Source of the DNA: Henriciella aquimarina
GTDB taxonomy: Bacteria > Pseudomonadota > Alphaproteobacteria > Caulobacterales > Hyphomonadaceae
Assembly: GCF_002088975.1 (NCBI RefSeq)
Contig: NZ_NCST01000106.1
Coordinates: 1-64,000, forward strand
Length of the DNA: 64,000 bases
Reading direction: 5' to 3'
Made by a program: the position numbers and the translations under genes. Shown here piece after piece: positions 1-64,000 of the stretch. The number at the start of each line of letters is the position of its first letter. Within the stretch, counting starts at the first letter, position 1. The notes under the pieces are model-generated. The model saw only the letters and a program-made list of their open reading frames with translations, searched no databases and was not told where the DNA came from.

Positions 1-685
1 CAGGCGCCTGATGAAGGCCATGGGCCTGCAGGGCATTATCCGCGGCAAGCCGCATCGCACGACCTACAGCGACAAGGCGGCGCCGTGCCCGCTCGACCAT
101 GTGAACCGCAACTTCAAGGCCCCGGCGCCGAACCGGCTCTGGGTCAGCGATTTCACCTATGTCTCGACCTGGGCAGGGTTTGTCTATGTCGCCTTCGTCA
201 TCGATGTGTTCGCCCGCCGCATTGTCGGCTGGCGGGTCAGCCGGACAGCGCATGCGGACTTCGTGCTTGATGCCCTTGAACAGGCCTTGCATGACCGGCG
301 GCCCTGCTCTGGAAGTGGTCTTGTCCATCATTCAGATCGTGGCAGCCAGTATGTCAGTATACGGTATACGGAGCGTCTGGCCGAGGCAGGTCTTGAGCCG
401 TCGGTGGGCAGTGTTGGTGACAGCTATGACAACGCTTTGGCGGAAACCATCAATGGACTCTACAAGGCCGAAGTCATCTGGCGGAAAGGCCCGTGGAAAT
501 CCATCGATGCCGTTGAATACGCCACCCTCGAATGGGTCGACTGGTTCAATCACCGCCGCCTGCTCGAGCCAATCGGAAACATCCCACCGGCAGAAGCCGA
601 GGCCAACTACTTTGCAGCGCTGAAGGAAAACGCTATCGCTGCTTGACCCCAACCAAACAGCCTCCGGGGTTACCGGCGCGGTTCA
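1..685 (+). mobile_element. IS3-family insertion sequence, right part
   Basis: The window opens inside an IS3-family element; its left end and orfA lie outside. The visible part holds the DDE transposase and, after its stop, a right terminal repeat. Read inward from 685 the end begins TGAACCGCGCCGGTAACC, which resembles the TGAACCGCCCCGG-type ends of many IS3 elements. A 13-G tract follows the end directly. The exact boundary is inferred from the terminal repeat alone, because the left end and any target duplication cannot be seen. Confidence 0.8.
2..646 (+). CDS. IS3-family transposase OrfB (5' truncated by window)
   Basis: This is the integrase-core transposase of an IS3-family element, which carries out the DNA cleavage and strand transfer of transposition. 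The frame is open to the first bases of the window, so the N-terminus (HTH_21 region) is missing here. The catalytic triad is visible: Asp in WVSDFTYV, Asp in HHSDRGSQY and Glu in NALAETINGL. The second Asp and the Glu are separated by 35 residues, the DD(35)E spacing typical of the family. The C-terminal region with WFNHRR is intact and the stop lies about 40 bp before the IS end. The gene looks undamaged in the visible part. In IS3 elements it is normally expressed as an OrfAB frameshift product. Confidence 0.92.
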   Translation, partial: RRLMKAMGLQGIIRGKPHRTTYSDKAAPCPLDHVNRNFKAPAPNRLWVSDFTYVSTWAGFVYVAFVIDVFARRIVGWRVSRTAHADFVLDALEQALHDRRPCSGSGLVHHSDRGSQYVSIRYTERLAEAGLEPSVGSVGDSYDNALAETINGLYKAEVIWRKGPWKSIDAVEYATLEWVDWFNHRRLLEPIGNIPPAEAEANYFAALKENAIAA

Positions 686-698
686 GGGGGGGGGGGGG
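686..698. repeat. 13-G homopolymer abutting the IS end
   Basis: Thirteen consecutive G residues lie immediately outside the right end of the IS3-family element. This could be a G-rich insertion target, slippage after insertion, or an assembly length error. Confidence 0.7.
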
Positions 699-833
699 TA
701 GCCGTCACCACGGTGTGCGCGGTGCTGTGCTCTTACAAGCCCCCCAGGTCGACATCCTTCAGATCACCGCTGGAAGAACGGGTTCATATCCGCGAAAAGG
801 GATAACCTTGGCAGGCATAGTTTCGCGGCTCTA

Positions 834-1253
834 TTAGACCTCGAATGGGTTGAGAAGCTGGACGGGCAATCCGGAAAAATCCTTCGTGTTGCGGGTGGCG
901 AGTGAGGCTCCATGAACGCCTGCAATACCGGCGATCATCATGTCGGATGGGTGGGCATGTTCGCCTCGATTTTCGCGCTCTGCCCGATATCGCCCGCACA
1001 GATAGGCCGCCTCGCTGTCTAAAGCATGGATCGCCAGTCCGTCTTCAGGATCGATCAAAGACTGAAAGCTCTGGAGCAAGGCTTGTTTCCGGCGTCCAGC
1101 TGGCAAACGCTCTAGTCCGTATACGATCTCCGAAATCGTGATTGTCGTCGTCGCCAGGGGGATGTCCCCAAGACGCCTCAACCAGGTGCCGATCAATCGA
1201 TCGGGCACCGGCCGCATGAGTTCGGAGATAATGTCCGTATCGAGAATGATCAT
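834..1253 (-). CDS. vapC: PIN-domain toxin, VapC/FitB type
   Basis: This 139-aa protein is a PIN-domain ribonuclease toxin. The acidic active-site residues expected of the family are visible: Asp5 and Asp7 in MIILDTDIISE, Glu42 in ISEIVYG, Asp104 in HPSDMMIA and Asp125 near the LATRNTKDF motif. The LDTDIISE opening and the C-terminal NTKDF are typical of the FitB subgroup. It starts 8 bp after the antitoxin stop, so the pair is co-transcribed in the usual antitoxin-first order. The toxin is presumed to cleave RNA when released from its antitoxin; the target is not predictable. Full length, no damage seen. Confidence 0.9.
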   Translation of the reverse strand: MIILDTDIISELMRPVPDRLIGTWLRRLGDIPLATTTITISEIVYGLERLPAGRRKQALLQSFQSLIDPEDGLAIHALDSEAAYLCGRYRAERENRGEHAHPSDMMIAGIAGVHGASLATRNTKDFSGLPVQLLNPFEV

Positions 1254-1261
1254 GCGCCGGA

Positions 1262-1507
1262 CTAGGACTCAGCGAAACCGGGGCCTGCCCGATCACCACC
1301 GCGTGCCGGCATTTCAAGTTCTACGCCCTCTTCGTCCTTGAAGAGACTGCGTGAACGTTCCCAGAGTTTGGACCCAGTGATGCCACCGACGGCCTGCTTT
1401 AGAATATCGCGGGCTTCTTCCTCCATGGAGCGGCCATGCCGGGCGGCACGCATGCGAAGCTGGTCCTTCACAACATCATCGAGATTTCGAATTGTGATCA
1501 TAGCCAT
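1262..1507 (-). CDS. vapB: FitA/VapB-like ribbon-helix-helix antitoxin
   Basis: This 81-aa protein starts with a short beta strand (ITIRNLDD) and two helices containing RAARHGRSMEEEARDIL, the FitA-like ribbon-helix-helix fold that dimerises and binds DNA. The C-terminal half (residues about 45-81) would be the toxin-neutralising tail. It is the first gene of the toxin-antitoxin operon and is likely to repress that operon with the toxin by binding the inverted repeats just upstream. An alternative start two codons downstream (MITI) is possible. Confidence 0.88.
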   Translation of the reverse strand: MAMITIRNLDDVVKDQLRMRAARHGRSMEEEARDILKQAVGGITGSKLWERSRSLFKDEEGVELEMPARGGDRAGPGFAES

Positions 1508-1524
1508 GCTCTACGCCTCCAGTT

Positions 1525-1571
1525 TGGTAGACCTTACCACATTGAATGCATTGCATGCAACGCATGCATTC
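1525..1571. promoter_or_regulatory. Operator-like inverted repeats of the toxin-antitoxin operon
   Basis: Two symmetrical elements lie upstream of the antitoxin start. TGGTA-GACCT-TACCA occupies 1525-1539. A longer near-palindrome occupies 1544-1571, with outer arms GAATGCAT and ATGCATTC and overlapping GCATGC cores. Nested repeats in this position are typical autoregulatory sites of ribbon-helix-helix antitoxins. Assignment is by position and symmetry. Confidence 0.6.
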
Positions 1572-1631
1572 TCGGAAAGTTTCCATACGGCAACCCCAGT
1601 CCGTAGAGCGTCGTTGGGGAAGCAGGCCAGT

Positions 1632-1982
1632 TTATTCGTCCGCCTCCCGGCAATCATCTGACGATATCGCACCGGCCCTATCCGTTTCAGGCGGGGTCAA
1701 GGGTCGCGCACGCGACCGCGAAGCGGCCTTGCCCTTGACCCGGCCTGAAACGGGGGCGGAGATTGACATTGGCCGAATGGCAGGTCTTGCCATACGGCCT
1801 GAATGCAACTCTGCACCATCCCGATGAAGATACGCGGAGAGTTTCTTTGCGCGTGCCTGGCGCTGTGCCAGTTCGTCTTCAAGCAATTCGAGAATGGGCC
1901 AGTAAGCATCTCCGAAGCGATCGATCAGCGCGGCCACCGTCTGGATCGCACATTCAATGTCACTATCAGAGTAGCTGGACAT
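1632..1982 (-). CDS. Small hypothetical protein of a mobile region
   Basis: I do not recognise a named family. The ATG at 1982 gives 116 aa. The first 55 residues look like a compact helical domain (ALIDRFGDAYWPILELLEDE, then a basic helix). The frame can be read further upstream to 2252, but that extension is arginine/serine-rich and looks non-coding. Residues about 65-116 are encoded across a long inverted repeat (1682-1753) and are low-complexity basic sequence, so the C-terminus may have been replaced by insertion of that repeat. It lies between the toxin-antitoxin operon and a conjugation-type CopG gene, so a mobile-element origin is likely. Confidence 0.5.
   Translation of the reverse strand: MSSYSDSDIECAIQTVAALIDRFGDAYWPILELLEDELAQRQARAKKLSAYLHRDGAELHSGRMARPAIRPMSISAPVSGRVKGKAASRSRARPLTPPETDRAGAISSDDCREADE
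1682..1753. repeat. Long inverted repeat with internal hairpins
   Basis: The arms 1682-1703 and 1732-1753 are inverted copies matching at 21 of 22 positions. The region between them contains a second perfect inverted repeat, GGTCGCG-CA-CGCGACC, and overlapping CCGC-GAA-GCGG. The element could form a multi-branched structure in DNA or RNA. It sits inside the 3' part of the small gene at 1632-1982. Confidence 0.75.
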
Positions 1983-2112
1983 AACCGGATTTTGGACCGG
2001 CGAACGACGCACAAATAGTGGGAAAGCCCGCAATCTTCCGCGACCTTGGGCAGCCTTCGCACTACGCCGCGAGGGCCGGTCGAAAGTTCGGCCAGGGCGT
2101 GCTCTCAAGCTT

Positions 2113-2505
2113 TTAACGTTTCGCTCGCTCCACAAGCCCGCCATCGTCTTTGAGCTTGCGCGCCACCTGATTGATGAAATGGTCAAAGCGCCTCTGGCCG
2201 AGTGCATGGGCCATATCTCGCTCCTGTTCGGGCAAAGGATCGGTCCGGACAAGCCAGTAGAAAATGTAGTGGCCCAGCGTCTCCAGGGAGAGCTGCATAT
2301 CGTACTCCAATTGGCCCATTCGGCGCTCGAAGCTTTTGAGCTCTTTCATGACCCGGTCTTCCACCGCCAGGTTGCGCTCCGGATCGAAATAGAGACTCAG
2401 AGCCTCTTCAAGCACATCCGTCTTGCTGACTCTGCGGGAGGCAGCGGTCTCGCCAAGGTGAGCATGTAACTTCGGATCAAGGCGGAGATTGACGCGGGGT
2501 TTCAT
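2113..2505 (-). CDS. CopG/RHH regulator of trb-locus type
   Basis: This 130-aa protein begins with a ribbon-helix-helix domain (residues 1-43: a MKPRVNLRLD strand, then two helices around SKTDVLEEAL). A helical C-terminal region (residues 45-130) follows, containing ETLGHYIFYWLVRTDPLP. This arrangement matches the CopG-family protein usually found between traG and trbB in proteobacterial conjugative elements (family knowledge). Here no traG or trb genes flank it, so it is probably a remnant of an integrative or conjugative element. The protein itself looks intact. A DNA-binding regulatory role is likely; its target is unknown. Confidence 0.75.
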   Translation of the reverse strand: MKPRVNLRLDPKLHAHLGETAASRRVSKTDVLEEALSLYFDPERNLAVEDRVMKELKSFERRMGQLEYDMQLSLETLGHYIFYWLVRTDPLPEQERDMAHALGQRRFDHFINQVARKLKDDGGLVERAKR

Positions 2506-2515
2506 CGGTACCGAG

Positions 2516-3022
2516 CCTACCGGCCCCCTTCGATAATCCCAGTTGGAAACGCGCTACAGAGCGACACGCGCCCGCAACGCCATGCAAGCGCCTGCGATCA
2601 ATGGTGCACACCGTCAGCAGAAACGACAACGGATCTGCGAAACTCCGTACACCACAAAGCCGTGCAAAAGGCGCCTAAATATCGATGTGCAGACAAGGCG
2701 TTAGGCAGGGCTTGGCGCCAAGCCTTTAATCTTGCCCTAACGGGTTCGCGCTCCAATCCCGTCTCTCCTTTCACCGCCATGGGCCGCCACATGCTGTCAT
2801 AAACTGCCTATTGCCGGCGAAAGGGTCCTGGCCGGAGGACATGCCGCATAGACGCGCGCCCGGCGTTAAGAATGAGAAAAATGCGGGATTTGCCTGAACG
2901 AGGTTTCGTGCCAATCTTGGGCTACGCCGCAGTCTCTTCGACAGAACACTTCAGCGATCGCGCAGGGCGGTAGAGGTACGTTCAGAGCGTAAGAGGCAAA
3001 GGACATGAGACCTCTCTCGAAG
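2516..3022. other. Gene-poor stretch with a 16-bp perfect palindrome
   Basis: No convincing gene is seen in about 500 bp. The short open frames here have no good start context and no recognisable product. The one notable element is the perfect palindrome GGCTTGGCGCCAAGCC at 2709-2724, next to a related GGCGCC about 40 bp upstream (2669-2674). The stretch is probably debris between mobile elements. Confidence 0.5.
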
Positions 3023-3265
3023 CTACTTCTTCAGCCTCACGCCAGCACCACCATCCTGATTTTCCCCGTGATCAAGAAATACGACACCAGCCTCTTCGAG
3101 CGCACGGCGCACAGATTCAACGTTCGCAGGCGTGCTTGCTGACGGCCCTCGGCTACCCTCCATCCTTCGGACAGTCGGCACCGATAATCTGGAAGCTTCA
3201 GCCAACTGGGGCTGCGTCCAGTCAAGAAGTGCTCGCGCAGCACGAATTTGGGCAGAAGTGAGCAT
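3023..3265 (-). CDS. XRE-family helix-turn-helix regulator
   Basis: This small regulator is about 80 aa when started at ATG 3265 (MLTSAQIRAARALLDW). A longer form to 3292 is possible but would add an odd basic leader. The HTH is visible as TQPQLAEASRLSVPTVRRME, followed by a short C-terminal strand-helix (RRALEEAGVVFLD) of the type seen in small XRE proteins of genomic islands. It is divergent from the gene at 3365, with symmetrical elements between them, so it may regulate itself and that neighbour. Confidence 0.8.
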   Translation of the reverse strand: MLTSAQIRAARALLDWTQPQLAEASRLSVPTVRRMEGSRGPSASTPANVESVRRALEEAGVVFLDHGENQDGGAGVRLKK

Positions 3266-3306
3266 AAATAGATATTTTCTTTTTGCGATCATATTTACTT
3301 TTTTAA

Positions 3307-3343
3307 ATCACGCCTCTATTGTACGTGATACGAAACGAGTCAC
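3307..3343. promoter_or_regulatory. Candidate XRE operator in divergent promoter region
   Basis: The XRE gene and the plus-strand gene at 3365 are separated by about 100 bp of AT-rich DNA. It contains ATCACG-N11-CGTGAT (3307-3329) and an overlapping GTGA-N11-TCAC (3325-3343). Equal spacing of the half-sites suggests a dimer-binding site, but this is positional inference. Confidence 0.4.
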
Positions 3344-3364
3344 TTTTACTATAAAGGCAAGCCA

Positions 3365-3859
3365 ATGTCTCGACGCCCTGAAGGTGCGGCGCACAGGGAA
3401 GCTATTGCATACGGCGTACTTTCAAGACGTCAGCTCATGCAGGGGTCTTTAGTGGTCGCTACTGGAGTTCACATTTCCAACGAAGGAGATCCGGCCGTCG
3501 GAGTCTGCAAGAGATGGCTGGCGTCGGACGTAGAACACGAAGCGCTAACACGACGATGGCAGGATCTCGAACACCGCCTGTTTCAATCCTATAGCCCGCC
3601 TTACTCTGACCAGCGCCTTAAAGGCGTCCCGGAATTCGTCGAAATGAACGCCATAGATCGGCGTCTGGATGACTTGAGTGAGTCTAAGGCAGATCTATTC
3701 ACGGCAGTCCTCTCAACACGGGCAACCACACTGAGTGGCCTGCTGCTAAAGCTAACCGTTGCCGAAGCTACCATTCAGCCTGACCAGGACGAAGCCGCTC
3801 ACAAGCTAATCCAGAGCACGCTGAACGACGGACGCAAGATTGCTGGCATGCGCGTCTGA
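3365..3859 (+). CDS. Hypothetical protein, possibly Tat-exported
   Basis: I do not recognise this 164-aa protein. Residues 20-36 (SRRQLMQGSLVVATGV) resemble a twin-arginine motif followed by a short hydrophobic stretch, but the segment is weak and about 20 residues in, so export is uncertain. The remainder is charged and predicted helical (WQDLEHRLFQ, AIDRRLDDLSESKADLF, LLKLTVAEATIQ). An AAAGG sequence about 7 nt before the ATG could serve as ribosome binding site. It is divergent from the XRE regulator and belongs to the mobile scrap zone. Its base composition is lower in GC than that of the catabolic operons that follow. Confidence 0.6.
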   Translation: MSRRPEGAAHREAIAYGVLSRRQLMQGSLVVATGVHISNEGDPAVGVCKRWLASDVEHEALTRRWQDLEHRLFQSYSPPYSDQRLKGVPEFVEMNAIDRRLDDLSESKADLFTAVLSTRATTLSGLLLKLTVAEATIQPDQDEAAHKLIQSTLNDGRKIAGMRV

Positions 3860-3958
3860 CGAGTGGCACTTTTGAGAGCTTTGACCACGCCCCAAGACCC
3901 TGGTCATGAGGCTATCGCCAATTTGTTTGAATCGATTGAGGTTGTGGCTGTCTATCAA

Positions 3959-4795
3959 TCAGAACTGGCTTGCTGGCGCATACTGCCCTTTCATCGTCGG
4001 CTGTCCTGGTGACCGCTCGACGCGGACGTCACCGGACTCACCGCCTTCGCGGAAAAGCCAGGCGCGTTCATTCACATAGAGCGGCGACACGCCACGATAG
4101 CGCAGCCCAATCCGGGCATGCCCGAGAGACTTGGCGAGGTAATTGAGCATCATTGTCGCCTGCAGCGGCCCGTGAACAACGAGATCAGGATAGCCTTCTA
4201 CGTCCCGTGCATAGGCTTGATCGAAGTGAATGCGGTGGGAATTGAACGTCAGCGCAGAATAACGAAACAGCTGACAGGTATTCGTCCGGAACGGTGTGCC
4301 TTCACTCTCACCTTGTAGAGACGCTGTAGCCGCCGGCGCAGATGGGTTCCGATAGACGAGGTTCTGCGTCTCACTGATGACCGCGCGCTCTCCGACGAAC
4401 GCTTCATGGTCCAGCTTCACAAAAATGAGCGGGCCCGATCCGCCAGCTTTTGCTTCGATACTGGAAACCTGTGTGTTCCGTACCACCTCGTCACCCGGTT
4501 GCAGCGGCGCCCGGAGGACAACTGTTCCGCCCGCCCACATACGGGCAGGCAACGGCATCTCCGGCAAGAGGCCGACCGTTCTGGGATGGCCGTCCTCACC
4601 CAGTTCAGTCGTAGGCGCGATTGGTGGAAAGAGAGTCCAGTGAAATCCTGGCGGTACAACCTCAATATCTCGCTCGACCAGGTGGTCTTCCAGCGTACAA
4701 CGAAACTGGGTGAGCGCGGTCTCGCCAACCTTGTCACTCCGGCTTTCCTCATGGCCAACCCAGGCCTGGAGTGCTTCGATATCCAGTTCGCTCAT
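3959..4795 (-). CDS. FAS1/HTD2-type acyl-CoA (de)hydratase, mesaconyl-CoA hydratase-like
   Basis: This 278-aa two-hotdog hydratase is of the HTD2/mesaconyl-C4-CoA hydratase type. The N-terminal FAS1-like hotdog (about 1-150) has PGFHWTLFPP. The C-terminal MaoC-like hotdog carries the catalytic Asp192 and His208 in HFDQAYARDVEGYPDLVVHG. It starts within the ATGA overlap with the CitE-like lyase gene and is the last gene of a four-gene minus-strand operon. A hydratase feeding a CitE-type lyase is the arrangement of itaconyl-CoA hydratase and citramalyl-CoA lyase in itaconate degradation (established knowledge). Whether the substrate here is itaconyl-/mesaconyl-CoA or a larger branched enoyl-CoA cannot be told. 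Confidence 0.82.
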   Translation of the reverse strand: MSELDIEALQAWVGHEESRSDKVGETALTQFRCTLEDHLVERDIEVVPPGFHWTLFPPIAPTTELGEDGHPRTVGLLPEMPLPARMWAGGTVVLRAPLQPGDEVVRNTQVSSIEAKAGGSGPLIFVKLDHEAFVGERAVISETQNLVYRNPSAPAATASLQGESEGTPFRTNTCQLFRYSALTFNSHRIHFDQAYARDVEGYPDLVVHGPLQATMMLNYLAKSLGHARIGLRYRGVSPLYVNERAWLFREGGESGDVRVERSPGQPTMKGQYAPASQF

Positions 4796-5595
4796 TCGGT
4801 TTCTCCTGCTTTCCGGAGAATGGTACGGGCGCGCTCGACAAGAGGTGCGTCTATCATCTCGCCATCCACGGAGCGTGCTTCGCCCCCTTCGCCGCCCGCG
4901 AGCACCTTTCGAGCCCAGGTCACCTCTTCAGGTGGGGGCGCAAAACCGGCACGCGCCGAAGCGATTTGCTCAGGATGGATCAGGAGCTTGCCACCAAAGC
5001 CGAGCCCATTGGCGTGTTCCGCATCGCTGCGTATCACCGCCTCCTCACCTATATGTGTCGTCACCCCGTCCAGAGGCGCGGCAATGCGGGCGGCCCGCGA
5101 AGCGACGACAAGTGTCGACCGGGCCAGGAGGCAGGCTTCGCGCGTCGGCTGGCAGCCGATATCGAGTGCAAAATCAATCGAGCCAAAGATCAGGCGGTCG
5201 CTCACCTCCGCGATCTCGTATACAGCGCGAAGCCCCTTGGCGGTTTCAATCAGCGCAACAACGGCCTGCCCCGATCCCAGGGAACCGCGAAGCTGCTTCA
5301 GCTGTCCGGGACTCTCAGCCTTGGGCAAGACAACCGCACCAACACCGCTGGCTACTGCCAGTTCCACATCGTGCTCGTACCACGAGGTCTCGCTGCCGTT
5401 CACCCGTAGCCAGACATCCACACCTCGGATGTCACCGAGGGCTTTACCTGCTTTCGACCGCGCATCGTCCTTGCCGTCGTCGTTCACTGCGTCTTCCAGG
5501 TCGACGATGATCGTATCACTGCCAGCCATGGCCGCTTTTGCAAAACGGTCAGGCCGCGTGGCGGGCACAAAAAGGGGAAAAGAGTATGCGTGCAT
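4792..5595 (-). CDS. CitE-like CoA-ester lyase (citramalyl/malyl-CoA lyase family)
   Basis: This TIM-barrel lyase of the HpcH/HpaI-CitE family is about 267 aa from ATG 5595, which follows a GAGG sequence and avoids overlap with the upstream gene. Family signatures are present: IIVDLEDAV near the N-terminus, VWLRVNG (CoA/substrate Arg), VVLPKAESP, ALIETAKGL (metal-binding Glu) and FGSIDFALDIG. Such enzymes cleave 3-hydroxy-acyl-CoA dicarboxylates such as citramalyl-CoA to acetyl-CoA and a keto acid, or hydrolyse malyl-CoA. It lies between an acyl-CoA dehydrogenase and the hydratase, which would supply a tertiary 3-hydroxyacyl-CoA. The operon assignment is firm; the exact substrate is inferred. 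Confidence 0.85.
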   Translation of the reverse strand: MHAYSFPLFVPATRPDRFAKAAMAGSDTIIVDLEDAVNDDGKDDARSKAGKALGDIRGVDVWLRVNGSETSWYEHDVELAVASGVGAVVLPKAESPGQLKQLRGSLGSGQAVVALIETAKGLRAVYEIAEVSDRLIFGSIDFALDIGCQPTREACLLARSTLVVASRAARIAAPLDGVTTHIGEEAVIRSDAEHANGLGFGGKLLIHPEQIASARAGFAPPPEEVTWARKVLAGGEGGEARSVDGEMIDAPLVERARTILRKAGETE

Positions 5596-5608
5596 CAGAG
5601 GAAACACC

Positions 5609-6772
5609 TCAGAAGGAACGGGGCATGCCAAGTATGTGCTCGGCGACGTAGGACAGGATCAGATTGGTCGAGATCGGCGCAACCTGATAGAGGCGCGTCT
5701 CGCGGAATTTTCGCTCGATGTCATATTCCTCGGCAAACCCGAATCCGCCATGGACCTGCATGCATTCATTTGCCGCCTGCCAGCTAGCATCTGCAGCAAG
5801 CAGTTTCGCCATATTGGCCTGTCCACCGCACTCCTCATTGGCGTCATAACGCCGGCAGGCATCGAACCGCATCAGATTTGCGGCTTCGATATTGACGAAG
5901 GCGCGCGCCACTGGGAACTGCACACCCTGATTCTGGCCAATCGGCCTGTCGAAGACGATCCGGTCACCGGCGTAGCTCACGGCACGATCGATAAACCAAT
6001 AGCCGTCGCCAATACACTCAGCAGCGATCAAGGTGCGTTCGGCATTCAGGCCGTCCAGAATATATCGGAAGCCTTTTCCCTCTTCCCCGATCAGATTTTC
6101 TTCCGGTATCTCGAGGTCATCGAAGAAGACCTCATTGGTTTCATGGCCGACCATGTTCCGGATGGGTTTGATATCCATGCCGGAGCCCAAGGCATCTTTC
6201 AGATCGACGATAAAAACCGACAGTCCCTGGGACTTCTTCTGGACTTCACTCAGAGGAGTTGTGCGGGCCAGAAGGATCATCAGGTCGGAATGCTGGATAC
6301 GGCTGATCCAGACCTTCTGGCCGTTTACGACATAGCGGTCACCCTTCTTTACAGCCGTAGTCTTGAGCTTGGTCGTATCCGTCCCGGTCGTGGGCTCGGT
6401 TACGGCCATGGACTGCAGGCGAAGGTCTCCGCTCGCAATCCTGGGCAGATAGTGCGCTTTCTGTTCAGCGGAACCGTGGCGTAGCAAGGTGCCCATATTA
6501 TACATCTGACCGTGGCAGTGGCCGGCATTACCACCATTACGGTTGATCTCTTCCATGACGATCGAGGCCTCTGTAAGACCGAGACCGGATCCGCCAAATT
6601 CCTCAGGGATCATGGCCGCCAGCCACCCCGCCGATGTCAAAGCGTCGATGAACTCCTCAGGATAGGTTTCAGCCGCACCATGGTTTCTATGATACTCATC
6701 AGGGAACTGGGCACAAAGCGCTCGCAATGCCTGGCGCAGCTCATCATGTTCTTTGGGGGCACAGGTCTTCAA
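5609..6772 (-). CDS. Acyl-CoA dehydrogenase with isovaleryl-type catalytic Glu
   Basis: This 387-aa flavoprotein uses a TTG start preceded by GGGAG. ACAD landmarks are VTEPTTGTDT (FAD/substrate loop), VNGQKVWIS and CMQVHGGFGFAEEYDIER. The usual C-terminal catalytic motif YEGTxxI is replaced by YQVAPISTNLI, so Glu is absent at that position. A Glu in helix G, GLNAERTLIA, matches the isovaleryl-CoA dehydrogenase position (GLDLERLVLA), suggesting the base has that alternative location. It is the second gene of the minus operon, 80 bp after another ACAD. A role in desaturating a branched short- or medium-chain acyl-CoA is likely. Confidence 0.9.
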   Translation of the reverse strand: MKTCAPKEHDELRQALRALCAQFPDEYHRNHGAAETYPEEFIDALTSAGWLAAMIPEEFGGSGLGLTEASIVMEEINRNGGNAGHCHGQMYNMGTLLRHGSAEQKAHYLPRIASGDLRLQSMAVTEPTTGTDTTKLKTTAVKKGDRYVVNGQKVWISRIQHSDLMILLARTTPLSEVQKKSQGLSVFIVDLKDALGSGMDIKPIRNMVGHETNEVFFDDLEIPEENLIGEEGKGFRYILDGLNAERTLIAAECIGDGYWFIDRAVSYAGDRIVFDRPIGQNQGVQFPVARAFVNIEAANLMRFDACRRYDANEECGGQANMAKLLAADASWQAANECMQVHGGFGFAEEYDIERKFRETRLYQVAPISTNLILSYVAEHILGMPRSF

Positions 6773-6852
6773 AGGTCTTTCTCCCTTGGCGTCTTTTGCG
6801 GTCGCCAGACGAACAAGGCTGCCCCCGCAGGCGGCCCCAGTCTAGCCAGAAC

Positions 6853-8007
6853 CTATTTCAACATGTTGCGGGCGATAATGATCTGCTGGATTTGCGACGT
6901 GCCTTCGTAGATCCGTAGCAGGCGCACATCGCGGTAAAGCCGCTCGATCTGGTAGTCGGCGATGTAGCCGGCGCCGCCATGTACCTGAACGCAACGGTCG
7001 GCGATCCGGCCTGCTGCCTCGCTTGCAAAATATTTTGCGCACGAGGCCTCAAGTGCTGCGCTGCCTTCCTCATCATATTTCCTGGCGGCAGCCCGGCAGA
7101 GGTGGCGCGCGGCCAGCAGGTCGGTCTGACTATCGGCCAGCAGGCCCTGCACAAGCTGATGCTGTCCGATCGGAACCCCAAACTGCCTTCGCTCCCGTGC
7201 ATAGTCCGTGGCGATATCGATCATGCGCTGCGACGTCCCCGTCGCCACCGCGGCGAGATGGATACGCCCCCGGTCAAGCACCTTCATGGCCGTATAGAAG
7301 CCCTTGCCGAGTTTATCCGGACCTCCAATGATCGCAGACGCTGGCAACCGGACATTATCCAGCATAACGTCGCAGGTCCGCGTACCTCGCTGCCCCATTT
7401 TCTTGTCCGTTTTACCAAATGAGACACCCGGGGTGTCAGCCGGCATAAGGAACGCCGTGACACCGCTGGCGCCATCCTTGTCCGGGTCAGTCCGCGCAAG
7501 CAGGGTAAACATACCGGCGCGGCTGGCATTGGTAATGTAACGCTTGGTGCCGTTGATAATAAAATCATCGCCATCGCGCCGGGCGCTTGTCTGGATGTGC
7601 GCGGCATCAGAGCCATGGTCCGGCTCGGTCAGGGCGAAGGACGAGATTATCTCTCCTGTCGCCAGCCGGGGCAGGAAAGCCTCCTTCTGTTCTTCGGTCC
7701 CGTCCATGACGAGGCCTTGCGAACCGATGCCGACCGTCGTGCCTATGAGTGAACGGAACGCCAGCGACGCGTGGCACAGTTCCTCTATGACGAGGGTCTC
7801 CTGCTCCATATTAAGGCCGATGCCCCCATACTGTTCGGGGATGGAGATGCCGAACAGGCCGAGATCGCGGATTTCCTGTACAATATCTTCCGGGATATCG
7901 TCAGTTTCTTCCACCTCTGTTTCTGCTGGAATGAGACGCTCCCGTGTGAACCGCCTCACCGTCTCCAGAAGCTGGTCGAGAACATCGCTTTCAATGCCGT
8001 TGTTCAT
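6853..8007 (-). CDS. Acyl-CoA dehydrogenase, canonical short-chain type
   Basis: This is a standard acyl-CoA dehydrogenase of about 384 aa from ATG 8007; a GTG four codons upstream at 8019 is an alternative. Visible motifs are ALTEPDHGSDA, INGTKRYIT, CVQVHGGAGYIADYQIER and the catalytic RIYEGTSQIQ with Glu in the usual C-terminal position. It is probably an FAD-dependent alpha,beta-desaturase passing electrons to ETF. It is first in the operon leading to a second ACAD, a CitE-like lyase and a hydratase, and is divergent from the IclR gene, whose candidate operator lies between them. Confidence 0.92.
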   Translation of the reverse strand: MNNGIESDVLDQLLETVRRFTRERLIPAETEVEETDDIPEDIVQEIRDLGLFGISIPEQYGGIGLNMEQETLVIEELCHASLAFRSLIGTTVGIGSQGLVMDGTEEQKEAFLPRLATGEIISSFALTEPDHGSDAAHIQTSARRDGDDFIINGTKRYITNASRAGMFTLLARTDPDKDGASGVTAFLMPADTPGVSFGKTDKKMGQRGTRTCDVMLDNVRLPASAIIGGPDKLGKGFYTAMKVLDRGRIHLAAVATGTSQRMIDIATDYARERRQFGVPIGQHQLVQGLLADSQTDLLAARHLCRAAARKYDEEGSAALEASCAKYFASEAAGRIADRCVQVHGGAGYIADYQIERLYRDVRLLRIYEGTSQIQQIIIARNMLK

Positions 8008-8056
8008 GAATCCTGCCACACTTTTTCGGGGAAAGGCGGAAAACCCTCACCCTCAT

Positions 8057-8077
8057 TAATTTCACTCTGCGAAATTA
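8057..8077. promoter_or_regulatory. Candidate IclR operator
   Basis: TAATTTC-N7-GAAATTA is a perfect 7-bp inverted repeat in the 160-bp region between the divergent acyl-CoA dehydrogenase and IclR genes. Its position suits control of both operons. No TATAAC-type motif of the neighbouring island was found here, so this module appears separately regulated. Confidence 0.5.
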
Positions 8078-8180
8078 GCATTTCATTTTTGAATTACAAG
8101 GCTTCTCATAGCGGAATAGACGCGGTACGGTCTTCTCTCTACGCCTAAGGCCCCTATGGGCGCCACGGAGACGACCGGAC

Positions 8181-9023
8181 ATGTCCAGACCGACCACACA
8201 GATTGAAAGGGTAGAGCCGAGCGGAATGCTGCCCGAAGCGCCAGAGCTATCCGATCTGGAAGAGTCCTATGGCGAGGATCGTAAGTTCATCTGGTCTGTC
8301 GCGCGCACCCTGCAATTGCTTCAGGCATTCCGGCCGGACGAAGGGGCGATGGGTAACAGCGACCTCTCCGAACGCACAGGGATCGCCAAGGCCACGATCA
8401 GCCGAATTACTTATACGCTAACCGAACTTGGCTACCTCACGCGGACCCGGAACCGGCACTACATCCCGACGCCAAACCTGCTATCACTCGCGCGCCCCGT
8501 TCTTGGCGGGTTCCGGATTCGACACATGGCGCAGCGCCCCATGCAGGAACTCGCCAACCTGGCTGGCGGAACGGTCGGCATCTCCTGGCCTGACCGGGAC
8601 ACGATGATCTATATCGCGGCGAGCATTGCCTTCTCCTCATCAGACCTGATGCCGGAAATCGGCTCACGCATGTCGATGGCGAAAAGCGCTGCAGGCCGCG
8701 CCTACCTTTCAACGCTGGATGACGAGGCCCTGCAGAGCCTTTTTGAGCGCTGGTCCACGTTTTACGGCGCTGAATGGGGCAAGCTGGAAGCGCGCGTTCT
8801 CACCGCGATTGAGGATGTGAAGACGAAAGGTTTCTGTATTGTCGAGGGCGAATGGCGCAAGAACGTCCGCGGCGTCGCTACGCCCATCTTCGACCAGGAT
8901 CATGACACCTGGCTGGCCCTGAACTGCGGCGGGCCAGCCTTCGATCTCGATCGCGAACGCATCGAGACGGATGTGGGGCCGCGCCTGCTCCACCTTGCGC
9001 AATCTCTTTCCGGTCGTCGTTGA
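8181..9023 (+). CDS. IclR-family transcriptional regulator
   Basis: This 280-aa IclR-type regulator has an N-terminal winged helix at about residues 35-95 (SVARTLQLLQAF, then LSERTGIAKATISRITYTL) and a C-terminal effector-binding domain with the typical PMQELANLAGG and VATPIFDQ segments. IclR proteins bind small organic acids and control catabolic operons. It is the first gene of the plus operon with a thiolase and a CoA-transferase-family protein, and is divergent from the minus acyl-CoA operon. It probably responds to a substrate of those enzymes. Confidence 0.9.
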   Translation: MSRPTTQIERVEPSGMLPEAPELSDLEESYGEDRKFIWSVARTLQLLQAFRPDEGAMGNSDLSERTGIAKATISRITYTLTELGYLTRTRNRHYIPTPNLLSLARPVLGGFRIRHMAQRPMQELANLAGGTVGISWPDRDTMIYIAASIAFSSSDLMPEIGSRMSMAKSAAGRAYLSTLDDEALQSLFERWSTFYGAEWGKLEARVLTAIEDVKTKGFCIVEGEWRKNVRGVATPIFDQDHDTWLALNCGGPAFDLDRERIETDVGPRLLHLAQSLSGRR

Positions 9024-9056
9024 CCGACCCCCTTAATATTCAGGAGAGTCACATTC

Positions 9057-10253
9057 ATGCCCCGTGCAGCCATTGTAGCCCCCGTGAGAACGCCTGTTGG
9101 CGCCTTCGGCAAAACCCTTCGAGACGTTGCGGTCGAAAAGCTCGGGGCCCTCGTTACCAAAGATGTAATCCGGCGCTCAGGCATTGATCCTTCCCTTATC
9201 GAGGACCTCGTTTTCGCCCAATCCTATGCCAATAGCGAAACGCCGTGCGCCGGACGCTGGATCGCCCTTGAAGCCGGCCTTCCTGTCGAAGTCCCCGGTA
9301 TGCAGCTTGACCGGCGGTGTGGCGGTGGACTGCAGTCCATAGTCACCGCCGCCATGATGGTCGAAACCGGCGCGTGCAATGTCGTCATGGCTGGTGGCGT
9401 GGAGAGCATGTCGAACATCGAATACTACACGACCGACATGCGCTGGGGCGCACGCTCCGGGACCACCCGATTCTTCGACCGTCTGGATCGTGGCCGCGAG
9501 AGATCACAGCCGGTCGAGCGCTTCGGCCACATCTCCGGCATGATCGAGACAGCAGAGAACCTGGCTCGGGACTATGGAATCAGCCGTGAAGCAGCCGACG
9601 CTTACGCTGCGCAAAGCCAGAAGCGCGCCGCAGACGCATGGGAACAAGGCAGGTTTGACGAGGAAGTTGTCCCGGTTGAAGTTCCCCAGCGCAAGGGCGG
9701 TCCGGTCATGTTCGAGCGGGATGAAGGCATCCGGCCGGATACCACGCCGGAGAGCCTGAGCCGCCTGCGCGTCCTGATGAAAGACGGCACGGTTACCGCT
9801 GGGAACGCCGCCCAGCAAAACGATGCGGCCGCTGCATGTCTCATTGTATCCGAGGACAAGCTTGATGAACTGGGTCTCACACCGATTGCATTCCTGAGCG
9901 GCTGGTCGGCTGTCGGCTGCGAACCTTCGCACATGGGCATTGGGCCGGTTGGCGCAACCCGGAAAGTCCTCAAGCGGACCGGGCTCTCCATGCAGGATAT
10001 GGGACTTGTAGAGATCAATGAGGCGTTCGCGGCACAGGTACTGGCATGCCTGAAGGGTCTCGACTGGAATGACCAGTCCATCCTGAACGTGAACGGCTCA
10101 GGGATTTCGTTAGGCCACCCGATTGGCGCGACAGGTGTCCGGATCATGACAACCCTTCTCCACGAAATGCAGCGGCGCGAAGTGCGCTACGGTCTGGAAA
10201 CCATGTGCATTGGCGGCGGCCAGGGCATGGCCGCAATCTTCGAGCGGGCCTGA
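9057..10253 (+). CDS. Thiolase (acetyl-CoA acyltransferase)
   Basis: This 398-aa degradative-type thiolase has a good ribosome binding site (GGAGAGTCACATTC before ATG). The nucleophile Cys88 lies in QLDRRCGGGLQS, the activating His in GHPIGATGVRI and the second catalytic Cys in TMCIGGGQGMA. NEAFAAQ is also present. It cleaves a 3-ketoacyl-CoA with free CoA to release acetyl- or propionyl-CoA. Its place after the IclR gene and before a CoA-transferase-like gene suggests the last step of the pathway encoded by the divergent acyl-CoA operon. Confidence 0.93.
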   Translation: MPRAAIVAPVRTPVGAFGKTLRDVAVEKLGALVTKDVIRRSGIDPSLIEDLVFAQSYANSETPCAGRWIALEAGLPVEVPGMQLDRRCGGGLQSIVTAAMMVETGACNVVMAGGVESMSNIEYYTTDMRWGARSGTTRFFDRLDRGRERSQPVERFGHISGMIETAENLARDYGISREAADAYAAQSQKRAADAWEQGRFDEEVVPVEVPQRKGGPVMFERDEGIRPDTTPESLSRLRVLMKDGTVTAGNAAQQNDAAAACLIVSEDKLDELGLTPIAFLSGWSAVGCEPSHMGIGPVGATRKVLKRTGLSMQDMGLVEINEAFAAQVLACLKGLDWNDQSILNVNGSGISLGHPIGATGVRIMTTLLHEMQRREVRYGLETMCIGGGQGMAAIFERA

Positions 10254-10259
10254 TCTAAT

Positions 10260-11510
10260 ATGCGAGCCGGACAGGAAACAGATCTGGAAGCACTGGACTG
10301 GCCTGCCCTTGTGCAGCCTGGCACACTCGTCGTGTGGGGACAGGCATCGGCTGAGCCAACAGGCCTTACCGAAGCCCTTACCCGGGCCCGCCACAGGATC
10401 GGCGCGTTCCGGGCGTTTGCAGGCATCAGTTACGGGGCCAGTGTCGATCCGGCCTATACCGACATCATCAGCTACGTATCGTATTGTGGCACCGGACAGA
10501 ACAGGAAACTTGGCGACAAGCTGGACATCCTGCCTGTCCATTACTCGAACCTCGTCCAGGCTTTGAGGCATGAAGATATCGTTATCCTCATCCGTCTGGC
10601 TCAGGGGGCGGATGACGACCATTTCAGCTTCGGTCCCGGGGCCGACTATGTGGCTGACCTGTTGAGCGTTGCCCGGCTCGTGATTGCCGAGGTAAGCTCC
10701 GGAACACCCCAGACCGGGACGGGCCGGGACATCAAGCGCAGCGACATCGACTATATCGTCAGAACCCGGACACCGTGCCTGTCACCGCCTCAAGGCAAAG
10801 CCGGGGACGCTGAAGCCAAGATTGCGCAGAACGTGGCCAGCCTGATCGAGGATGGAGCCACGCTCCAGATTGGTCTCGGCGCGCTTCCGGGCGCCATCCT
10901 GAAAGCCCTACATGGTCATAAGGATCTAGGTGTTCATTCCGGCCTGATAACGGGTGAGGTTGCTGACCTATGTACCGCCGGGGTCATCACAAATAGCCGG
11001 AAAACCCTGGACCGTGGTCTCACTGTGACAGGACTTCTCTCGGGCGATGAAAGACTCATGCAATGGGCCGATGGCAACTCCCGTCTATCCATCAGACCAA
11101 CCAGCTACACGCATGCTCCTGACACACTCCGCGCCATCGACAGGTTTGTCGCGATAAATTCAGCGATCGAGGTCGATCTGACCGGCCAGGTCAATGCCGA
11201 GATAGCCGCAGGGCGCTATGTAGGCGCGGTCGGTGGAGCCGCCAATTTTCTGAGGGGCGCTGCAGAGTCGAAGGGTGGTCTTGGCATCATAGCCCTCCCC
11301 TCAACCGCTCGTGACAGAAGCCGGATTGTGAGCCAGCTCTCAGGCCCGGTCACGACGGCACGCGCCGACATTGGCTTTGTCGTCACGGAGCATGGCATTG
11401 CCGACCTCCGGAACGCAACGCTCACGCAAAGGCAAGAACGCCTGCTCGCCATCGCGGATCCGCTACATCAGGATGGTCTCACAACATCGCAAGTTGAGCC
11501 GAGCAACTGA
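10260..11510 (+). CDS. Acetyl-CoA hydrolase/4-hydroxybutyrate CoA-transferase family protein
   Basis: This 416-aa member of the acetyl-CoA hydrolase/CoA-transferase family starts 6 bp after the thiolase stop. It has the glycine-rich LQIGLGALPGAIL segment, TEHGIADLRNAT near the C-terminus and ERLLAIADP. In characterised 4-hydroxybutyrate CoA-transferases a catalytic Glu sits in a GIHTEM-type motif. Here the corresponding segment reads GVHSGLITGEV, with Gly228 at that place. Either the Glu at 233 substitutes or the protein has altered chemistry. RipA, the CoA-activating enzyme of the Yersinia itaconate module, belongs to this family, which fits the neighbouring hydratase and CitE-like lyase. 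Confidence 0.78.
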   Translation: MRAGQETDLEALDWPALVQPGTLVVWGQASAEPTGLTEALTRARHRIGAFRAFAGISYGASVDPAYTDIISYVSYCGTGQNRKLGDKLDILPVHYSNLVQALRHEDIVILIRLAQGADDDHFSFGPGADYVADLLSVARLVIAEVSSGTPQTGTGRDIKRSDIDYIVRTRTPCLSPPQGKAGDAEAKIAQNVASLIEDGATLQIGLGALPGAILKALHGHKDLGVHSGLITGEVADLCTAGVITNSRKTLDRGLTVTGLLSGDERLMQWADGNSRLSIRPTSYTHAPDTLRAIDRFVAINSAIEVDLTGQVNAEIAAGRYVGAVGGAANFLRGAAESKGGLGIIALPSTARDRSRIVSQLSGPVTTARADIGFVVTEHGIADLRNATLTQRQERLLAIADPLHQDGLTTSQVEPSN

Positions 11511-11570
11511 TCCGGGCACACCATTGAGCAACGCACGCGATGTTCAGATCGCATCAGCACTTGGCAGGCG

Positions 11571-12236
11571 TCAGAGCAACTCGATTACCATGTCATGATT
11601 TCCGCAGGCGCAAGCCTCCTCGGAAACCTGTGCGGCAACTCCCGTTGCCAGACGCTGCAGAGGCTCTGAGCGGACCTGACGGGACGTAAGCAGCAACTGA
11701 TCATTTTCAGATTCCGCGATCCACTCGCGCGAATCGAGATGCAGTTTCCCACGGGCGCATTCCAGCAACAGCACTGGCCCGGCGATCACACAGCGGCGCG
11801 CATCCACTTCAGGCAATACTTTCACAGCCTCGTAGGCATCAGGACGCGCCCATACAGTCCGGCCCCTGAAAACAGTCTTAGCATCATGGCCCAACATCTC
11901 GAGGCCTTCGAGCGTCTCCTTGCCAATGCCAATCATGGCCACAGGATCGAATTGCCGGCTGAGCGACTCGACGCGGCCTGCATCGAACGGGCTCAAATCG
12001 GCATTCGTGCCATACATTCCGAGAATCTGGACCGCGTATTCAAAAGGCGCGAACTGAACAACTTCCGGTGTCAGTGAAACATTGGTGATCACACTGCCTG
12101 GATCAAAGTTAAAGCTCTTCAGTGTCCGCACCATGCTCACTCCAGCACGGTCCAGCTCGGTCCGCCGGGAGCCGTAAAAGTGCATCTTTCCATCAACAGT
12201 ATAGCTGCCGATCACATCTGGTCTTGGCAAGGTCAT
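11571..12236 (-). CDS. Unknown protein resembling a truncated PaaK/ANL N-terminal domain
   Basis: The gene begins in an ATGA overlap with the stop of the PaaK-type ligase, so the two are translationally coupled. The 221-aa protein has no P-loop and no C-terminal ANL subdomain. The order MHFYGSRRTELDRAG, then a helix-strand unit and a loop near DPVAMIGIGKETLEGLEMLG resembles the N-terminal alpha/beta core of PaaK ligases with its catalytic motifs lost. A Cys-rich end (EEACACGNH) is present. I infer a non-catalytic or accessory partner of the adjacent ligase; no family name can be given with confidence. Confidence 0.5.
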   Translation of the reverse strand: MTLPRPDVIGSYTVDGKMHFYGSRRTELDRAGVSMVRTLKSFNFDPGSVITNVSLTPEVVQFAPFEYAVQILGMYGTNADLSPFDAGRVESLSRQFDPVAMIGIGKETLEGLEMLGHDAKTVFRGRTVWARPDAYEAVKVLPEVDARRCVIAGPVLLLECARGKLHLDSREWIAESENDQLLLTSRQVRSEPLQRLATGVAAQVSEEACACGNHDMVIELL

Positions 12237-13552
12237 GACTTGGTTACCCGTGGAATCTTGTGTGGTGGTCCGAGCTTCAGCAGCTCCTGCTCATCGACCA
12301 GTTCGACGACAAGGGGCACGCCTATGGCCTCCTTTATCTTGCCGTGAAGCCGATCATGAAGCTCTTTATCCGGCCCCGTCATCCGCTCCTTGTTATAACC
12401 GATGCGCAGCTTCAGTTCGTCCATTTCCCGGCCTGTGCGGACAATCTGGAAGAGAGACGCGCGTGTCTCGCTCTCATTTTCGACCAGCCCCATGATTTCA
12501 CGCGGCAGAATGGAGCGCCCCTCAACAAGGATCTGGTCGGTCGCACGGCCCAGGAGATTGAATTTGGCATGCGTGCGCCCGCACCCACACGGTGTCCGGT
12601 CGATAATGACAAGGTCCCCCGTCCGGTACCGCACAAGTGGAGACAGTCGGTCGACCAGTGTCGTCACAACAAGTTCACCAACTTCGCCATCAGGAACTGG
12701 CTCGGCCGTGACCGGATCAACCGCTTCAATGAATGCGAGGTCTTCATAGGCATGAAAGCCATCATGCATGCGGCAATGAGTGGCGCCCGCGACATCACCA
12801 AGGCTCGTTGTTTCAAACACTTCAAGCCCCCAGGATTTGGTCAGGTTTTTCAGTCGTTCGCCCAATGGCTCGCCGCCGAAAACAGCGCCCTTGTAGGACT
12901 TGAAAACATCGACCGGGTCCTCACCGGTCTTCTCGAAATAGTGCTCCATAGCGAGGATAAGCGGCCCGGGAAAAATGCTCATCGTGACAGGGCGATAAAT
13001 CTTGGATGCCTCGATGAGACGCGGAATCTCTGTTGGCGACATACTGAAGGCAATTTCGCAAAGCCCCATTTCCTGTGATGCCCGCCGACGATGCCCGCCC
13101 CGGAAAGTGAACATGATATGGCAAATATGATCGCCCGGACGCGCCCCTATATGCCAGAAATCGCGACTGTAACTTTCTTCCGAAGGCATACGCCGCCAGT
13201 TTGGCACCGGCGTCGGATCCCCAGTGGTCCCGGATGTTGTGCCGATCGATACAGTCTGCCCTGGTATACGCACACTCATGCCACCAGATGGATCGCCATT
13301 CCGGTCCCGGAAGTCACGAATGTCATCCTTCGTGATGAATGGTACCTTTTCCTTGAAATCAGCAGTTGATTTTATGTCATCTGGACTGACACCTGCCTTC
13401 TTCCAGACTTCATTGATCAGAGGCGCATTGTAGAAGGCATGCCGGCTCATCGCCGCGAGCGATGCCTCCTGATGACTGTCCAGGAAAGCCCGGGATGCGA
13501 CCTCGATCGGGTCAAGGACGTCAGGCCATCTCGTTTGTGTCTGTGACGCCAT
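12233..13552 (-). CDS. PaaK-type (phenylacetate-CoA ligase-like) acyl-CoA ligase
   Basis: This AMP-forming ligase of the PaaK subgroup is 439 aa from ATG 13552, which follows GGAGGAGACGACCAAAA; a longer frame to 13591 lacks such a site and overlaps the upstream gene. Visible motifs are the P-loop TTSGTTGDPTPVP, a VFETTSLGDVAG active-site region, YRTGDLVIID and a CGCGRTHAKFN cysteine motif like that of PaaK. It would activate an aromatic or alicyclic carboxylic acid to its CoA thioester. It lies fourth in the operon led by the SCP-x-type thiolase and overlaps a degenerate ANL-like gene downstream. Confidence 0.85.
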   Translation of the reverse strand: MASQTQTRWPDVLDPIEVASRAFLDSHQEASLAAMSRHAFYNAPLINEVWKKAGVSPDDIKSTADFKEKVPFITKDDIRDFRDRNGDPSGGMSVRIPGQTVSIGTTSGTTGDPTPVPNWRRMPSEESYSRDFWHIGARPGDHICHIMFTFRGGHRRRASQEMGLCEIAFSMSPTEIPRLIEASKIYRPVTMSIFPGPLILAMEHYFEKTGEDPVDVFKSYKGAVFGGEPLGERLKNLTKSWGLEVFETTSLGDVAGATHCRMHDGFHAYEDLAFIEAVDPVTAEPVPDGEVGELVVTTLVDRLSPLVRYRTGDLVIIDRTPCGCGRTHAKFNLLGRATDQILVEGRSILPREIMGLVENESETRASLFQIVRTGREMDELKLRIGYNKERMTGPDKELHDRLHGKIKEAIGVPLVVELVDEQELLKLGPPHKIPRVTKS

Positions 13553-13587
13553 TTTTGGTCGTCTCCTCCCTTGGGTCTTGATCGGTC

Positions 13588-15144
13588 TCAACCGACCTTT
13601 GGATAGCCTCCGCCGCCATAAGCCTCATCAACCTTGGCACGGTCGATAATGCCGCCCGCCCCTCGGGGCAGGTCTTCGGCAAATTCGACAATCTTCGGCT
13701 TCTTGTAGGATGCCAGCCTCTGGCGGCAGTGCTCGATGAAATCTTCCGGAGCTTGCTTGGCGCCCGGCTTTCTAATGATGACAGCCTTGACGTTCTGGTC
13801 CCATGTCGGGTCCGGCACGCCAATGACGCAAACATCGGCCACACCCTCATGTGTCTTGAGGCACGCCTCGACCTCGGCAGGGTAGATATTCTCGATGCCC
13901 GACTTGATCATCGTCGTTTTCGGTCCAACGAAAACAATGGAGCCGTCTTCCAGGCGCCTGCCCAGATCATTGGTTCTGTGCCACCCATCGACAATCCGGC
14001 GGGCATTCTCTTCCGGCCGGTTCCAGTAACCACACATGACCAGTGGGCCACGTGTCATGATCTCACCCGTTTCGCCGGGCGGCAATTCCCGGCCATCTTC
14101 ATCGGCAATCTTCGCCTGCAGAAATGGTGAAGGCCGTCCGGCACCTTCACCGCCCATCCACTTCGTAATCGTGAGACCACCGATCTCGGTTTGTCCATAA
14201 CCTCCCGGCGCCCCCATCATGGGGGACGTCCCAGGCATCACCAGGGGTATGCGATAGTCCGACATCTGGGCATCCTTGAAGATGCTGGAGACATCGTACT
14301 TTCCGCCCTCGTTGATGGCCCGCATCTGCTCGATCGTCGGCGGCGCGATGAAAGCGTGTGTGAGCTTTTCGGCCTCAATCATCTGGAGCAGTTCTTCCGC
14401 CTCGACGCGCGCCACGAAAGCATTGCGTCCGCCGGCGAGAAATGTTGCAAGTGCCCCCATCAGGACGCCGACATGAAACATCGGCCCTGATACCAGATAG
14501 CCCGAACTTTCATTCACCCCCTGCCCGACCTGGTTCAACCAGGAAACGATCAGCAGGGATTCGTGGCTCAGCAGGGCTGCGCCCGGCTTACCGGAAAAAC
14601 CTGCTGTATAGATCGCCAGTAGCGGCTTTGAGGTTTCAACCGGATCGAATTCGATTGTCGGATCAGCCCCCGCGATCAGATCCTCGTAATTTGTCTCTCC
14701 ATCGCAGCCATCATGGCAGATCCAGTTGGAATCAGGACGCCAAGCGTCACGGGCACTGCGATTGACTTCACCTACGTCACGGTCCTGCCAGAAGACGACT
14801 TTTGGATCGAAATCATCTAGCGCGAAGGCAATTTCTTCAGGCGACCAGCGCCAGTTGGCTGGACACATGATTGCCCCGACACGCGCGCTGGCGAGAAGCG
14901 CCTCCAGAACGCGAAAGCTATTCTGGCCAAGCCAGAGTATCCGATCGCCCCGCTTAACGCCGCGATCGCGCAAGACAGTAGCGAGACGGTTAACGCGCTG
15001 ATCCAACTCCTTGAATGTGAAACGATGTTCCCCATCGACGATAGCCGTCATGTTCGGCCTGCAACGTGCCTGCTCTTCCAGCAGATCTCCAAGCCCGTAA
15101 GCATGTATACCAAGATAGGGCGAAAGTGCCTTGTGCTGCTTCAT
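13588..15144 (-). CDS. ANL-superfamily acyl-CoA synthetase with degenerate catalytic motifs
   Basis: The chosen start is ATG 15144 (GGAGGGGGTC ahead), giving 518 aa. Overall fold motifs of acyl-CoA synthetases are present: GYGQTEIGG, GEIMTRGP, GWHRTNDLG and IKSGIENIYPAEVE. The phosphate-binding loop reads YTAGFSGKPGAALLSH instead of YTSGTTGxPKG, without its Lys. The C-terminal LPRGAGGIIDRAK lacks the usual GK catalytic lysine. It may be an acyl-CoA or acyl-AMP binding pseudoenzyme, a thioesterification-only enzyme or a little-studied active subgroup. It sits between the DUF35 gene and the PaaK ligase in one operon. Confidence 0.85.
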   Translation of the reverse strand: MKQHKALSPYLGIHAYGLGDLLEEQARCRPNMTAIVDGEHRFTFKELDQRVNRLATVLRDRGVKRGDRILWLGQNSFRVLEALLASARVGAIMCPANWRWSPEEIAFALDDFDPKVVFWQDRDVGEVNRSARDAWRPDSNWICHDGCDGETNYEDLIAGADPTIEFDPVETSKPLLAIYTAGFSGKPGAALLSHESLLIVSWLNQVGQGVNESSGYLVSGPMFHVGVLMGALATFLAGGRNAFVARVEAEELLQMIEAEKLTHAFIAPPTIEQMRAINEGGKYDVSSIFKDAQMSDYRIPLVMPGTSPMMGAPGGYGQTEIGGLTITKWMGGEGAGRPSPFLQAKIADEDGRELPPGETGEIMTRGPLVMCGYWNRPEENARRIVDGWHRTNDLGRRLEDGSIVFVGPKTTMIKSGIENIYPAEVEACLKTHEGVADVCVIGVPDPTWDQNVKAVIIRKPGAKQAPEDFIEHCRQRLASYKKPKIVEFAEDLPRGAGGIIDRAKVDEAYGGGGYPKVG

Positions 15145-15155
15145 GACCCCCTCCT

Positions 15156-15590
15156 TCAAACCGGCCTGAAAATAGGCAGAAGCCAGTCATCCTGGATAGG
15201 ATTCCAGTCGACCGTGACCTTCATGCCGATCTCGACATCTTCAGCCTTGATGCCAATCAGGTTGGATACGAGCCGCGCGCCCGGTGCCCCGTCCAGGTCA
15301 ACAACGACCGGGACATAGATCAGGGGCTCGCCACTATAGGGCGAGCGTGTACAGATCGCGAAGCTGAAAACCGTAGCCGTTCCAGGCAGGTCAGGCCACG
15401 ACATTTCACGGCTCTGGCATTCGGGACAATAGGGCGTGGGCGGCATACGGAAGTGGCCGCAACTGGCACATCGACATGCGGTCAACTTCCTTTCCTTCGC
15501 CTTTTTCCAGAACGGCTCGGTGGCAGTGTCCGTCGTGATCGCAATTTTCTCCCCTGGCAGGAGCTGCGCTTCCCCATATTCAATCGACAT
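15156..15590 (-). CDS. DUF35 zinc-ribbon/OB-fold protein, partner of SCP-x-type thiolase
   Basis: This 144-aa protein has a rubredoxin-like zinc ribbon (Cys41-x2-Cys44 and Cys55-x2-Cys58 in CASCGH and YCPECQ) followed by an OB-fold with FSFAICTRSPYSGEPLIY and VVVDLDG. DUF35 proteins form complexes with SCP-x-type thiolase homologues, where they act as acyl-CoA-binding partners, for example in Ltp2/ChsH2 retro-aldol cleavage in steroid side-chain degradation (family knowledge). It starts immediately after the thiolase-like gene stop with GGAGGGCCTGAC before ATG, consistent with a stoichiometric complex. Confidence 0.88.
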   Translation of the reverse strand: MSIEYGEAQLLPGEKIAITTDTATEPFWKKAKERKLTACRCASCGHFRMPPTPYCPECQSREMSWPDLPGTATVFSFAICTRSPYSGEPLIYVPVVVDLDGAPGARLVSNLIGIKAEDVEIGMKVTVDWNPIQDDWLLPIFRPV

Positions 15591-15591
15591 G

Positions 15592-16785
15592 TCAGGCCCT
15601 CCTCAGGATACAGCCGGAAACTGGCAAAGAGGCTGGGCCACCGGTGACGAGCGCGAACTCCGCATCGTTCACCTGATTGGTTGCAACGCCACGCAATTGC
15701 TCGACAGCTTCGCGAGTATGCGTCGCACCGATAATGTAAGCTTCGGACAATTGCCCGCCATGTGTATTCACCGGAATGGAACCGCCATTATAGCGAATGG
15801 CCCCGCTCTCCACGAAAGGCCCGCCCTCGCCTTTCTCACAAAAACCGTAATCCTCGAGCTGCATGAGAACCATGGCGCTGAAGTGGTCATATATCAGGGC
15901 CACATCCATATCGGCAGGCTTGCGCCCCGACATTTCCCAGAGGCGATCACCAATCGGCTTATGGCCGGAAGACCCGAAATGGGGGTCGGGCATCCCCATC
16001 CACGCGAACGCACGGCCCCATTCACGTTGCCCGCCATGCGCGGCGCCGTGAATAAGAACAGGCTTCTGCTTAAGGTCTTTCGCCCGATCCGTCGTCGTCG
16101 TGACCCAGGCAACTGCACCATCGGTTTCAAGACAAAAGTCGAGCCGGCACAGCGGATCGGCGAGCATTGGACTGGCAAAATATTCTTCTTTTGTCAGTGG
16201 CGTGCGGCGCATGGCGCCCTCGCGGTTGGCTGCATTCTCCCGCTGACTGATGACGATCTCCGCAAAAGCATCCCGGGTCGTGCCGTAGAGATGCATGTGA
16301 CGGCGCGCCAGCACAGACATGAGATGCCCCGGCCCGACCAGACCTGAAGGCTGGAGAAAAGAATTCTCGGGACTCGGCGCACTCGCTCCGAACACGGTGC
16401 CGAGACGTTGGCGGTACTGCTGAAGCGCCATGACTGTTACAACATGCGTCGCATCTCCATTCATGATAGCCGCTGTCGCTAGCCCGACGGCACCGGCTGC
16501 GCCCCCACCCCCGCTCGTCAACGCGGCGCTGAATGTAACTTCCGGGATACCCAGCATTTCCATGAGAGAAGCAGTATCGGCCTTATCCCCGTAGCCCATC
16601 TGGGCCCCTGAATAATAGGCGAAACCATCGATCTGCTTTACCGAAATACCTGCATCATCGCAGGCCTTCAGGATGGCCTCCCCGACCATGTCATTGATGG
16701 TACGGGGGTGGCTATGCCCACGGACATAATAGTCCGTGGCTCCGACGCCCACAATCGCGCATTTGTCCTGATTGACCCAGACCAA
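15592..16785 (-). CDS. SCP-x/Ltp2-type thiolase-like protein lacking the nucleophilic Cys
   Basis: This 397-aa thiolase-superfamily protein uses a TTG start preceded by GGGAGG. At the nucleophile position the sequence is AALTSGGGGAAGAVG, with Ser-Gly instead of Cys, so it cannot be a normal thiolase. The C-terminal region has YDHFSAMVL and NTHGGQLSEAYIIG, as in Ltp2-type retro-aldolases. With the adjacent DUF35 protein it is a good candidate for C-C bond cleavage of a tertiary beta-hydroxyacyl-CoA. It heads a five-gene operon (16785-11571) preceded by a TATAACTAGGTTATA site. Confidence 0.87.
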   Translation of the reverse strand: MVWVNQDKCAIVGVGATDYYVRGHSHPRTINDMVGEAILKACDDAGISVKQIDGFAYYSGAQMGYGDKADTASLMEMLGIPEVTFSAALTSGGGGAAGAVGLATAAIMNGDATHVVTVMALQQYRQRLGTVFGASAPSPENSFLQPSGLVGPGHLMSVLARRHMHLYGTTRDAFAEIVISQRENAANREGAMRRTPLTKEEYFASPMLADPLCRLDFCLETDGAVAWVTTTTDRAKDLKQKPVLIHGAAHGGQREWGRAFAWMGMPDPHFGSSGHKPIGDRLWEMSGRKPADMDVALIYDHFSAMVLMQLEDYGFCEKGEGGPFVESGAIRYNGGSIPVNTHGGQLSEAYIIGATHTREAVEQLRGVATNQVNDAEFALVTGGPASLPVSGCILRRA

Positions 16786-16823
16786 TAGCTGGCCTCCCTG
16801 TTATCGGATCCGCAGATCACTTG

Positions 16824-16838
16824 TATAACTAGGTTATA
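16824..16838. promoter_or_regulatory. TATAAC-N3-GTTATA operator, site 1 (perfect)
   Basis: TATAACTAGGTTATA, a perfect 6-bp inverted repeat with 3-bp spacer, lies 38 nt upstream of the SCP-x-type thiolase start. It is the best-formed copy of the motif repeated through the island. Confidence 0.8.
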
Positions 16839-16893
16839 GAGTAATGACAGCCATCTTGTCCAGCGCCACACATGGGAAAACCAGAGAAAAATC

Positions 16894-18120
16894 TCACGCG
16901 AAATGCAGCCTGCGGTACTTTCCGCCGAAATAGAGCAACGGGTCGCGTCTTGGCTCGAATTTCGCCCGCAACACTTCTCCGACAATGATGACATGATCCC
17001 CACCATCGGCAATCTCGTGCTGGCGGCATTCGAAATTCGCCAGAGCCCCCGCAAGCAACGGGACGTCATGGTCCCCCCTCTGCCAGGGCGTGCTGGCAAA
17101 ACGGTCCTGGCCAGGTTTTGCGAAGGTGTTTGAAATTCCCTGCTGGCCGATATGCAGGACATTAACGCCAAAATGTTCAGACGCGGTCAAAGTATCCAGC
17201 GAACCAGCCGTCTTGGCAATGCAGACCAACAGAAGTGGGGGGTCCAGAGAAACAGATGTGAATGAATTCGCCGTCAGGCCGATAGGCTCCTGTTTCCCGT
17301 TCATTCCGGTCACAACCGTGACCCCTGTTGCAAAACATCCCAGCGCGTCGCGCAGTGTCCGGGCGTCAGAACCGGACCTGTATTCCGGCGTAAACCGGGG
17401 TACGCGCCGCTCCAGAAAATCGAGCAGCGTGGCGTTGAACAGATCGGCCCGTTCCTCCGTGACGAGGTGACGGGACTCCTTGATCTCGGCAAACTCGGCA
17501 TTCCTGAAATTCTCAATGAAACGTGCTGCCACTTCATGCCCGGTAAGCTCAGACAGGGCACCGCGGACAAAAAGGACCGGCATCTTGATATTGGATGCAC
17601 TTTTCGAGATCCGGTCGAGGGTGGACTGAACGTCAAACCCGTCGAGAAAACGTACATCCCATGGCAGATTGCCAGGGTCTGTCTCGGCACGCTTCTTCAG
17701 CGCGTCGGAAACTTTGCGGGCTTTCTGCGCATCGATCTCTGGCGGCGCGTCCACCAGAACGAGGCCTGTGGCAAGATGCTCGCCATCTTCCGCCAGTGCG
17801 ACACTCGCGATCCAGCCTCCGAGCGAAGCCGCAACAATAACGGGACGCGATCCAAGTTCACTCAGTATCGCCTTCAGATCCCCCACATAAGCGTCGAGGT
17901 CATATCGTCCATCTTCGGGCCAATCACTTTCGCCATGCCCGCGCAGGTCGACACTGATGACATAGCGCCCTGCCTGGACGAGTGACTCTACAGCAGGCTT
18001 CCACATCTCGCGTGTCTGTCCGCCGCCATGCAGCAACAACACCGCTGGGTCTTCCGGCCAGCCCTGCACCTCGGCCTGAAGTTTCGCGCCGGCAAATCCT
18101 GTATATTCCTGAATCGGCAT
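16894..18120 (-). CDS. Alpha/beta hydrolase fused to flavin reductase
   Basis: Start at ATG 18120 (GGGAGGCGTC ahead) gives 408 aa in one uninterrupted frame. Residues 1-240 are an alpha/beta hydrolase: LLLHGGGQTREMW oxyanion region, nucleophile Ser99 in VAASLGGW, VLVDAPP and His218 in KESRHLV. Residues about 253-408 are a flavin reductase-like FMN domain with LGCFATGVTVVTG, GLTANSFTSVSLDPPL and HVIIVGEV. Flavin reductases of this type normally supply FMNH2/FADH2 to a two-component monooxygenase, but no such oxygenase is seen in the window. The gene follows a GntR regulator by 26 bp and is probably co-transcribed with it. Confidence 0.88.
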   Translation of the reverse strand: MPIQEYTGFAGAKLQAEVQGWPEDPAVLLLHGGGQTREMWKPAVESLVQAGRYVISVDLRGHGESDWPEDGRYDLDAYVGDLKAILSELGSRPVIVAASLGGWIASVALAEDGEHLATGLVLVDAPPEIDAQKARKVSDALKKRAETDPGNLPWDVRFLDGFDVQSTLDRISKSASNIKMPVLFVRGALSELTGHEVAARFIENFRNAEFAEIKESRHLVTEERADLFNATLLDFLERRVPRFTPEYRSGSDARTLRDALGCFATGVTVVTGMNGKQEPIGLTANSFTSVSLDPPLLLVCIAKTAGSLDTLTASEHFGVNVLHIGQQGISNTFAKPGQDRFASTPWQRGDHDVPLLAGALANFECRQHEIADGGDHVIIVGEVLRAKFEPRRDPLLYFGGKYRRLHFA

Positions 18121-18146
18121 GACGCCTCCCTGTTGTTTCCAATGCC

Positions 18147-18875
18147 TCAACGGGCACTGTCTCTTTGAAGCCATTCCGCAATCATGCGGGCCCGGCGCTG
18201 GATCATTAGCCGTGCGATATCGGGGTCACGGGCCAACACGGCATCGCAGACCGAGCGCTGTAATTCACGCGCACGCCCACGATCTTCGGCCGTCTGGAAC
18301 AACCGGATATTCTGCTCCTTGCGGCCGAATGTGTAGCCAATCTCGATAAAGAGCTCGAACGCCGGGTTGCCACTCATGGTGGCAAGCAAGCGCGCGAGTT
18401 CGGTTTCACTATGGATAAGGGTCTCGGGGGTTTCGTCACACCCCGCGCCTGCCTCCACGCCCACCCTGAAAGCAGTTAGGCGTTCCCATAAGCTACTGTC
18501 AGAACAGCCACAGGCCGCCACAACCGCCTCCTCGGCGATAGGCTGGGTTACGGCCTGAATATTTTCGATGGTTGCCCCATTCAGCCGAAGATATCGGGCC
18601 GGCGCACGGATAACATCAATCGCGTCAGGACGGGTCGCAAAAAAGCCGCCTCCCTGTCCCTTACGGACGTTTATCATACGATCAGCTGAAACCAGCTTTG
18701 CCGCCTGGCGGAGCGTAGGGCGCGAGATATCGAACGCCGCCAGAAGATCCTGCTCCGACCCCAGAAATTCGCCGTCCTCGGCCTTCATGGACAAGTCGGT
18801 CAGCTGGCGGGCTGTCCGCTCTACCAGCGACACGCGCTGACCATGCACCTCAATCTCGGGGTCGTCATAAGGCAT
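18147..18875 (-). CDS. GntR/FadR-family regulator (FCD type)
   Basis: This 242-aa regulator starts at ATG 18875, with GGAG six bases ahead; a GTG at 18887 is less likely. The N-terminal winged helix is seen in LLAAFDISRPTLRQAAKLVS followed by the wing GQGGGFFATRP. The all-helical C-terminal half fits an FCD effector domain that binds organic acids or acyl-CoA. It is divergent from the amidohydrolase, with a copy of the TATAAC-type motif in the shared promoter region. It is therefore one of two candidates for the island-wide repressor. Confidence 0.88.
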   Translation of the reverse strand: MPYDDPEIEVHGQRVSLVERTARQLTDLSMKAEDGEFLGSEQDLLAAFDISRPTLRQAAKLVSADRMINVRKGQGGGFFATRPDAIDVIRAPARYLRLNGATIENIQAVTQPIAEEAVVAACGCSDSSLWERLTAFRVGVEAGAGCDETPETLIHSETELARLLATMSGNPAFELFIEIGYTFGRKEQNIRLFQTAEDRGRARELQRSVCDAVLARDPDIARLMIQRRARMIAEWLQRDSAR

Positions 18876-18941
18876 AAGAAACTCCACAACCTAATAGATA
18901 CCTTTTATCGCATTTTTTGCGATTTTCAATCTTGATAATTA

Positions 18942-18956
18942 TATTACATAGTTATA
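18942..18956. promoter_or_regulatory. TATAAC-N3-GTTATA operator, site 2
   Basis: TATTACATAGTTATA keeps both half-sites with one mismatch. It lies in AT-rich DNA between the GntR gene and the divergent amidohydrolase. Placement suggests autoregulation of the GntR gene. Confidence 0.6.
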
Positions 18957-19011
18957 TTAGTTACCTATTAAAGCGAGCCGGATGTCCGGTCACAAGCAAA
19001 CGGGGAGCCAA

Positions 19012-20118
19012 ATGCAACCTTTCGTATTCAGTGCAGACAGTCACGTTGTCGAGCCGAACAGCCTCTTTCTGGACGGCCTTCCAGCCTCTCTGAAAAAGCA
19101 CGCCATTCATGCCTACAAGAAAGATGATTACATCATCACAGGGACAGAAGATAAGACGATCTACCGGCTCCGTGTTGGCAAGAAGGGCGAGAAAGAACTA
19201 GGCGACCGCGAGCGTCGTGGCGTTCGTGAAATTCCTGGACGGATCCTGGACATGGATCTTGATGGAATTGACGCCGAGATCGTTTTCCCCTCGCTTGGGC
19301 TATGGCTTTACTGCCTCGATGACCCGGAAGCTGAAGCCGCCTCCTGCAAAGTCTATAATGACTGGAACCACGATTACTTCTCCGAAAATCTGGACAGGTT
19401 CGTACGTTGCGGCGTCCTGCCCGTGCTCGATTTCTCCAATACGATGGAAGAAATGAAGCGACTGGCCTCCAAGGGCATCAAGGCCGCCATGCTGCCCGCT
19501 GTCACACCAAAAGCCATTCCGAAGTACAATGATGCCGCCTGGGACGAGGTCTTCCACCTTGCCGGCGAACTTGGCATGGTCTTCGTCCTGCACACCGGCA
19601 CCGGTCTTGAGACCGTGATCCATGAGCGTGGCCCCGGCGCAGCTGTGATCAACTATTCCAACCAGATGATCGATGCGATCAATTCCTGCCAGTATCTGGT
19701 TGCGGGCGGCGTTCTTGACCGTAATCCAAAAGCAAAGGTCGCCTTTATCGAAAGTGGCGCGAGCTGGCTTGCAGCCCTCGCCGAGCGCATGGATGAGGTC
19801 TATATCGCTCACCATCATTTCGTTCACCCGAAACTCTCGATGATGCCGAGCGAGATCATCAAGCGCCAGGTCCATGCATCATTCCAGCATGATCGCGCTT
19901 GCATCCTGCACCGCCACGAGATTGGTGTCGAAAACATCATGTGGGCCTCAGATTACCCGCATGCCGAAGGCACCTTCCCGAAATCCAAGGAAATCGTAGA
20001 CGGCCTTTTTGCCGGGATCGATATTCCTGAGCGCGAGAAACGCCTCATTCTTGGCGGAAACGCTGCGCGTCTATTCGGCCTCAAGAACCCCGCGGTCGCA
20101 GACCTGGTATCCAACTGA
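19012..20118 (+). CDS. Amidohydrolase-2 family (ACMSD-like) metal-dependent hydrolase/decarboxylase
   Basis: Start at ATG 19012 (GGGGAGCCAA ahead) gives 368 aa; a frame from 18982 exists but lacks a good site. The TIM-barrel amidohydrolase begins with FSADSHVVEP (metal motif DxH), has FVLHTGTG, FIESGASWLAALAERMDE and the C-terminal MWASDYPHAEG with the metal-binding Asp. Enzymes of this family hydrolyse or decarboxylate carboxylic acids and lactone-like compounds. It is monocistronic with a strong terminator and shares its promoter region with the GntR regulator, so it is probably in the same regulon. Confidence 0.87.
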   Translation: MQPFVFSADSHVVEPNSLFLDGLPASLKKHAIHAYKKDDYIITGTEDKTIYRLRVGKKGEKELGDRERRGVREIPGRILDMDLDGIDAEIVFPSLGLWLYCLDDPEAEAASCKVYNDWNHDYFSENLDRFVRCGVLPVLDFSNTMEEMKRLASKGIKAAMLPAVTPKAIPKYNDAAWDEVFHLAGELGMVFVLHTGTGLETVIHERGPGAAVINYSNQMIDAINSCQYLVAGGVLDRNPKAKVAFIESGASWLAALAERMDEVYIAHHHFVHPKLSMMPSEIIKRQVHASFQHDRACILHRHEIGVENIMWASDYPHAEGTFPKSKEIVDGLFAGIDIPEREKRLILGGNAARLFGLKNPAVADLVSN

Positions 20119-20209
20119 TCCAAGTTTTCTGACGTTTCCTGTCAGAGAAGGTCCTCGTTCTGTAAGTCATGCTTCTTCTTACCTCCGGGAGCGGGGACTC
20201 AACTTCAAA

Positions 20210-20245
20210 GGGCCTGGTTTCATGTAAACCAGGCCCTCTTTTTTT
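20210..20245 (+). terminator. Rho-independent terminator after the amidohydrolase
   Basis: GGGCCTGGTTT and AAACCAGGCCC form a perfect 11-bp stem with a 5-nt loop, followed by TCTTTTTTT. It is positioned to end the plus-strand amidohydrolase transcript before the convergent MFS gene. Confidence 0.92.
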
Positions 20246-20268
20246 GTTCAAACATGGGGAAAGTTCGT

Positions 20269-21594
20269 TCAGCCTGGTGCAGCTTCGTCGCGCGCCTTGG
20301 CGAGGCGAACAGAGCGCGCAGCCATCAAACAGGCAAAGGCCCCGATCACCAGGCCAACACTCATTGTCAGAAGCGCATAGCGAAGCGAGTCATTGCCGAA
20401 AGCTTGATTGTAGGCATCGCTCAGTGCCCCCGCCACGATGAACCCGAAGCCAACGCCCGACAGGATGACAATCGCATTCATGAGTGAATTGATCGTAGCC
20501 CGCATCCGGATCGGCACGAGTGTAAATGTAAGCGCAATGGTTGGGGCCATCCACAATGTCATTGCGAATTTCAGGACAACAAAACAGGCAATAGCCGCGT
20601 ACCCGTTGGGCAATAGCGCAAAGCCGGCAGCAAACGGGAGTGCAAACAGCAAACCACTCGCCGCAAGAATGGCATTGAACCGTGGATGCTTAGCTCCGTA
20701 GCGATCTCCCAGCCAGCCCGCCGTCAGGTTTCCCGACACAAGTCCGGCCAGAATAGCCCAGCCGAACCAGGTGACTTCCTGCATATTGAAGCCATGAACA
20801 CGCTGCAGGAAAGAGGGCCCCCACATCAGGAAACCAAAACCCGTCATCGGCACGGCTATGCACAACAAGGCCAGCCAGCGCAGGGCTGGCGTTCCGACAA
20901 TTATACGTATCGCCTCGCCAAGCGGGACAGGTGCTTCATCGGGCTCCCCCGTCAGTATTCTGTCTGCCTTTTCCTTCCGGCGCGGTTCGGCGGCGATAAA
21001 ATAGACGAGAAAAGCCAGAAGAAGGCCTGGCAAGCCTATGGCCATGAAAGTGTGACGCCAGGAGAGAAAGCTGGCGAGCCAGGCTGTCAGCACGACCCCG
21101 ACAGACAGTCCGATCGAACTTGCCGCCTGTATTGTTCCCAGGACAAGCACACGGCGATTACCAGGAAATATTTCCGAAGCAAGTGCTATTCCTGCCGGGC
21201 CAGAGCCAGACTCGCCTATGGCAATCCCCATCCGTGCGATCGCAATATGCCACGCATTTGCAGCGAGGCCGCAGGCAGCCGTGGCCAGGCTCCAGAACGC
21301 GAGGCAGATAGAGATGACAAGCGGACGGTCTGTCCGGTCGGCGATGCGGGCGATAGGAAGAGCCGCAAGAGCATATACGACACCAAAGACGAGGCCCCCA
21401 ATCAGCCCCAAAACCGTATCGTTAAGAACAAATTCGGTCTTTATATCTTCCATCAGGACTGTGAAGGCCTGCCGGTCGACATAGTTTATGATTGCGACCA
21501 GTCCTATCAGCGCCAGCGTCAGATTACGCCGCACTTTGGAGACCGATTTCGCTGCTTCACTTTGCGGGGCTTGCACCCCTGTCTGGATGGCCAT
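20269..21594 (-). CDS. MFS transporter, spinster-like
   Basis: This 441-aa protein has about 12 hydrophobic segments. The chosen start at ATG 21594 has GGGAG nine bases ahead and overlaps the end of the upstream phosphotransferase gene by 38 bp. The first helix contains INYVDRQAF, typical of spinster-type MFS members, followed by the loop motif IARIADRTDRP and GESGSGPAGIALASEIFP. It is predicted to move a small organic compound across the inner membrane, by proton symport or export. Linkage to the phosphotransferase and TonB receptor suggests a role in uptake of, or tolerance to, the island substrate. Confidence 0.88.
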   Translation of the reverse strand: MAIQTGVQAPQSEAAKSVSKVRRNLTLALIGLVAIINYVDRQAFTVLMEDIKTEFVLNDTVLGLIGGLVFGVVYALAALPIARIADRTDRPLVISICLAFWSLATAACGLAANAWHIAIARMGIAIGESGSGPAGIALASEIFPGNRRVLVLGTIQAASSIGLSVGVVLTAWLASFLSWRHTFMAIGLPGLLLAFLVYFIAAEPRRKEKADRILTGEPDEAPVPLGEAIRIIVGTPALRWLALLCIAVPMTGFGFLMWGPSFLQRVHGFNMQEVTWFGWAILAGLVSGNLTAGWLGDRYGAKHPRFNAILAASGLLFALPFAAGFALLPNGYAAIACFVVLKFAMTLWMAPTIALTFTLVPIRMRATINSLMNAIVILSGVGFGFIVAGALSDAYNQAFGNDSLRYALLTMSVGLVIGAFACLMAARSVRLAKARDEAAPG

Positions 21595-22789
21595 GAACCG
21601 ATCTCCCGATTTCGTCGAGGAGGTCAGAAAGCACCTCCTTTGTCTTGTGATCCCTGAGAGCACCAGCCATCAGGTCCGCTCTCTGCCGGATCGCAGCATC
21701 GGCGTGGCCGTAGCCTCCGCGTGTATAGGTCTTCATGTGAGCATCCCAGGAATCGAGGATGAATAGTGCGTATAGCCTGCGGGCATACGCCTCATCCAGC
21801 TTGATCCCGTGTCGCTCAAGGGCCTTCAAATAAGCACTGATCAGCTTGTCCTCGAAGGGCTGTCGCTGCTCGTGCGTTAGAGCCGACAGCATGAAGTAGA
21901 CAACTTCACGCATCGATGGCGCACGGAAAATTACCTGCCAGTCGAAGAGGCCAGCCCTTCCATCAGGATAGGCGAACGTATTGCCAAGGTGGCTATCACC
22001 ATGAATAAACGTCATCGGCTGTGTATCCCACCAGGCATATACTTCGCGGAAATTCTCGCTCCAAAGCCGATGAATTTCACGGACATCGTCAGGCAGGGCC
22101 TGCCCGAGGTCAGTGTCCAGATAATCTTTCCGCGCCTTTACGAAGGAAGCCTCGTGCCACCCGGCGCCATACTTGAACGTGCGCGGACGTATCCAGGCCA
22201 GGTCCGTCTCGAACCTCGGACTCTCCCAGAACCGCGCATGCAGTTCAGCCAGAGCTTCCAGAACGGCCTTTGCATGGTCGAATGTGCACTCATGGTGCAT
22301 CCAGAAAGGGGTTAGGCCCCTGTCTTCGAGCTTTTCCATCAGCAGGATAAAGCGCCCTCCCGCCCAGGACCTTGCGTAATAGGCCTGCGGGGCGAGATGA
22401 GGAATCTCATCCCTTACCTGCGTGTAAAACCGGACTTCCGCTTCGGCCATATGAAGCATGGAAAGCGTTTCTCGAAGATACGGATGCGACGGTGTGGCCT
22501 TGATAAATACTGATCCGGGCAGGCCAGCTGCCTGACCCGTCTCATTCCATTCCAGGTTCCATTGGCGCCGGTCTGTCATGCCATCATGCCCGCCAGCTGG
22601 CTCGGCCTTGGCAAGGGCCGCACCAGAGACATCCTTGCCGAGTGTCTTCTCCAGCCAGCCCTGAGATATCCCATCGACCGTATGGACATTTTCAATGGAT
22701 AAAGATCCGGCATGCGCTGCTGCCATGTCAGCCAGCTCAAGCCTGTCGAGCGCTTCCTTGTGAAGTGCTGCCATAGATGAAGCCTGCAT
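21557..22789 (-). CDS. Aminoglycoside phosphotransferase/EcKinase-like kinase
   Basis: This 410-aa kinase-fold protein starts at ATG 22789 (GGGAGGTCATC ahead). It has the catalytic loop FIHGDSHLGNT (Asp and Asn) and the metal-binding GLFDWQ of APH-type kinases. Members of this broad group phosphorylate small hydroxylated molecules, including ecdysteroids in the EcKinase branch (family knowledge). Its place among acyl-CoA genes, next to the transporter, argues against antibiotic resistance and for phosphorylation of a hydroxylated substrate or intermediate. It lies downstream of the TonB receptor but behind a terminator. Confidence 0.82.
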   Translation of the reverse strand: MQASSMAALHKEALDRLELADMAAAHAGSLSIENVHTVDGISQGWLEKTLGKDVSGAALAKAEPAGGHDGMTDRRQWNLEWNETGQAAGLPGSVFIKATPSHPYLRETLSMLHMAEAEVRFYTQVRDEIPHLAPQAYYARSWAGGRFILLMEKLEDRGLTPFWMHHECTFDHAKAVLEALAELHARFWESPRFETDLAWIRPRTFKYGAGWHEASFVKARKDYLDTDLGQALPDDVREIHRLWSENFREVYAWWDTQPMTFIHGDSHLGNTFAYPDGRAGLFDWQVIFRAPSMREVVYFMLSALTHEQRQPFEDKLISAYLKALERHGIKLDEAYARRLYALFILDSWDAHMKTYTRGGYGHADAAIRQRADLMAGALRDHKTKEVLSDLLDEIGRSVHGHPDRGASPAK

Positions 22790-22815
22790 GATGACCTCCC
22801 TGTTTTCATGGGCAC

Positions 22816-22846
22816 AAAAGGCGGCACAATTCATGTGCCGCCTTTA
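22816..22846 (-). terminator. Terminator after the TonB receptor
   Basis: GGCGGCACA and TGTGCCGCC form a perfect 9-bp stem with loop ATTCA. On the minus strand it is followed by TTTTG, just past the receptor stop. The plus side also has a T-rich flank, so it may act in both directions. Confidence 0.85.
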
Positions 22847-22870
22847 TTTAACCATCCGATTTCAAGGCAT

Positions 22871-25216
22871 TTACTGGCCGAACCGGTACGTCGCCGTAAC
22901 ACCGTAAGTCAGAGGCTCACGTGGTATCACGGACGAATAGCCCAGTCCGCCGACAAGCAAGGTATTTATGTAAGCATCCTCATCGGTGAGGTTCTTGCCC
23001 CAGACCGTCAGGTCCAGCTGGTCCGTAACAGACAGTGTGGCCCTTGCGCCGAGGACCCCTGCGGCTTCACCGATGACCGTCGCACTGGCTTCAGGAAAGG
23101 CTGGATTGTTAAACCCATCATATGGGGTTTCCCCTTGCCAGGAATAATCGACCCGGGCATTGAGATGCCCGAAGCGGGTCGATGTTTCGTAAATTCCGGC
23201 CAGTGTGAACATTTCTTCCGGCACATAGGTGAAGTTTTCGCTCGAGCGGTCATTGCCCTGTGCATCAATAAAAGTCTCATATTCCGGATTATTCAGCGAA
23301 CCGGACGCTTGGACAGTAAAATTATCGGTGAGCAGCGCCGTTAACTCTGCCTCCACACCCTTGTTTGTGGCTTCAGCGGCGTTTTCGAGAAGCGTATAGT
23401 TGATCTGGCGATCGTCCGTGAAGATGGTTGAGCGCTGCAGATCCTGGACTTCGTTTGCGTAGGCCGCAACATTCAGACGGAGGCGGGACTGCATCAGGTC
23501 TGCCTTGAAACCGATCTCAACCTCATCGACAATTTCGGGCTCGAATGGTGTCTGCGTTTCCGTGCTCACCGCCCGCAACTGTTGACCACCTGCCCGATAA
23601 CCATGGCTGAACTTGCCATAGATCAGCCAGTTATCGTTGGGGCTATAATCAAGCCCGACCATATAAGGCACTTCCTCGAATGTATCCGTGCGCGAAGGGG
23701 CCAGACAGTCAGGCGGAATTGCCACATCGACGAGGCAAAGATTGACATCGCCTGTCGCACGAACAACTCGCACTCCGGAGGTCGTGATACCCTTTTCATC
23801 CTGCGCATACCGCACACCTGCGTTCAGATTGATCTGATCGGTCAGCGCATAAGTGCCCTGGAGAAACAGACCAATGCTCTGATTGTCGATCTCACCGTTG
23901 AAGGTTGTATCAAGCGGGTTGACCGGGGTGAGCGCAACCGTTGTCGAGGAGTCCGTACCCCCCTCCTCGAAATATGTCGCCCCGACCACATAGGTCAGAC
24001 GGCCGCCAAGCTCTTCACGCGCAAGCTGGAGCTCGGCGCTGAACTGGTCGAGGTCCTGGTCAAGCGTCGTCGCGTGAGCTGGCCAGGGCGATCCATCGAG
24101 GTCAAGCTGGTTGGTGTTCTCAACCTTGCGGTAGCCCGTGATGAAGGTGAACTCACCGATATCGGTGCCCCATACGGCTTCACCTGTATAGGTCTCGGTG
24201 CTTATCTCGATGAACGGCTCGGCATTGAGGGCTACCTTGCTTTTGCCCTCGCTGGGCCCGGTCAGGTCGAGATAATTGTCGACTGTCCCGAAAGGCGTCG
24301 GGATGAAGGTGTTGAGCAAACGTGGGCCGGGTGTCGGGGGGAAGGGATAGGCATATTCTGTAACGAATGCACCTTGGCGGGTATCAGAATCATACCATTC
24401 GCCTGAGACAACAATATCCAGATTGTTCGTCGGTGCCCAGCGGGCCTTGATCCGGCCCTGCGTGTTATCACGATTATTGTAGTCCTGACCCGTCAGAACG
24501 TCTTCGATATAACCATCGCGCTTGCTGACCTGCAATGCGCCCCGGATAGCGAACTTGTCCTCAACAATCGGCATATTCACGACGACGGTGCCAGTCCGTT
24601 CATCAAGATTGCCGATACGGCCTTTCACCAAGCCGGACAGGCCGCCGCTGAGCTCAGGATCGTTTGTATTCAGAAGAACCGCGCCGCCTGTCGTATTGCG
24701 GCCAAACAGCGTGCCTTGCGGACCTTTTAGCACCTGCACATTCTCGATGTCGAGGAGATCTTGATTGAGACCATATGCCCGCGCCCAGTAAAGTCCGTCC
24801 ACATATGTGCCGATCGAGGGCTCCAGCGTCGCCAGAACGTCATTCTGAACCTGACCTCGGATAGACAATGAGAAGGCACTCGGGTTCGCTGTACCGGGTG
24901 TTGTTGAAAACCCTGGTGTGAATGCGGCGAGGTCGGAAAACTCGACCGCCCCCTGCGCCTCCAGCGCGGCGCCGTCGAACGCCGTAACCGAGACAGGAAC
25001 ATCCTGAAGGTTTTCTTCAACCTTCCGGGCGTTCACCGTAACAACACCAAGACGGCGAGACTCTTCAGGGGCATCGGCAGCCTCCTGCGCATAGACCGGT
25101 GCGAACGCAAAGCCCGAAGCCAGCACAGCCACAGAGACACCGCCGAGACATTTTTTCGGGAATGTCTTCCTGAGTTCCGAACGCGATTCGACTGTAGATT
25201 TCTGTTTGATCGACAT
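22871..25216 (-). CDS. TonB-dependent outer-membrane receptor (catabolic island)
   Basis: The 781-aa receptor starts at ATG 25216 with GGGAGGAAAA directly ahead. It has an N-terminal signal peptide ending near APVYAQEA, and a TonB box-like region (LGVVTVNARK) before the plug domain with QDVPVSVTAF, VQVLKGPQGTLFGRNTTGG and the end of the plug near residue 190. The beta barrel ends in TATYRFGQ, with the usual aromatic C-terminus nearby. It would import a substrate too large or too scarce for porins. A TATAACTAGGT site 45 nt upstream places it in the island regulon, so it is likely to bring in the substrate of the pathway rather than iron. Confidence 0.93.
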   Translation of the reverse strand: MSIKQKSTVESRSELRKTFPKKCLGGVSVAVLASGFAFAPVYAQEAADAPEESRRLGVVTVNARKVEENLQDVPVSVTAFDGAALEAQGAVEFSDLAAFTPGFSTTPGTANPSAFSLSIRGQVQNDVLATLEPSIGTYVDGLYWARAYGLNQDLLDIENVQVLKGPQGTLFGRNTTGGAVLLNTNDPELSGGLSGLVKGRIGNLDERTGTVVVNMPIVEDKFAIRGALQVSKRDGYIEDVLTGQDYNNRDNTQGRIKARWAPTNNLDIVVSGEWYDSDTRQGAFVTEYAYPFPPTPGPRLLNTFIPTPFGTVDNYLDLTGPSEGKSKVALNAEPFIEISTETYTGEAVWGTDIGEFTFITGYRKVENTNQLDLDGSPWPAHATTLDQDLDQFSAELQLAREELGGRLTYVVGATYFEEGGTDSSTTVALTPVNPLDTTFNGEIDNQSIGLFLQGTYALTDQINLNAGVRYAQDEKGITTSGVRVVRATGDVNLCLVDVAIPPDCLAPSRTDTFEEVPYMVGLDYSPNDNWLIYGKFSHGYRAGGQQLRAVSTETQTPFEPEIVDEVEIGFKADLMQSRLRLNVAAYANEVQDLQRSTIFTDDRQINYTLLENAAEATNKGVEAELTALLTDNFTVQASGSLNNPEYETFIDAQGNDRSSENFTYVPEEMFTLAGIYETSTRFGHLNARVDYSWQGETPYDGFNNPAFPEASATVIGEAAGVLGARATLSVTDQLDLTVWGKNLTDEDAYINTLLVGGLGYSSVIPREPLTYGVTATYRFGQ

Positions 25217-25261
25217 TTTTCCTCCCAGAGGCCAAATCATCCGCTCAGCCCTCTTCACTTG

Positions 25262-25276
25262 TATAACTAGGTGTAC
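25262..25276. promoter_or_regulatory. TATAAC-type operator, site 3
   Basis: TATAACTAGGTGTAC lies 45 nt upstream of the TonB receptor start. The left half-site and core are perfect; the right half is degenerate. Confidence 0.7.
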
Positions 25277-25332
25277 TGCGCAAAACAAGGCGCTACGTCA
25301 ACACGAAACGTTAATTCTCCGGAAGATTGTGC

Positions 25333-26331
25333 CTATTCGAGCACATTAAGCGCCCTTGGCAGGTCCGCCAGAGCTCGCAAGACATCGTTCAGATGCGTGC
25401 AGCCGAGCGTACCCGGAAGGGTCTCGATAACGGCCCGACGAAGCGTGCTGACAGACTCTCCGGTCAATCTCTGGACGTTCAACGCGGCAGCCGGACACTC
25501 CGCATAAGGAAGTATCCGAGGGTCTGCCTGCACACTCTGGAGCGTACGGGTCCGAGCATCGACCTGCGCGTTCAGCCTGTACTCATGCACAGCCACGCGC
25601 CCGCCATCCGGGTCTGTCGCACTGTCCTGGAACCCAGCGCGAACGCAGAAATCATCCCCTTCACGCCAGACATCAATCCATCGCGCGCGCCTCATGCCGA
25701 CGCCTTCCTGTTCAGGCCATTCGTGTAACCCTTCCGGATCGTCGGGGTTACGAAGATCCGGCACTGGCGTGGCCGACTGGATATCGTGACGAGGTGTCCC
25801 CTCTTCTGTGAGCGAGCTCGCACCAGGACGAAAGCCCGCGCAGATACCAACCATTTTGGGCAGTTTCGGCTTCTCTGCCGACTTGGCCGGTTGCGCCCAC
25901 TGATCCGTCCAGCGCGACCACGCCCAGCCGGCGACGAGACTTGCCCCAGCAAAATCGTCGAGAAGTTGATAGATAACGGCGCCAGATGCCTCCTCATCGG
26001 CCAGGGCTTCCGACAGGATCGCCCGCGAATGACCGCCCGCGCGCACACCAACAAGCCTCTGGACGCCTTCCACTGGCGGCTCACACGAAACCTCCAGTAT
26101 TTCACGGCGCGGCGTCGACAGAATATCGAACCGGGCCTCATCGAGTGTTTTGTATGAGACTGCACTATGGCCTGTCAGGATATCCCGCCCACGGCCCACC
26201 ATGACCATGGGGCCGGTACGGCCTTCAGGCCAGCTTGTATCGATCGTTGTTGTACGACGGAATGAGTTGGCCGGCCTCGCTGGGACTGTTCCGCCCGGGG
26301 AATGCGGCGCGCTGGAAATGGTATCGGTCAA
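25333..26331 (-). CDS. DUF2889 domain protein
   Basis: This 332-aa protein uses a TTG start with GGAGAAAAGCG ahead. The C-terminal GTLGCTHLNDVLRALADLP is the hallmark of DUF2889, a family of unknown function common in acyl-CoA and terpenoid/steroid-type catabolic clusters of proteobacteria and actinobacteria. The N-terminal half has RTTTIDTSWPEG and GRDILTG, also typical. No catalytic residues can be assigned. It follows the SDR gene by about 23 bp and shares its promoter with the upstream operator, so it belongs to the regulon. Confidence 0.8.
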   Translation of the reverse strand: MTDTISSAPHSPGGTVPARPANSFRRTTTIDTSWPEGRTGPMVMVGRGRDILTGHSAVSYKTLDEARFDILSTPRREILEVSCEPPVEGVQRLVGVRAGGHSRAILSEALADEEASGAVIYQLLDDFAGASLVAGWAWSRWTDQWAQPAKSAEKPKLPKMVGICAGFRPGASSLTEEGTPRHDIQSATPVPDLRNPDDPEGLHEWPEQEGVGMRRARWIDVWREGDDFCVRAGFQDSATDPDGGRVAVHEYRLNAQVDARTRTLQSVQADPRILPYAECPAAALNVQRLTGESVSTLRRAVIETLPGTLGCTHLNDVLRALADLPRALNVLE

Positions 26332-26354
26332 ACGCTTTTCTCCGCCAGCATCTC

Positions 26355-27137
26355 CTAACGCGGCGCCATGCGGATGGCACCGTCCAGGCGAATGGTCTGG
26401 CCGTTGAAATAGGTGTTGCGGACGAACTCCATCACGAGGGAAGCGAACTCATCCGGATTGCCGAGCCGCTTTGGAAACGGGACGGAAGCGGCAAGTGATT
26501 CCAGCACTTTCTCTGGCACACCCAGCATGGGCGGAGTCCGGAAAATACCCGGCATGATCGAATTGATGCGGATTCCCTCATTCATGAGGTCACGGGCGAT
26601 TGGCAAGACGAGACCGTTGATACCGGCCTTTGCAGACGCATAGGCAACCTGCCCGACCTGACCGTCCTGTGCGGCAACCGACGCGGTAAGTGTGATCACA
26701 CCACGCTCTCCGTCCTCCAAAGGCTCAAGGGTGGCCATCCCGGCCGCTGTCATCGCCGCACACCTGAAAGAAGCGACAGTATTCAGCTTGATAACCTGCT
26801 CGAAGCGCTCGGTCGGGCAGCGCTTGATCGCGCCGGTCTCTTTATCGCGGGAGATGATCTTGCCGGCATTACCACCACCGGCACAGCCAACGAATATCCG
26901 CTCCTGGCCGTTCGCAGCGCGCGCCTTGGCAAAGCCCGCTTCGCAGCTCTCCTCATCCAGAACATTCACTTCGCAGAAAACTGCACCTATTTCCTCGGCC
27001 GCAGCTTCCCCCTTTTCCGCGTTGATGTCGAAAATCGCGACTTTGATGCCCGCAGCCCGCAAGGCTTTCGCAGTTGCATTGCCGAGGCCGGATGCCCCAC
27101 CGGTTACAATTGCTGCTGTCTCTGTATCGGTCTTCAT
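26355..27137 (-). CDS. SDR oxidoreductase, 3-hydroxyacyl-CoA dehydrogenase type
   Basis: This 260-aa short-chain dehydrogenase starts at ATG 27137. The NAD-binding motif is VTGGASGLGNA; the catalytic set is TLTASVAAQ (Ser) and YASAKAG (Tyr-x3-Lys); the C-terminus has FNGQTIRLDGAIRM. The insert rich in charged residues and the overall pattern resemble type-2 3-hydroxyacyl-CoA dehydrogenases (HSD17B10-like). It probably oxidises a 3-hydroxyacyl-CoA or a ring hydroxyl. It heads a two-gene operon with the DUF2889 gene, preceded by an operator copy 32 nt upstream. Confidence 0.9.
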   Translation of the reverse strand: MKTDTETAAIVTGGASGLGNATAKALRAAGIKVAIFDINAEKGEAAAEEIGAVFCEVNVLDEESCEAGFAKARAANGQERIFVGCAGGGNAGKIISRDKETGAIKRCPTERFEQVIKLNTVASFRCAAMTAAGMATLEPLEDGERGVITLTASVAAQDGQVGQVAYASAKAGINGLVLPIARDLMNEGIRINSIMPGIFRTPPMLGVPEKVLESLAASVPFPKRLGNPDEFASLVMEFVRNTYFNGQTIRLDGAIRMAPR

Positions 27138-27169
27138 TCGAGAAACCCTCTTCACTCAAATACCAGTTA

Positions 27170-27184
27170 TATAACTAGGTGCTA
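27170..27184. promoter_or_regulatory. TATAAC-type operator, site 4
   Basis: TATAACTAGGTGCTA lies 32 nt upstream of the SDR start and overlaps the stop codon of the preceding acyl-CoA synthetase gene. Confidence 0.7.
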
Positions 27185-28687
27185 CTTTTGCTCGTCTGAG
27201 GCAAACATTTTTTTGAGCGGCAGCATCGCAGGCTTCATGCTAGGTGTACGCGGAATATCGACGACAAACTGATAATGGACGGGCACCTGATAAGGGACGA
27301 GCCGTTCACGCAAAAACGATTTGAGCTCGTCCAGAGCGGGCTCCTGGCCTCCATCTTTAAGGATGATTGCCGCAGCGGGGACTTCCCCCAACCGCTCATC
27401 GGGCACACCGATAACTGCCGCCTCTCGAATGGATGGATGGGTCTCAAGCGTGCGCACGATGTCATCGGGATGCACCTTGAACCCGCCACGCAGAATGGCG
27501 TTGTCGGCACGGCCTTTGACATAAAGGAAATTGTCCTCGTCGATGACAGCGCGATCCGTAGTCCTCAACCAGCCGTCCTTCAGTCCCAGCTGGGAGCCTG
27601 TCAGCTCCAGAACGCCCTCCTGTCCCGGAAGCAGGATATCGCCAGTCTCCTGATCAATGATCCGCGCCTGGACGCTCTCGTGGATGCGGCCAGCAGCGCC
27701 TTTCTTCTCTTCCCAGTGAGCCTTGAAATCCGGCAAGGACCAGGCTGCAATCGCTCCAGCGAATTCCGTCGCCCCATAATTGGCGAGCACTGGCACGCCA
27801 TACTTGTCCAGAAAGGTATCGACCACATCGGGTGAAAGCGGCGCAGTTCCGCTAATGATTGCCGACAGGCTTGAAAAATGCTCACGCGGCAGGTCAGCCT
27901 CGATCAGCATGCGCAGGGCTGCTGGTACAGCCGGTGCCACCTTTGGCCGGTGTCTCGTAACGGCCCCAACCCAACGATCAACAGAAAACTTCTCGACAAG
28001 ACAGATACGCCGGCCCACCATGAGCGCGCCGATCACGCCATAAATCCCGCCAATGTGCGTTACCGGATTGATGATCAAAGTCGTAGACGACCTGAGCTTC
28101 ACCGTAGCATTCTGATCGCGGCTTTTGTCATGACTGGCAATGGCCGCGAAGCTTGCGTCAAACGCGGCGCGCGAAAGCGGAACGCGTTTCGGCTTGCCCG
28201 TTGTGCCACTGGTCAGCATCTCGATCGCTGTTTCACCAGCCGTGGCATTGTCCCTGCGGCTGCCGGTCCGGCGCAACCTCACGGTTTCAAGCAGTGGGCC
28301 AATTTCGATGACACTGGCATCCAGCGCCTCAAGCGCAGCGGCTACGCCGGGCCGGTCAAGGTCCGCACTTTCACCGATCACGACCGGCACACCGAGTGCC
28401 TCGATGTCCGGCCCAAGCGTCTCATCGGGATAGACCGGGTTCAGGGTCACGAGGCACCGGTCAGAAGCCAGAACGGCCAAAATGGAAGCAATGTGACCGG
28501 GCCCATTATGCAGCAACGCACCAATCCTGGCACCTTGTCCCTGCCCCAGTTCCTCAAGCAGGCTCTCAATGTCTGCCACACGTGCTGCCAGCTCGCCCCA
28601 GTCTATCCATTGCTCATCAAAGTCGATGACCGGCGCATTGCTATCAAGTGACATGACCTCTCTGAGCGTCTGTGTGATCACCGCCAT
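27182..28687 (-). CDS. AMP-forming acyl-CoA synthetase (paralogue A)
   Basis: This 501-aa ANL enzyme has GGAGGCGGGAAT before the ATG. The P-loop is MLTSGTTGKPKRVPLS, the central motif VLANYGATEFAG, the hinge LRTTDRAVIDEDNFLYVKGR and the C-terminal IPRTPSMKPAM, which keeps the lysine but replaces the preceding Gly with Met. It activates a carboxylic acid to its CoA thioester. The protein is clearly related along its length to the synthetase at 47778-49301, including the unusual PRTPSMKPA ending, so the two are duplicates with probably different substrates. It is monocistronic behind its own operator. Confidence 0.92.
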   Translation of the reverse strand: MAVITQTLREVMSLDSNAPVIDFDEQWIDWGELAARVADIESLLEELGQGQGARIGALLHNGPGHIASILAVLASDRCLVTLNPVYPDETLGPDIEALGVPVVIGESADLDRPGVAAALEALDASVIEIGPLLETVRLRRTGSRRDNATAGETAIEMLTSGTTGKPKRVPLSRAAFDASFAAIASHDKSRDQNATVKLRSSTTLIINPVTHIGGIYGVIGALMVGRRICLVEKFSVDRWVGAVTRHRPKVAPAVPAALRMLIEADLPREHFSSLSAIISGTAPLSPDVVDTFLDKYGVPVLANYGATEFAGAIAAWSLPDFKAHWEEKKGAAGRIHESVQARIIDQETGDILLPGQEGVLELTGSQLGLKDGWLRTTDRAVIDEDNFLYVKGRADNAILRGGFKVHPDDIVRTLETHPSIREAAVIGVPDERLGEVPAAAIILKDGGQEPALDELKSFLRERLVPYQVPVHYQFVVDIPRTPSMKPAMLPLKKMFASDEQK

Positions 28688-28726
28688 ATTCCCGCCTCCT
28701 GCAATCAGCTACCCCACCATAACATA

Positions 28727-28741
28727 TATAACTAGGTTATC
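28727..28741. promoter_or_regulatory. TATAAC-N3-GTTATA operator, site 5
   Basis: TATAACTAGGTTATC matches the palindrome except for the last base and lies 39 nt upstream of the synthetase start. Confidence 0.75.
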
Positions 28742-28783
28742 TATATCTACTGAGAACAGAGAGGAAAGTCTTCGTGATTGGCT

Positions 28784-29347
28784 TTATTCCGCATCGATCG
28801 CTGACTGGAACGCCCGGACAAGCCAGGCACGTGTGTTTTCGTCCAGATCCCCCTGCATCGCCTCCAGGGGAAGCAAGCTGCGATAGGTAAAGAAGCCGGA
28901 CGCGATTACCATGATGCGGGCAGCCTGCACTTCAGCCCCAACACCACCAAGCCACTCGGCCAACGGGAGCACGATGCGTTCCCGCAACAATTTCAGAGCC
29001 ACGGCCTGCAAGCGGGCTTCAGCTGTTGCGAAAATCAGCATTGGTAGTGGATTTATGCGTCCCGGCACCGGACGAATAAATGCCGCCACGAGACGCTCTC
29101 CGAACTCTACGCGCGAAGCAGGCATCAATGGTGTGGGGTCGAGTGATGCGGTCAGCGCGGCCTCAAAGAGCTTCTCCTTCGATCCAAAATAGCGGCTCAC
29201 CAACGCCGCATTCGCTCCGGCCAGAGATGTGATCTCCTTCAAGGAAGCCTCGGCATATGGATGGCGGGAGAATACGTCCTGCGCCGCCTCGAGTATGGAC
29301 TGGCGCGTGCGCTCCGCATCCCGTTTCCTCACACCTGCCGCGTTCAT
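28784..29347 (-). CDS. TetR-family regulator of the P450 operon
   Basis: This 187-aa TetR-type regulator has its HTH in residues about 12-58 (TRQSILEAAQDVFSRH, then ITSLAGANAALVSRYFGSKE). The C-terminal ligand domain is helical and not assignable to a ligand class. It is divergent from the P450 gene. A perfect 10-bp inverted repeat lies between them, over the expected P450 promoter, so repression of the P450-ALDH-SDR operon and of itself is likely. This unit has no copy of the island operator and appears separately controlled. Confidence 0.9.
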   Translation of the reverse strand: MNAAGVRKRDAERTRQSILEAAQDVFSRHPYAEASLKEITSLAGANAALVSRYFGSKEKLFEAALTASLDPTPLMPASRVEFGERLVAAFIRPVPGRINPLPMLIFATAEARLQAVALKLLRERIVLPLAEWLGGVGAEVQAARIMVIASGFFTYRSLLPLEAMQGDLDENTRAWLVRAFQSAIDAE

Positions 29348-29376
29348 TCTTCACCTGGTTAGATAAGTGTTGACTC

Positions 29377-29400
29377 ATAAGTAAATTGGAATTTACTTAT
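29377..29400 (+). promoter_or_regulatory. TetR-type operator over the P450 promoter
   Basis: ATAAGTAAAT-TGGA-ATTTACTTAT is a perfect 10-bp inverted repeat. A TTGACT at 29370-29375 would be the -35 element, putting the repeat across the spacer and -10 region of the P450 promoter. Confidence 0.75.
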
Positions 29401-29427
29401 TGGCATATAAACACACGGGAGGACAAG

Positions 29428-30636
29428 GTGACAGACAAGACAGACGCCAAGAATGCGCCCGCTCACGTGTCTCAGGACCGTATCGTGTCCTTTGACTTCT
29501 ATAACGACCCACGGCTCCAGGATGACCTTCATGACGGGCTGATGAAACTTCGGGATGAAGCGCCCGGTGTATTCTGGACCCCGGCCAATGGCGGCCACTG
29601 GGTGGTGCTGGATCCTGATGCAATTTCTACCGTTCTGAGATCGCCGAAAGACTTTTCCAGCCGCCAGCTTCAGATTCCGCCCAGGCCGGACGCACCACGC
29701 ATGATTCCGGAATCGCTCGATCCGCCTGAGCACCTGCTATATCGTCGGCTGATGATGAGCTGGTTCGAGCCAGGCCGCATCAAGCACCTCCAGAGCCGCG
29801 TGGACTACTGGACGAAGCATTTCATCTCAAAAGTAAAGGACAGGGGCGAGTGCGAGTTCGTCGAGGATATCGCCTCGCGCATTCCCGTAACTGTCTTCAT
29901 GGAATTTGTGGGTTTTCCGCTTGAACGTCACGAAGACTTTCGATCCCTGATCGACGGCATGTTCCGCTCGACGTCGCCGGAAGATTCCCAGCACTACGCG
30001 ATGAAGATCATGGGTGAGCTACAGGCCCTTATCACCGCGCGCATGGAAAAGCGTGAAGACGACCTGCTCTCCCGCCTCATTGACGCTGACTTCGGAGACA
30101 GGAAGCTGAGTTTCGAAGAGCTCATGTCTATCGGCTTCCTGCTCTTCCTGGCAGGGCTCGACACGGTCACCAACGCGATGAGCTTCGGGATCCGTCACAT
30201 GGCACGACATCCTGGCTTCCAGGCAGAGCTGCGCGCCAATCCCGACAGGTCCGCTGAAGCAGCAGAGGAACTACTACGCCGCTATACGTTCCCGAACCTG
30301 CCGAGGCAGGTTGCCGGGGACATTGAACTCGACGGCGCCCGAATGAAGGCCGGAGACATGGTCCTCTGCGTGATTGCCATGGCTGGGCTCGACGACGCGC
30401 TCAATCCCGATGCGACTGAAGTGAAGCTGGACCGAGAGAAACGCAATCATTTTGCTTTCGGCTATGGTGGACACACCTGCCTCGGCCGTCATCTCGCAAA
30501 GATGGAGCTTGAGACCTTCTACCGGGAATGGCTCGCCGCCATTCCCGACTTCCGAATTGATGAAACAAAACCCAGAGGCCAGGTGCGCGGCGGATCCGTC
30601 ATGGGCCTGTCATCCCTTCATCTGGCCTGGTCCTGA
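29428..30636 (+). CDS. Cytochrome P450 monooxygenase
   Basis: A GTG at 29428 with GGGAGGACAAG ahead is preferred over an ATG at 29386, which lies inside the operator. The 402-aa soluble bacterial P450 has the I-helix FLAGLDTVTNA, the K-helix Glu281-x2-Arg284 and the heme loop FAFGYGGHTCLGRHLA with Cys351 as heme ligand. It would hydroxylate a hydrophobic substrate using electrons from a ferredoxin system; no ferredoxin or ferredoxin reductase gene is seen in the window. It is followed by aldehyde dehydrogenase and SDR genes, suggesting hydroxylation, then alcohol and aldehyde oxidation to a carboxylate. Confidence 0.94.
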   Translation: MTDKTDAKNAPAHVSQDRIVSFDFYNDPRLQDDLHDGLMKLRDEAPGVFWTPANGGHWVVLDPDAISTVLRSPKDFSSRQLQIPPRPDAPRMIPESLDPPEHLLYRRLMMSWFEPGRIKHLQSRVDYWTKHFISKVKDRGECEFVEDIASRIPVTVFMEFVGFPLERHEDFRSLIDGMFRSTSPEDSQHYAMKIMGELQALITARMEKREDDLLSRLIDADFGDRKLSFEELMSIGFLLFLAGLDTVTNAMSFGIRHMARHPGFQAELRANPDRSAEAAEELLRRYTFPNLPRQVAGDIELDGARMKAGDMVLCVIAMAGLDDALNPDATEVKLDREKRNHFAFGYGGHTCLGRHLAKMELETFYREWLAAIPDFRIDETKPRGQVRGGSVMGLSSLHLAWS

Positions 30637-30663
30637 TCGCCACTCCGAAAAGAAAGACACGAC

Positions 30664-32127
30664 ATGCTCGACAAGACGAAGATAGGCCCTGTCAAACTGC
30701 GGATTGGCCATGAAGACCGCGATACTGGCACGGGCGGCAGCCATGATCATCTCGATCCCGTCACACAGCAGGTTCAGGCCAGCTTTCCACTCGCCGGGAA
30801 AACGGAGGTCGACGAGGCTGTTGAAAAGGCCGAGGCTGCAAAGGAAGCTTGGCGACGTATGCCGCCGGAAACCCGCCGCGACCTTCTCAACAGGCTAGCC
30901 GGTCTCATTGAAGAAAATGCTGAAGCTTTTGCGGAACGGGGCGCCGTCGATGGCGGGACACCACTTTTTAATGGCATGCGCATGGTGGAGACTTCTGTCG
31001 CTTGGGCACGCTATTATGCCGGCTGGTGCGACAAGCTCTCCGGCGAACTCATCTCGACGCTCGATACCCGCGGGGAGTTTGCTTACACCGTACCGGAGCC
31101 CAAGGGCACAGTCGGCATCATCATCACCTGGAACGGGCCGCTGATCTCGCTCTGCATGAAGGTCATCCCGGCGCTCGCGGCGGGCAATTGTTGTGTGGTG
31201 AAGCCAGCCGAACTCACCCCCTTTGCGCCGGACCTGTTCGCGATTCTCTGCCGTGAGGCGGGGATTCCCGATGGCGTCGTCTCCATACTGCCCGGCACGG
31301 GCGAAGCGGGACAGGCGCTGGTCGCCCACCCCAAAGTCTCACTCATCTCCTTCACGGGGGGTCCGGTGACGGCGCGCAAGATCATGTCCACGTGTGCAGA
31401 ACACATCAAGCCATCCATCATGGAACTCGGCGGCAAGTCGGCATCCCTCCTGTTTCCGGATGTCGATCTCAAGGCGGCCTGCGAGCGCGCCATATTCTGG
31501 ACCATTGGCATCATGGCTGGTCAGGGCTGCGCCCTGCCCACCCGGCTGCTCGTTCATGAAGACATTTTCAACGAGACGGTCGAAACGCTGAAAGCCATCA
31601 CGGCTCATTTCAAGGTGGGCGACCCCTTCGAGGATGGCGTGCTTGTTGGCCCCGTCATCAATACAGCTGCCAGAGACCGCATCATGGCGATGCTTGAGCG
31701 CGTCAGGTCCAACCAGGACGGACAGATCGTCATGGGAGGAAAGCTTTGTGGCGGCTCGCTTGAGGGCGGTAATTTCATTGAGCCGACAATCGTCGTCGAC
31801 GCGCCTCTGGATAGCGAGATTTCCCAGGAGGAGATTTTTGGCCCGGTCCTGCTGGTAAACCGGTTCAAGGATGAGGAGGAGGCCGTGGAAATGGCCAACG
31901 CCACAGCCTACGGACTTGCCGCTTACATACAGACCAATGACCTGAAACGCGCCCACCGCCTGTCCGAAAGGCTGGTCTCAGGCGGCGTTTACATCAACGG
32001 CGCCACCCAGATTAATCCTCACACCCCGTTCGGCGGCGTTGGCATCTCCGGATTCGGCAAGGAAGGCGGTCGGGCAGGCATCGATGCCTACCTCAACTAC
32101 AAGACCGTCACGATCGCCAACAATTAG
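30664..32127 (+). CDS. NAD(P)-dependent aldehyde dehydrogenase
   Basis: This 487-aa enzyme has the catalytic Cys289 in IMAGQGCALPTR, the general-base Glu254 in SIMELGGKSA, the cofactor segment ISFTGGPVTARK and the C-terminal NPHTPFGGVGISGFGKEGG. It oxidises an aldehyde to a carboxylic acid. It begins 27 bp after the P450 stop and ends 12 bp before the SDR gene, so the three genes form one operon. The order fits oxidation of a P450-generated alcohol through an aldehyde to the acid that the synthetases activate. Its specific aldehyde is unknown. Confidence 0.93.
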   Translation: MLDKTKIGPVKLRIGHEDRDTGTGGSHDHLDPVTQQVQASFPLAGKTEVDEAVEKAEAAKEAWRRMPPETRRDLLNRLAGLIEENAEAFAERGAVDGGTPLFNGMRMVETSVAWARYYAGWCDKLSGELISTLDTRGEFAYTVPEPKGTVGIIITWNGPLISLCMKVIPALAAGNCCVVKPAELTPFAPDLFAILCREAGIPDGVVSILPGTGEAGQALVAHPKVSLISFTGGPVTARKIMSTCAEHIKPSIMELGGKSASLLFPDVDLKAACERAIFWTIGIMAGQGCALPTRLLVHEDIFNETVETLKAITAHFKVGDPFEDGVLVGPVINTAARDRIMAMLERVRSNQDGQIVMGGKLCGGSLEGGNFIEPTIVVDAPLDSEISQEEIFGPVLLVNRFKDEEEAVEMANATAYGLAAYIQTNDLKRAHRLSERLVSGGVYINGATQINPHTPFGGVGISGFGKEGGRAGIDAYLNYKTVTIANN

Positions 32128-32139
32128 GGAGACATACAG

Positions 32140-32925
32140 ATGACGTTTTCAACCGATCAGTTCCGCCTTGACGACAAGGTGGCCATCATTACGGGCGCAG
32201 GCGGGCGCGGCAATTCCATTGGCCGGGCCTATGCCATGGGGCTTGCAGCGGCAGGTGCCTCCGTTGTCGCCGCCGATATCAACAAGGACGGCGCACAATC
32301 TGTCGCAGACGAGATAACTGCGGCAGGCGGCCAAGCCGTGGCGTCACATGTCGACATCACGGATCGCACCTCCGTTGAAGCCATGGCCAGGACGGCAGAA
32401 GACGCATTTGGCGGGGTGGATATCCTCGTCAACAACGCTGCGCTGATGGTCGAGATTGTTCAGACGCCGGCCATGCAGATCGATCTCGATGCCTGGAACC
32501 GGGCGCTTGCGGTCAACCTCACAGGCGCGCTGAACTGTTCGCAGGCCGTCGCGCCCCTCATGGCAGAGCGTGGGGGTGGCAAAATCGTCAACCAGGTCTC
32601 CGGCGGCGCCTTCCCTGCCTCAACCGTTTACGGCATCACCAAGATCGCCCTTGTCGGCCTGACGACCACTCTTGCACGCGAACTCGGGCCTCAGAAGATC
32701 AACGTCAATGCTATCGCACCCGGGAATACATCGTCGGACGCCGGTAAATCCATAACCCCGGAAGACTCCCCTTTCGTGAAAATGCTTGAAGCCTCCATCG
32801 CGATGCGCATGCGCGGTGAACCGGATGAGCTTGTCGGCGCCCTGCTCCTGCTCTGTTCGCAGGCTGGCAGCTGGCTTACCGGCCAGGTCATTCATGTTGA
32901 TGGCGGCTGGATCATCCGCCCCTGA
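32140..32925 (+). CDS. SDR-family alcohol dehydrogenase
   Basis: This 261-aa short-chain dehydrogenase has the cofactor motif ITGAGGRGNSIGRA (an extended glycine-rich loop), NNAALM, the catalytic Ser154, Tyr164 and Lys168 (VYGITKIALVG) and the C-terminal TGQVIHVDGGWIIRP. It starts after AGGGAGACATACAG and is third in the P450 operon. A likely role is oxidation of the alcohol produced by the P450 or of a ring hydroxyl. Confidence 0.92.
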   Translation: MTFSTDQFRLDDKVAIITGAGGRGNSIGRAYAMGLAAAGASVVAADINKDGAQSVADEITAAGGQAVASHVDITDRTSVEAMARTAEDAFGGVDILVNNAALMVEIVQTPAMQIDLDAWNRALAVNLTGALNCSQAVAPLMAERGGGKIVNQVSGGAFPASTVYGITKIALVGLTTTLARELGPQKINVNAIAPGNTSSDAGKSITPEDSPFVKMLEASIAMRMRGEPDELVGALLLLCSQAGSWLTGQVIHVDGGWIIRP

Positions 32926-32954
32926 TCGAATGTGCCTCCGGAGAGAAGGTCACC

Positions 32955-33158
32955 ATGCAACTCCGCGAGCTGCCACAAACCTATATCGACCTCGTCATCG
33001 GCGGGGTTTCACTGGGTCCAGGCAGACTGTTCAGCGATGCCATCATCTATTGTGCGCTGACGGCGACACCCTCCGTGGTCGGCACGAAGGTCGCCATTGA
33101 AAGGATAGATCCTTCCCGCCAATCCAGACGACACCGGACCTGCCCATTAACCTCATGA
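32955..33158 (+). CDS. Short hypothetical ORF, possibly a gene remnant
   Basis: A 67-aa frame follows the SDR gene by 29 bp and has a good ribosome binding site (GGAGAGAAGGTCACC). I do not recognise the product. The first 50 residues look protein-like (YIDLVIGGVSLGPG, DAIIYCALTA). The last part is basic and looks out of frame; a one-base shift near 33104 would give KDRSFPPIQTTPDLP and a stop at 33173. It may be a frameshifted or truncated relic. Confidence 0.3.
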   Translation: MQLRELPQTYIDLVIGGVSLGPGRLFSDAIIYCALTATPSVVGTKVAIERIDPSRQSRRHRTCPLTS

Positions 33159-33247
33159 GCAAGGCGCAGACGGGCTGATCGAGAGCTTCACGGTTTCCAC
33201 GCGGTCCTTGAAACAGACAGCGTAGTAGGTTTGCGCGTTTATGCGCT

Positions 33248-33766
33248 TCAGGCGCGACGGCGCTTGTCCGACCTGTCAATGCCGAGGCATGCCCCGCAGA
33301 CATAAGCAGCATAATCGCTGGCCAGATATGAGGCCAGCTCACCAAGCGCCCGGAGTTTCTCTCGCGGTCCCGTTGCGACATAGGTCGAAGTAATTGCATT
33401 CGCCCGAAGTTTCGGCCCGCACAGGCTTGCCAGAGATGTCTCGGCACCCGCGCCAACCGGCTCAAGCAGCAGGATATTCCCTTTGAGGTTCGTTTTATCG
33501 AGATACTTCGCAAACGCTTCACCATAGGCCTTGGCCGCAACATCATTCCCACCGGACGCATGCACCAGAATGCTCACCGGGTCCCCTGCGGCCTTATCTG
33601 CGATTTCAATGGCAGCCAACGCAGCCTCGGTGTCGTCGGTCACAGGCCCACGTGCAATCGTTGCGCCAGCTGCAGCAAGCTCATGCGCTACAGCTTCGAC
33701 GCCATCCCCCGCGCCAACGACAACGCAGACCGGATCGTCCAGCCAGCTTGGAACCGTCCGGCTCAT
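33248..33766 (-). CDS. Degenerate SDR-like protein (second of a tandem pair)
   Basis: This 172-aa protein starts at ATG 33766 in a 4-bp overlap with the preceding SDR-like gene. It keeps an SDR-like beginning (VCVVVGAGDGVEAVAHEL) and the typical C-terminal ELASYLASDYAAYVCGACLGID, but has no Ser-Tyr-x3-Lys active site and is about 80 residues shorter than a normal SDR. The unbroken frame and coupling argue for a functional, non-catalytic subunit rather than a pseudogene. It is last in the operon with an acyl-CoA dehydrogenase. Confidence 0.7.
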   Translation of the reverse strand: MSRTVPSWLDDPVCVVVGAGDGVEAVAHELAAAGATIARGPVTDDTEAALAAIEIADKAAGDPVSILVHASGGNDVAAKAYGEAFAKYLDKTNLKGNILLLEPVGAGAETSLASLCGPKLRANAITSTYVATGPREKLRALGELASYLASDYAAYVCGACLGIDRSDKRRRA

Positions 33767-34386
33767 GATGCGCCTCCATCCAGTTTGAGGATTTGCCCAT
33801 CTATTTCCCGCGCGAAAGGCGAGCATAGAAAGGCGACTGCCCAGCCAAGTTCGAATGTCCCGCCCGCACGGCCGACGGGGCCATTTTTACCGCTATCGAG
33901 ACTGGCTTCGACAACATTCATCCGGCTACCACCCGGCCAGGCCGCTAAAAAAGCATCTGCTTTGCCGGCTCCCGTTACAGCAACAGCAGACCGGGCTTTA
34001 CCCTTTGCAGGTTTTTCCGCTGCGAAAGCCTCCATGAATGGAGTGGCTATGTCGGTTTCCACATTGACGATGATGCAGTGGTCGATCGTCCCGAGAGTTT
34101 CGGTCACCTCATCGAAGACATTGGTAACATCACTCCTGTATGTCGCTACCAGAGAGGCCTGCCCATGACCTTCGGCGATACCGGAAACCCGCCTCGCCGC
34201 AGCCATGTCTTTCCCGATAGACACAATGGATGCGCCAACTGATGTGAAAGCATCGGCGATTGCCTGAGCAGACTCGCTACCCTCCGAAAGGATCATCACC
34301 GTATCTTCCGAGTAGATCGCATCCGGAAGAAAATTCCGCTCCGGCCCGAATGCCGGCGGGTCAAGTTTGAGGACGTGTTCACTCAT
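33763..34386 (-). CDS. Degenerate SDR-like protein (first of a tandem pair)
   Basis: This 208-aa protein starts at ATG 34386 (GAAGAAGAT ahead), 32 bp after the acyl-CoA dehydrogenase. The C-terminus FELGWAVAFLCSPFAREIDGQ plus LKLDGG is plainly SDR. The N-terminal glycine motif is replaced by ILSEGSESAQAIA and no YxxxK active site is present. Residues 1-30 form an unusual leader (LDPPAFGPERNF). Paired inactive SDR subunits are known in BbsCD of anaerobic toluene degradation, where BbsC is non-catalytic. Here, however, both partners look inactive. Confidence 0.7.
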   Translation of the reverse strand: MSEHVLKLDPPAFGPERNFLPDAIYSEDTVMILSEGSESAQAIADAFTSVGASIVSIGKDMAAARRVSGIAEGHGQASLVATYRSDVTNVFDEVTETLGTIDHCIIVNVETDIATPFMEAFAAEKPAKGKARSAVAVTGAGKADAFLAAWPGGSRMNVVEASLDSGKNGPVGRAGGTFELGWAVAFLCSPFAREIDGQILKLDGGAS

Positions 34387-34418
34387 ATCTTCTTCACCAG
34401 GTCTGGTCTGAATTCCAG

Positions 34419-35582
34419 CTAAAGCCCACGTGCAATCAGCACCTTCATGATCTCGTTTGAGCCGCCATAGATCTTCTGAATCCGCGAATTCCGGAACTGT
34501 TTCGCAATGGGGTACTCGTTCACATAACCATAGCCGCCGTGCAGCTGCAGGCATTCGTCAACGATTTCCCACTCCGTATCGGTCACCCACATCTTCGCGA
34601 TGGCAGAGGTATCGTTGTCCAATGTTCCGGCAATTGCTTTCTCGATGCAGTCATTGATAAAGGTTCGCGCTACCACGGCCTTCGCCTTGCACTCTGCAAG
34701 CTTGAACTGGGTATTCTGGAAGTCGAACACGGGCTGACCGAACGCTTTGCGCTCTCGCGTATAATCCAGCGTCCAGTTGATGGCCTTTTCCATGGCAATG
34801 ACCGAGTTAACCGCGATGATCAGACGTTCGCGGGGCAGTTCCGCCATGAGCTGGAAGAAGCCCTTGCCTTCGTCACCGCCGAGCAGATTGTCAGCCGGCA
34901 CAAATACATCATCAAAGAATAGCTCGGACGTGTCCTGTGCTTCATGGCCAATCTTGTCGAGTTTCTTACCGCGCCTGAAACCTTCGAGGCCTTCGGTTTC
35001 AACGACCAGTAGCGAAACGCCGCGGGCACCTTTGCTGGGATCGGTTTTGCACACGACGACGATGAAATCAGCAATCTGTCCATTCGAGATGAATGTCTTC
35101 GATCCATTCAGCCTGTAACCATTGCCATCACGGATGGCCGTCGTTCGGATTGCCTGCAAGTCAGAGCCGGCCCCCGGTTCACTCATGGCGATGGCACAGA
35201 CGCGCTCGCCGGACACGAGCTTTGGCAGCCAGCGCTCTTTCTGTTCCTGCGTCCCGTGCAACTGGATATAGGGTGTCACAATGACATTGTGCAGCGTGAT
35301 CGCGAAGCCTTCGAGGCCCAGACGCTGACACGTCTCACACAAGACGAGATCATGCCGGAAGTCGCCCCCGGGACCCCCGTACTCTTCTGGAACGCTGACG
35401 CCCAGAAATCCGGCCTCTCCAACCTCTTTCCAGAATTCACGTTCGACCTGCCCGTCTTCGACCCACTTCTCAATGCGTTTTGGCGGGGCTGCCCGGGAGA
35501 AGAACCTTTCCGCCGCGTCGGAAAACATGCGGATTTCCTCATCCTGCATGAATGGGGCTTCCGGTAGTCTGAGATCGCTCAT
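34419..35582 (-). CDS. Acyl-CoA dehydrogenase, LCAD/IVD-like active site
   Basis: This 387-aa ACAD has SEPGAGSDLQAIRT, LNGSKTFISNG, CLQLHGGYGYVNEYP and the end KIYGGSNEIMKVLIARGL. In that end motif Gly replaces the catalytic Glu of medium-chain enzymes. The helix-G Glu is present in LPRERLIIA, as in long-chain and isovaleryl-CoA dehydrogenases, so the enzyme should be active. It is first in the operon with the two degenerate SDR-like genes. An operator copy lies about 60 nt upstream. It is probably a desaturase of branched or long acyl-CoA intermediates. Confidence 0.92.
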   Translation of the reverse strand: MSDLRLPEAPFMQDEEIRMFSDAAERFFSRAAPPKRIEKWVEDGQVEREFWKEVGEAGFLGVSVPEEYGGPGGDFRHDLVLCETCQRLGLEGFAITLHNVIVTPYIQLHGTQEQKERWLPKLVSGERVCAIAMSEPGAGSDLQAIRTTAIRDGNGYRLNGSKTFISNGQIADFIVVVCKTDPSKGARGVSLLVVETEGLEGFRRGKKLDKIGHEAQDTSELFFDDVFVPADNLLGGDEGKGFFQLMAELPRERLIIAVNSVIAMEKAINWTLDYTRERKAFGQPVFDFQNTQFKLAECKAKAVVARTFINDCIEKAIAGTLDNDTSAIAKMWVTDTEWEIVDECLQLHGGYGYVNEYPIAKQFRNSRIQKIYGGSNEIMKVLIARGL

Positions 35583-35642
35583 GCCGAGTTCGCCTTTCTA
35601 GATATCGATACAGTCAGCGCGCCATTGTCGGCCCCACTAGAA

Positions 35643-35657
35643 AGCACACCTAGTTTA
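35643..35657. promoter_or_regulatory. TATAAC-type operator, site 6 (reverse orientation)
   Basis: Read on the minus strand this site is TAAACTAGGTGTGCT, keeping the AACTAGGT core. It lies about 60 nt upstream of the acyl-CoA dehydrogenase start and is the weakest copy of the set. Confidence 0.5.
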
Positions 35658-35696
35658 ATAACTCAATGAGGCAATCGGGGTTTTTGCCAGCCCGTT

Positions 35697-37229
35697 TTAC
35701 CTGCCGGCCCTACGCAGTTCGGTTTTCAGGACCTTTCCATTGTCATTCCGCGGCAACGCTTCGATAACTTCGAGGAATTCAGGGATTTTCTGTGAGGCCA
35801 CTCCATGTGACCGGTAGTGCTCCCGGAGCGTCTCCAGAGATAGATCAATGCCGGGCCCGGCTTCCACGAACAGTTTTATTCGCTCTCCCAGCCGCTCATC
35901 CGGTACGGCCACGGCTGCAGCATCCACGACCCCCCTCATGACACGGGCCACATCTTCCACATCACGGGATGAAATGTTCTCACCGCCCCGGATGATGATA
36001 TCTTTCTTGCGATCGGTTATATGTAGATAACCCTCCTCATCGAGGCGGCCGACGTCTCCGGTGCAATACCACCCTCCCGGAAGAAAAATTTCATCATTCA
36101 ACGTTTTGTCGAGATAGCCGAGAAACAGCTCAGGGCCGCGGGTAACAATTTCCCCAGCTTCACCAGCCACCATATCCTCGCCTGTCTCGCCGACAATCCG
36201 GATCTCGTTACCGGACATCGCACGGCCTTCGGTCTTGAGACGCTTGTCCAGCGGATCGTCATTCGATGCCATCGTCACCGTCGGGTGCTCACTTGAACCG
36301 TAGGCATGGACCACGACAATGCCATGGTCTTCACACTTCTGCACAAGTGAGGCCGGCACCGGCGCTGCCCCCAGGACATAGCTCCGCAGACTCGAAAGAT
36401 CTCGGTTTTCGACGACAGCCGCCTCCAGGAGTCCGGACATATGAAACGGTGTACCCGACGAGCTTGTCACCTGATGGGTCTCGATCAGGCGCGCGGCTTC
36501 CGTGGCGTCCCACTTCTCCATCAGGATGAGCGGAGTTCCACCAGCCAGGAACCGGAGCATCTGGAGCGCCCCAGCGACATGCCCGGGCGGCCAAGGGCAC
36601 AGGATTACCTCATTCTGGATATCCGCGCGTGCAATGCGTTGCGCTTCGATTTCGCCGAGCAAGGTTTCGGCTGAATGCAGAACGCCTTTTGGCGCTGACG
36701 TCGTGCCGGACGTGAACACCATGAAGGCCACATCGTCGGGTTGTGTCACGGCGGGTGGCGCCCCGGCCCCTTCTTCATTTTCCAGCCGTGCCCAGGCCTG
36801 TGGTCCGTCCTCTCCGCCAACGAGGAAATGATGACGCAGCTCAGGCAGCTCCCCACAGCTTTGCAGCAGGTCTCCATAGTCAACACCGCGAAACGATCCC
36901 GGCGTAACAATGAGACGTGAACGGGACTGGCGCAGGATAAATCCCAGCTCACGCGCCTTGTAGATCGTGGAAACCGGCATGAAGGTCACGCCAGCATACG
37001 CCGCGCCTATAAAGGCCGTCAGCCATTCCGGCCACCCCGGCAGCATCGCCGCCACGACATCACCTCGGCCGAGACCACGCTCTATAAAGGCGCGGCCAAC
37101 ATTACACCCCCGGGTATGAATCTCCGCAAGCGACATGACACGCTCTCCAGCTTCGCCCTGAAAACATATCGGGGTATCTGGATAATGCGCCGCGGCTTCC
37201 GCGAATGCCTCGCCGAACGTCTTGGTCAT
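35697..37229 (-). CDS. AMP-forming acyl-CoA synthetase
   Basis: ATG 37229 is preferred because GGAGG lies five bases ahead; an in-frame ATG two codons upstream is too close to it. The 510-aa enzyme carries MVFTSGTTSAPKGVLHS (P-loop), VVHAYGSSEHP, WYCTGDVGRLDEEGYLHITDR and RGGENISSRDVEDV, with the catalytic lysine in LPRNDNGKVLKTEL. All core motifs are intact. It activates a carboxylic acid of unknown structure. It is 68 bp downstream of the GntR regulator on the same strand and may be transcribed with it. Confidence 0.93.
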   Translation of the reverse strand: MTKTFGEAFAEAAAHYPDTPICFQGEAGERVMSLAEIHTRGCNVGRAFIERGLGRGDVVAAMLPGWPEWLTAFIGAAYAGVTFMPVSTIYKARELGFILRQSRSRLIVTPGSFRGVDYGDLLQSCGELPELRHHFLVGGEDGPQAWARLENEEGAGAPPAVTQPDDVAFMVFTSGTTSAPKGVLHSAETLLGEIEAQRIARADIQNEVILCPWPPGHVAGALQMLRFLAGGTPLILMEKWDATEAARLIETHQVTSSSGTPFHMSGLLEAAVVENRDLSSLRSYVLGAAPVPASLVQKCEDHGIVVVHAYGSSEHPTVTMASNDDPLDKRLKTEGRAMSGNEIRIVGETGEDMVAGEAGEIVTRGPELFLGYLDKTLNDEIFLPGGWYCTGDVGRLDEEGYLHITDRKKDIIIRGGENISSRDVEDVARVMRGVVDAAAVAVPDERLGERIKLFVEAGPGIDLSLETLREHYRSHGVASQKIPEFLEVIEALPRNDNGKVLKTELRRAGR

Positions 37230-37303
37230 ATGCACCTCCCCGGTGCCAGCCCTGGCCGTGAAATGCGTGCACTTCTTCTTCGGCCCGACTTTTTTGTCAG
37301 GTA

Positions 37304-38119
37304 TCAGTACGCGTTGATGGCATCGACAATCCGCTCACCTTCACCGGCTCGGGCCCAGGAAGCATGCGCATTCTTGAGGTGCAGGCGCCAATGGGCGACG
37401 GCCGCTTCTTCTTCCTTGTCCCCGATAAGCCTGATGAGCTTACGATAGGACTTTAGGGCACCATCGAGCCGTTTCTTGCGGGCTTCCTTGTCAATCGGAT
37501 CGCGCTGCATGACATCGGCCTTATGATTGGCCATCAAATCCTGAAGCAGTTGGGTAATGAGGGTCAGGGTCTTGTTGCCCGTTAGCTTGACGAGCAGGCC
37601 ATGAAACTCCGCGACGCCGCGCGTGAAGGTATTGATCCGCTCTTCATCGATAAGGGTCACGAGATACTCGCAATGCTCATTGAGCGCTTCGACAACCTTC
37701 TTGTTATTCCGCATTCTGCACAATGTGCGGATCACATAAGGCTCGATAGCCATTTGCGAGGCATAAAGGTCGGCAATTGTTGTGCCCTGCGACTGGAGCA
37801 CATACCCGGCATAACGCGCTGCGACTTCTACGCGTGGCAGATGGACCTGCGCGCCCGAGCGTGAGCCGCGCGTGACACTGATCAGATTTTCCGCTTCCAG
37901 AATCCTGTAGGCTTCGCGCAGTGTCGGACGGGACACGCCCAGCGTTTCCATCAGCTGCCCCTCAGGCGGCAAGGTGTCGCCCTCCGATATCTCGCCGCGA
38001 ACGATCTGTGCCCGAATCTGGTCTGCAACCACTTCGGAAGTCTTGGGTGTACGTATCCGGTTGGCCGGGCGTGTCGGAGATTTCGCGGTGCTTTTCACCG
38101 CAGTCGCTTTTCTTGCCAT
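37304..38119 (-). CDS. GntR/FadR-family regulator (FCD type)
   Basis: This 271-aa regulator starts at ATG 38119 (GAAGGAAG ahead). A basic N-terminal arm of about 25 residues (KATAVKSTAKSPTRP) precedes a FadR-type winged helix with LPPEGQLMETLGVSRPTLRE and ILEAENLISVTRGSRSG. The C-terminal FCD domain is helical. It is divergent from the synthetase at 38265, with an operator copy in the shared region. Because its recognition helix is the most FadR-like in the window, I consider it the stronger candidate for the island-wide regulator. Confidence 0.9.
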   Translation of the reverse strand: MARKATAVKSTAKSPTRPANRIRTPKTSEVVADQIRAQIVRGEISEGDTLPPEGQLMETLGVSRPTLREAYRILEAENLISVTRGSRSGAQVHLPRVEVAARYAGYVLQSQGTTIADLYASQMAIEPYVIRTLCRMRNNKKVVEALNEHCEYLVTLIDEERINTFTRGVAEFHGLLVKLTGNKTLTLITQLLQDLMANHKADVMQRDPIDKEARKKRLDGALKSYRKLIRLIGDKEEEAAVAHWRLHLKNAHASWARAGEGERIVDAINAY

Positions 38120-38188
38120 ATATTTGCTTCCTTCAAACGCGGGCCGCCTCATTGCTGAAGCGGCAACACACGACTATACCACCTATTA

Positions 38189-38203
38189 TATAACTTGGTA
38201 TAA
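38189..38203. promoter_or_regulatory. TATAAC-type operator, site 7
   Basis: TATAACTTGGTATAA lies between the divergent GntR regulator and acyl-CoA synthetase genes, 62-76 nt upstream of the latter. The site suits control of both genes. Confidence 0.65.
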
Positions 38204-38264
38204 CAGGTTGCCGTAATTTAAACTAGCTTCGAGATTTCTCCACAATACCAGGAAAGGTCAACGC

Positions 38265-39818
38265 ATGCCGCACCCTCGAGACCATGCCACTCGCCAGCCA
38301 GCCCAGGCCGCCATCATCATGGCCGAAAGCGGCACTATTTTGACCTATGGCGAGTTGGAAACAAAGGCAAATCAGGGCGCTCACCTCCTTCGCGAACTTG
38401 GCCTCAAAGCAGGCGACACGCTTGCCATCTGGCTGAAGAACTGTCCCGACTATTTCACCATCTACTGGGCGGCCCAGCGGACAGGCCTTTATATCGCCCC
38501 CATATCAACGGCGTTCACAGCCGAGGAAGCTGCCTATATCCTTTCCGACAGCGGAGCACGTGTCCTGGTTACAAGTAATACCGTGCGGCATGCGGAGGAG
38601 CTGCTGCAAACCTCACAGCCTGCGTCGGTTGAGCATGCCTTCACGATTGGTCGCGCTTTCTCAGGCCTCCCTGACTGGAAGGACGCTATTGCCGGTCATC
38701 CAGCAACACCCGTGACAGACGAGACGGCCGGGTTTCACATGGTGTATTCTTCAGGCACGACGGGCAAACCGAAAGGTATCCGCCAGCCCTTGAGCGGCGG
38801 CCCGGCAACCGCCCCTCACCCACTCGCCGAGCGAGCGCGTGACAATTACGGAATCTGCCCCCAAAGCGTCTACCTCTCCCCAGCCCCCCTTTATCACACG
38901 GCGCCTCTGGCCTTCTCCACATCGTGTCACCGCCTGGGTGCGACAGTTGTCATCATGGAGAAGTTCACCCCCGAAGGCGCCCTTGAAGCGATTGAAAACC
39001 ATCACGTCAATATCACGCAGATGGTCCCCACCATGTTTGTCCGCATGTTGCGAATGCCCGATGCCGAACGTCTGACGTTTGACGTCTCCAGCCTCCAGAC
39101 CGTCATCCATGCGGCCGCTCCCTGCCCGGTTGATATCAAGCATCAGATGATCGACTGGCTAGGACCGATCCTGCTGGAATACTATGGTGGCTCCGAAGGC
39201 AATGGATCGACGTCGATCACCTCCGAAGAGTGGTTGCGCAAACCGGGCTCCGTCGGCAAGGCGAACTGGGGGGTGATTCATGTCTGCGGAGAAGATGACG
39301 AGGAGCTGCCAGCTGGTGAGCCGGGCCTCATCTATTTCGAAGGCGGCTGGGACTTCAAATATCTGAACGACGACCAGAAAACACGCGATGCGCGCCATCC
39401 AATACATGCTGGATGGTCAACGCTCGGGGATGTCGGCTATCTGGATGAGGACGGCTATCTCTTCCTGACGGATCGCAAGTCCTTCATGATCATTTCGGGC
39501 GGCGTGAATATCTATCCTCAGGAAATCGAGGACACACTGATTTGTCATCCAGACGTACTCGATGCAGCCGTTATTGGTGTGCCGAACGCAGAAATGGGCG
39601 AAGAGGTCAAAGCCGTCGTACAGCCCGTCAGAAGCGAAAATGCGGATGACGCCTTCGGCGATCAACTCGTCGCCTGGTGTCGCTCGCGCCTGTCACCGGT
39701 AAAGTGTCCGAAGTCTGTCGACTTCGTCAACGCCTTGCCGCGCGGCGATAATGGCAAGCTCTACAAGCGTCAGATCCGCGACCGCTATTGGCCGGCCGAG
39801 CAGAAGGGCGTAAACTAG
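38265..39818 (+). CDS. AMP-forming acyl-CoA synthetase
   Basis: This 517-aa ANL enzyme has AGGAAAGGTCAACGC before the ATG. Motifs are MVYSSGTTGKPKGIRQP, LLEYYGGSEGNG, GWSTLGDVGYLDEDGYLFLTD and the catalytic lysine in LPRGDNGKLYKRQIRDRYW. The STLGD variant and the GGSEGNG motif are typical of the FadD3/caiC-like groups used for large or ring-bearing acids in actinobacterial steroid pathways, but this is a weak hint. It is divergent from the GntR gene and overlaps the convergent flavoprotein gene by 4 bp at its 3' end. Confidence 0.92.
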   Translation: MPHPRDHATRQPAQAAIIMAESGTILTYGELETKANQGAHLLRELGLKAGDTLAIWLKNCPDYFTIYWAAQRTGLYIAPISTAFTAEEAAYILSDSGARVLVTSNTVRHAEELLQTSQPASVEHAFTIGRAFSGLPDWKDAIAGHPATPVTDETAGFHMVYSSGTTGKPKGIRQPLSGGPATAPHPLAERARDNYGICPQSVYLSPAPLYHTAPLAFSTSCHRLGATVVIMEKFTPEGALEAIENHHVNITQMVPTMFVRMLRMPDAERLTFDVSSLQTVIHAAAPCPVDIKHQMIDWLGPILLEYYGGSEGNGSTSITSEEWLRKPGSVGKANWGVIHVCGEDDEELPAGEPGLIYFEGGWDFKYLNDDQKTRDARHPIHAGWSTLGDVGYLDEDGYLFLTDRKSFMIISGGVNIYPQEIEDTLICHPDVLDAAVIGVPNAEMGEEVKAVVQPVRSENADDAFGDQLVAWCRSRLSPVKCPKSVDFVNALPRGDNGKLYKRQIRDRYWPAEQKGVN

Positions 39819-40816
39819 GCTACAGGCGCCCTGCGGGTATCACGCATTCCCGCGAGGCGATTGTCCAGGATCGTCTCTGCATCCCCGATAATCCTGTCAA
39901 ACAGCTCCTGTACGCTCGGCACATCATGGATCAGCCCCTGCACCATGCTGGCCCAGAAAACGCCCTCACTAAGGTCACCCGTCTCCAGCAACTGCTTGCC
40001 TTTGGCACCAGCCACCAGCTCGGCCACATCTCTAAACCTGGCATCAGGATTCTTGAGAATTTCTGCGACCTGATCAGACACTTCGCTCTTTCCGACGCGC
40101 GCCGTATTCCGGAACTGGCGGAAGATGAGATGCGTCCCCCGCTCATCATTATCGACATAGGCCTGCTTCACATCCGGATGGATCTGCGCTTCCTTTGAGG
40201 CGCAAAAACGCGTGCCCATATTGATACCGTCGGCTCCCAATGACAGCGCAGCGACAAGTCCCCGGCCGTCGCCAAAACCACCTGACGCGATCATTGGAAT
40301 CTTCACTTTGTCGGCTGCGCATGGGATCAGCACAAGCCCGGGGATATCGTCCTCACCCGGATGCCCCGCGCACTCGAAACCATCGATCGAAATGGCATCA
40401 ACCCCCTTGCGTTCAGCAGACAGCGAGTGACGCACGGACGTGCATTTATGCAGAATTCGGATGCCATGTGGTTTCATCATATCCCAGAACTCCGCCACTG
40501 CGGACGTTCCTGCCGTTTCGACAATGGTGACACCCCCTTCAATAATCGCCTGTGTATAGGCGGCATAGTCAGGCGACTTCATTGTCGGAAAAACGGTGAG
40601 GTTCACACCAAACGGTTTGTCCGTCATGGATTTGCAGCGCTCGATTTCATCGCGCAGGGCCTCTGGAGAAGGCTGCGTCAGGGCCGTCAGAATACCAAGT
40701 CCACCCGCATTCGAAACCGCAGACGCAAGCTCTGCAACGCCTACACTCTGCATGCCACCCTGAACGATGGGGTGCTCAATATCCAGTAATTCGGTGATAC
40801 GCGTCTTGAAGGCCAT
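39815..40816 (-). CDS. Nitronate monooxygenase/2-nitropropane dioxygenase family flavoprotein
   Basis: This 333-aa FMN-dependent TIM-barrel protein begins HPIVQGGMQSVGVAELASAV and has IDGFECAGHPGE, with the His found in this family, followed by IMASGGFGDGRGL and GTRFCASKEA. Despite the family name, such proteins occur in acyl-CoA pathways as flavin-dependent reductases or oxidases; IpdC in actinobacterial steroid degradation is the best example. A substrate-ring oxidoreduction is therefore more likely here than nitroalkane oxidation. It is divergent from a second member of the family, with one operator between them. Confidence 0.88.
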   Translation of the reverse strand: MAFKTRITELLDIEHPIVQGGMQSVGVAELASAVSNAGGLGILTALTQPSPEALRDEIERCKSMTDKPFGVNLTVFPTMKSPDYAAYTQAIIEGGVTIVETAGTSAVAEFWDMMKPHGIRILHKCTSVRHSLSAERKGVDAISIDGFECAGHPGEDDIPGLVLIPCAADKVKIPMIASGGFGDGRGLVAALSLGADGINMGTRFCASKEAQIHPDVKQAYVDNDERGTHLIFRQFRNTARVGKSEVSDQVAEILKNPDARFRDVAELVAGAKGKQLLETGDLSEGVFWASMVQGLIHDVPSVQELFDRIIGDAETILDNRLAGMRDTRRAPVA

Positions 40817-40846
40817 CTACGGCTCCCCTACTCCTGTCTATACTTA

Positions 40847-40861
40847 TCATACTAGGTTATA
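40847..40861. promoter_or_regulatory. TATAAC-type operator, site 8
   Basis: TCATACTAGGTTATA lies midway between the divergent flavoprotein genes, about 30 nt from each start codon. The right half-site GTTATA is perfect. Confidence 0.65.
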
Positions 40862-40890
40862 TATATTGATCTGGAAAGAGGGTTTTCATC

Positions 40891-41844
40891 ATGTCTCCAC
40901 GCCTCGCTCAGTTCGGCCTGCGGCTACCGCTAATGGCAGCGCCCATGTCGATTGCGTCTGTGCCCTCACTTATCACGGCGTGCATGCAGGCGGGCATCAT
41001 CGGGTGTTTTCCCACACATAATGCCGCCTACGACCGCGGCCTGAAAGCCTGGGTGGATGAACTGCTTGAGGCACAAGACATGATCCACGACAGTGGCGGC
41101 GTACCCCCGCCTTTCGCTGTCAACATCAATGTCTCACGGCGCAAACCTGAAGAAATGCTCGCCAGCGAAATATCGATCTGCCGCCGCGCCCGTTTGCCGA
41201 TCATCACGAGCAATGCCGGAAACCCGACAGAACTCGTCAAACAGGTTCATGACTGGGGCGGCGTCGTCATTCACGACGCGACGACCGTAGAGCAAGCCGA
41301 AAAGGCGGCCGCGGCCGGTGTCGACGGCCTTATGCTTGTCTGCGCTGGCGCTGGCGGGCTTGGCGGGCTCCTGTCACCCTTCGCCTTCGTGCGCAAAGTC
41401 CGACAATTCTTCGACGGGATCATACAACTGGCGGGTGGTGTCGCAGACGGCGCCGGCATCGCTGCCGCCGAGATGCTGGGCGCCGACATGGTCTGCATGG
41501 GGACAAGGTTTATTGCCACCAAGGAGTCCGGGGTCCATTCCGGGCACAAGGACATGCTGGCCGATGCCGCCCTCTCGGATATTGTCTGGACGGACAGCAT
41601 TGTCGGCATTGGCGCTAATTTCCTGGGACCTTCCCTCGCCGGACACGGGTTAAGTCCTGCCCCTGCATCAGGACGACGCAAGGCTTTGCCAGACGGCGTT
41701 AAGCCCTGGCGCGATATCTGGAGCGGCGGCCAATCCGCTGCCCTCGTCAATGATGCACCCGAAGTCGCAACACTGATTGACCGGCTGGAACGTGAATACG
41801 CTGACGCCATCGGCACAGTCTCCGTCCATGGCGCTGGCAGATAA
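40891..41844 (+). CDS. Nitronate monooxygenase family flavoprotein, divergent member
   Basis: This 317-aa protein has GAGGGTTTTCATC before the ATG. It keeps the family core (LPLMAAPMSIASVPSLITA, PIITSNAGNP, QLAGGVADGAGIAAAEMLGA, GTRFIATKES). The usual AGGHxG catalytic-His segment reads AGAGGLGG, so that His is absent. It is predicted to bind FMN but to have different chemistry from its neighbour. Gene pairing and a shared operator suggest consecutive or related steps. It is monocistronic on the plus strand. Confidence 0.85.
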   Translation: MSPRLAQFGLRLPLMAAPMSIASVPSLITACMQAGIIGCFPTHNAAYDRGLKAWVDELLEAQDMIHDSGGVPPPFAVNINVSRRKPEEMLASEISICRRARLPIITSNAGNPTELVKQVHDWGGVVIHDATTVEQAEKAAAAGVDGLMLVCAGAGGLGGLLSPFAFVRKVRQFFDGIIQLAGGVADGAGIAAAEMLGADMVCMGTRFIATKESGVHSGHKDMLADAALSDIVWTDSIVGIGANFLGPSLAGHGLSPAPASGRRKALPDGVKPWRDIWSGGQSAALVNDAPEVATLIDRLEREYADAIGTVSVHGAGR

Positions 41845-41851
41845 GTATCTG

Positions 41852-42598
41852 CTACAGCTGCGCAGCGCCCCCGTCGACGAAATAGTCGGCACCCGTCACA
41901 TAACTGGCCTCGTCTGAGAGCAGGAAACACGCAACCGCGGCGACTTCTTCAGCCGTTCCGAAACGCTTCATCGGGTTGGTTTTGACGACACCCTGCTGGA
42001 TTTTCTCCAACACCTCAGCTGGCCGTCCCAGACGCTCAAAAAAAGGCGTTTCAATAGGTCCGGGGCTCAGACAATTGACCCTGACCTTGCCCGCGAACTC
42101 AGCTGCAAACCCGCGAACCATTGCCCGTACAGCCGCCTTGGTCGCAGAATATAGCGCAGCGCCCGGCATCCCGACATCCTTGGCGACGGAAGCCGTGATA
42201 ACCACGGAACTGTCAGTCTTCATCAAGGGGACGAGAGCCTGAAAACCAAATATGGGGCCGCCAACATTCAGATCCATCAGATCACGATAGGACTCGACGG
42301 TCAGCGACCCCACCATGCCGCCGGTTCCACCTTTCCCGGCATTGAGAAAAGCGCCATCAATCTCACCGAAGAGACGCCCGGCTTCTTTTGCCAGTTCGTC
42401 CGCTGAGGCGAGGTCGCTCGCATCGTTCCTGAATGCAGATATCCGCTCATCTGCGGCCTCGGCGCTGGCGAGTTTTTTGTCGCTCGTGCCCGTCACCAGG
42501 ACCCGCCCACCTTCACCGGCGATCCTTTGTGCAACCGCGAGTCCAATGCCGCTGGACCCGCCTGTGACGACAATATTCTTTCCTTCAAAACGGTTCAC
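41852..42598 (-). CDS. SDR-family oxidoreductase
   Basis: This 248-aa classical SDR has VVTGGSSGIGLAVAQR (cofactor), the catalytic VITASVAKD with Ser and LYSATKAAV (Tyr-x3-Lys), and the C-terminal YVTGADYFVDGGAAQL. It probably oxidises a 3-hydroxyacyl-CoA or a cyclic alcohol. It is the last gene of the seven-gene minus operon from 49301 and follows the smaller acyl-CoA dehydrogenase subunit by 32 bp. Confidence 0.92.
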   Translation of the reverse strand: MNRFEGKNIVVTGGSSGIGLAVAQRIAGEGGRVLVTGTSDKKLASAEAADERISAFRNDASDLASADELAKEAGRLFGEIDGAFLNAGKGGTGGMVGSLTVESYRDLMDLNVGGPIFGFQALVPLMKTDSSVVITASVAKDVGMPGAALYSATKAAVRAMVRGFAAEFAGKVRVNCLSPGPIETPFFERLGRPAEVLEKIQQGVVKTNPMKRFGTAEEVAAVACFLLSDEASYVTGADYFVDGGAAQL

Positions 42599-42630
42599 AG
42601 ATGCGTCTCCTGATAAACGCTCAAGGGCAA

Positions 42631-43701
42631 CTACCAGCCAGCAAGGTCTGCTGCTCTAGCGCGATGTACAGCCGGGCTCCCAAGCACAACCCGATCGAAC
42701 ACCGACCGCCGGAACCAGATGTTAAGACCGTATTCCCATGTGTAGCCAATACCGCCATGCGCGGCGATTGCATCCCGGGCCACTTCAACAAAACGGTCGC
42801 AGAGATGCGCCTTTGCCAGCGCGGCAGAGCGCGGGGCATCCTCCTGCTTCATGTCCCAGGCATGCGCTGCATACCATACGAGCGCCCGAGCCGGCTCGAC
42901 GTTCAGGGCCATGGTAGACAGCTGGTGTTTCAATGCCTGAAAGCGCCCAATTGGCTGGCCGAACTGCTTGCGTTCCTTGGCATACTCGACGGAGAGATCG
43001 AGACAGTATTGAGCGCCTCCAAGCGCGTCAGCAGCCAACAGGACGAGAGCAGCATCGAAAATACGCTGCACACCGTCATCGCCGGGGGGAAACAACTCAT
43101 GCGCCGTGGCCTCCTCGAATGACACTGTCGACGCTGGACGGCTCCGGTCGGTGGATTTGAGCGGTGTGACAGAGACAGCATTACTGGCTTCGACCAGCGC
43201 GAGCCCGCCGCCCTCCGTACCGGTCAGGAACACTTTTGCTGCACTGGCAGAGGGCACAAAGCGGACTTCGCCGCTGGCCTTGCCGTCCTCCACGCTGACA
43301 GTCCAGCCGGTTGGCAGCCAGTCACCACCGAACGCAAATGTCGCCACGGCTTCACCACTTGCGACACGCTTGAGCCACGCAGAACGTGCCGTATCATTGT
43401 CCGTTTCCGACAACGCAATTGCCGTCAGCAATTGACCAATGAACGGTCCGGGTGCGCCTGCCTTTCCGATCGATTCAATGACCAGGGCGGCTTCCACGAG
43501 TCCCAGCCCACTGCCACCCTGGTCTTCAGGCAGCATCAAGCCGGCCATCTCCAGTTCGCATACGGCTTGCCAGCTATCAGGCTCGAAATCATCATTGCCA
43601 TCAATGAAGACGTGCAATTTATCACGCGTCAGCACGCTTGAAACGGCGCCATGTACAACATCCTGAATGGCAGTCTGGTCACTATCTAAATGAAACCTCA
43701 T
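42631..43701 (-). CDS. Acyl-CoA dehydrogenase, non-catalytic (beta-like) partner
   Basis: This 356-aa ACAD-fold protein starts in an ATGA overlap with the larger acyl-CoA dehydrogenase gene. The N-terminus FHLDSDQTAIQDVV and the C-terminal HGGIGYTWEYGLNIWFRR resemble the smaller subunits of alpha2beta2 acyl-CoA dehydrogenases such as the ChsE1-ChsE2 and FadE26-FadE27 types. The helix-G segment (FDAALVLLAADALGG) has no catalytic Glu and no YEGT motif is present. It probably forms a heteromer with the 43698 product, giving a pocket for bulky CoA esters. Confidence 0.88.
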   Translation of the reverse strand: MRFHLDSDQTAIQDVVHGAVSSVLTRDKLHVFIDGNDDFEPDSWQAVCELEMAGLMLPEDQGGSGLGLVEAALVIESIGKAGAPGPFIGQLLTAIALSETDNDTARSAWLKRVASGEAVATFAFGGDWLPTGWTVSVEDGKASGEVRFVPSASAAKVFLTGTEGGGLALVEASNAVSVTPLKSTDRSRPASTVSFEEATAHELFPPGDDGVQRIFDAALVLLAADALGGAQYCLDLSVEYAKERKQFGQPIGRFQALKHQLSTMALNVEPARALVWYAAHAWDMKQEDAPRSAALAKAHLCDRFVEVARDAIAAHGGIGYTWEYGLNIWFRRSVFDRVVLGSPAVHRARAADLAGW

Positions 43702-44894
43702 TGGCCGCGCTCCATCGCAAGATCCCGTGGCAGGTCGAGACCCCGCTCACCGATAATATTCCGCTGAATGTTCGTGGTGCCGCCTGCAATCGAATTGCCG
43801 AGCGAGCCCATGATCTGATCCAGCCACTTTTCAGGGCCACGCCCGCGTGTCCCCGCTGGCTCGGGCTCGATCAGGCCCTCATCATCAATCAGGTCTTGAG
43901 CGGCAAGCGCAATATCGTGTCCGATCTCTGTCAGGAGAAGCTTCATCATCATCGAAATGATGCCAGCCTCTTCATCGTGGATCGCACTCGACATGATGCG
44001 ATAGGATGAATAGCGGTGAGCCATGACCCAGCCTTCGATCCGGGTCAGCGCTTGACGCACTTCCGGATCCTTGATGGCCGATTGCCCATTCCGCGTCATT
44101 TCCCCAGCCAGTTCGACCAATTTCTGGAACTGGTTGCCAAGCATGGCTGCCGAACCGATGGACGCGCGCTCATGCTTCAGCGTCGTACGAGAAACATTCC
44201 AGCCCTGTCCCCGCTCACCGACGATCCAGCTCGCAGGTGTTTCGGCGTCATCAAAGAAAAATTCATAAAACCCGCTTTCGCCCGTCATCTGACGGATCGG
44301 CTTGCGGCTCACGCCCGGCTGATCGAGATCGATCAACAGGTAAGAGATACCATCATGCTTGCCTGCATCGGACTCGGTACGAACCAGAGCGAACATATGG
44401 GTCGCTTTGCCACCCTGGCTAGTCCAGATTTTCTGGCCGTTAATAATCCACTTGTCGCCGACAAGCTCGGCCCTGGTACGCACGGAAGCCAGGTCTGAGC
44501 CGGTGCCCGGCTCCGAATAGCCCTGTCCCCAGATATAGTCACCCGACATGGTTTTCGGGATGAAAAGCGCCTTTTGCTCATCGGTGCCCCGCTCGAGGAG
44601 GGTTGGCACGAGCATGTTCATCCCGTTACCGGGCACTTCCATCGGTGCGCGCGCCCGCCCGAATTCCTCGCGGATAACTTGTGCCTTGATGACGTCGGGG
44701 GCCTGCTCGGATCCACCCCACGCCTTCGGTATGGCGCGGTATAGATACCCCGCTTCGGTCGCCTGCTTGCGAAAGGCGGCAATATAAGCCTTCATATCTG
44801 CCTTCTCGACAGATTGCGGCATCCAGTTGGCTTTCAGGAATGTCCGCACGTCCTTGCGGAACGCCTCGGCTGCATCGCCATAGCTCAGATCCAT
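43698..44894 (-). CDS. Acyl-CoA dehydrogenase, catalytic (alpha-like) partner
   Basis: This 398-aa ACAD starts after GGGAGATAGTC. It has GYSEPGTGSDLASVRT, INGQKIWTSQGG, a helix-G glutamate in LKHERASIG and the end IAGGTTNIQRNIIGERGLDL of FadE29-like subunits. Its stop overlaps the start of the beta-like partner. The pair would dehydrogenate a large or ring-containing acyl-CoA, as heteromeric enzymes do in steroid side-chain degradation (family knowledge). It lies after two crotonases in the same operon. Confidence 0.92.
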   Translation of the reverse strand: MDLSYGDAAEAFRKDVRTFLKANWMPQSVEKADMKAYIAAFRKQATEAGYLYRAIPKAWGGSEQAPDVIKAQVIREEFGRARAPMEVPGNGMNMLVPTLLERGTDEQKALFIPKTMSGDYIWGQGYSEPGTGSDLASVRTRAELVGDKWIINGQKIWTSQGGKATHMFALVRTESDAGKHDGISYLLIDLDQPGVSRKPIRQMTGESGFYEFFFDDAETPASWIVGERGQGWNVSRTTLKHERASIGSAAMLGNQFQKLVELAGEMTRNGQSAIKDPEVRQALTRIEGWVMAHRYSSYRIMSSAIHDEEAGIISMMMKLLLTEIGHDIALAAQDLIDDEGLIEPEPAGTRGRGPEKWLDQIMGSLGNSIAGGTTNIQRNIIGERGLDLPRDLAMERGQ

Positions 44895-44896
44895 GA

Positions 44897-45691
44897 CTAT
44901 CTCCCTGTGAATTCAGGCGAGCGGCGTGCAACGACCGCATCCAGCCCTTCGGCAAAATCTTCGGAGCTAATAAGGACAGCCTGGCTCGAGACATTGGCCG
45001 TCCACTCCGCCTGCATCGAGCTTTCCAGGCCCCGGTGGATTGCTTCCTTGACGGTGGCATAAGCGGTCGGGGCCGCAGCAGCGAGTTCGGCGGCAAACCC
45101 CCGGCCACGTAGAGACAGCTCCTCAGGCGAGACCACTTCGCTCACCAGTCCGCTGGCAAGCGCCTCCTCGGCCCGAACCTGTTTGCCCATAAGGCACATT
45201 TCCTTCGCCCGCCCGAGACCGACGATACGCGGCAGCAGAAACAGCCCGCCGAGCGGGGGCATGATGCCGAGCTTGATCCAGCTTTCCTGGAACATGACTT
45301 TCTCATCCGCGATCCGGAAATCGCAGGCGAGTGCCAGCTCACATCCCACCGTAACGGCAGCGCCGTTGATGAGGGCAAGGGTCGGCTTAGGGCAATGATA
45401 GATCCGACGCGCAGCACCCTGGAACTTCTCGTAGACCTGCGCCTTGATCTGCGCGGCGCCCATCGAAGTCAGCTCTTTCAGAAACCTGAAATCAGCACCG
45501 GCCGAGAAGTGTCTGCCTTCCGCAGCAAGGATGATGACCTTCACGTCCGGATCATCCGTCAGCGCATCCATGCCCGCACAGATTTCACCAAGAGAATGCG
45601 GGCTAAGCGCGTTGCGGCCATCCCCCCGGTCAATCGTAAGCGTGCCCACACCTTCATCGATACTGAGACGGATATCCTCGAAAACGGTCAT
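44897..45691 (-). CDS. Enoyl-CoA hydratase/isomerase family protein
   Basis: This 264-aa crotonase has the oxyanion-hole segments AAEGRHFSAGADFRFL and NGAAVTVGCELALACDFRIA. At the first catalytic-Glu position of mitochondrial enoyl-CoA hydratase the sequence reads FQESWIKLG, with Trp there; the second Glu is present in GRAKEMCLMG. It may therefore be an isomerase, hydrolase or retro-Claisen member rather than a standard hydratase. It overlaps the next crotonase gene (45688) by 4 bp and precedes the alpha acyl-CoA dehydrogenase gene by 2 bp. Confidence 0.88.
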   Translation of the reverse strand: MTVFEDIRLSIDEGVGTLTIDRGDGRNALSPHSLGEICAGMDALTDDPDVKVIILAAEGRHFSAGADFRFLKELTSMGAAQIKAQVYEKFQGAARRIYHCPKPTLALINGAAVTVGCELALACDFRIADEKVMFQESWIKLGIMPPLGGLFLLPRIVGLGRAKEMCLMGKQVRAEEALASGLVSEVVSPEELSLRGRGFAAELAAAAPTAYATVKEAIHRGLESSMQAEWTANVSSQAVLISSEDFAEGLDAVVARRSPEFTGR

Positions 45692-46473
45692 TCGCCCTTG
45701 TCTTTCATGGCCTTGTAGATTCGGGCCGTTGCCTGCGTTGACAGGCCCATGAAGAGACTTTCCTGATCGAGGTGGGCCTCGAACTGGCCATCTTCAGCCA
45801 GATTGAGATTGGCCTTCATGTACCGCCAGCCCATGCGCGGCCCCTTCGCCAGACGCCGGGCCACCTTCAATGTCTCTTCCCGCAGGGTCTCGTCTGAAAA
45901 GACCCGTGTGTAGAGCCCGAAGGCGAGCGCTGCCTCGGCATCGAACTTTTCGCCGAGGATGAGCAGCTCCCGCGCCTTGGCGGTGCCAAGAATCTTTGTC
46001 CAGAACCAGGTCGACCCGAAGTCGCCCCCGCCCCCGATCCGGTCGAAGGCAGAAAGAAATGTCGCCGACCGGCCTGCGAAACGAAGGTCACAGGCTCCGG
46101 CGATACCGATGCCCGCTCCCGCCACCGGGCCATTCACCATCGCAATGGTAGGTTTGCCCATTTCGTGCAGCAGGCGTGGCGTCTCCATATGACTGCGCAG
46201 GCGTATATGGCTTTGCTCGACAGGGCTTCCCCGCTCGGGACTGACCTCCATCGGGGCGCGATCCCCCTTGAGGTCACCCCCGGAGCAGAAGCCCCGCCCG
46301 GCACCGGTCACCACAACACAACCGACAGAGGGATCGCTGGCCGCGTCACGTGTCGCATCCGCCAGAGGCGCCATGATCGCATCACTCAATGCATTCAGGC
46401 TTTCAGGCCGGTTCAACGTGATGACCCGGACACCGTCCACGTCTTCCGTCATGACTGTCTGCGCTTCGCTCAT
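45688..46473 (-). CDS. Enoyl-CoA hydratase/isomerase, PaaG-like aspartate
   Basis: This 261-aa crotonase has VVTGAGRGFCSGGDLKG and NGPVAGAGIGIAGACDLRFA. The active-site segment FDRIGGGGDFGSTWFW carries an Asp in the place seen in PaaG-type isomerases (GDYGGT), suggesting double-bond isomerisation or hydration of an unusual enoyl-CoA. It overlaps both neighbours by 4 bp (MaoC hydratase before, crotonase after), so the set is translationally coupled. Confidence 0.9.
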   Translation of the reverse strand: MSEAQTVMTEDVDGVRVITLNRPESLNALSDAIMAPLADATRDAASDPSVGCVVVTGAGRGFCSGGDLKGDRAPMEVSPERGSPVEQSHIRLRSHMETPRLLHEMGKPTIAMVNGPVAGAGIGIAGACDLRFAGRSATFLSAFDRIGGGGDFGSTWFWTKILGTAKARELLILGEKFDAEAALAFGLYTRVFSDETLREETLKVARRLAKGPRMGWRYMKANLNLAEDGQFEAHLDQESLFMGLSTQATARIYKAMKDKGE

Positions 46474-47753
46474 CCCTTGGACAGCTCCCAGTGACGCGCC
46501 ATCATCTGAGCTGCCTCCTCTGCGAGGTCTGCCGGCACTTCCGGATACATCGCCATGCGCCCCTTCTTGGGAAGCGCGATCGTTGCCGTAGCCTTGACGG
46601 TAACTTCGTCGCGCTGGTTCCTGAACTCGGCGCGCACATCGATCAGGGCCTGACCGTTCTCCTCGCGCTTACCGAGCACCTCACCCGTGATGATTTGGGT
46701 ATCGCCCATATAATTGAACTTACGGATTTCATCGTGGACATGCGTGATGATGCCATCGTCGCCCGCCCAGTCCTGAAGATAATGGAACAGGTAGTTCTCC
46801 CGCATCACACCATAATCATAGGCCATCGGATTGCCGATTGCCTGTGCCCAGAGCGGGTCCCAGTGCAAGCGTTGCGCGACGTCGGGAATACCTTGCTCGT
46901 TCTTGATATAGAACGGCGCGATCCGCTGGCGGTTCTTGTAGGCAAGCCGCCCGACCGTCGGCGCGTAGGGCACAAAGCCATAGCCGCCGGAATGAAAACA
47001 GATTACGTCCGTAACGGTCAACGGGCCCTTGGCCATCTTGCCGAGACTGTCACCAACCCCGACATCGTCCCAGTAACGCGTATCCGCCCCGCGCACTTCT
47101 TCCTGCGCGTAAACGGCATCGATCTCCGCAATATCTTCATCAGTGTAGGTTGCCGGCTCGATATGGCTGTACTTGCCCTTCTTCTTGGCTGTCTTACGCT
47201 CCGTCAGGATACGAAGGATGCGATAGACCGCGACAACCTCGGCGTTCTGGTTGACCTTCACATCTTTACGGACGCAGATCACCGAACGGCCACCGAATTC
47301 CGAGTTCTTCACCTCGCAGCTCTCGTCTCCATTATAGGAGTAAATCGTGTCACCTGGCCGCGTAGGGCGATAGAAGTCCCACTTCGAGCCGGATACGAAA
47401 ACGTGAATCCCGCGAAAAAGAGACTTGCGAAGCTTCTTGATATGATCCGGCGTCGGGTCGCCTTTCATCGGGGAGTTCACCGAGCCAATCATCATGCCGG
47501 GAGCGATCACACCGCCCCAGCGGGTCCCTTTGGCGTACTCCGGGTCACAGAATACCGGATTGTCATCGCCGCACCCATGCGACCAGTTGCGGATATTGTC
47601 GACGGTCGCCGTCTGGTTGTACTCGCGATGCCGGGACGGTGACATGAAACCCAGAAGCTGTTTCTGGCGATCAATATCCTCGTCGGTAATCTCGTATTCA
47701 GTGGCTTTTTGCCACTCTTCGCTTTCAAGGACCTCTGTCTTGCTCTTGGCCAT
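46470..47753 (-). CDS. MaoC-like double-hotdog acyl dehydratase
   Basis: This 427-aa protein starts after GGGAGACCGACAA. The N-terminal FAS1-like hotdog (about 40-190) has IRNWSHGCGDDNPVFCDPEY and GGVIAPGMM; the C-terminal MaoC-like hotdog (about 225-400) has a degenerate active-site region and HYLQDWAGDDG. The length and order resemble the large MaoC-type hydratases of actinobacterial steroid and proteobacterial catabolic clusters (ChsH1/ChsH2-like or Igr-type), fused here in one chain. It would hydrate a bulky 2-enoyl-CoA made by the acyl-CoA dehydrogenase pair downstream. Confidence 0.83.
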   Translation of the reverse strand: MAKSKTEVLESEEWQKATEYEITDEDIDRQKQLLGFMSPSRHREYNQTATVDNIRNWSHGCGDDNPVFCDPEYAKGTRWGGVIAPGMMIGSVNSPMKGDPTPDHIKKLRKSLFRGIHVFVSGSKWDFYRPTRPGDTIYSYNGDESCEVKNSEFGGRSVICVRKDVKVNQNAEVVAVYRILRILTERKTAKKKGKYSHIEPATYTDEDIAEIDAVYAQEEVRGADTRYWDDVGVGDSLGKMAKGPLTVTDVICFHSGGYGFVPYAPTVGRLAYKNRQRIAPFYIKNEQGIPDVAQRLHWDPLWAQAIGNPMAYDYGVMRENYLFHYLQDWAGDDGIITHVHDEIRKFNYMGDTQIITGEVLGKREENGQALIDVRAEFRNQRDEVTVKATATIALPKKGRMAMYPEVPADLAEEAAQMMARHWELSKG

Positions 47754-47777
47754 TTGTCGGTCTCCCTTTGGTAACAG

Positions 47778-49301
47778 TCAGGCGGTTTCGCTCTCTGTCG
47801 CAGTGAACATGTCTTGCACTTGCGGCAGCGCAGGTTTCATTGACGGGGTGCGCGGAACGTCATCAACGATCTTCCAGCGAACCGGCACCTGGTAAGCCGC
47901 GAGATATTGCTTGGCGAAAGCCTTCAAATCTTCATTGTCAGGCTCATCTGCCCCACTTTTCAGCATGACAGCGCAGACGGGCACGGCGCCGAGCCGACGG
48001 TCAGGTATACCGACCACAACGGCCTCCCGTATGGCCGGATGCTTTTCGAGGGTCGCGGCCACGTCGTCAGGATGGACCTTGAAGCCGCCGCGAATAATGG
48101 CGTTATCCGCACGCCCCTTAATGAACAGGAATCCATCCTCATCAATGACCGCACGGTCGGTGGTCCGTAGCCACTCATCGCCTATTCCGAACTGGCGCGC
48201 CTTCATTTCCAGAACGCCTTCAGCACCGGGCTCGAGCTCCTCACCCGTTTCCGGATCGACCACCCTGCCCGTGACACCCGGCTGAAAGCGTCCGACGCTG
48301 CCGGGTTTGTCTTTGTAATACTTTCGGAAGGCGCCCAGAGACCAGCCTGCCACCGCGCCTGAAAATTCCGTGGCACCATAATTTTGCAGCACAGGCAGGT
48401 CGTAGCGGTCCAGAAACTCCTGTGTGATGGCCGGATCAAGCGGCTGCGCTCCTGTCCGCAGGGCCTTCAGGCTGGAAAACACATCAGCAGGCAGGTTGGC
48501 ATCGAGGATCATGCGCAATCCGGTCGGAACCGCACCCGCGACGACCGGGCGGTGACGTGTCACAGCATCGGCCCACGACTCGACTGAGAATTTCTCGACA
48601 ATACAGAGCTGTCGCCCGCCGAGAATTGTGTTGAGCGCCCCCCAGAGACCGCCGATATGCGCCATCGGATTTGTCAGAAGCTGGACGCCACTGCGCAACC
48701 TTGGGGGATCATCGGGCGATCGGTCCTTTTCATAGGACATGGCCGATCGGAAACTCTGGAGGAAAGCATCGCGCTTCAGGGGGATACGCTTTGGTGTCCC
48801 GGTTGTGCCACTGGTCAGCATCTCAATGATGACGCCTGGCTGGGTATAGGCAATATTCTTGCCGGTGATCTTCTCGAATCCCGGCCGTAGGCGGGCACCC
48901 TCGAGCACGGGCTGGGTCTCAATGATCGCCGTCCCGGCTGCTTCCAGAACAGGCAGGATGCCAGGACGTTCAAGATCAACATCCGTACCGATCACCACGG
49001 GCAGATTGAGCCGCTCAAGGTCTGCACGGATCTTGTCTTCCGGCAGCATGGGATTGATCGAAACCATCACCCCATCGACCCCGACAGCGCTCAATACGCC
49101 CGCAAGGACGTCAGGGTGGTTACGAACAAAGACCCCGATCCTGGCGCCCTCTCCAAGACCAAGTTCTGCAAGCTCGGCCTGAACAGCACGTATCGTATTG
49201 CCCAGATCACCCCAGGAATACCATGCACCGTCATAATCGATGGCATCCGCAGATGGATCGATCTCGAGAACGCCGTTCAAGAGGTCTGACAGAAATGACA
49301 T
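47778..49301 (-). CDS. AMP-forming acyl-CoA synthetase (paralogue B)
   Basis: ATG 49301 (GGAGGGTTACTC ahead) gives 507 aa. Motifs are MLTSGTTGTPKRIPLK, VLQNYGATEFSGAVAGWSLG, LRTTDRAVIDEDGFLFIKGR, RGGFKVHPDDV and the C-terminal VPRTPSMKPALP with its lysine. It is the first gene of the seven-gene operon down to 41852. It is closely similar along its length to the synthetase at 27182-28687, pointing to an ancient duplication inside the island. It supplies the CoA ester for the operon enzymes. Confidence 0.92.
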   Translation of the reverse strand: MSFLSDLLNGVLEIDPSADAIDYDGAWYSWGDLGNTIRAVQAELAELGLGEGARIGVFVRNHPDVLAGVLSAVGVDGVMVSINPMLPEDKIRADLERLNLPVVIGTDVDLERPGILPVLEAAGTAIIETQPVLEGARLRPGFEKITGKNIAYTQPGVIIEMLTSGTTGTPKRIPLKRDAFLQSFRSAMSYEKDRSPDDPPRLRSGVQLLTNPMAHIGGLWGALNTILGGRQLCIVEKFSVESWADAVTRHRPVVAGAVPTGLRMILDANLPADVFSSLKALRTGAQPLDPAITQEFLDRYDLPVLQNYGATEFSGAVAGWSLGAFRKYYKDKPGSVGRFQPGVTGRVVDPETGEELEPGAEGVLEMKARQFGIGDEWLRTTDRAVIDEDGFLFIKGRADNAIIRGGFKVHPDDVAATLEKHPAIREAVVVGIPDRRLGAVPVCAVMLKSGADEPDNEDLKAFAKQYLAAYQVPVRWKIVDDVPRTPSMKPALPQVQDMFTATESETA

Positions 49302-49346
49302 GAGTAACCCTCCAGGACCGCACACTTCCTGCGCGAAATCCTCTTA

Positions 49347-49361
49347 TATAACTAAGTGCAC
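49347..49361. promoter_or_regulatory. TATAAC-type operator, site 9
   Basis: TATAACTAAGTGCAC lies 45 nt upstream of the first gene of the seven-gene operon. The left half-site is perfect. Confidence 0.65.
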
Positions 49362-49396
49362 TTTGTGAAAAGTATTATCTCGCCTTTGATGAGAAT

Positions 49397-50602
49397 TTAT
49401 TTGAGCTCATCGAAGGGCACGCCCTTGTCGGCACGCATCTCACCCGGCATGCCGAGCACACGTTCAGAGATCTGATTACGAAGCACCTCGTCAGCGCCCC
49501 CGGCAATCCTCAGGGCTGTCGACCAGATATAGTCGTGCCAGAGTTGCCGCGTGGGGATGACGTCTTCATGGGGCGCAAGCGCGTCCATGCCGCGTATTTC
49601 CATGGCGAGCCCAGACGTCTGCTGAAGCCGGCTCGCATAAGTGAGCTTCATCATCGCTGCCAGCGCCCCGGGGTTTTCCCCGCGCGACACCATGGTACGC
49701 AGCCGGGCCTGAAAATATTTCGCGGCGCGTTCCTCAGCATAGGCCGTCGCAAGTGACAGGCGCACCGCCGGATCATCGAGCGCAGTGGCCCCCTCCATCG
49801 GCGTGTCGGCCGCATATTGCATGAGCGCCTCAATCCGGCCTTCCTCGCCCTGATTGAGCCTTTCGCCCATCAGAACGGTCATGCAGCAGGCCCACCCTTC
49901 ACCCTCGGCACCGATGCGGTCACCTTCGGGTATCCGAACATCGCTCAGGAATGTTTCGTTGAAATCCGAGGCTCCCGAGATCTGCCGGATCGGGCGGATC
50001 TCTATGCCAGGTGACTTCATGTCGACCACGAAGAAGGTCAGCCCCTTGTGCTTGACCGCTTTCGGGTCGGTCCGCACGACGAGAATGCCCCAGTCGGAAT
50101 GGTGTGCCCAGGAAGACCAGACTTTCTGGCCATTGACGACATAAGCGTCACCCTCCTTGACGGCTCTCGTGCGCACAGCCGCCAGGTCGGAGCCGGCCGC
50201 CGGCTCCGAGAACAGCTGGCACCAGGTCAGCTCGCCCTTGAGCGTTGGTTCGACGAACTTCTTTATCTGCTCGTCGGTACCGTGTTTACCAATAACCGGC
50301 AACGCCATGCCGAGACCGATCCCGATATATGGCCCCTTTGGCAGATTGTATTTTTTCTCTTCCTCGTCGAAGACGACAGCCTCCACGATCGTCCCACCGC
50401 GGCCGCCAAGGGACTTCGACAGGAGAATGCCGGCATAGCCACCATCATAGAGCTCACGCTGCCAGGCCTTGCCCCGCGCAACTTCGTCAGCGTCATCCAG
50501 GGTCGCACCGGGGGGCAGCTCATGGCCGGGCGCGTGTTTTGCCAGCCACGCTTTGACCTCGGCGCGAAATTCAGCCTCTTCGGGGGTGTCATTGAAGTCC
50601 AT
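49397..50602 (-). CDS. Acyl-CoA dehydrogenase, catalytic (alpha-like) partner, second pair
   Basis: The ATG at 50602 lies directly after the stop of the upstream subunit gene, giving 401 aa. Motifs are LFSEPAAGSDLAAVRT, VNGQKVWSSWAHH, a helix-G Glu in VLMGERLNQG and the end IAGGADEVLRNQISERVLGM. It pairs with the 50604 product as a probable alpha/beta heteromeric acyl-CoA dehydrogenase. The two-gene operon has its own operator copy upstream. It acts in the same class of reaction as the 43698/42631 pair but presumably on a different intermediate. Confidence 0.92.
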   Translation of the reverse strand: MDFNDTPEEAEFRAEVKAWLAKHAPGHELPPGATLDDADEVARGKAWQRELYDGGYAGILLSKSLGGRGGTIVEAVVFDEEEKKYNLPKGPYIGIGLGMALPVIGKHGTDEQIKKFVEPTLKGELTWCQLFSEPAAGSDLAAVRTRAVKEGDAYVVNGQKVWSSWAHHSDWGILVVRTDPKAVKHKGLTFFVVDMKSPGIEIRPIRQISGASDFNETFLSDVRIPEGDRIGAEGEGWACCMTVLMGERLNQGEEGRIEALMQYAADTPMEGATALDDPAVRLSLATAYAEERAAKYFQARLRTMVSRGENPGALAAMMKLTYASRLQQTSGLAMEIRGMDALAPHEDVIPTRQLWHDYIWSTALRIAGGADEVLRNQISERVLGMPGEMRADKGVPFDELK

Positions 50603-50603
50603 C

Positions 50604-51722
50604 TCAGGCGGTCTCCATCTGCTTTCCGGGTACATGGGTTACCAGCCTGTCCGCCCAGTACTGGCGCGGCCCAAGCGTGATGGCGAGCGTACGTTCCCGC
50701 CGGTAGTGAAAGTGACAATCGGCCTCGAACGTGTACCCGATGCCGCCATGAACCTGGAGGTTCTCTCGCGCGGCCTGCTCATAGGCGTTGATCGCACTCA
50801 GGCGGACTGCAGCTGCGGCAACCGCCAGCTCGGCTGGCGCATTATCGGAAGCCCAGCCTGCGAAGAAAGCATTGGACCGGGCAAACTCAGTGGCCACCAG
50901 AATATCGGCCAGTTTGTGCTTGATGGCCTGATAGCTTGCCAGTGAGCGTCCGAATATCTGGCGGTCCATCGCATAATCCCGCGCCATGTAGACACAGGCT
51001 TCCGCACCACCGACGGCCTCGAAAGATGCCTGGACAGACATCCTGTCTGTCAGCGTCCTGAGCCCGTCTTCATCGCCAACACTTGCCTCAAGAAGCGAAG
51101 CCGGCGTGTCCTTGAAAGTGAGCGCATAATGCGCCCGCAACTGGTCAAATCCATCAAGCTTGCGTCGCTCAACGGTCTCACCGTCGAGCTCCACAAGCGC
51201 AAGCGCCGGCTTGCCTTCATATGCGCAGTAAACAACCGCCAGGCTTGCAATACCTGCATCTCCAACAGGCGTTTTCACCCCCGACAGTTTTCCGGCCCTG
51301 CAACTGACACTGGAAGACTTCGGCCACCAGCCCTGTCGTCCTTCAGCATGTGCGAGTGTTCCCACAACCTCTCCGCAGGCAAGCCTGGGAAGCCAGGCTT
51401 CCTTCTGCTCATCGGAACCGAATCTCTGAATCGCATCTGCGGCACAGACAATCGAAGCATAGAAGGGAACAGCCGCGACTGCCCGGCCGACCTCCTCGCT
51501 GATCACGCCAAGGTCGAGATCACCCAGTCCGAGCCCGCCATACTCTTCAGGGATGCGGGCTCCGGGAAACCCCAGCTCAGACAGGGACGCCCATAGCGGT
51601 TCATCCCATTCGGCTCCCGCATCAATCAGTTCGCGCAGCCGGTCCGGCGAGGATTGCTTCCCCAGCAATCCTCGAGCCTGTTCAGCCAGCATCTTCTGTT
51701 CCTCAGCAAGATCGAAATTCAT
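50604..51722 (-). CDS. Acyl-CoA dehydrogenase, non-catalytic (beta-like) partner, second pair
   Basis: This 372-aa ACAD-fold protein begins FDLAEEQKMLAEQARGLL and ends with VHGGIGYTFEADCHFHYRRER, typical of the smaller partner of heteromeric ACADs. The helix-G position (MSVQASFEAVGG) has no glutamate aligned with the catalytic base, and there is no YEGT motif. Its gene abuts that of the catalytic partner. It is divergent from the crotonase at 51850, with one operator copy between them. Confidence 0.88.
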   Translation of the reverse strand: MNFDLAEEQKMLAEQARGLLGKQSSPDRLRELIDAGAEWDEPLWASLSELGFPGARIPEEYGGLGLGDLDLGVISEEVGRAVAAVPFYASIVCAADAIQRFGSDEQKEAWLPRLACGEVVGTLAHAEGRQGWWPKSSSVSCRAGKLSGVKTPVGDAGIASLAVVYCAYEGKPALALVELDGETVERRKLDGFDQLRAHYALTFKDTPASLLEASVGDEDGLRTLTDRMSVQASFEAVGGAEACVYMARDYAMDRQIFGRSLASYQAIKHKLADILVATEFARSNAFFAGWASDNAPAELAVAAAAVRLSAINAYEQAARENLQVHGGIGYTFEADCHFHYRRERTLAITLGPRQYWADRLVTHVPGKQMETA

Positions 51723-51766
51723 GCCTGCCAGTCCTCCCGTTCGGATTGCACACTATTATCAACTTA

Positions 51767-51781
51767 TATAACTAGGTCAAT
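51767..51781. promoter_or_regulatory. TATAAC-type operator, site 10
   Basis: TATAACTAGGTCAAT lies between the divergent acyl-CoA dehydrogenase pair (44 nt from its start) and the crotonase gene (68 nt from its start). Left half and core are perfect. Confidence 0.7.
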
Positions 51782-51849
51782 TAACACTTCTCGGTTGCAG
51801 TGATGCATGTCAGTGTAGGAGAAGACAAGGGATACAGAGGGAGCCACCC

Positions 51850-52644
51850 ATGAAATTCGAAACCATCCTCTTCGACGTGAAGGATCGTGTGGCAACGATC
51901 ACGATCAACCGGCCCGAAGCCATGAATAGCTTTACGCGCCAGATGATGGACGACTTCACAGCCGCCTGGCGCCACATTGCCGAAACAGAAGACATCCATT
52001 GTGCCATTCTTCGCGCTGCGCCGGGAAAAGCTTTTTCAACCGGCGTAGACGTCAAGGCCGCCTCGCAGCCGGGCGGTTCGGTCATGCACGACGATATCTG
52101 GGTCGCCGAAGACCCCGGCGAGCAGCTGGGCCCCAAGTCAAACCGCTGCTGGAAGCCCATCATTTGCGCCGTTCATGGCATGGCCGCGGGGGGCGCCTTC
52201 TACTGGATCAATGAATCCGACATTGTCATCTGCTCCGAAGACGCAACCTTCTTTGATCCGCATGTCACCTATGGCATGACGGCTGCCCTGGAACCGATCG
52301 GCGCCACCTATCGAATGCCCCTCGGGGATGTCATGCGCATGACCCTGCTCGGCAATGACGAACGCATCTCTGCGCACACTGCACTTCGTCTTGGCCTGGT
52401 CACCGAGGTCACGGAAAATGACAAGCTCTGGTCACGGGCCGATGAGCTGGCGGCGATCATTGCGGCGAAGCCGCCCGCCGCGACAGCGGGCTCAGTCAAA
52501 GCGATCTGGGAGTCGCTCGACATGCCGAGATCTGTCGCACTCAGAACCGCCCTCAAATACTGCCAGCTCGGCAACCCCGTCGGACAGACTCAGGTCGACA
52601 GAGCCGCCATTATGAGCAAAGCGAAATCCTACACGGTGCGATGA
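51850..52644 (+). CDS. Enoyl-CoA hydratase family protein
   Basis: This 264-aa crotonase follows GAGGGAGCCACCC. Oxyanion-hole segments AAPGKAFSTGVDVKA and HGMAAGGAFYWINESDIVI are present, and the active-site region FDPHVTYGMTAALEPIG contains Glu in ALEP near the expected catalytic position. It is followed 83 bp later by a thiolase gene with its own operator. A role in hydration of an enoyl-CoA before thiolysis is the simplest reading. Confidence 0.9.
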   Translation: MKFETILFDVKDRVATITINRPEAMNSFTRQMMDDFTAAWRHIAETEDIHCAILRAAPGKAFSTGVDVKAASQPGGSVMHDDIWVAEDPGEQLGPKSNRCWKPIICAVHGMAAGGAFYWINESDIVICSEDATFFDPHVTYGMTAALEPIGATYRMPLGDVMRMTLLGNDERISAHTALRLGLVTEVTENDKLWSRADELAAIIAAKPPAATAGSVKAIWESLDMPRSVALRTALKYCQLGNPVGQTQVDRAAIMSKAKSYTVR

Positions 52645-52681
52645 GCTGAACCGTTCCAGGCTTGCCTACCCTTACAACTTG

Positions 52682-52696
52682 TGTAACTAGGTGATA
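52682..52696. promoter_or_regulatory. TATAAC-type operator, site 11
   Basis: TGTAACTAGGTGATA lies 31 nt upstream of the thiolase ATG. One mismatch occurs in the left half; the core is intact. Confidence 0.65.
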
Positions 52697-52727
52697 TAAA
52701 TAGACACTTCACCCGGGAAATATCACC

Positions 52728-53966
52728 ATGCCTGAAGCTTACATCATTGACGCCGTTCGCACCCCCCGCGGCATTGGCAAGGTTGGAAAGGGATCCCTCG
52801 CCCATCTTCACCCGCAAGTGCTGGGCGCTACCGTTCTGAAGGCCCTTAAGGAACGGAATAACCTCAAGACCGATGAGGTCGACGACATCATCTGGGGCTG
52901 CGCAACCCAGGTCGACAAGCAGGGTGCTGATCTTGGCCGGATGTCGGCTCTTCTCGCCGGATATGACGTGAAAGCATCAGGTGTGACACTCGACCGTTTC
53001 TGCGGCTCCGGCATCACATCGGTCAGCTTTGGTGCCGGCCAGATCATGTCCGGCATGGAAGACATGGTCGTTGCCGGTGGCACTGACATGATGTCATATA
53101 CCGCCTCTCTCGCTGACCCGACGCGCCTGCCAGTCATGGACAAGGACAACCCCACGCTCCGGGAAATGCATCCCCAGTCCAATCAGGGGGTCTGCGCCGA
53201 TGCGATCGCTACGATTGAGGGCATTTCCCGCGAGGCCACGGAGAATCTGGCAGTCGAAAGCCAGAAGCGGGCCGCACGCGCCATCAAGGAAGGCCGGTTC
53301 GACAGGAGTCTCGTCCCGGTTCTCAATGAGGATGGCACTGTCGCCCTCGACCGGGAAGAGTTCCCGCGTCCAAACACCACGAATGAAAGCCTTGCCGGGC
53401 TAAAAGCATCATTTGCTGCACTCGCCGACATTCCCATCGACGAGAAGGGCAACACTTACCGCTCGCTGATCAACAAGAAATATCCGGATCTCAAGATTGA
53501 GCACATCCACCATGCCGGCAATTCGTCCGGCGTGGTCGACGGCTCGGCCGCCATCCTGCTGGCGTCACCTGAATATGCCGATAGTCAAGGCTGGAAACCA
53601 CGCGCCCGCATCGTCACAGCGGTAAACGTCGGCGACTGCCCGACCCTGATGCTCAACGCCCCCGTTCCGGCGGCAAAGAAAGCGCTGCAACGTGCTGGCC
53701 TGACCAAGGACGATATCGATATCTGGGAAATCAATGAAGCCTTCGCTGTCGTGGCCGAGAAATTCATCCGTGACCTCGACTTGCCGCGCGACAGGGTCAA
53801 CATCAATGGCGGCGCCATGGCGCTGGGGCACCCGATTGGCGCAACCGGCTCAATGCTCATAGGCACCGTGCTCGATGAACTCGAACGTCAGGACAAGAAA
53901 CGCGGCCTCATCACCATGTGCGCCGCGGGCGGTATGGCCCCGGCCATCATCATCGAAAGAATCTAG
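52728..53966 (+). CDS. Thiolase, FadA5/FadA6-like
   Basis: This 412-aa thiolase has the nucleophile Cys92 in TLDRFCGSGITS, NEAFAVV, the His motif MALGHPIGATGSMLIG and the second Cys in MCAAGGMAPAI. The extended segment with ALDREEFPRPNTTNESLAG and the ALGHPIGATGSMLIGT motif are typical of thiolases used in steroid and aromatic-ring catabolism (FadA5/FadA6-like). It releases acetyl- or propionyl-CoA in the last step of a beta-oxidation round. It ends the island; no operator copies were found beyond it. Confidence 0.93.
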   Translation: MPEAYIIDAVRTPRGIGKVGKGSLAHLHPQVLGATVLKALKERNNLKTDEVDDIIWGCATQVDKQGADLGRMSALLAGYDVKASGVTLDRFCGSGITSVSFGAGQIMSGMEDMVVAGGTDMMSYTASLADPTRLPVMDKDNPTLREMHPQSNQGVCADAIATIEGISREATENLAVESQKRAARAIKEGRFDRSLVPVLNEDGTVALDREEFPRPNTTNESLAGLKASFAALADIPIDEKGNTYRSLINKKYPDLKIEHIHHAGNSSGVVDGSAAILLASPEYADSQGWKPRARIVTAVNVGDCPTLMLNAPVPAAKKALQRAGLTKDDIDIWEINEAFAVVAEKFIRDLDLPRDRVNINGGAMALGHPIGATGSMLIGTVLDELERQDKKRGLITMCAAGGMAPAIIIERI

Positions 53967-54418
53967 CGCGACCGCACTCTCTTTAGTGTCTACACTACAT
54001 ATCAATCTACAATTGCAGACATATCGCCCGCCCAGCCGGATAAACTATTGTATTTATACAATATGCCCTCACTCCATCATTATCAACGAAATGGAAAACG
54101 AAACGGGCTAACGGAGGTATCCTAACATGTTTCACATGCTGTGGAGGCAAGATTACAACCGCCACTTAATTTTGACACCAAGGCTGGATTGCCAGACACA
54201 ATAGTTAAAAAAAATGTCAAACCACCAAAACGATTGAGCACATCGACGAGAAAGTCCGGTACTATCTTTGTCCTTAGCGCTATCATCCAATTCCAAGATT
54301 GGGACTTGCGTAACATTCATGTAAAAAATCGTGAAACAATGTGAAAGTCGACATCTACGACATTATTGTTTTTAAACAGTTTTTCTATTCATATAGAGCC
54401 CTTCACCCGCTCCAGCCT
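53967..54418. other. AT-rich intergenic stretch marking the island edge
   Basis: About 450 bp of conspicuously AT-rich DNA separates the island thiolase from the Crp/Fnr gene. No convincing gene is seen. A 25-codon frame at 54127-54204, starting MFHMLWRQDYN, is preceded by a good ribosome site (GGAGG nine bases ahead), so a leader peptide or remnant is possible. Several T/A runs occur near 54200-54220 and 54360-54390. Confidence 0.5.
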
Positions 54419-55189
54419 TTACGTCTCCGGCATCCAGCTCAGATCAAGCTGCTTATAACGGTCGATATAACCGCTATAGGCAGACAGAACTGATTCATCG
54501 CGAACGCGAATGAATGTGCCATGGCGCTCAAGCCCGCCCTCCTCTTCCAGACGGGTAAAGGTGCGTGAGACGTGGACGCTCGTCATGCCGACGACATCCC
54601 CGATATCGGTCTGGTTCAGGGGGCAGTGGAAGCGGTCATGCAGCAGCGTGTTCATCAGCCGGAGCCGCCCGAAGGTCTGCTGCACGAACAGGGCGAGCTT
54701 CGCCTTGGCGCTGTTGCGCCGGAAGACCGAGGCTCTATCTTCCTGCTCGGCGCTTTCGATCATCGCAATCGTGAGCAACAGGGCTGACAGACGCGGCGAG
54801 TTGCTGAGCAGGCTGACCAGGTTCTGTCGCGGGAACGGGCAGACAATCGCCTCCGATCGCGCTATGGCCCGGTACGGCGTCGACGCATAGGGCACCTGCG
54901 AAGCGCCGATGATATCGCCGGGATGATGGACGCGCACGACCGAGCGCATACCTTGCGCATTGACGGTCTCGGACAGCACCCAGCCTTTTTTCAGAACGTA
55001 GAGATCGTTAACGGGGGCATTGCCCTCAAAGAGCGCTTCGCCCGGCTCAATTGTCCGGCGCTCTTTTTCCAGCGCAGCCAGCAAATCGGACTGGCGGTCA
55101 TTGATGGGCGCGAGGGCGCGCAATTTCTCTGCAAGGCAGCTTTCAGCCTCTTCGCATGGCTCGATGAGTTCAGGCTGGATGTTTTTCAT
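54419..55189 (-). CDS. Crp/Fnr-family transcriptional regulator
   Basis: This protein of about 256 aa starts at ATG 55189; an ATG at 55207 is possible. The N-terminal cyclic-nucleotide-like domain (about 45-165) has FEGNAPVNDLYVLKKGWVLS and VRVHHPGDIIGASQVPY. The C-terminal winged helix has LNQTDIGDVVGMTSVHVSRTF. No N-terminal cysteine cluster is present, so it is not an Fe-S FNR sensor. It is of the type common in Caulobacterales and Hyphomonadaceae. Its targets are unknown, and it is transcribed away from the island. Confidence 0.9.
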   Translation of the reverse strand: MKNIQPELIEPCEEAESCLAEKLRALAPINDRQSDLLAALEKERRTIEPGEALFEGNAPVNDLYVLKKGWVLSETVNAQGMRSVVRVHHPGDIIGASQVPYASTPYRAIARSEAIVCPFPRQNLVSLLSNSPRLSALLLTIAMIESAEQEDRASVFRRNSAKAKLALFVQQTFGRLRLMNTLLHDRFHCPLNQTDIGDVVGMTSVHVSRTFTRLEEEGGLERHGTFIRVRDESVLSAYSGYIDRYKQLDLSWMPET

Positions 55190-55302
55190 ATCCCACGTGA
55201 TATACAAATCTTCATGTTTTCAAGGGCCTGCAGTTTGCGAGGCCGTCTATATGACGAACCAGCGAAGCTGAAGTTCCACGTCTTTCCATTGGATCCGGCA
55301 TG

Positions 55303-55335
55303 AAAAAACCGGCTCCGGGATGACCGGCGCCGGTT
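55303..55335 (-). terminator. Terminator after ectD
   Basis: On the minus strand AACCGGC and GCCGGTT form a stem followed by a run of T residues, 26 bp past the ectD stop. Confidence 0.75.
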
Positions 55336-55360
55336 CTTCGAGCAACAACGGAAACGCGCC

Positions 55361-56287
55361 TTAAGCGACGTGATGTTGTTGCTGCCTGATGCGCTTGAGC
55401 GGCGCATCCACCTTACGGTGAGCAATGTGCTCCGGCCGGGGACGGCCAGCACCGAAAGGCGCCCTCAGGCGGTTGGACCAGGCATTGAAGACAAAGAAGC
55501 CGTTCATCCGCTCGAAGGGCGTGATGTTGCCATTCGAGGCGTGCAGCGTGTTGCAGTCGAAAATCACGACCGAGCCTGCCTTCGGCGCCGGCGCGACAAT
55601 ACCGCCCTTTGCCACCATATCGGCGATGGAGTCCTTGTCCGGTATGCCGGTCTCCTGGCGCTTGAGCGAAGACTTGTAATTGTCTTCCGGGGTCTCGCCC
55701 ACACAGGAGATGAACCGCTTGTGGCTGCCCGGCACGAACATGACAGGGCCGGCTTGCGGATGGTTGTCGGTCAGCATCACCGACATGGACAAGGCGCGCA
55801 TGCGCGGCATGCCATCCTCGGCGTGCCAGGTCTCGAAATCGGAGTGCCAGTAGAACTCCTTGCCCTTGAAGGCCGGCTTGTAGTTCAGCCGCGACTGGTG
55901 AATGTAGACTTCATCGCCCAGGATATGGCGGGCCAGATCGGCCAGTCGCGGATCACGGGACATGAGGTCAAAATCCGAACTCTGCCTGTGAATGGCAAAG
56001 ACGGAGCGCACGGCGCCACTATCCGGCTCGGAGATGACGGTTTCGTCTGCAAGGCTGCCCGGATAATCACGCATCTCATTGGCGGTGAACCGCATGCGCT
56101 CGACTTCTTCGGGCGAGAACACGTCCTCGAGAACCATAAAGCCATCGCGTTCAAAGGCGGCAATTGTCTCGCTGGCGACGGGCGCGTTAGCCCCGTCTTT
56201 CGGCGAAACGACCGGATCTTTCCGATGGATAAGTTCGGGTTCCGTATTCAGGCGCGTCTGATAAAGATCCTCTCTTGCGGTTTGCAT
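55361..56287 (-). CDS. ectD: Ectoine hydroxylase EctD
   Basis: This 308-aa Fe(II)/2-oxoglutarate dioxygenase starts at ATG 56287 (GAGGAACGC ahead) rather than the GTG at 56314. It carries the EctD signature: WHSDFETWHAEDGMP, with the iron-binding His and Asp, then MRALSMSVMLTDN. The second iron His lies in CNTLHASNGN, and WHSDF with FVPGSHK complete the PhyH-family core. The reaction is hydroxylation of ectoine to 5-hydroxyectoine, a compatible solute. No ectA, ectB or ectC gene is present in the window, so ectoine must come from elsewhere in the genome or be imported. Confidence 0.92.
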   Translation of the reverse strand: MQTAREDLYQTRLNTEPELIHRKDPVVSPKDGANAPVASETIAAFERDGFMVLEDVFSPEEVERMRFTANEMRDYPGSLADETVISEPDSGAVRSVFAIHRQSSDFDLMSRDPRLADLARHILGDEVYIHQSRLNYKPAFKGKEFYWHSDFETWHAEDGMPRMRALSMSVMLTDNHPQAGPVMFVPGSHKRFISCVGETPEDNYKSSLKRQETGIPDKDSIADMVAKGGIVAPAPKAGSVVIFDCNTLHASNGNITPFERMNGFFVFNAWSNRLRAPFGAGRPRPEHIAHRKVDAPLKRIRQQQHHVA

Positions 56288-56718
56288 GTCTAAGCGTTCC
56301 TCAATTGGTTGCACCGGCTCGATGAAATGCGTGTCGCCGGCGTCAGGTCATATTTGTAAGAATGGGCGCTTCGGGGTGTCGGCCCATTGAGGCCCACCTA
56401 CGCAGGGACGCATCCGCAAGTTGCGTCACGTTCCTGAAACCACACGTCATGATAATCCTGATTAAGTGAGAAGGCTCAGGCGCGCCTCCGGCGCCTAACC
56501 TGCATCAAGAGGTCGAGCTCTAACGTGCATGAGAAAACGGTCTCTGCACGAAGGGGCGCCTGTCTGCGACAGTCCTCTGCCGTCGATATTCAAATCTGGT
56601 GAATTACCGGCCCATAAGCCGACAATGCCCGCCACACGGGGTGGCCAGAGCACTGATTATAAATTTTTTTACTCTTTTTTGGACAATGGAAACACATTAA
56701 TGGGAAGCAGAATGCATC
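56288..56718. other. Intergenic region between ectD and the GAF gene
   Basis: About 430 bp without a convincing gene. It should contain the divergent promoters of ectD (minus) and of the GAF/GGDEF-EAL operon (plus). The last 60 bp before the GAF gene are AT-rich, with T runs at about 56663-56682. A short GC-rich repeat (AGGCGC, then GGCGCCT) occurs near 56477-56495. Confidence 0.5.
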
Positions 56719-57261
56719 TTGGTTAAAGTATACAAAGACGAGCGGGAGGCTGCACGCCTTCAATGCCTGCGCCGGATGCGGATACTCGATACTGCAGCCG
56801 AAGAATGCTTCGACTCCATTACAAGATCTACGGCCCGACACTTTAATGTGCCGATTGCGCTGGTTTCCCTGGTTGATGAGAAACGCCAATGGTTCAAGTC
56901 GAGGGTCGGACTTGATGCCTGCGAGACGGACCGGCGCCACTCCTTCTGCGCCCACGCCATCGGGCTTGAGCAGGTCATGGTCGTCGAAGATGCCACGCGC
57001 GATCCGCGCTTCGCCGAGAACCCCCTCGTCACCGGTGCCCCCTTCATACGCTTTTATGCGGGCGCCCCCCTCAAGATTGCCGGGGAGGCACTTTCGATCG
57101 GCACCCTGTGCGTGATCGATACGCAGCCGCGCGCTTTCGATGCGGAGCAGCGCGGCGAACTTCTTAAAATGTCGCGGCTCGTCACCCGACAGCTCGACAG
57201 ATATCCGCGGCGGTCGACTCCCCCGTCAGCCCCCGGTCTCCAGGAGGGAGGCCCGGAATGA
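56719..57261 (+). CDS. GAF-domain protein
   Basis: This 180-aa protein uses a TTG start (GGGAAG about 12 bases ahead); no in-frame ATG is better placed. A single GAF domain covers about residues 15-160, with the common ALVSLVDEKRQWFKS, SFCAHAI and FYAGAPLKI segments. Such GAF modules bind small ligands or act in two-component and c-di-GMP signalling. Its stop overlaps the start of the GGDEF-EAL gene (ATGA), so the two proteins are made together and may work as a sensor and output pair. Confidence 0.9.
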   Translation: MVKVYKDEREAARLQCLRRMRILDTAAEECFDSITRSTARHFNVPIALVSLVDEKRQWFKSRVGLDACETDRRHSFCAHAIGLEQVMVVEDATRDPRFAENPLVTGAPFIRFYAGAPLKIAGEALSIGTLCVIDTQPRAFDAEQRGELLKMSRLVTRQLDRYPRRSTPPSAPGLQEGGPE

Positions 57262-59045
57262 AAAATCTTCTCCTGCGCTTGAAGGATATCTTCGATGCGC
57301 TGCCCTACCCTGTCTTCGCCAAGGATGACGAGCATCGCTGGATATATGGCAACCAGGCGTTCGCCGACCTGATCGGCCGCGAGGATTTCGTCGGGCTGGA
57401 CGATCGTGACCTGTTCCCGCCCGAGCAGGTCGAAGTGTTCTGGGCTGAGGACGACCGCGTCCTGAAGGGACAGGAAAGTCTCAATGAGGAGCAGATTGGC
57501 GAGGACTCCTTCGCCCTCACGAAAAAGGTGCCGCTCACCTTCCCCGATGGACGCCACGGCCTGGTCGGCATCATCACCGATGTGATCAAGATGCCGGAGC
57601 CCTCGACAGAGAGCGAAACGCACAAGCCCTCCCTGCTCGACTATGTCAATTCGCGCACGACCATGCTTCAGAAACGCCTCAACGAGGCCATGGTCGAAAA
57701 GGAAAGAGCACTCAGCTTTTCACGCACCGACCCGGCGACGGGCCTGCTCAACCGGGCCGGCCTCGAGCATGCCCTGAGCCAGCAGATCAAATACGCCGAT
57801 GAATCCGGAGAATCTTTCTCGCTTGTCCTGATCGATGTCGATCACTTCAAGCGCATCAATGAACAGTATGGCCACGCGACGGGCGATACGGTGATCAATG
57901 TCCTCGCCAAACGGCTCAGCAAGCTGAAAGGCGCTGTCAGTATTGCACGGATGGGGGGCGACGAGTTCGCTCTGATCTCCACGAACACAAGCGACGGCCT
58001 CGAAGAAAGCCTGGAAAAGCTCTGGCAGGCACGGGCCTTCCTTTTCCGACCCATTCGGGTTGGCGACAATGATGTCACGCTTTCGGGCTCAACCGGGGCT
58101 TGCACCTATCCGAGGGACGCCGATACCGTTCACCGGCTGCGCAAACGCGCCGACCTCGCGCTGCATGCCGCCAAGAAGAATGGCCGCAATGGCGACCGGG
58201 TTTTCGACGCCGTGCTTCAAAGCCAGTCGCGGCGCCGCACCCGCATCGAGGAAATGCTTCCAGCCGCGATCGAGCAGAGAAAGATTACCGCCCATTACCA
58301 GCCCATCCTGTGCAGTGAGACGCGGCACGTCCGGGGCGTGGAGGTTCTTGCCCGCTGGAACGATGAAGTGCTCGGCCCTGTCGGCCCGGATGAATTCGTT
58401 GCCGTTGCCGCCGAGCTGGCGCTTCAGTCACGTCTCGACAAGCTGATCATGGACATAGCCATGCGCGAGGCCCGGGACTGGCTCGCCAGCGGTGCCATTG
58501 CCTTCCTCTCAATCAACATCTCGCCCATCGACATTGTCTCGCGCGGCTTTGCCACAGACCTCCTGCGACGGATCAAGGCCGCAGACATCAGGCCTGACCA
58601 GCTCTGCCTCGAGATCCTGGAATCGGCGATCATCGAGGATGTCGATTCCGCGCGGCGCAATATTGCCCGCCTTCGCGAGGCTGGCGTTACCATCGCCCTC
58701 GATGATTATGGAACCGGCTATTCCAACCTGCGCGCGCTGCTCGACATGCCGCTCGACCGGCTGAAGATCGACAAGTCCCTCGTCGCTGGCATCGAGAGCA
58801 ACACGCACGTGCTGGACCTGGTCATTTCCATCGTTCAGCTCGGCCGCTCCCTCAACCTCGCCCTTGTGGCCGAAGGGGTCGAAACCGCCAGCCAGGCCGC
58901 CTTTATCGAAGGCGCCGGCTGCCCGCTCATGCAAGGTTATTTCTTCGCCCGGCCGATGCCCGCGGAGGCGCTTTCCAGGTGGCTCGATGCGCACGCCAAG
59001 GAAAGCGATACCAATCCACGCCGCCAGAACCGCGACATCGCCTGA
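57258..59045 (+). CDS. PAS-GGDEF-EAL cyclic-di-GMP signalling protein
   Basis: This 595-aa cytoplasmic protein has no membrane segment or signal peptide. A PAS-like domain lies at about 8-112, a short coiled linker at about 125-150, GGDEF at about 155-315 with an intact GGDEF motif (233-237), and EAL at about 330-590. The EAL signature reads EVLARW. The acidic and lysine residues for phosphodiesterase activity are present (ILESAIIED, LDDYGTGYSNL, LKIDKSLV, VAEGVET, QGYFFARPM). No RxxD inhibitory site precedes the GGDEF. It may synthesise or degrade c-di-GMP in response to the PAS domain or the coupled GAF protein. Confidence 0.92.
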   Translation: MKNLLLRLKDIFDALPYPVFAKDDEHRWIYGNQAFADLIGREDFVGLDDRDLFPPEQVEVFWAEDDRVLKGQESLNEEQIGEDSFALTKKVPLTFPDGRHGLVGIITDVIKMPEPSTESETHKPSLLDYVNSRTTMLQKRLNEAMVEKERALSFSRTDPATGLLNRAGLEHALSQQIKYADESGESFSLVLIDVDHFKRINEQYGHATGDTVINVLAKRLSKLKGAVSIARMGGDEFALISTNTSDGLEESLEKLWQARAFLFRPIRVGDNDVTLSGSTGACTYPRDADTVHRLRKRADLALHAAKKNGRNGDRVFDAVLQSQSRRRTRIEEMLPAAIEQRKITAHYQPILCSETRHVRGVEVLARWNDEVLGPVGPDEFVAVAAELALQSRLDKLIMDIAMREARDWLASGAIAFLSINISPIDIVSRGFATDLLRRIKAADIRPDQLCLEILESAIIEDVDSARRNIARLREAGVTIALDDYGTGYSNLRALLDMPLDRLKIDKSLVAGIESNTHVLDLVISIVQLGRSLNLALVAEGVETASQAAFIEGAGCPLMQGYFFARPMPAEALSRWLDAHAKESDTNPRRQNRDIA

Positions 59046-59071
59046 GCGGTCTCGCGTGCGGCCGGCTTGCT

Positions 59072-59944
59072 TTAGAGAAAGTCGCGCAGCGTTTCCATGA
59101 ACAGGTCAAACCGGTCATGGTGGAGCCAGTGGCCGGCCTCGGGGAACAGCTTCACCTGCGTATTGTCCCCGAAATACTCGATCCGGCCGTCTTCGGCAGG
59201 GTCGGACGCCCAGCTTTTCTCGCCATAGAGGAGCAAGGTCGGACAGGTGATCGAGGCCCAGAGCTGATGTAGCTGTTCCTGGGTGATATCGACAGACTCC
59301 CAGACGCGCAGATAATTGTCGAACTTCCAGGAATAGGTCCCGTCTTCATTGCGGGCGATGCCATTGATCGTGAGGTGGCGCGCCTGTTCCTCGGAGAGAA
59401 AGCTGTTTTCTTCCTTCATCCGCGCATAGGCCTGCTCAAGACTGTCATAGCGCTTGGGCTGGCGCCCGGAGAGGGCCCGCTTGTCGGTCAGCATCTTGCG
59501 GAACCGCTCCTGCCAAGGCGTCTTTTGCCGTTCGGCCAGCCTATCCGGACTGGGCCCCAGCCCCTCAATGGCGACAAGCTTGCGGACATTCTCCGGATAG
59601 AGACCGGTATAGCGCAGCGCGATATTCCCGCCGAGCGAATGCGCGACCATCGTGACGGGCGCGAGTTTGAGCTGATGGATCAGCTGCGCCAGGTCATAGA
59701 TATAGGCCTGCATGTTGTAATTGCCTTCGGGCGACCACGCGCTGTCGCCATGTCCGCGCAGGTCCGGCGCGATAATGTGCCAGTCATGGCGCAGCTCTTC
59801 GGCCACCCAGTCCCAGGAGCGGCAATGGTCCCGCCCACCATGCACCAGAAGCAGCGGCGGGGCGTCTTCATTGCCCCAGTCGGCATAATGGAGCTTCAGG
59901 CGTTGGGAGAAATAAGTATGGGAAACAGGGCCGTGGAGTGTCAT
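59072..59944 (-). CDS. Alpha/beta hydrolase
   Basis: This 290-aa alpha/beta hydrolase has the oxyanion region LLLVHGGRDHCRSW, the nucleophile Ser in VAHSLGGNIA, APDLRGHGDSAW and the catalytic His in PEAGHWLHHD. The cap region is charged and about 70 residues long. It is probably an esterase or C-C hydrolase of unknown substrate. It overlaps the start of the rlmB frame by 4 bp on the same strand and may be co-transcribed with it. Confidence 0.88.
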   Translation of the reverse strand: MTLHGPVSHTYFSQRLKLHYADWGNEDAPPLLLVHGGRDHCRSWDWVAEELRHDWHIIAPDLRGHGDSAWSPEGNYNMQAYIYDLAQLIHQLKLAPVTMVAHSLGGNIALRYTGLYPENVRKLVAIEGLGPSPDRLAERQKTPWQERFRKMLTDKRALSGRQPKRYDSLEQAYARMKEENSFLSEEQARHLTINGIARNEDGTYSWKFDNYLRVWESVDITQEQLHQLWASITCPTLLLYGEKSWASDPAEDGRIEYFGDNTQVKLFPEAGHWLHHDRFDLFMETLRDFL

Positions 59945-60714
59945 GCGGGCCTAGTTGAGCGCATCGTTTCATAGAAGGCAATCGCTGCGGCATTGGAAAC
60001 GTTCAAGCTCTCCATGCCCGGCTGCATCGGGATGCGGGCAAGCGAGGCACACGCCTTGGCGACGGCGGGCCGCAGGCCTGAGCCTTCAGCCCCCATGACG
60101 ATAGCAAGCCGCTGGGCCCCGCTGACCGCGTCGCCGATCAGTTCGTCTCCGTCGCCGGCCAGCCCGACCGTGTGGTAGCCAGCCTTGCCGAGGGCATCGA
60201 GCGCCCGGGCAATATTGACCACGCGAATTTCAGGAATGCTCTCAATGGCGCCGGCGGCAGCCTTGGCGGCCACGCCGGTCACTGGCGGTGTGTGCCGGGT
60301 CTGCAGCACAAGCCCGCCGACCCCGAAAGCAGCCGCAGAACGGAAGATCGCGCCAAGATTGTGCGGATCGGAGATCTGGTCGAGCACGCAGAGGCAGGCC
60401 GGCGCTTCCGGTCCATTGATCACGTCTTCGAGAACGAGAGGCTCGAGTGGCCGGGTCTTCACGGCCAGTCCCTGATGCACCGCCCCCGCCGGCAGGATCT
60501 TGTCGAGCGCCTTCGGCTCCATGATTTCGAAGTGGTCGAATCCGGTCCGCCGGGCTGCATTCTCCGTTGCCACACCGCGCAAGATCTCCCGGTTCCGGTT
60601 CGAGATCGCCGCCTCTACGGCATGCTGGCCCCATATCCAGACCGGCGCTGTCGGGTCAGGTGCAGAGCCTGCTGCAAATCGGCGTTTCTCATGGTTGCGT
60701 GGAATAGGCTTCAT
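59941..60714 (-). CDS. rlmB: 23S rRNA guanosine-2'-O-methyltransferase RlmB (TrmH family)
   Basis: This 257-aa SpoU/TrmH-family methyltransferase has an N-terminal L30e-like substrate-binding domain (IWGQHAVEAAI, then HQGLAVKTRPL). The C-terminal knotted SAM-binding domain has LDQISDPHNLGAIFRSAAAF, VMGAEGSGL and MESLNVSNAAAIAFYE, the three SPOUT motifs. It methylates the ribose of G2251 in 23S rRNA. The length is usual for the family. It is a housekeeping gene, and the tRNA genes beside it support an ordinary chromosomal context. Confidence 0.93.
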   Translation of the reverse strand: MKPIPRNHEKRRFAAGSAPDPTAPVWIWGQHAVEAAISNRNREILRGVATENAARRTGFDHFEIMEPKALDKILPAGAVHQGLAVKTRPLEPLVLEDVINGPEAPACLCVLDQISDPHNLGAIFRSAAAFGVGGLVLQTRHTPPVTGVAAKAAAGAIESIPEIRVVNIARALDALGKAGYHTVGLAGDGDELIGDAVSGAQRLAIVMGAEGSGLRPAVAKACASLARIPMQPGMESLNVSNAAAIAFYETMRSTRPA

Positions 60715-60812
60715 CCCTATAAAGCGCGCTTCGGTGCGCCGGTGACTGTTGTTTCAGGCATTAGGCGTTCTGTTCCGGCGGCGTCAATCGGAGCGTCGCA
60801 GGGCAGCCCTGT

Positions 60813-60897
60813 GGAGGGGTGGCCGAGTGGTTAAAGGCAGCAGACTGTAAATCTGCCCGCATAGCGTACACAGGTTCGAATCCTGTCCCCTCCACCA
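60813..60897 (+). tRNA. tRNA-Tyr (GTA), 85 nt with encoded CCA
   Basis: The acceptor stem GGAGGGG pairs with CCCCTCC, followed by ACCA. The anticodon loop CTGTAAA gives GTA, with stem CAGA/TCTG. A long variable arm (class II) precedes the T arm CAGGTTCGAATCCTG. Confidence 0.97.
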
Positions 60898-60946
60898 CTG
60901 CTCTGCCCTGTTCTTTCTGACATCGCTGGTCCCCCGGATTTTCCGG

Positions 60947-61020
60947 GCGGGTATAGCACAATGGTAGTGCAGCAGCCTTCCAAGCTGAGGATGCGGGTTC
61001 GATTCCCGCTACCCGCTCCA
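60947..61020 (+). tRNA. tRNA-Gly (TCC), 74 nt with encoded CCA
   Basis: The acceptor stem GCGGGTA pairs with TACCCGC, followed by TCCA. The anticodon loop CTTCCAA gives TCC. The T arm is GCGGGTTCGATTCCCGC. It lies 49 bp after tRNA-Tyr on the same strand. Confidence 0.97.
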
Positions 61021-61166
61021 TCCCCGACAAAGCACGATCCTTCCGGCCTCAAGGCGGTTCGCAAGCAAGAACTCTCCGCCTATCCGCACAGAATTTGGCT
61101 GAATGTTGCTCAAACGCCACGATTATCGAGCAACCCGCGATTGACTCGCCTCCTGCCCCCGCGTAT

Positions 61167-61197
61167 TTCAACAGATGTTGAACTCAACGCTTGTTGA
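61167..61197. promoter_or_regulatory. Tandem palindromes upstream of the second TonB receptor
   Basis: TTCAACA-GA-TGTTGAA (61167-61182, perfect) is followed directly by TCAAC-GCTT-GTTGA (61184-61197). Both share the TCAAC/GTTGA arms. The pair ends 44 nt before the receptor ATG and is probably a double operator for a dimeric regulator. Confidence 0.6.
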
Positions 61198-61241
61198 ATA
61201 AAAAACGAGGCCAAACAAGGCCTTTCGGGAGGACAATCAGG

Positions 61242-63599
<2,358 letters not shown>

Positions 63600-63630
63600 G
63601 GGGGCACACTCCCGGAAACTTGCAAACCTG

Positions 63631-63658
63631 GCGGCGTCCTTCGGGGCGCCGCTTTTTT
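63631..63658 (+). terminator. Terminator after the second TonB receptor
   Basis: GCGGCGTCC and GGGCGCCGC form a 9-bp stem with one wobble pair and a TTCG loop, followed by TTTTTT. Confidence 0.9.
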
Positions 63659-63685
63659 GTGAGGCGTTTCGCAGCGGTGGCGCGC

Positions 63686-64000
63686 TCAGCGCTGGCCGAT
63701 GCGTTCGAAGCCGGCGGTGATGAAATCCACCATCTGGAGATAGCCGCCCTCGAGATCCGTCGAGCAGACCTTGCCCTTCGAGAGATGATCGAGACGCCCG
63801 GTCTGGGCGAAGGCGAGCGTCAGGGCGCCCGAGAGGCAGTGATAGCCCCAATAGATGGCATCGTCGCTGGCCTCCGGCAGGGCGTCCTGCAGCGCCTCGA
63901 TGAAGCGGTCGATTGCCGGGTCGAAGGATCTGCTCATAAGCTGGCCGCCCCAGGCCGTGGAACTGTTCACATAGGCGACCATGCCATAATAATTGCGCCA
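63686..64000 (-). CDS. TetR-family regulator C-terminal part (cut by window end)
   Basis: The frame is open to the window end; its visible part covers 104 residues. The segment RNYYGMVAYVNSSTAWGG and the YWGYHCLSGALTLAFAQTGRLD motif match the C-terminal ligand domain of a TetR/AcrR subgroup. The N-terminal HTH lies beyond the window. It is convergent with the TonB receptor. Function and target are unknown. Confidence 0.75.
   Translation of the reverse strand, partial: WRNYYGMVAYVNSSTAWGGQLMSRSFDPAIDRFIEALQDALPEASDDAIYWGYHCLSGALTLAFAQTGRLDHLSKGKVCSTDLEGGYLQMVDFITAGFERIGQR

Follow-up and report, generated by a model that had tools for sequence, protein, structure and literature searches.

What unites the gene blocks that make up a 42-kb degradation island of Henriciella aquimarina, and which of the regulators encoded among them could govern the whole? 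We analysed a 64,000-nucleotide stretch of DNA (the window) containing this island (11571..53966), whose transcription units were delimited by eye from gene direction and spacing. A single switch probably governs the island: its gene blocks share one short DNA site, for which the rest of the genome gave no match at E<=10 and which, in other bacteria, tracks one GntR-type regulator.

Operator sites of the island

A sequence-only reading of the window had described a repeated 15-bp site at eleven positions and linked most of the island into one regulon. All eleven sites were confirmed. The genome-wide matrix scan that this reading had called for was run on the 4.34-Mb genome with a held-out model trained on 33 sites from three other genomes; these had been located earlier with a matrix from this window, and the test is independent in sequence, not in the choice of sites. 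At E<=10, 12 matches were obtained and all 12 fell in the island; the first pass scored 108 candidates, and a very weak site elsewhere may escape it. The matches were the eleven known sites and one located between the TetR and P450 genes. As claimed, the IclR module and the flanks gave no match at this threshold, but the P450 operon, also said to lack a copy, has one at 29353-29368 on the minus strand. We therefore count this operon as a member of the regulon, which is thereby extended.

Every transcription unit delimited between 11.6 and 54.0 kb carries the operator (E values below are over the whole genome with the held-out model). Operator 1 (16819..16834, +, E 0.0044) serves the SCP-x thiolase/ChsH2-like/AMP-ligase operon, which runs from 16785 down to 11571 on the minus strand, and Operator 2 (18937..18961, E 0.80, match on the minus strand) is shared by the divergent GntR1 operon (-) and amidohydrolase gene (+). 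Three sites on the plus strand precede minus-strand units: Operator 3 (25257..25272, E 0.023) the TonB receptor/EcKL-like/MFS operon, Operator 4 (27165..27180, E 0.0024) the SDR-DUF2889 operon, and Operator 5 (28722..28737, E 0.0013) the acyl-CoA ligase gene 27182-28687. The added site, Operator 12 (29353..29368, -, E 0.84), occupies the 38-base gap between the TetR gene (-) and the P450/aldehyde dehydrogenase/SDR operon (+). Operator 6 (35648..35663, -, E 0.21) precedes the acyl-CoA dehydrogenase gene 34419-35582 (-), and Operator 7 (38184..38199, +), found between GntR2 (-) and a divergent acyl-CoA ligase gene starting at 38265 (+), is the weakest of the 12 (E 1.65) and lies at GntR2's own promoter. 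A divergent pair of nitronate-monooxygenase-like genes shares Operator 8 (40842..40857, +, E 0.13), while Operator 9 (49342..49357, +, E 0.036) heads an operon from 49325 down to 41852 that encodes a ligase, MaoC, two crotonases, an ACAD pair and an SDR. Finally, Operator 10 (51762..51777, +, E 0.0017) lies between a divergent ACAD pair (-) and a crotonase gene (+), and Operator 11 (52677..52692, +, E 0.017) precedes the thiolase gene 52728-53966 (+). The proposed spacing, mostly 30-65 nt upstream of starts, was roughly right, the sites being promoter-proximal: their 16-bp cores lie 5 to 72 bases from the likely starts. For the TonB, SDR1 and 47778 ligase genes, these gaps were taken from in-frame ATGs in the translations, because the mechanical ORFs start too early; the one listed for TonB even overruns Operator 3.

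Henriciella mobilis, Hyphomonas oceanitis and a related MAG have syntenic islands, and there too sites were present at the orthologous promoters. An operator shared by most operons, rare elsewhere and kept at orthologous promoters, as found here, is what a catabolic regulon under one regulator would display. Operator 12 was kept in 4/4 Hyphomonadaceae islands and Operator 4 was seen in 2/4. In a sample of 398 genomes of the order, exact TATAACTAGGT occurred at least three times on one contig in none but the four with syntenic islands. In readings that covered 16 contig fragments and then 11 more, sphingomonad islands were seen to bear operator sites too, Operator 12 not being seen in the TetR/P450 gap of three sphingomonad genomes (G725, G773, G792). 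Rhodococcus islands bear weaker ones.

Shape of the operator

The site had been described as a 15-bp TATAAC-N3-GTTATA. When the literal symmetric TATAACNNNGTTATA was searched with up to 3 mismatches, 11 places were found against 3.93 expected, and none of 100 shuffles reached 11. Only 8 of the 11 reported sites were among them (25262, 35643 and 49347 failed) and three extra places, 30272, 48093 and 51754, were matched, so the symmetric pattern is a poor description. The conserved part is rather ACTTATATAACTAGGT followed by an AT-rich right arm. Exact TATAACTAGGT occurs 5 times in the 4,335,829-base genome, always in the window, and when the 11 sites were left out in turn from a 24-column matrix, none ranked below 13th of the roughly 128,000 window positions.

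The 15-bp description understates the operator, which extends over some 25 bp and has a 16-bp core and, overlapping the first dyad, a second one. Its dyad centre held: over 132 unique sites, the self-complementarity of the matrix was highest around the central A of TAG (r 0.81-0.90 for half-widths of 6 to 13), compared with r 0.56-0.65 for the 16-bp dyad centred between core bases 8 and 9 and about 0.3 for a third dyad, AGTTATATAACT. Two of these sites, one each in G042 and G056, are left out of the 45-row logo. In Rhodococcus, the 16-bp dyad is the perfect one, and one site is a perfect 16-bp palindrome, ACTTAGTTAACTAAGT. After the Rhodococcus sites we had preferred this dyad over TATAAC-N3-GTTATA; the centre proposed originally scored higher with the 132 sites, and both were kept. 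The matrix gave 248 matches of at least 16 bits, 187 of them non-redundant, when run on island fragments totalling 1.25 Mb, against one match each for the mirrored and complemented control matrices. None of the 187 lay inside genes matched by the window's proteins.

GntR2 and the other candidate regulators

The sequence-only reading had put forward two FadR-type GntR proteins, each with a site at its own promoter, as candidates for the regulator. A GntR-type regulator with such a site was retained, but the two are not equal, since sites occur without orthologues of GntR1 and of a TetR-family protein whose gene had been missed, and track GntR2. GntR2 (37304..38152, -) has the domains of the FadR subfamily, a GntR winged helix at the N terminus and FCD at the C terminus, with Pfam scores of 66.5 bits for GntR (cut-off 27) and 53.2 bits for FCD (cut-off 24.3). 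GntR1 (18147..18887, -), a divergent GntR/FCD-like protein, falls below both cut-offs (25.5 and 20.5 bits).

We surveyed 397 genomes of one family in order to reduce selection bias, the family being that of G412, itself found via GntR2, and the filters of the site scan being stricter and losing weak matches. With thresholds picked after the lists were seen, a strong site (best E<=0.05) was present in 19 genomes, all 19 encoding a GntR2-like protein of at least 200 bits, and in 0 of the 372 genomes without such a protein. At the looser E<=1, 30 genomes matched, 23 with GntR2. Two GntR2-positive genomes (G621, G568) had no site match at E<=1, and four others (G669, G690, G762, G768) had weak matches only. 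In six Erythrobacteraceae-type genomes, with 1-3 matches each, sites precede thiolase2 and the ACAD1-GntR2 pair, and at one of these loci (L131) GntR2 is the sole regulator among the 10 ORFs scanned against Pfam, of 30 mechanical ones. A 41% homologue in G110 has only weak site matches nearby, and operator sites were not found at the Nevskia and Frankiales loci. GntR2 genes travel with the pathway genes, and co-distribution alone could reflect linkage.

Could another protein read these sites? The TetR-family regulator (28784..29347, -) sits mid-island and is present in 4/4 Hyphomonadaceae islands (55-70% identity). An operator lies 5 bases away from its start, and AT-rich dyads are frequent targets of TetR proteins. 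However, it had no match at E<=1e-15 in the six Erythrobacteraceae-type carriers or in G413 (10 site matches), G416 (13, at 12 separate places) and G418 (10), three metagenome assemblies that may be incomplete; in G416 and G418 the gap at its expected place is too short to hold it. That TetR is the binder thus seems very unlikely. GntR1, alone or jointly with GntR2, is improbable too, if less so: its own divergent promoter has a site in 4/4 Hyphomonadaceae islands and orthologues above 240 bits occur in all 8 multi-site sphingomonad genomes (G410, G412-G418), but none was found in the six Erythrobacteraceae-type carriers, where the best match (47-60 bits) was GntR2 itself in 6/6. The 21 genomes in which the presence of TetR and GntR1 was compared with the sites had been chosen through GntR2. 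As the sites persist without TetR or GntR1 and co-occur with GntR2, GntR2 is the likely candidate binder.

A regulator encoded outside the island is slightly more improbable than GntR1. Linkage does not prove that the regulator is encoded in cis, and the operator deviates from the FadR-subfamily consensus; yet none of the 12 matches in the genome falls outside the island, and the distribution over the 397 genomes follows GntR2. We give hardly any credit to the idea that the sites represent promoter elements or copies of a dispersed mobile repeat. Their AT-rich TATAAC resembles a -10 box and they lie near starts, but their best-conserved part is the ACTAGGT core, and, as for the site of a dimer, they take both orientations relative to the gene (108 same, 138 opposite). 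None was found elsewhere in the genome at E<=10, and beyond some 25 bp the flanks show hardly any conservation from one site to the next, which argues against a mobile repeat. As to the proposed -10 overlap, enrichment of TTG (-35) upstream of the sites was slight and scattered.

We thus favour, with a probability of about 0.75, the reading in which GntR2 is the repressor of one local regulon that has the 12 sites as operators. GntR2 would bind shortly upstream of each start codon, its own promoter included, probably in the form of one dimer or of two that occupy overlapping half-sites, and would repress, rather than activate, the island until released by a CoA-thioester or free acid of the pathway; the pathway content is what suggests such an acyl-CoA ligand. 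GntR1 and TetR would be targets themselves and may fine-tune sub-parts, TetR possibly as a secondary regulator of the P450 operon.

The pathway and known systems

Our leading guess is that the substrates are polycyclic terpenoid or steroid side chains. It is drawn from a CYP101-like P450, from an SCP-x thiolase with a ChsH2-like partner, its closest solved relative being the lipid-transfer protein 6ok1 (Ltp2, a steroid side-chain aldolase), and from a dehydrogenase subunit that comes nearest to the steroid-type 6wy9 and 4x28. No steroid ring-cleavage gene was recognised among the island's Pfam matches. In actinobacterial steroid catabolism, KstR and KstR2 are likewise single repressors of a large island with SCP-x/DUF35-type and heteromeric ACAD genes, but they belong to the TetR family and have different motifs. 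With the operator as a handle, genes of distant bacteria that bear it can be assigned to an uncharacterised pathway of degradation, and the substrate of that pathway would be revealed by what induces a single protein.

The FadR regulon of E. coli and Vibrio resembles this one in that an FCD-type GntR protein controls dispersed operons of acyl-CoA metabolism. According to PMC4494728, GT-N2/3-AC is the consensus of most FadR-subfamily sites, and the canonical FadR operator is TKGT/ACMA, mostly with 3 nt between GT and AC, whereas the island operator is ASTTRTATAACTAGGT plus the right arm and its regulon is confined to one island. A conserved GT-N2/3-AC was absent from the 132 unique sites, which have AC-TAG-GT at the main dyad; if GntR2 binds them, it would depart from the TKGT-N2/3-ACMA operator of its subfamily. 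PMC4494728 gives BioR (AT-rich site TTATMKATAA) and NanR as subfamily members with non-canonical operators; their motifs, targets and pathways are other ones, and NanR has direct repeats. FadP, PsrA and LiuR/LiuQ of Proteobacteria also control acyl-CoA catabolism regulons defined by comparative genomics, but are of the TetR or MerR families, and the part of PMC5343134 consulted does not contain the island motif in its account of them. In literature searches outside subscription papers and RegPrecise, we recognised no description of the motif or regulator.

The recognition helix SRP(T/S)LREA was kept in all aligned GntR2 homologues but one, whereas the helix-2 Arg of FadR was replaced by Gly, Ala, Thr or Val. 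The chances are about even that GntR2 founds an undescribed FadR-subfamily clade that lost this arginine, reads a composite, non-canonical operator (two overlapping dyads over some 25 bp), and controls beta-oxidation islands of the terpenoid or steroid type, with regulator and operator having stayed together in Hyphomonadaceae, Sphingomonadales and, after horizontal transfer, Rhodococcus. The 187 candidate operators and their candidate regulator are material on how a FadR-subfamily protein reads DNA without that residue. The AlphaFold model of GntR2 (pLDDT 78.7, pTM 0.59) had NanR as top fold match, with CGL2915 and FadR also among the best (TM-scores 0.35-0.57 among the matches listed). Many FCD domains have a divalent-metal site of Asp/Asn plus His residues; at the corresponding positions, H184 is kept in the alignment and the Asp position is Val, and Y236 and H258 would stand at the others when the sequence, not the structure, is set against the part of PMC7674646 consulted.

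Operators in the window and in the whole genome

We found all 11 copies of the repeated site reported in the sequence-only reading at their places. When the literal symmetric pattern was searched with up to 3 mismatches, 11 places were detected in the window against 3.93 expected, and 0/100 shuffles gave as many as 11; only 8 of the 11 reported sites were recovered in this way. Their conserved sequence is ACTTATATAACTAGGT followed by an AT-rich right arm. Exact TATAACTAGGT is present in 5 copies in the whole genome, all inside the window, and exact TAACTAGGT in 7, 6 of them inside it. With a leave-one-out matrix, each of the 11 sites ranked 13th or better within the window. The earlier reading had also proposed a matrix scan of the genome. 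We used for this a sequence-only model built from 33 sites in orthologous promoters of three other genomes, none from H. aquimarina. The scan (4,335,829 bases, E<=10) gave 12 matches, all within the island of degradation genes (11571-53966) and 11 of them already reported, although a very weak site elsewhere may have escaped, because the first look scored 108 candidates.

The twelfth site (29353-29368, minus strand) lies in the 38-base gap between the TetR gene and the P450 operon and is kept in all four Hyphomonadaceae islands, so that the earlier claim of no copy at this operon was wrong. With this gap included, the 12 sites indicate that operators serve every transcription unit delimited by gene direction and spacing from 11.6 to 54.0 kb. 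In contrast to the island, the MaoC/HpcH/IclR/thiolase/acetyl-CoA-hydrolase-like module at 3959-11510 had no operator match, as the earlier reading had noted for its IclR module. This module mostly recurs at about 58-64.5 kb on the Hyphomonas oceanitis contig, beyond the island's other end. The original observation is confirmed and enlarged.

Conservation of the operators

At least three exact TATAACTAGGT per contig were found in four genomes only (H. aquimarina, Henriciella mobilis M65, Hyphomonas oceanitis SCH89 and the MAG HGW-Alphaproteobacteria-18) among 105 genomes of the family and 398 of the order. The island is syntenic in all four, with most gene products 50-95% identical. Over all promoters and islands, 45 sites were counted: ten of the 12 promoters carry a site in every island, that of thiolase2 in three (the gene itself was not found in the MAG stretch) and that of SDR-DUF2889 in two. 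The AMP-ligase 2 site of H. mobilis is weak (14.2 bits).

Scanning with GntR2, the GntR-type protein encoded at 37304-38152 (minus strand), detected homologues in Novosphingobium, Sphingobium, Pontixanthobacter/Erythrobacter-type genomes and Rhodococcus, among others. Around the sphingomonad homologues, the same matrix found strong sites at the same genes as in the window (SCP-x, thiolase2, NMO, TonB, GntR1/amidohydrolase, MaoC, the ACAD pair and crotonase). In 31 fragments around GntR2 homologues, the four Hyphomonadaceae islands included (1,250,665 bases), the matrix gave 248 hits of at least 16 bits (187 non-redundant) versus 1 each for the mirrored and complemented matrices, and none of the 187 fell inside genes matched by the window's proteins. 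Loci of Nevskia, Frankiales and four more distant organisms gave no match at 10 bits. Two Rhodococcus genomes have weaker sites, one being a perfect palindrome, ACTTAGTTAACTAAGT, slightly downstream of the SCP-x/ChsH2 genes. Their SCP-x thiolases (locus L136, 5337-6503; locus L137, 5389-6555) are 75-76% identical to the window's, an identity between Rhodococcus and an alphaproteobacterium that points to horizontal transfer of the core of the pathway.

Operator anatomy and candidate regulator

Over 130-132 unique sites, the operator has a sharply edged 16-bp core with A, C, G and T invariant or near-invariant at positions 10, 11, 15 and 16; the right arm (about nATMYATST) is looser and mirrors the left ASTTR. 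The dyad proposed earlier, centred on the A of TAG, was the best one; a second is centred 4.5 bases to the left of this A. Sites occur in both orientations relative to the gene they regulate (108 same, 138 opposite). According to PMC4494728, the FadR-subfamily consensus is TKGT/ACMA, GT and AC being separated by 2-3 bases (BioR and NanR are exceptions); many groups also have weaker extra half-sites at a distance of 7-12 nt from the centre, and Arg at a helix-2 position goes with a preference for G. Unlike typical FadR-subfamily operators, the island operator lacks GT/AC boxes. The aligned GntR2 homologues, whose recognition helix is nearly invariant, have Gly, Ala, Thr or Val at the helix-2 position as we place it via the FadR sequence; this replacement would be consistent with an operator without canonical boxes.

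Three regulators are encoded in the island: GntR1 and GntR2, both GntR-type, and a TetR. The TetR gene (28784-29347, minus strand), divergent from the P450 operon, was absent from the earlier finding. Its orthologues are 55-70% identical in the three other Hyphomonadaceae islands and were detected (>190 bits) in 8 of 21 GntR2-bearing genomes. Three metagenome assemblies, G413 and G418 with 10 site matches each and G416 with 13 (at 12 separate places), gave no TetR match at E<=1e-15, and in G416 and G418 the interval at the expected position is shorter than the gene needs. Orthologues of GntR1 (18147-18887, minus strand) were found (>240 bits) in 11 of the 21. Six Erythrobacteraceae-type genomes have 1 to 3 site matches each, located upstream of thiolase2 and of an ACAD1-GntR2 pair; in these six the best GntR1 hit (47-60 bits) was GntR2 itself. 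At the Pontixanthobacter aquaemixtae locus GntR2 was the sole regulator among ten ORFs scanned against Pfam. To lessen GntR2-based selection bias, two independent searches, one for the motif and one for GntR2, were run over 397 genomes from a single family. Nineteen of them had a strong site (best E<=0.05), and each of these 19 also had GntR2 at 200 bits or more. GntR2 reached this score in 25 genomes; the six without a strong site comprised four with weak matches and two with none at E<=1. The other 372 had no strong site, and seven had a single weak match. This is a strong association and not proof, since both cut-offs were fixed post hoc with the lists already seen, the sample consists of related genomes, and GntR2 shows linkage to the pathway genes. 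Of the earlier interpretation, the single regulon stands, its exclusion of the P450 operon falls, and the regulator is likely of GntR type, narrowed to GntR2 as candidate binder. The regulon is new and its operator non-canonical; the kind of regulation is already known.

Predicted mode of action and pathway

GntR2 has GntR and FCD domains. Its AlphaFold model (pLDDT 78.7, pTM 0.59) matched the folds of NanR, CGL2915 and FadR, with TM-scores of only 0.35-0.57 among the matches listed. Most FCD regulators of this type repress their targets until a metabolite of the pathway lifts the repression. Given this and a distance of 5-72 bases between the operators and the probable start codons, repression is the likely mode here too; from the island enzymes, we would guess a CoA-thioester as putative inducer. 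The P450 is CYP101-like, and the closest PDB entries are lipid-transfer protein 6ok1, which we take to be Ltp2, for the SCP-x thiolase and 6wy9 and 4x28, presumably steroid-type, for an ACAD subunit. Degradation of a polycyclic terpenoid or steroid side chain is a plausible role.

At 11571-13591 (minus strand), an AMP ligase, distantly PaaK-like below the NCBIfam cut-off, and a 221-aa protein with no Pfam or NCBIfam match are 56-89% identical in the three other islands. Behind the acyl-CoA dehydrogenase gene, translations read by eye show a tandem pair of short, degenerate SDR-like proteins (about 33040-34420, minus strand), possibly non-catalytic subunits; a mechanical ORF there matches the Pfam SDR family C-terminally only. 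Two GntR2-like paralogues lie near operator-like sites on the same locus or contig in Rhodococcus L136 and L137 and on contig G484:C78 (partly L270), and these pairs offer a natural test of whether such paralogues share an operator.
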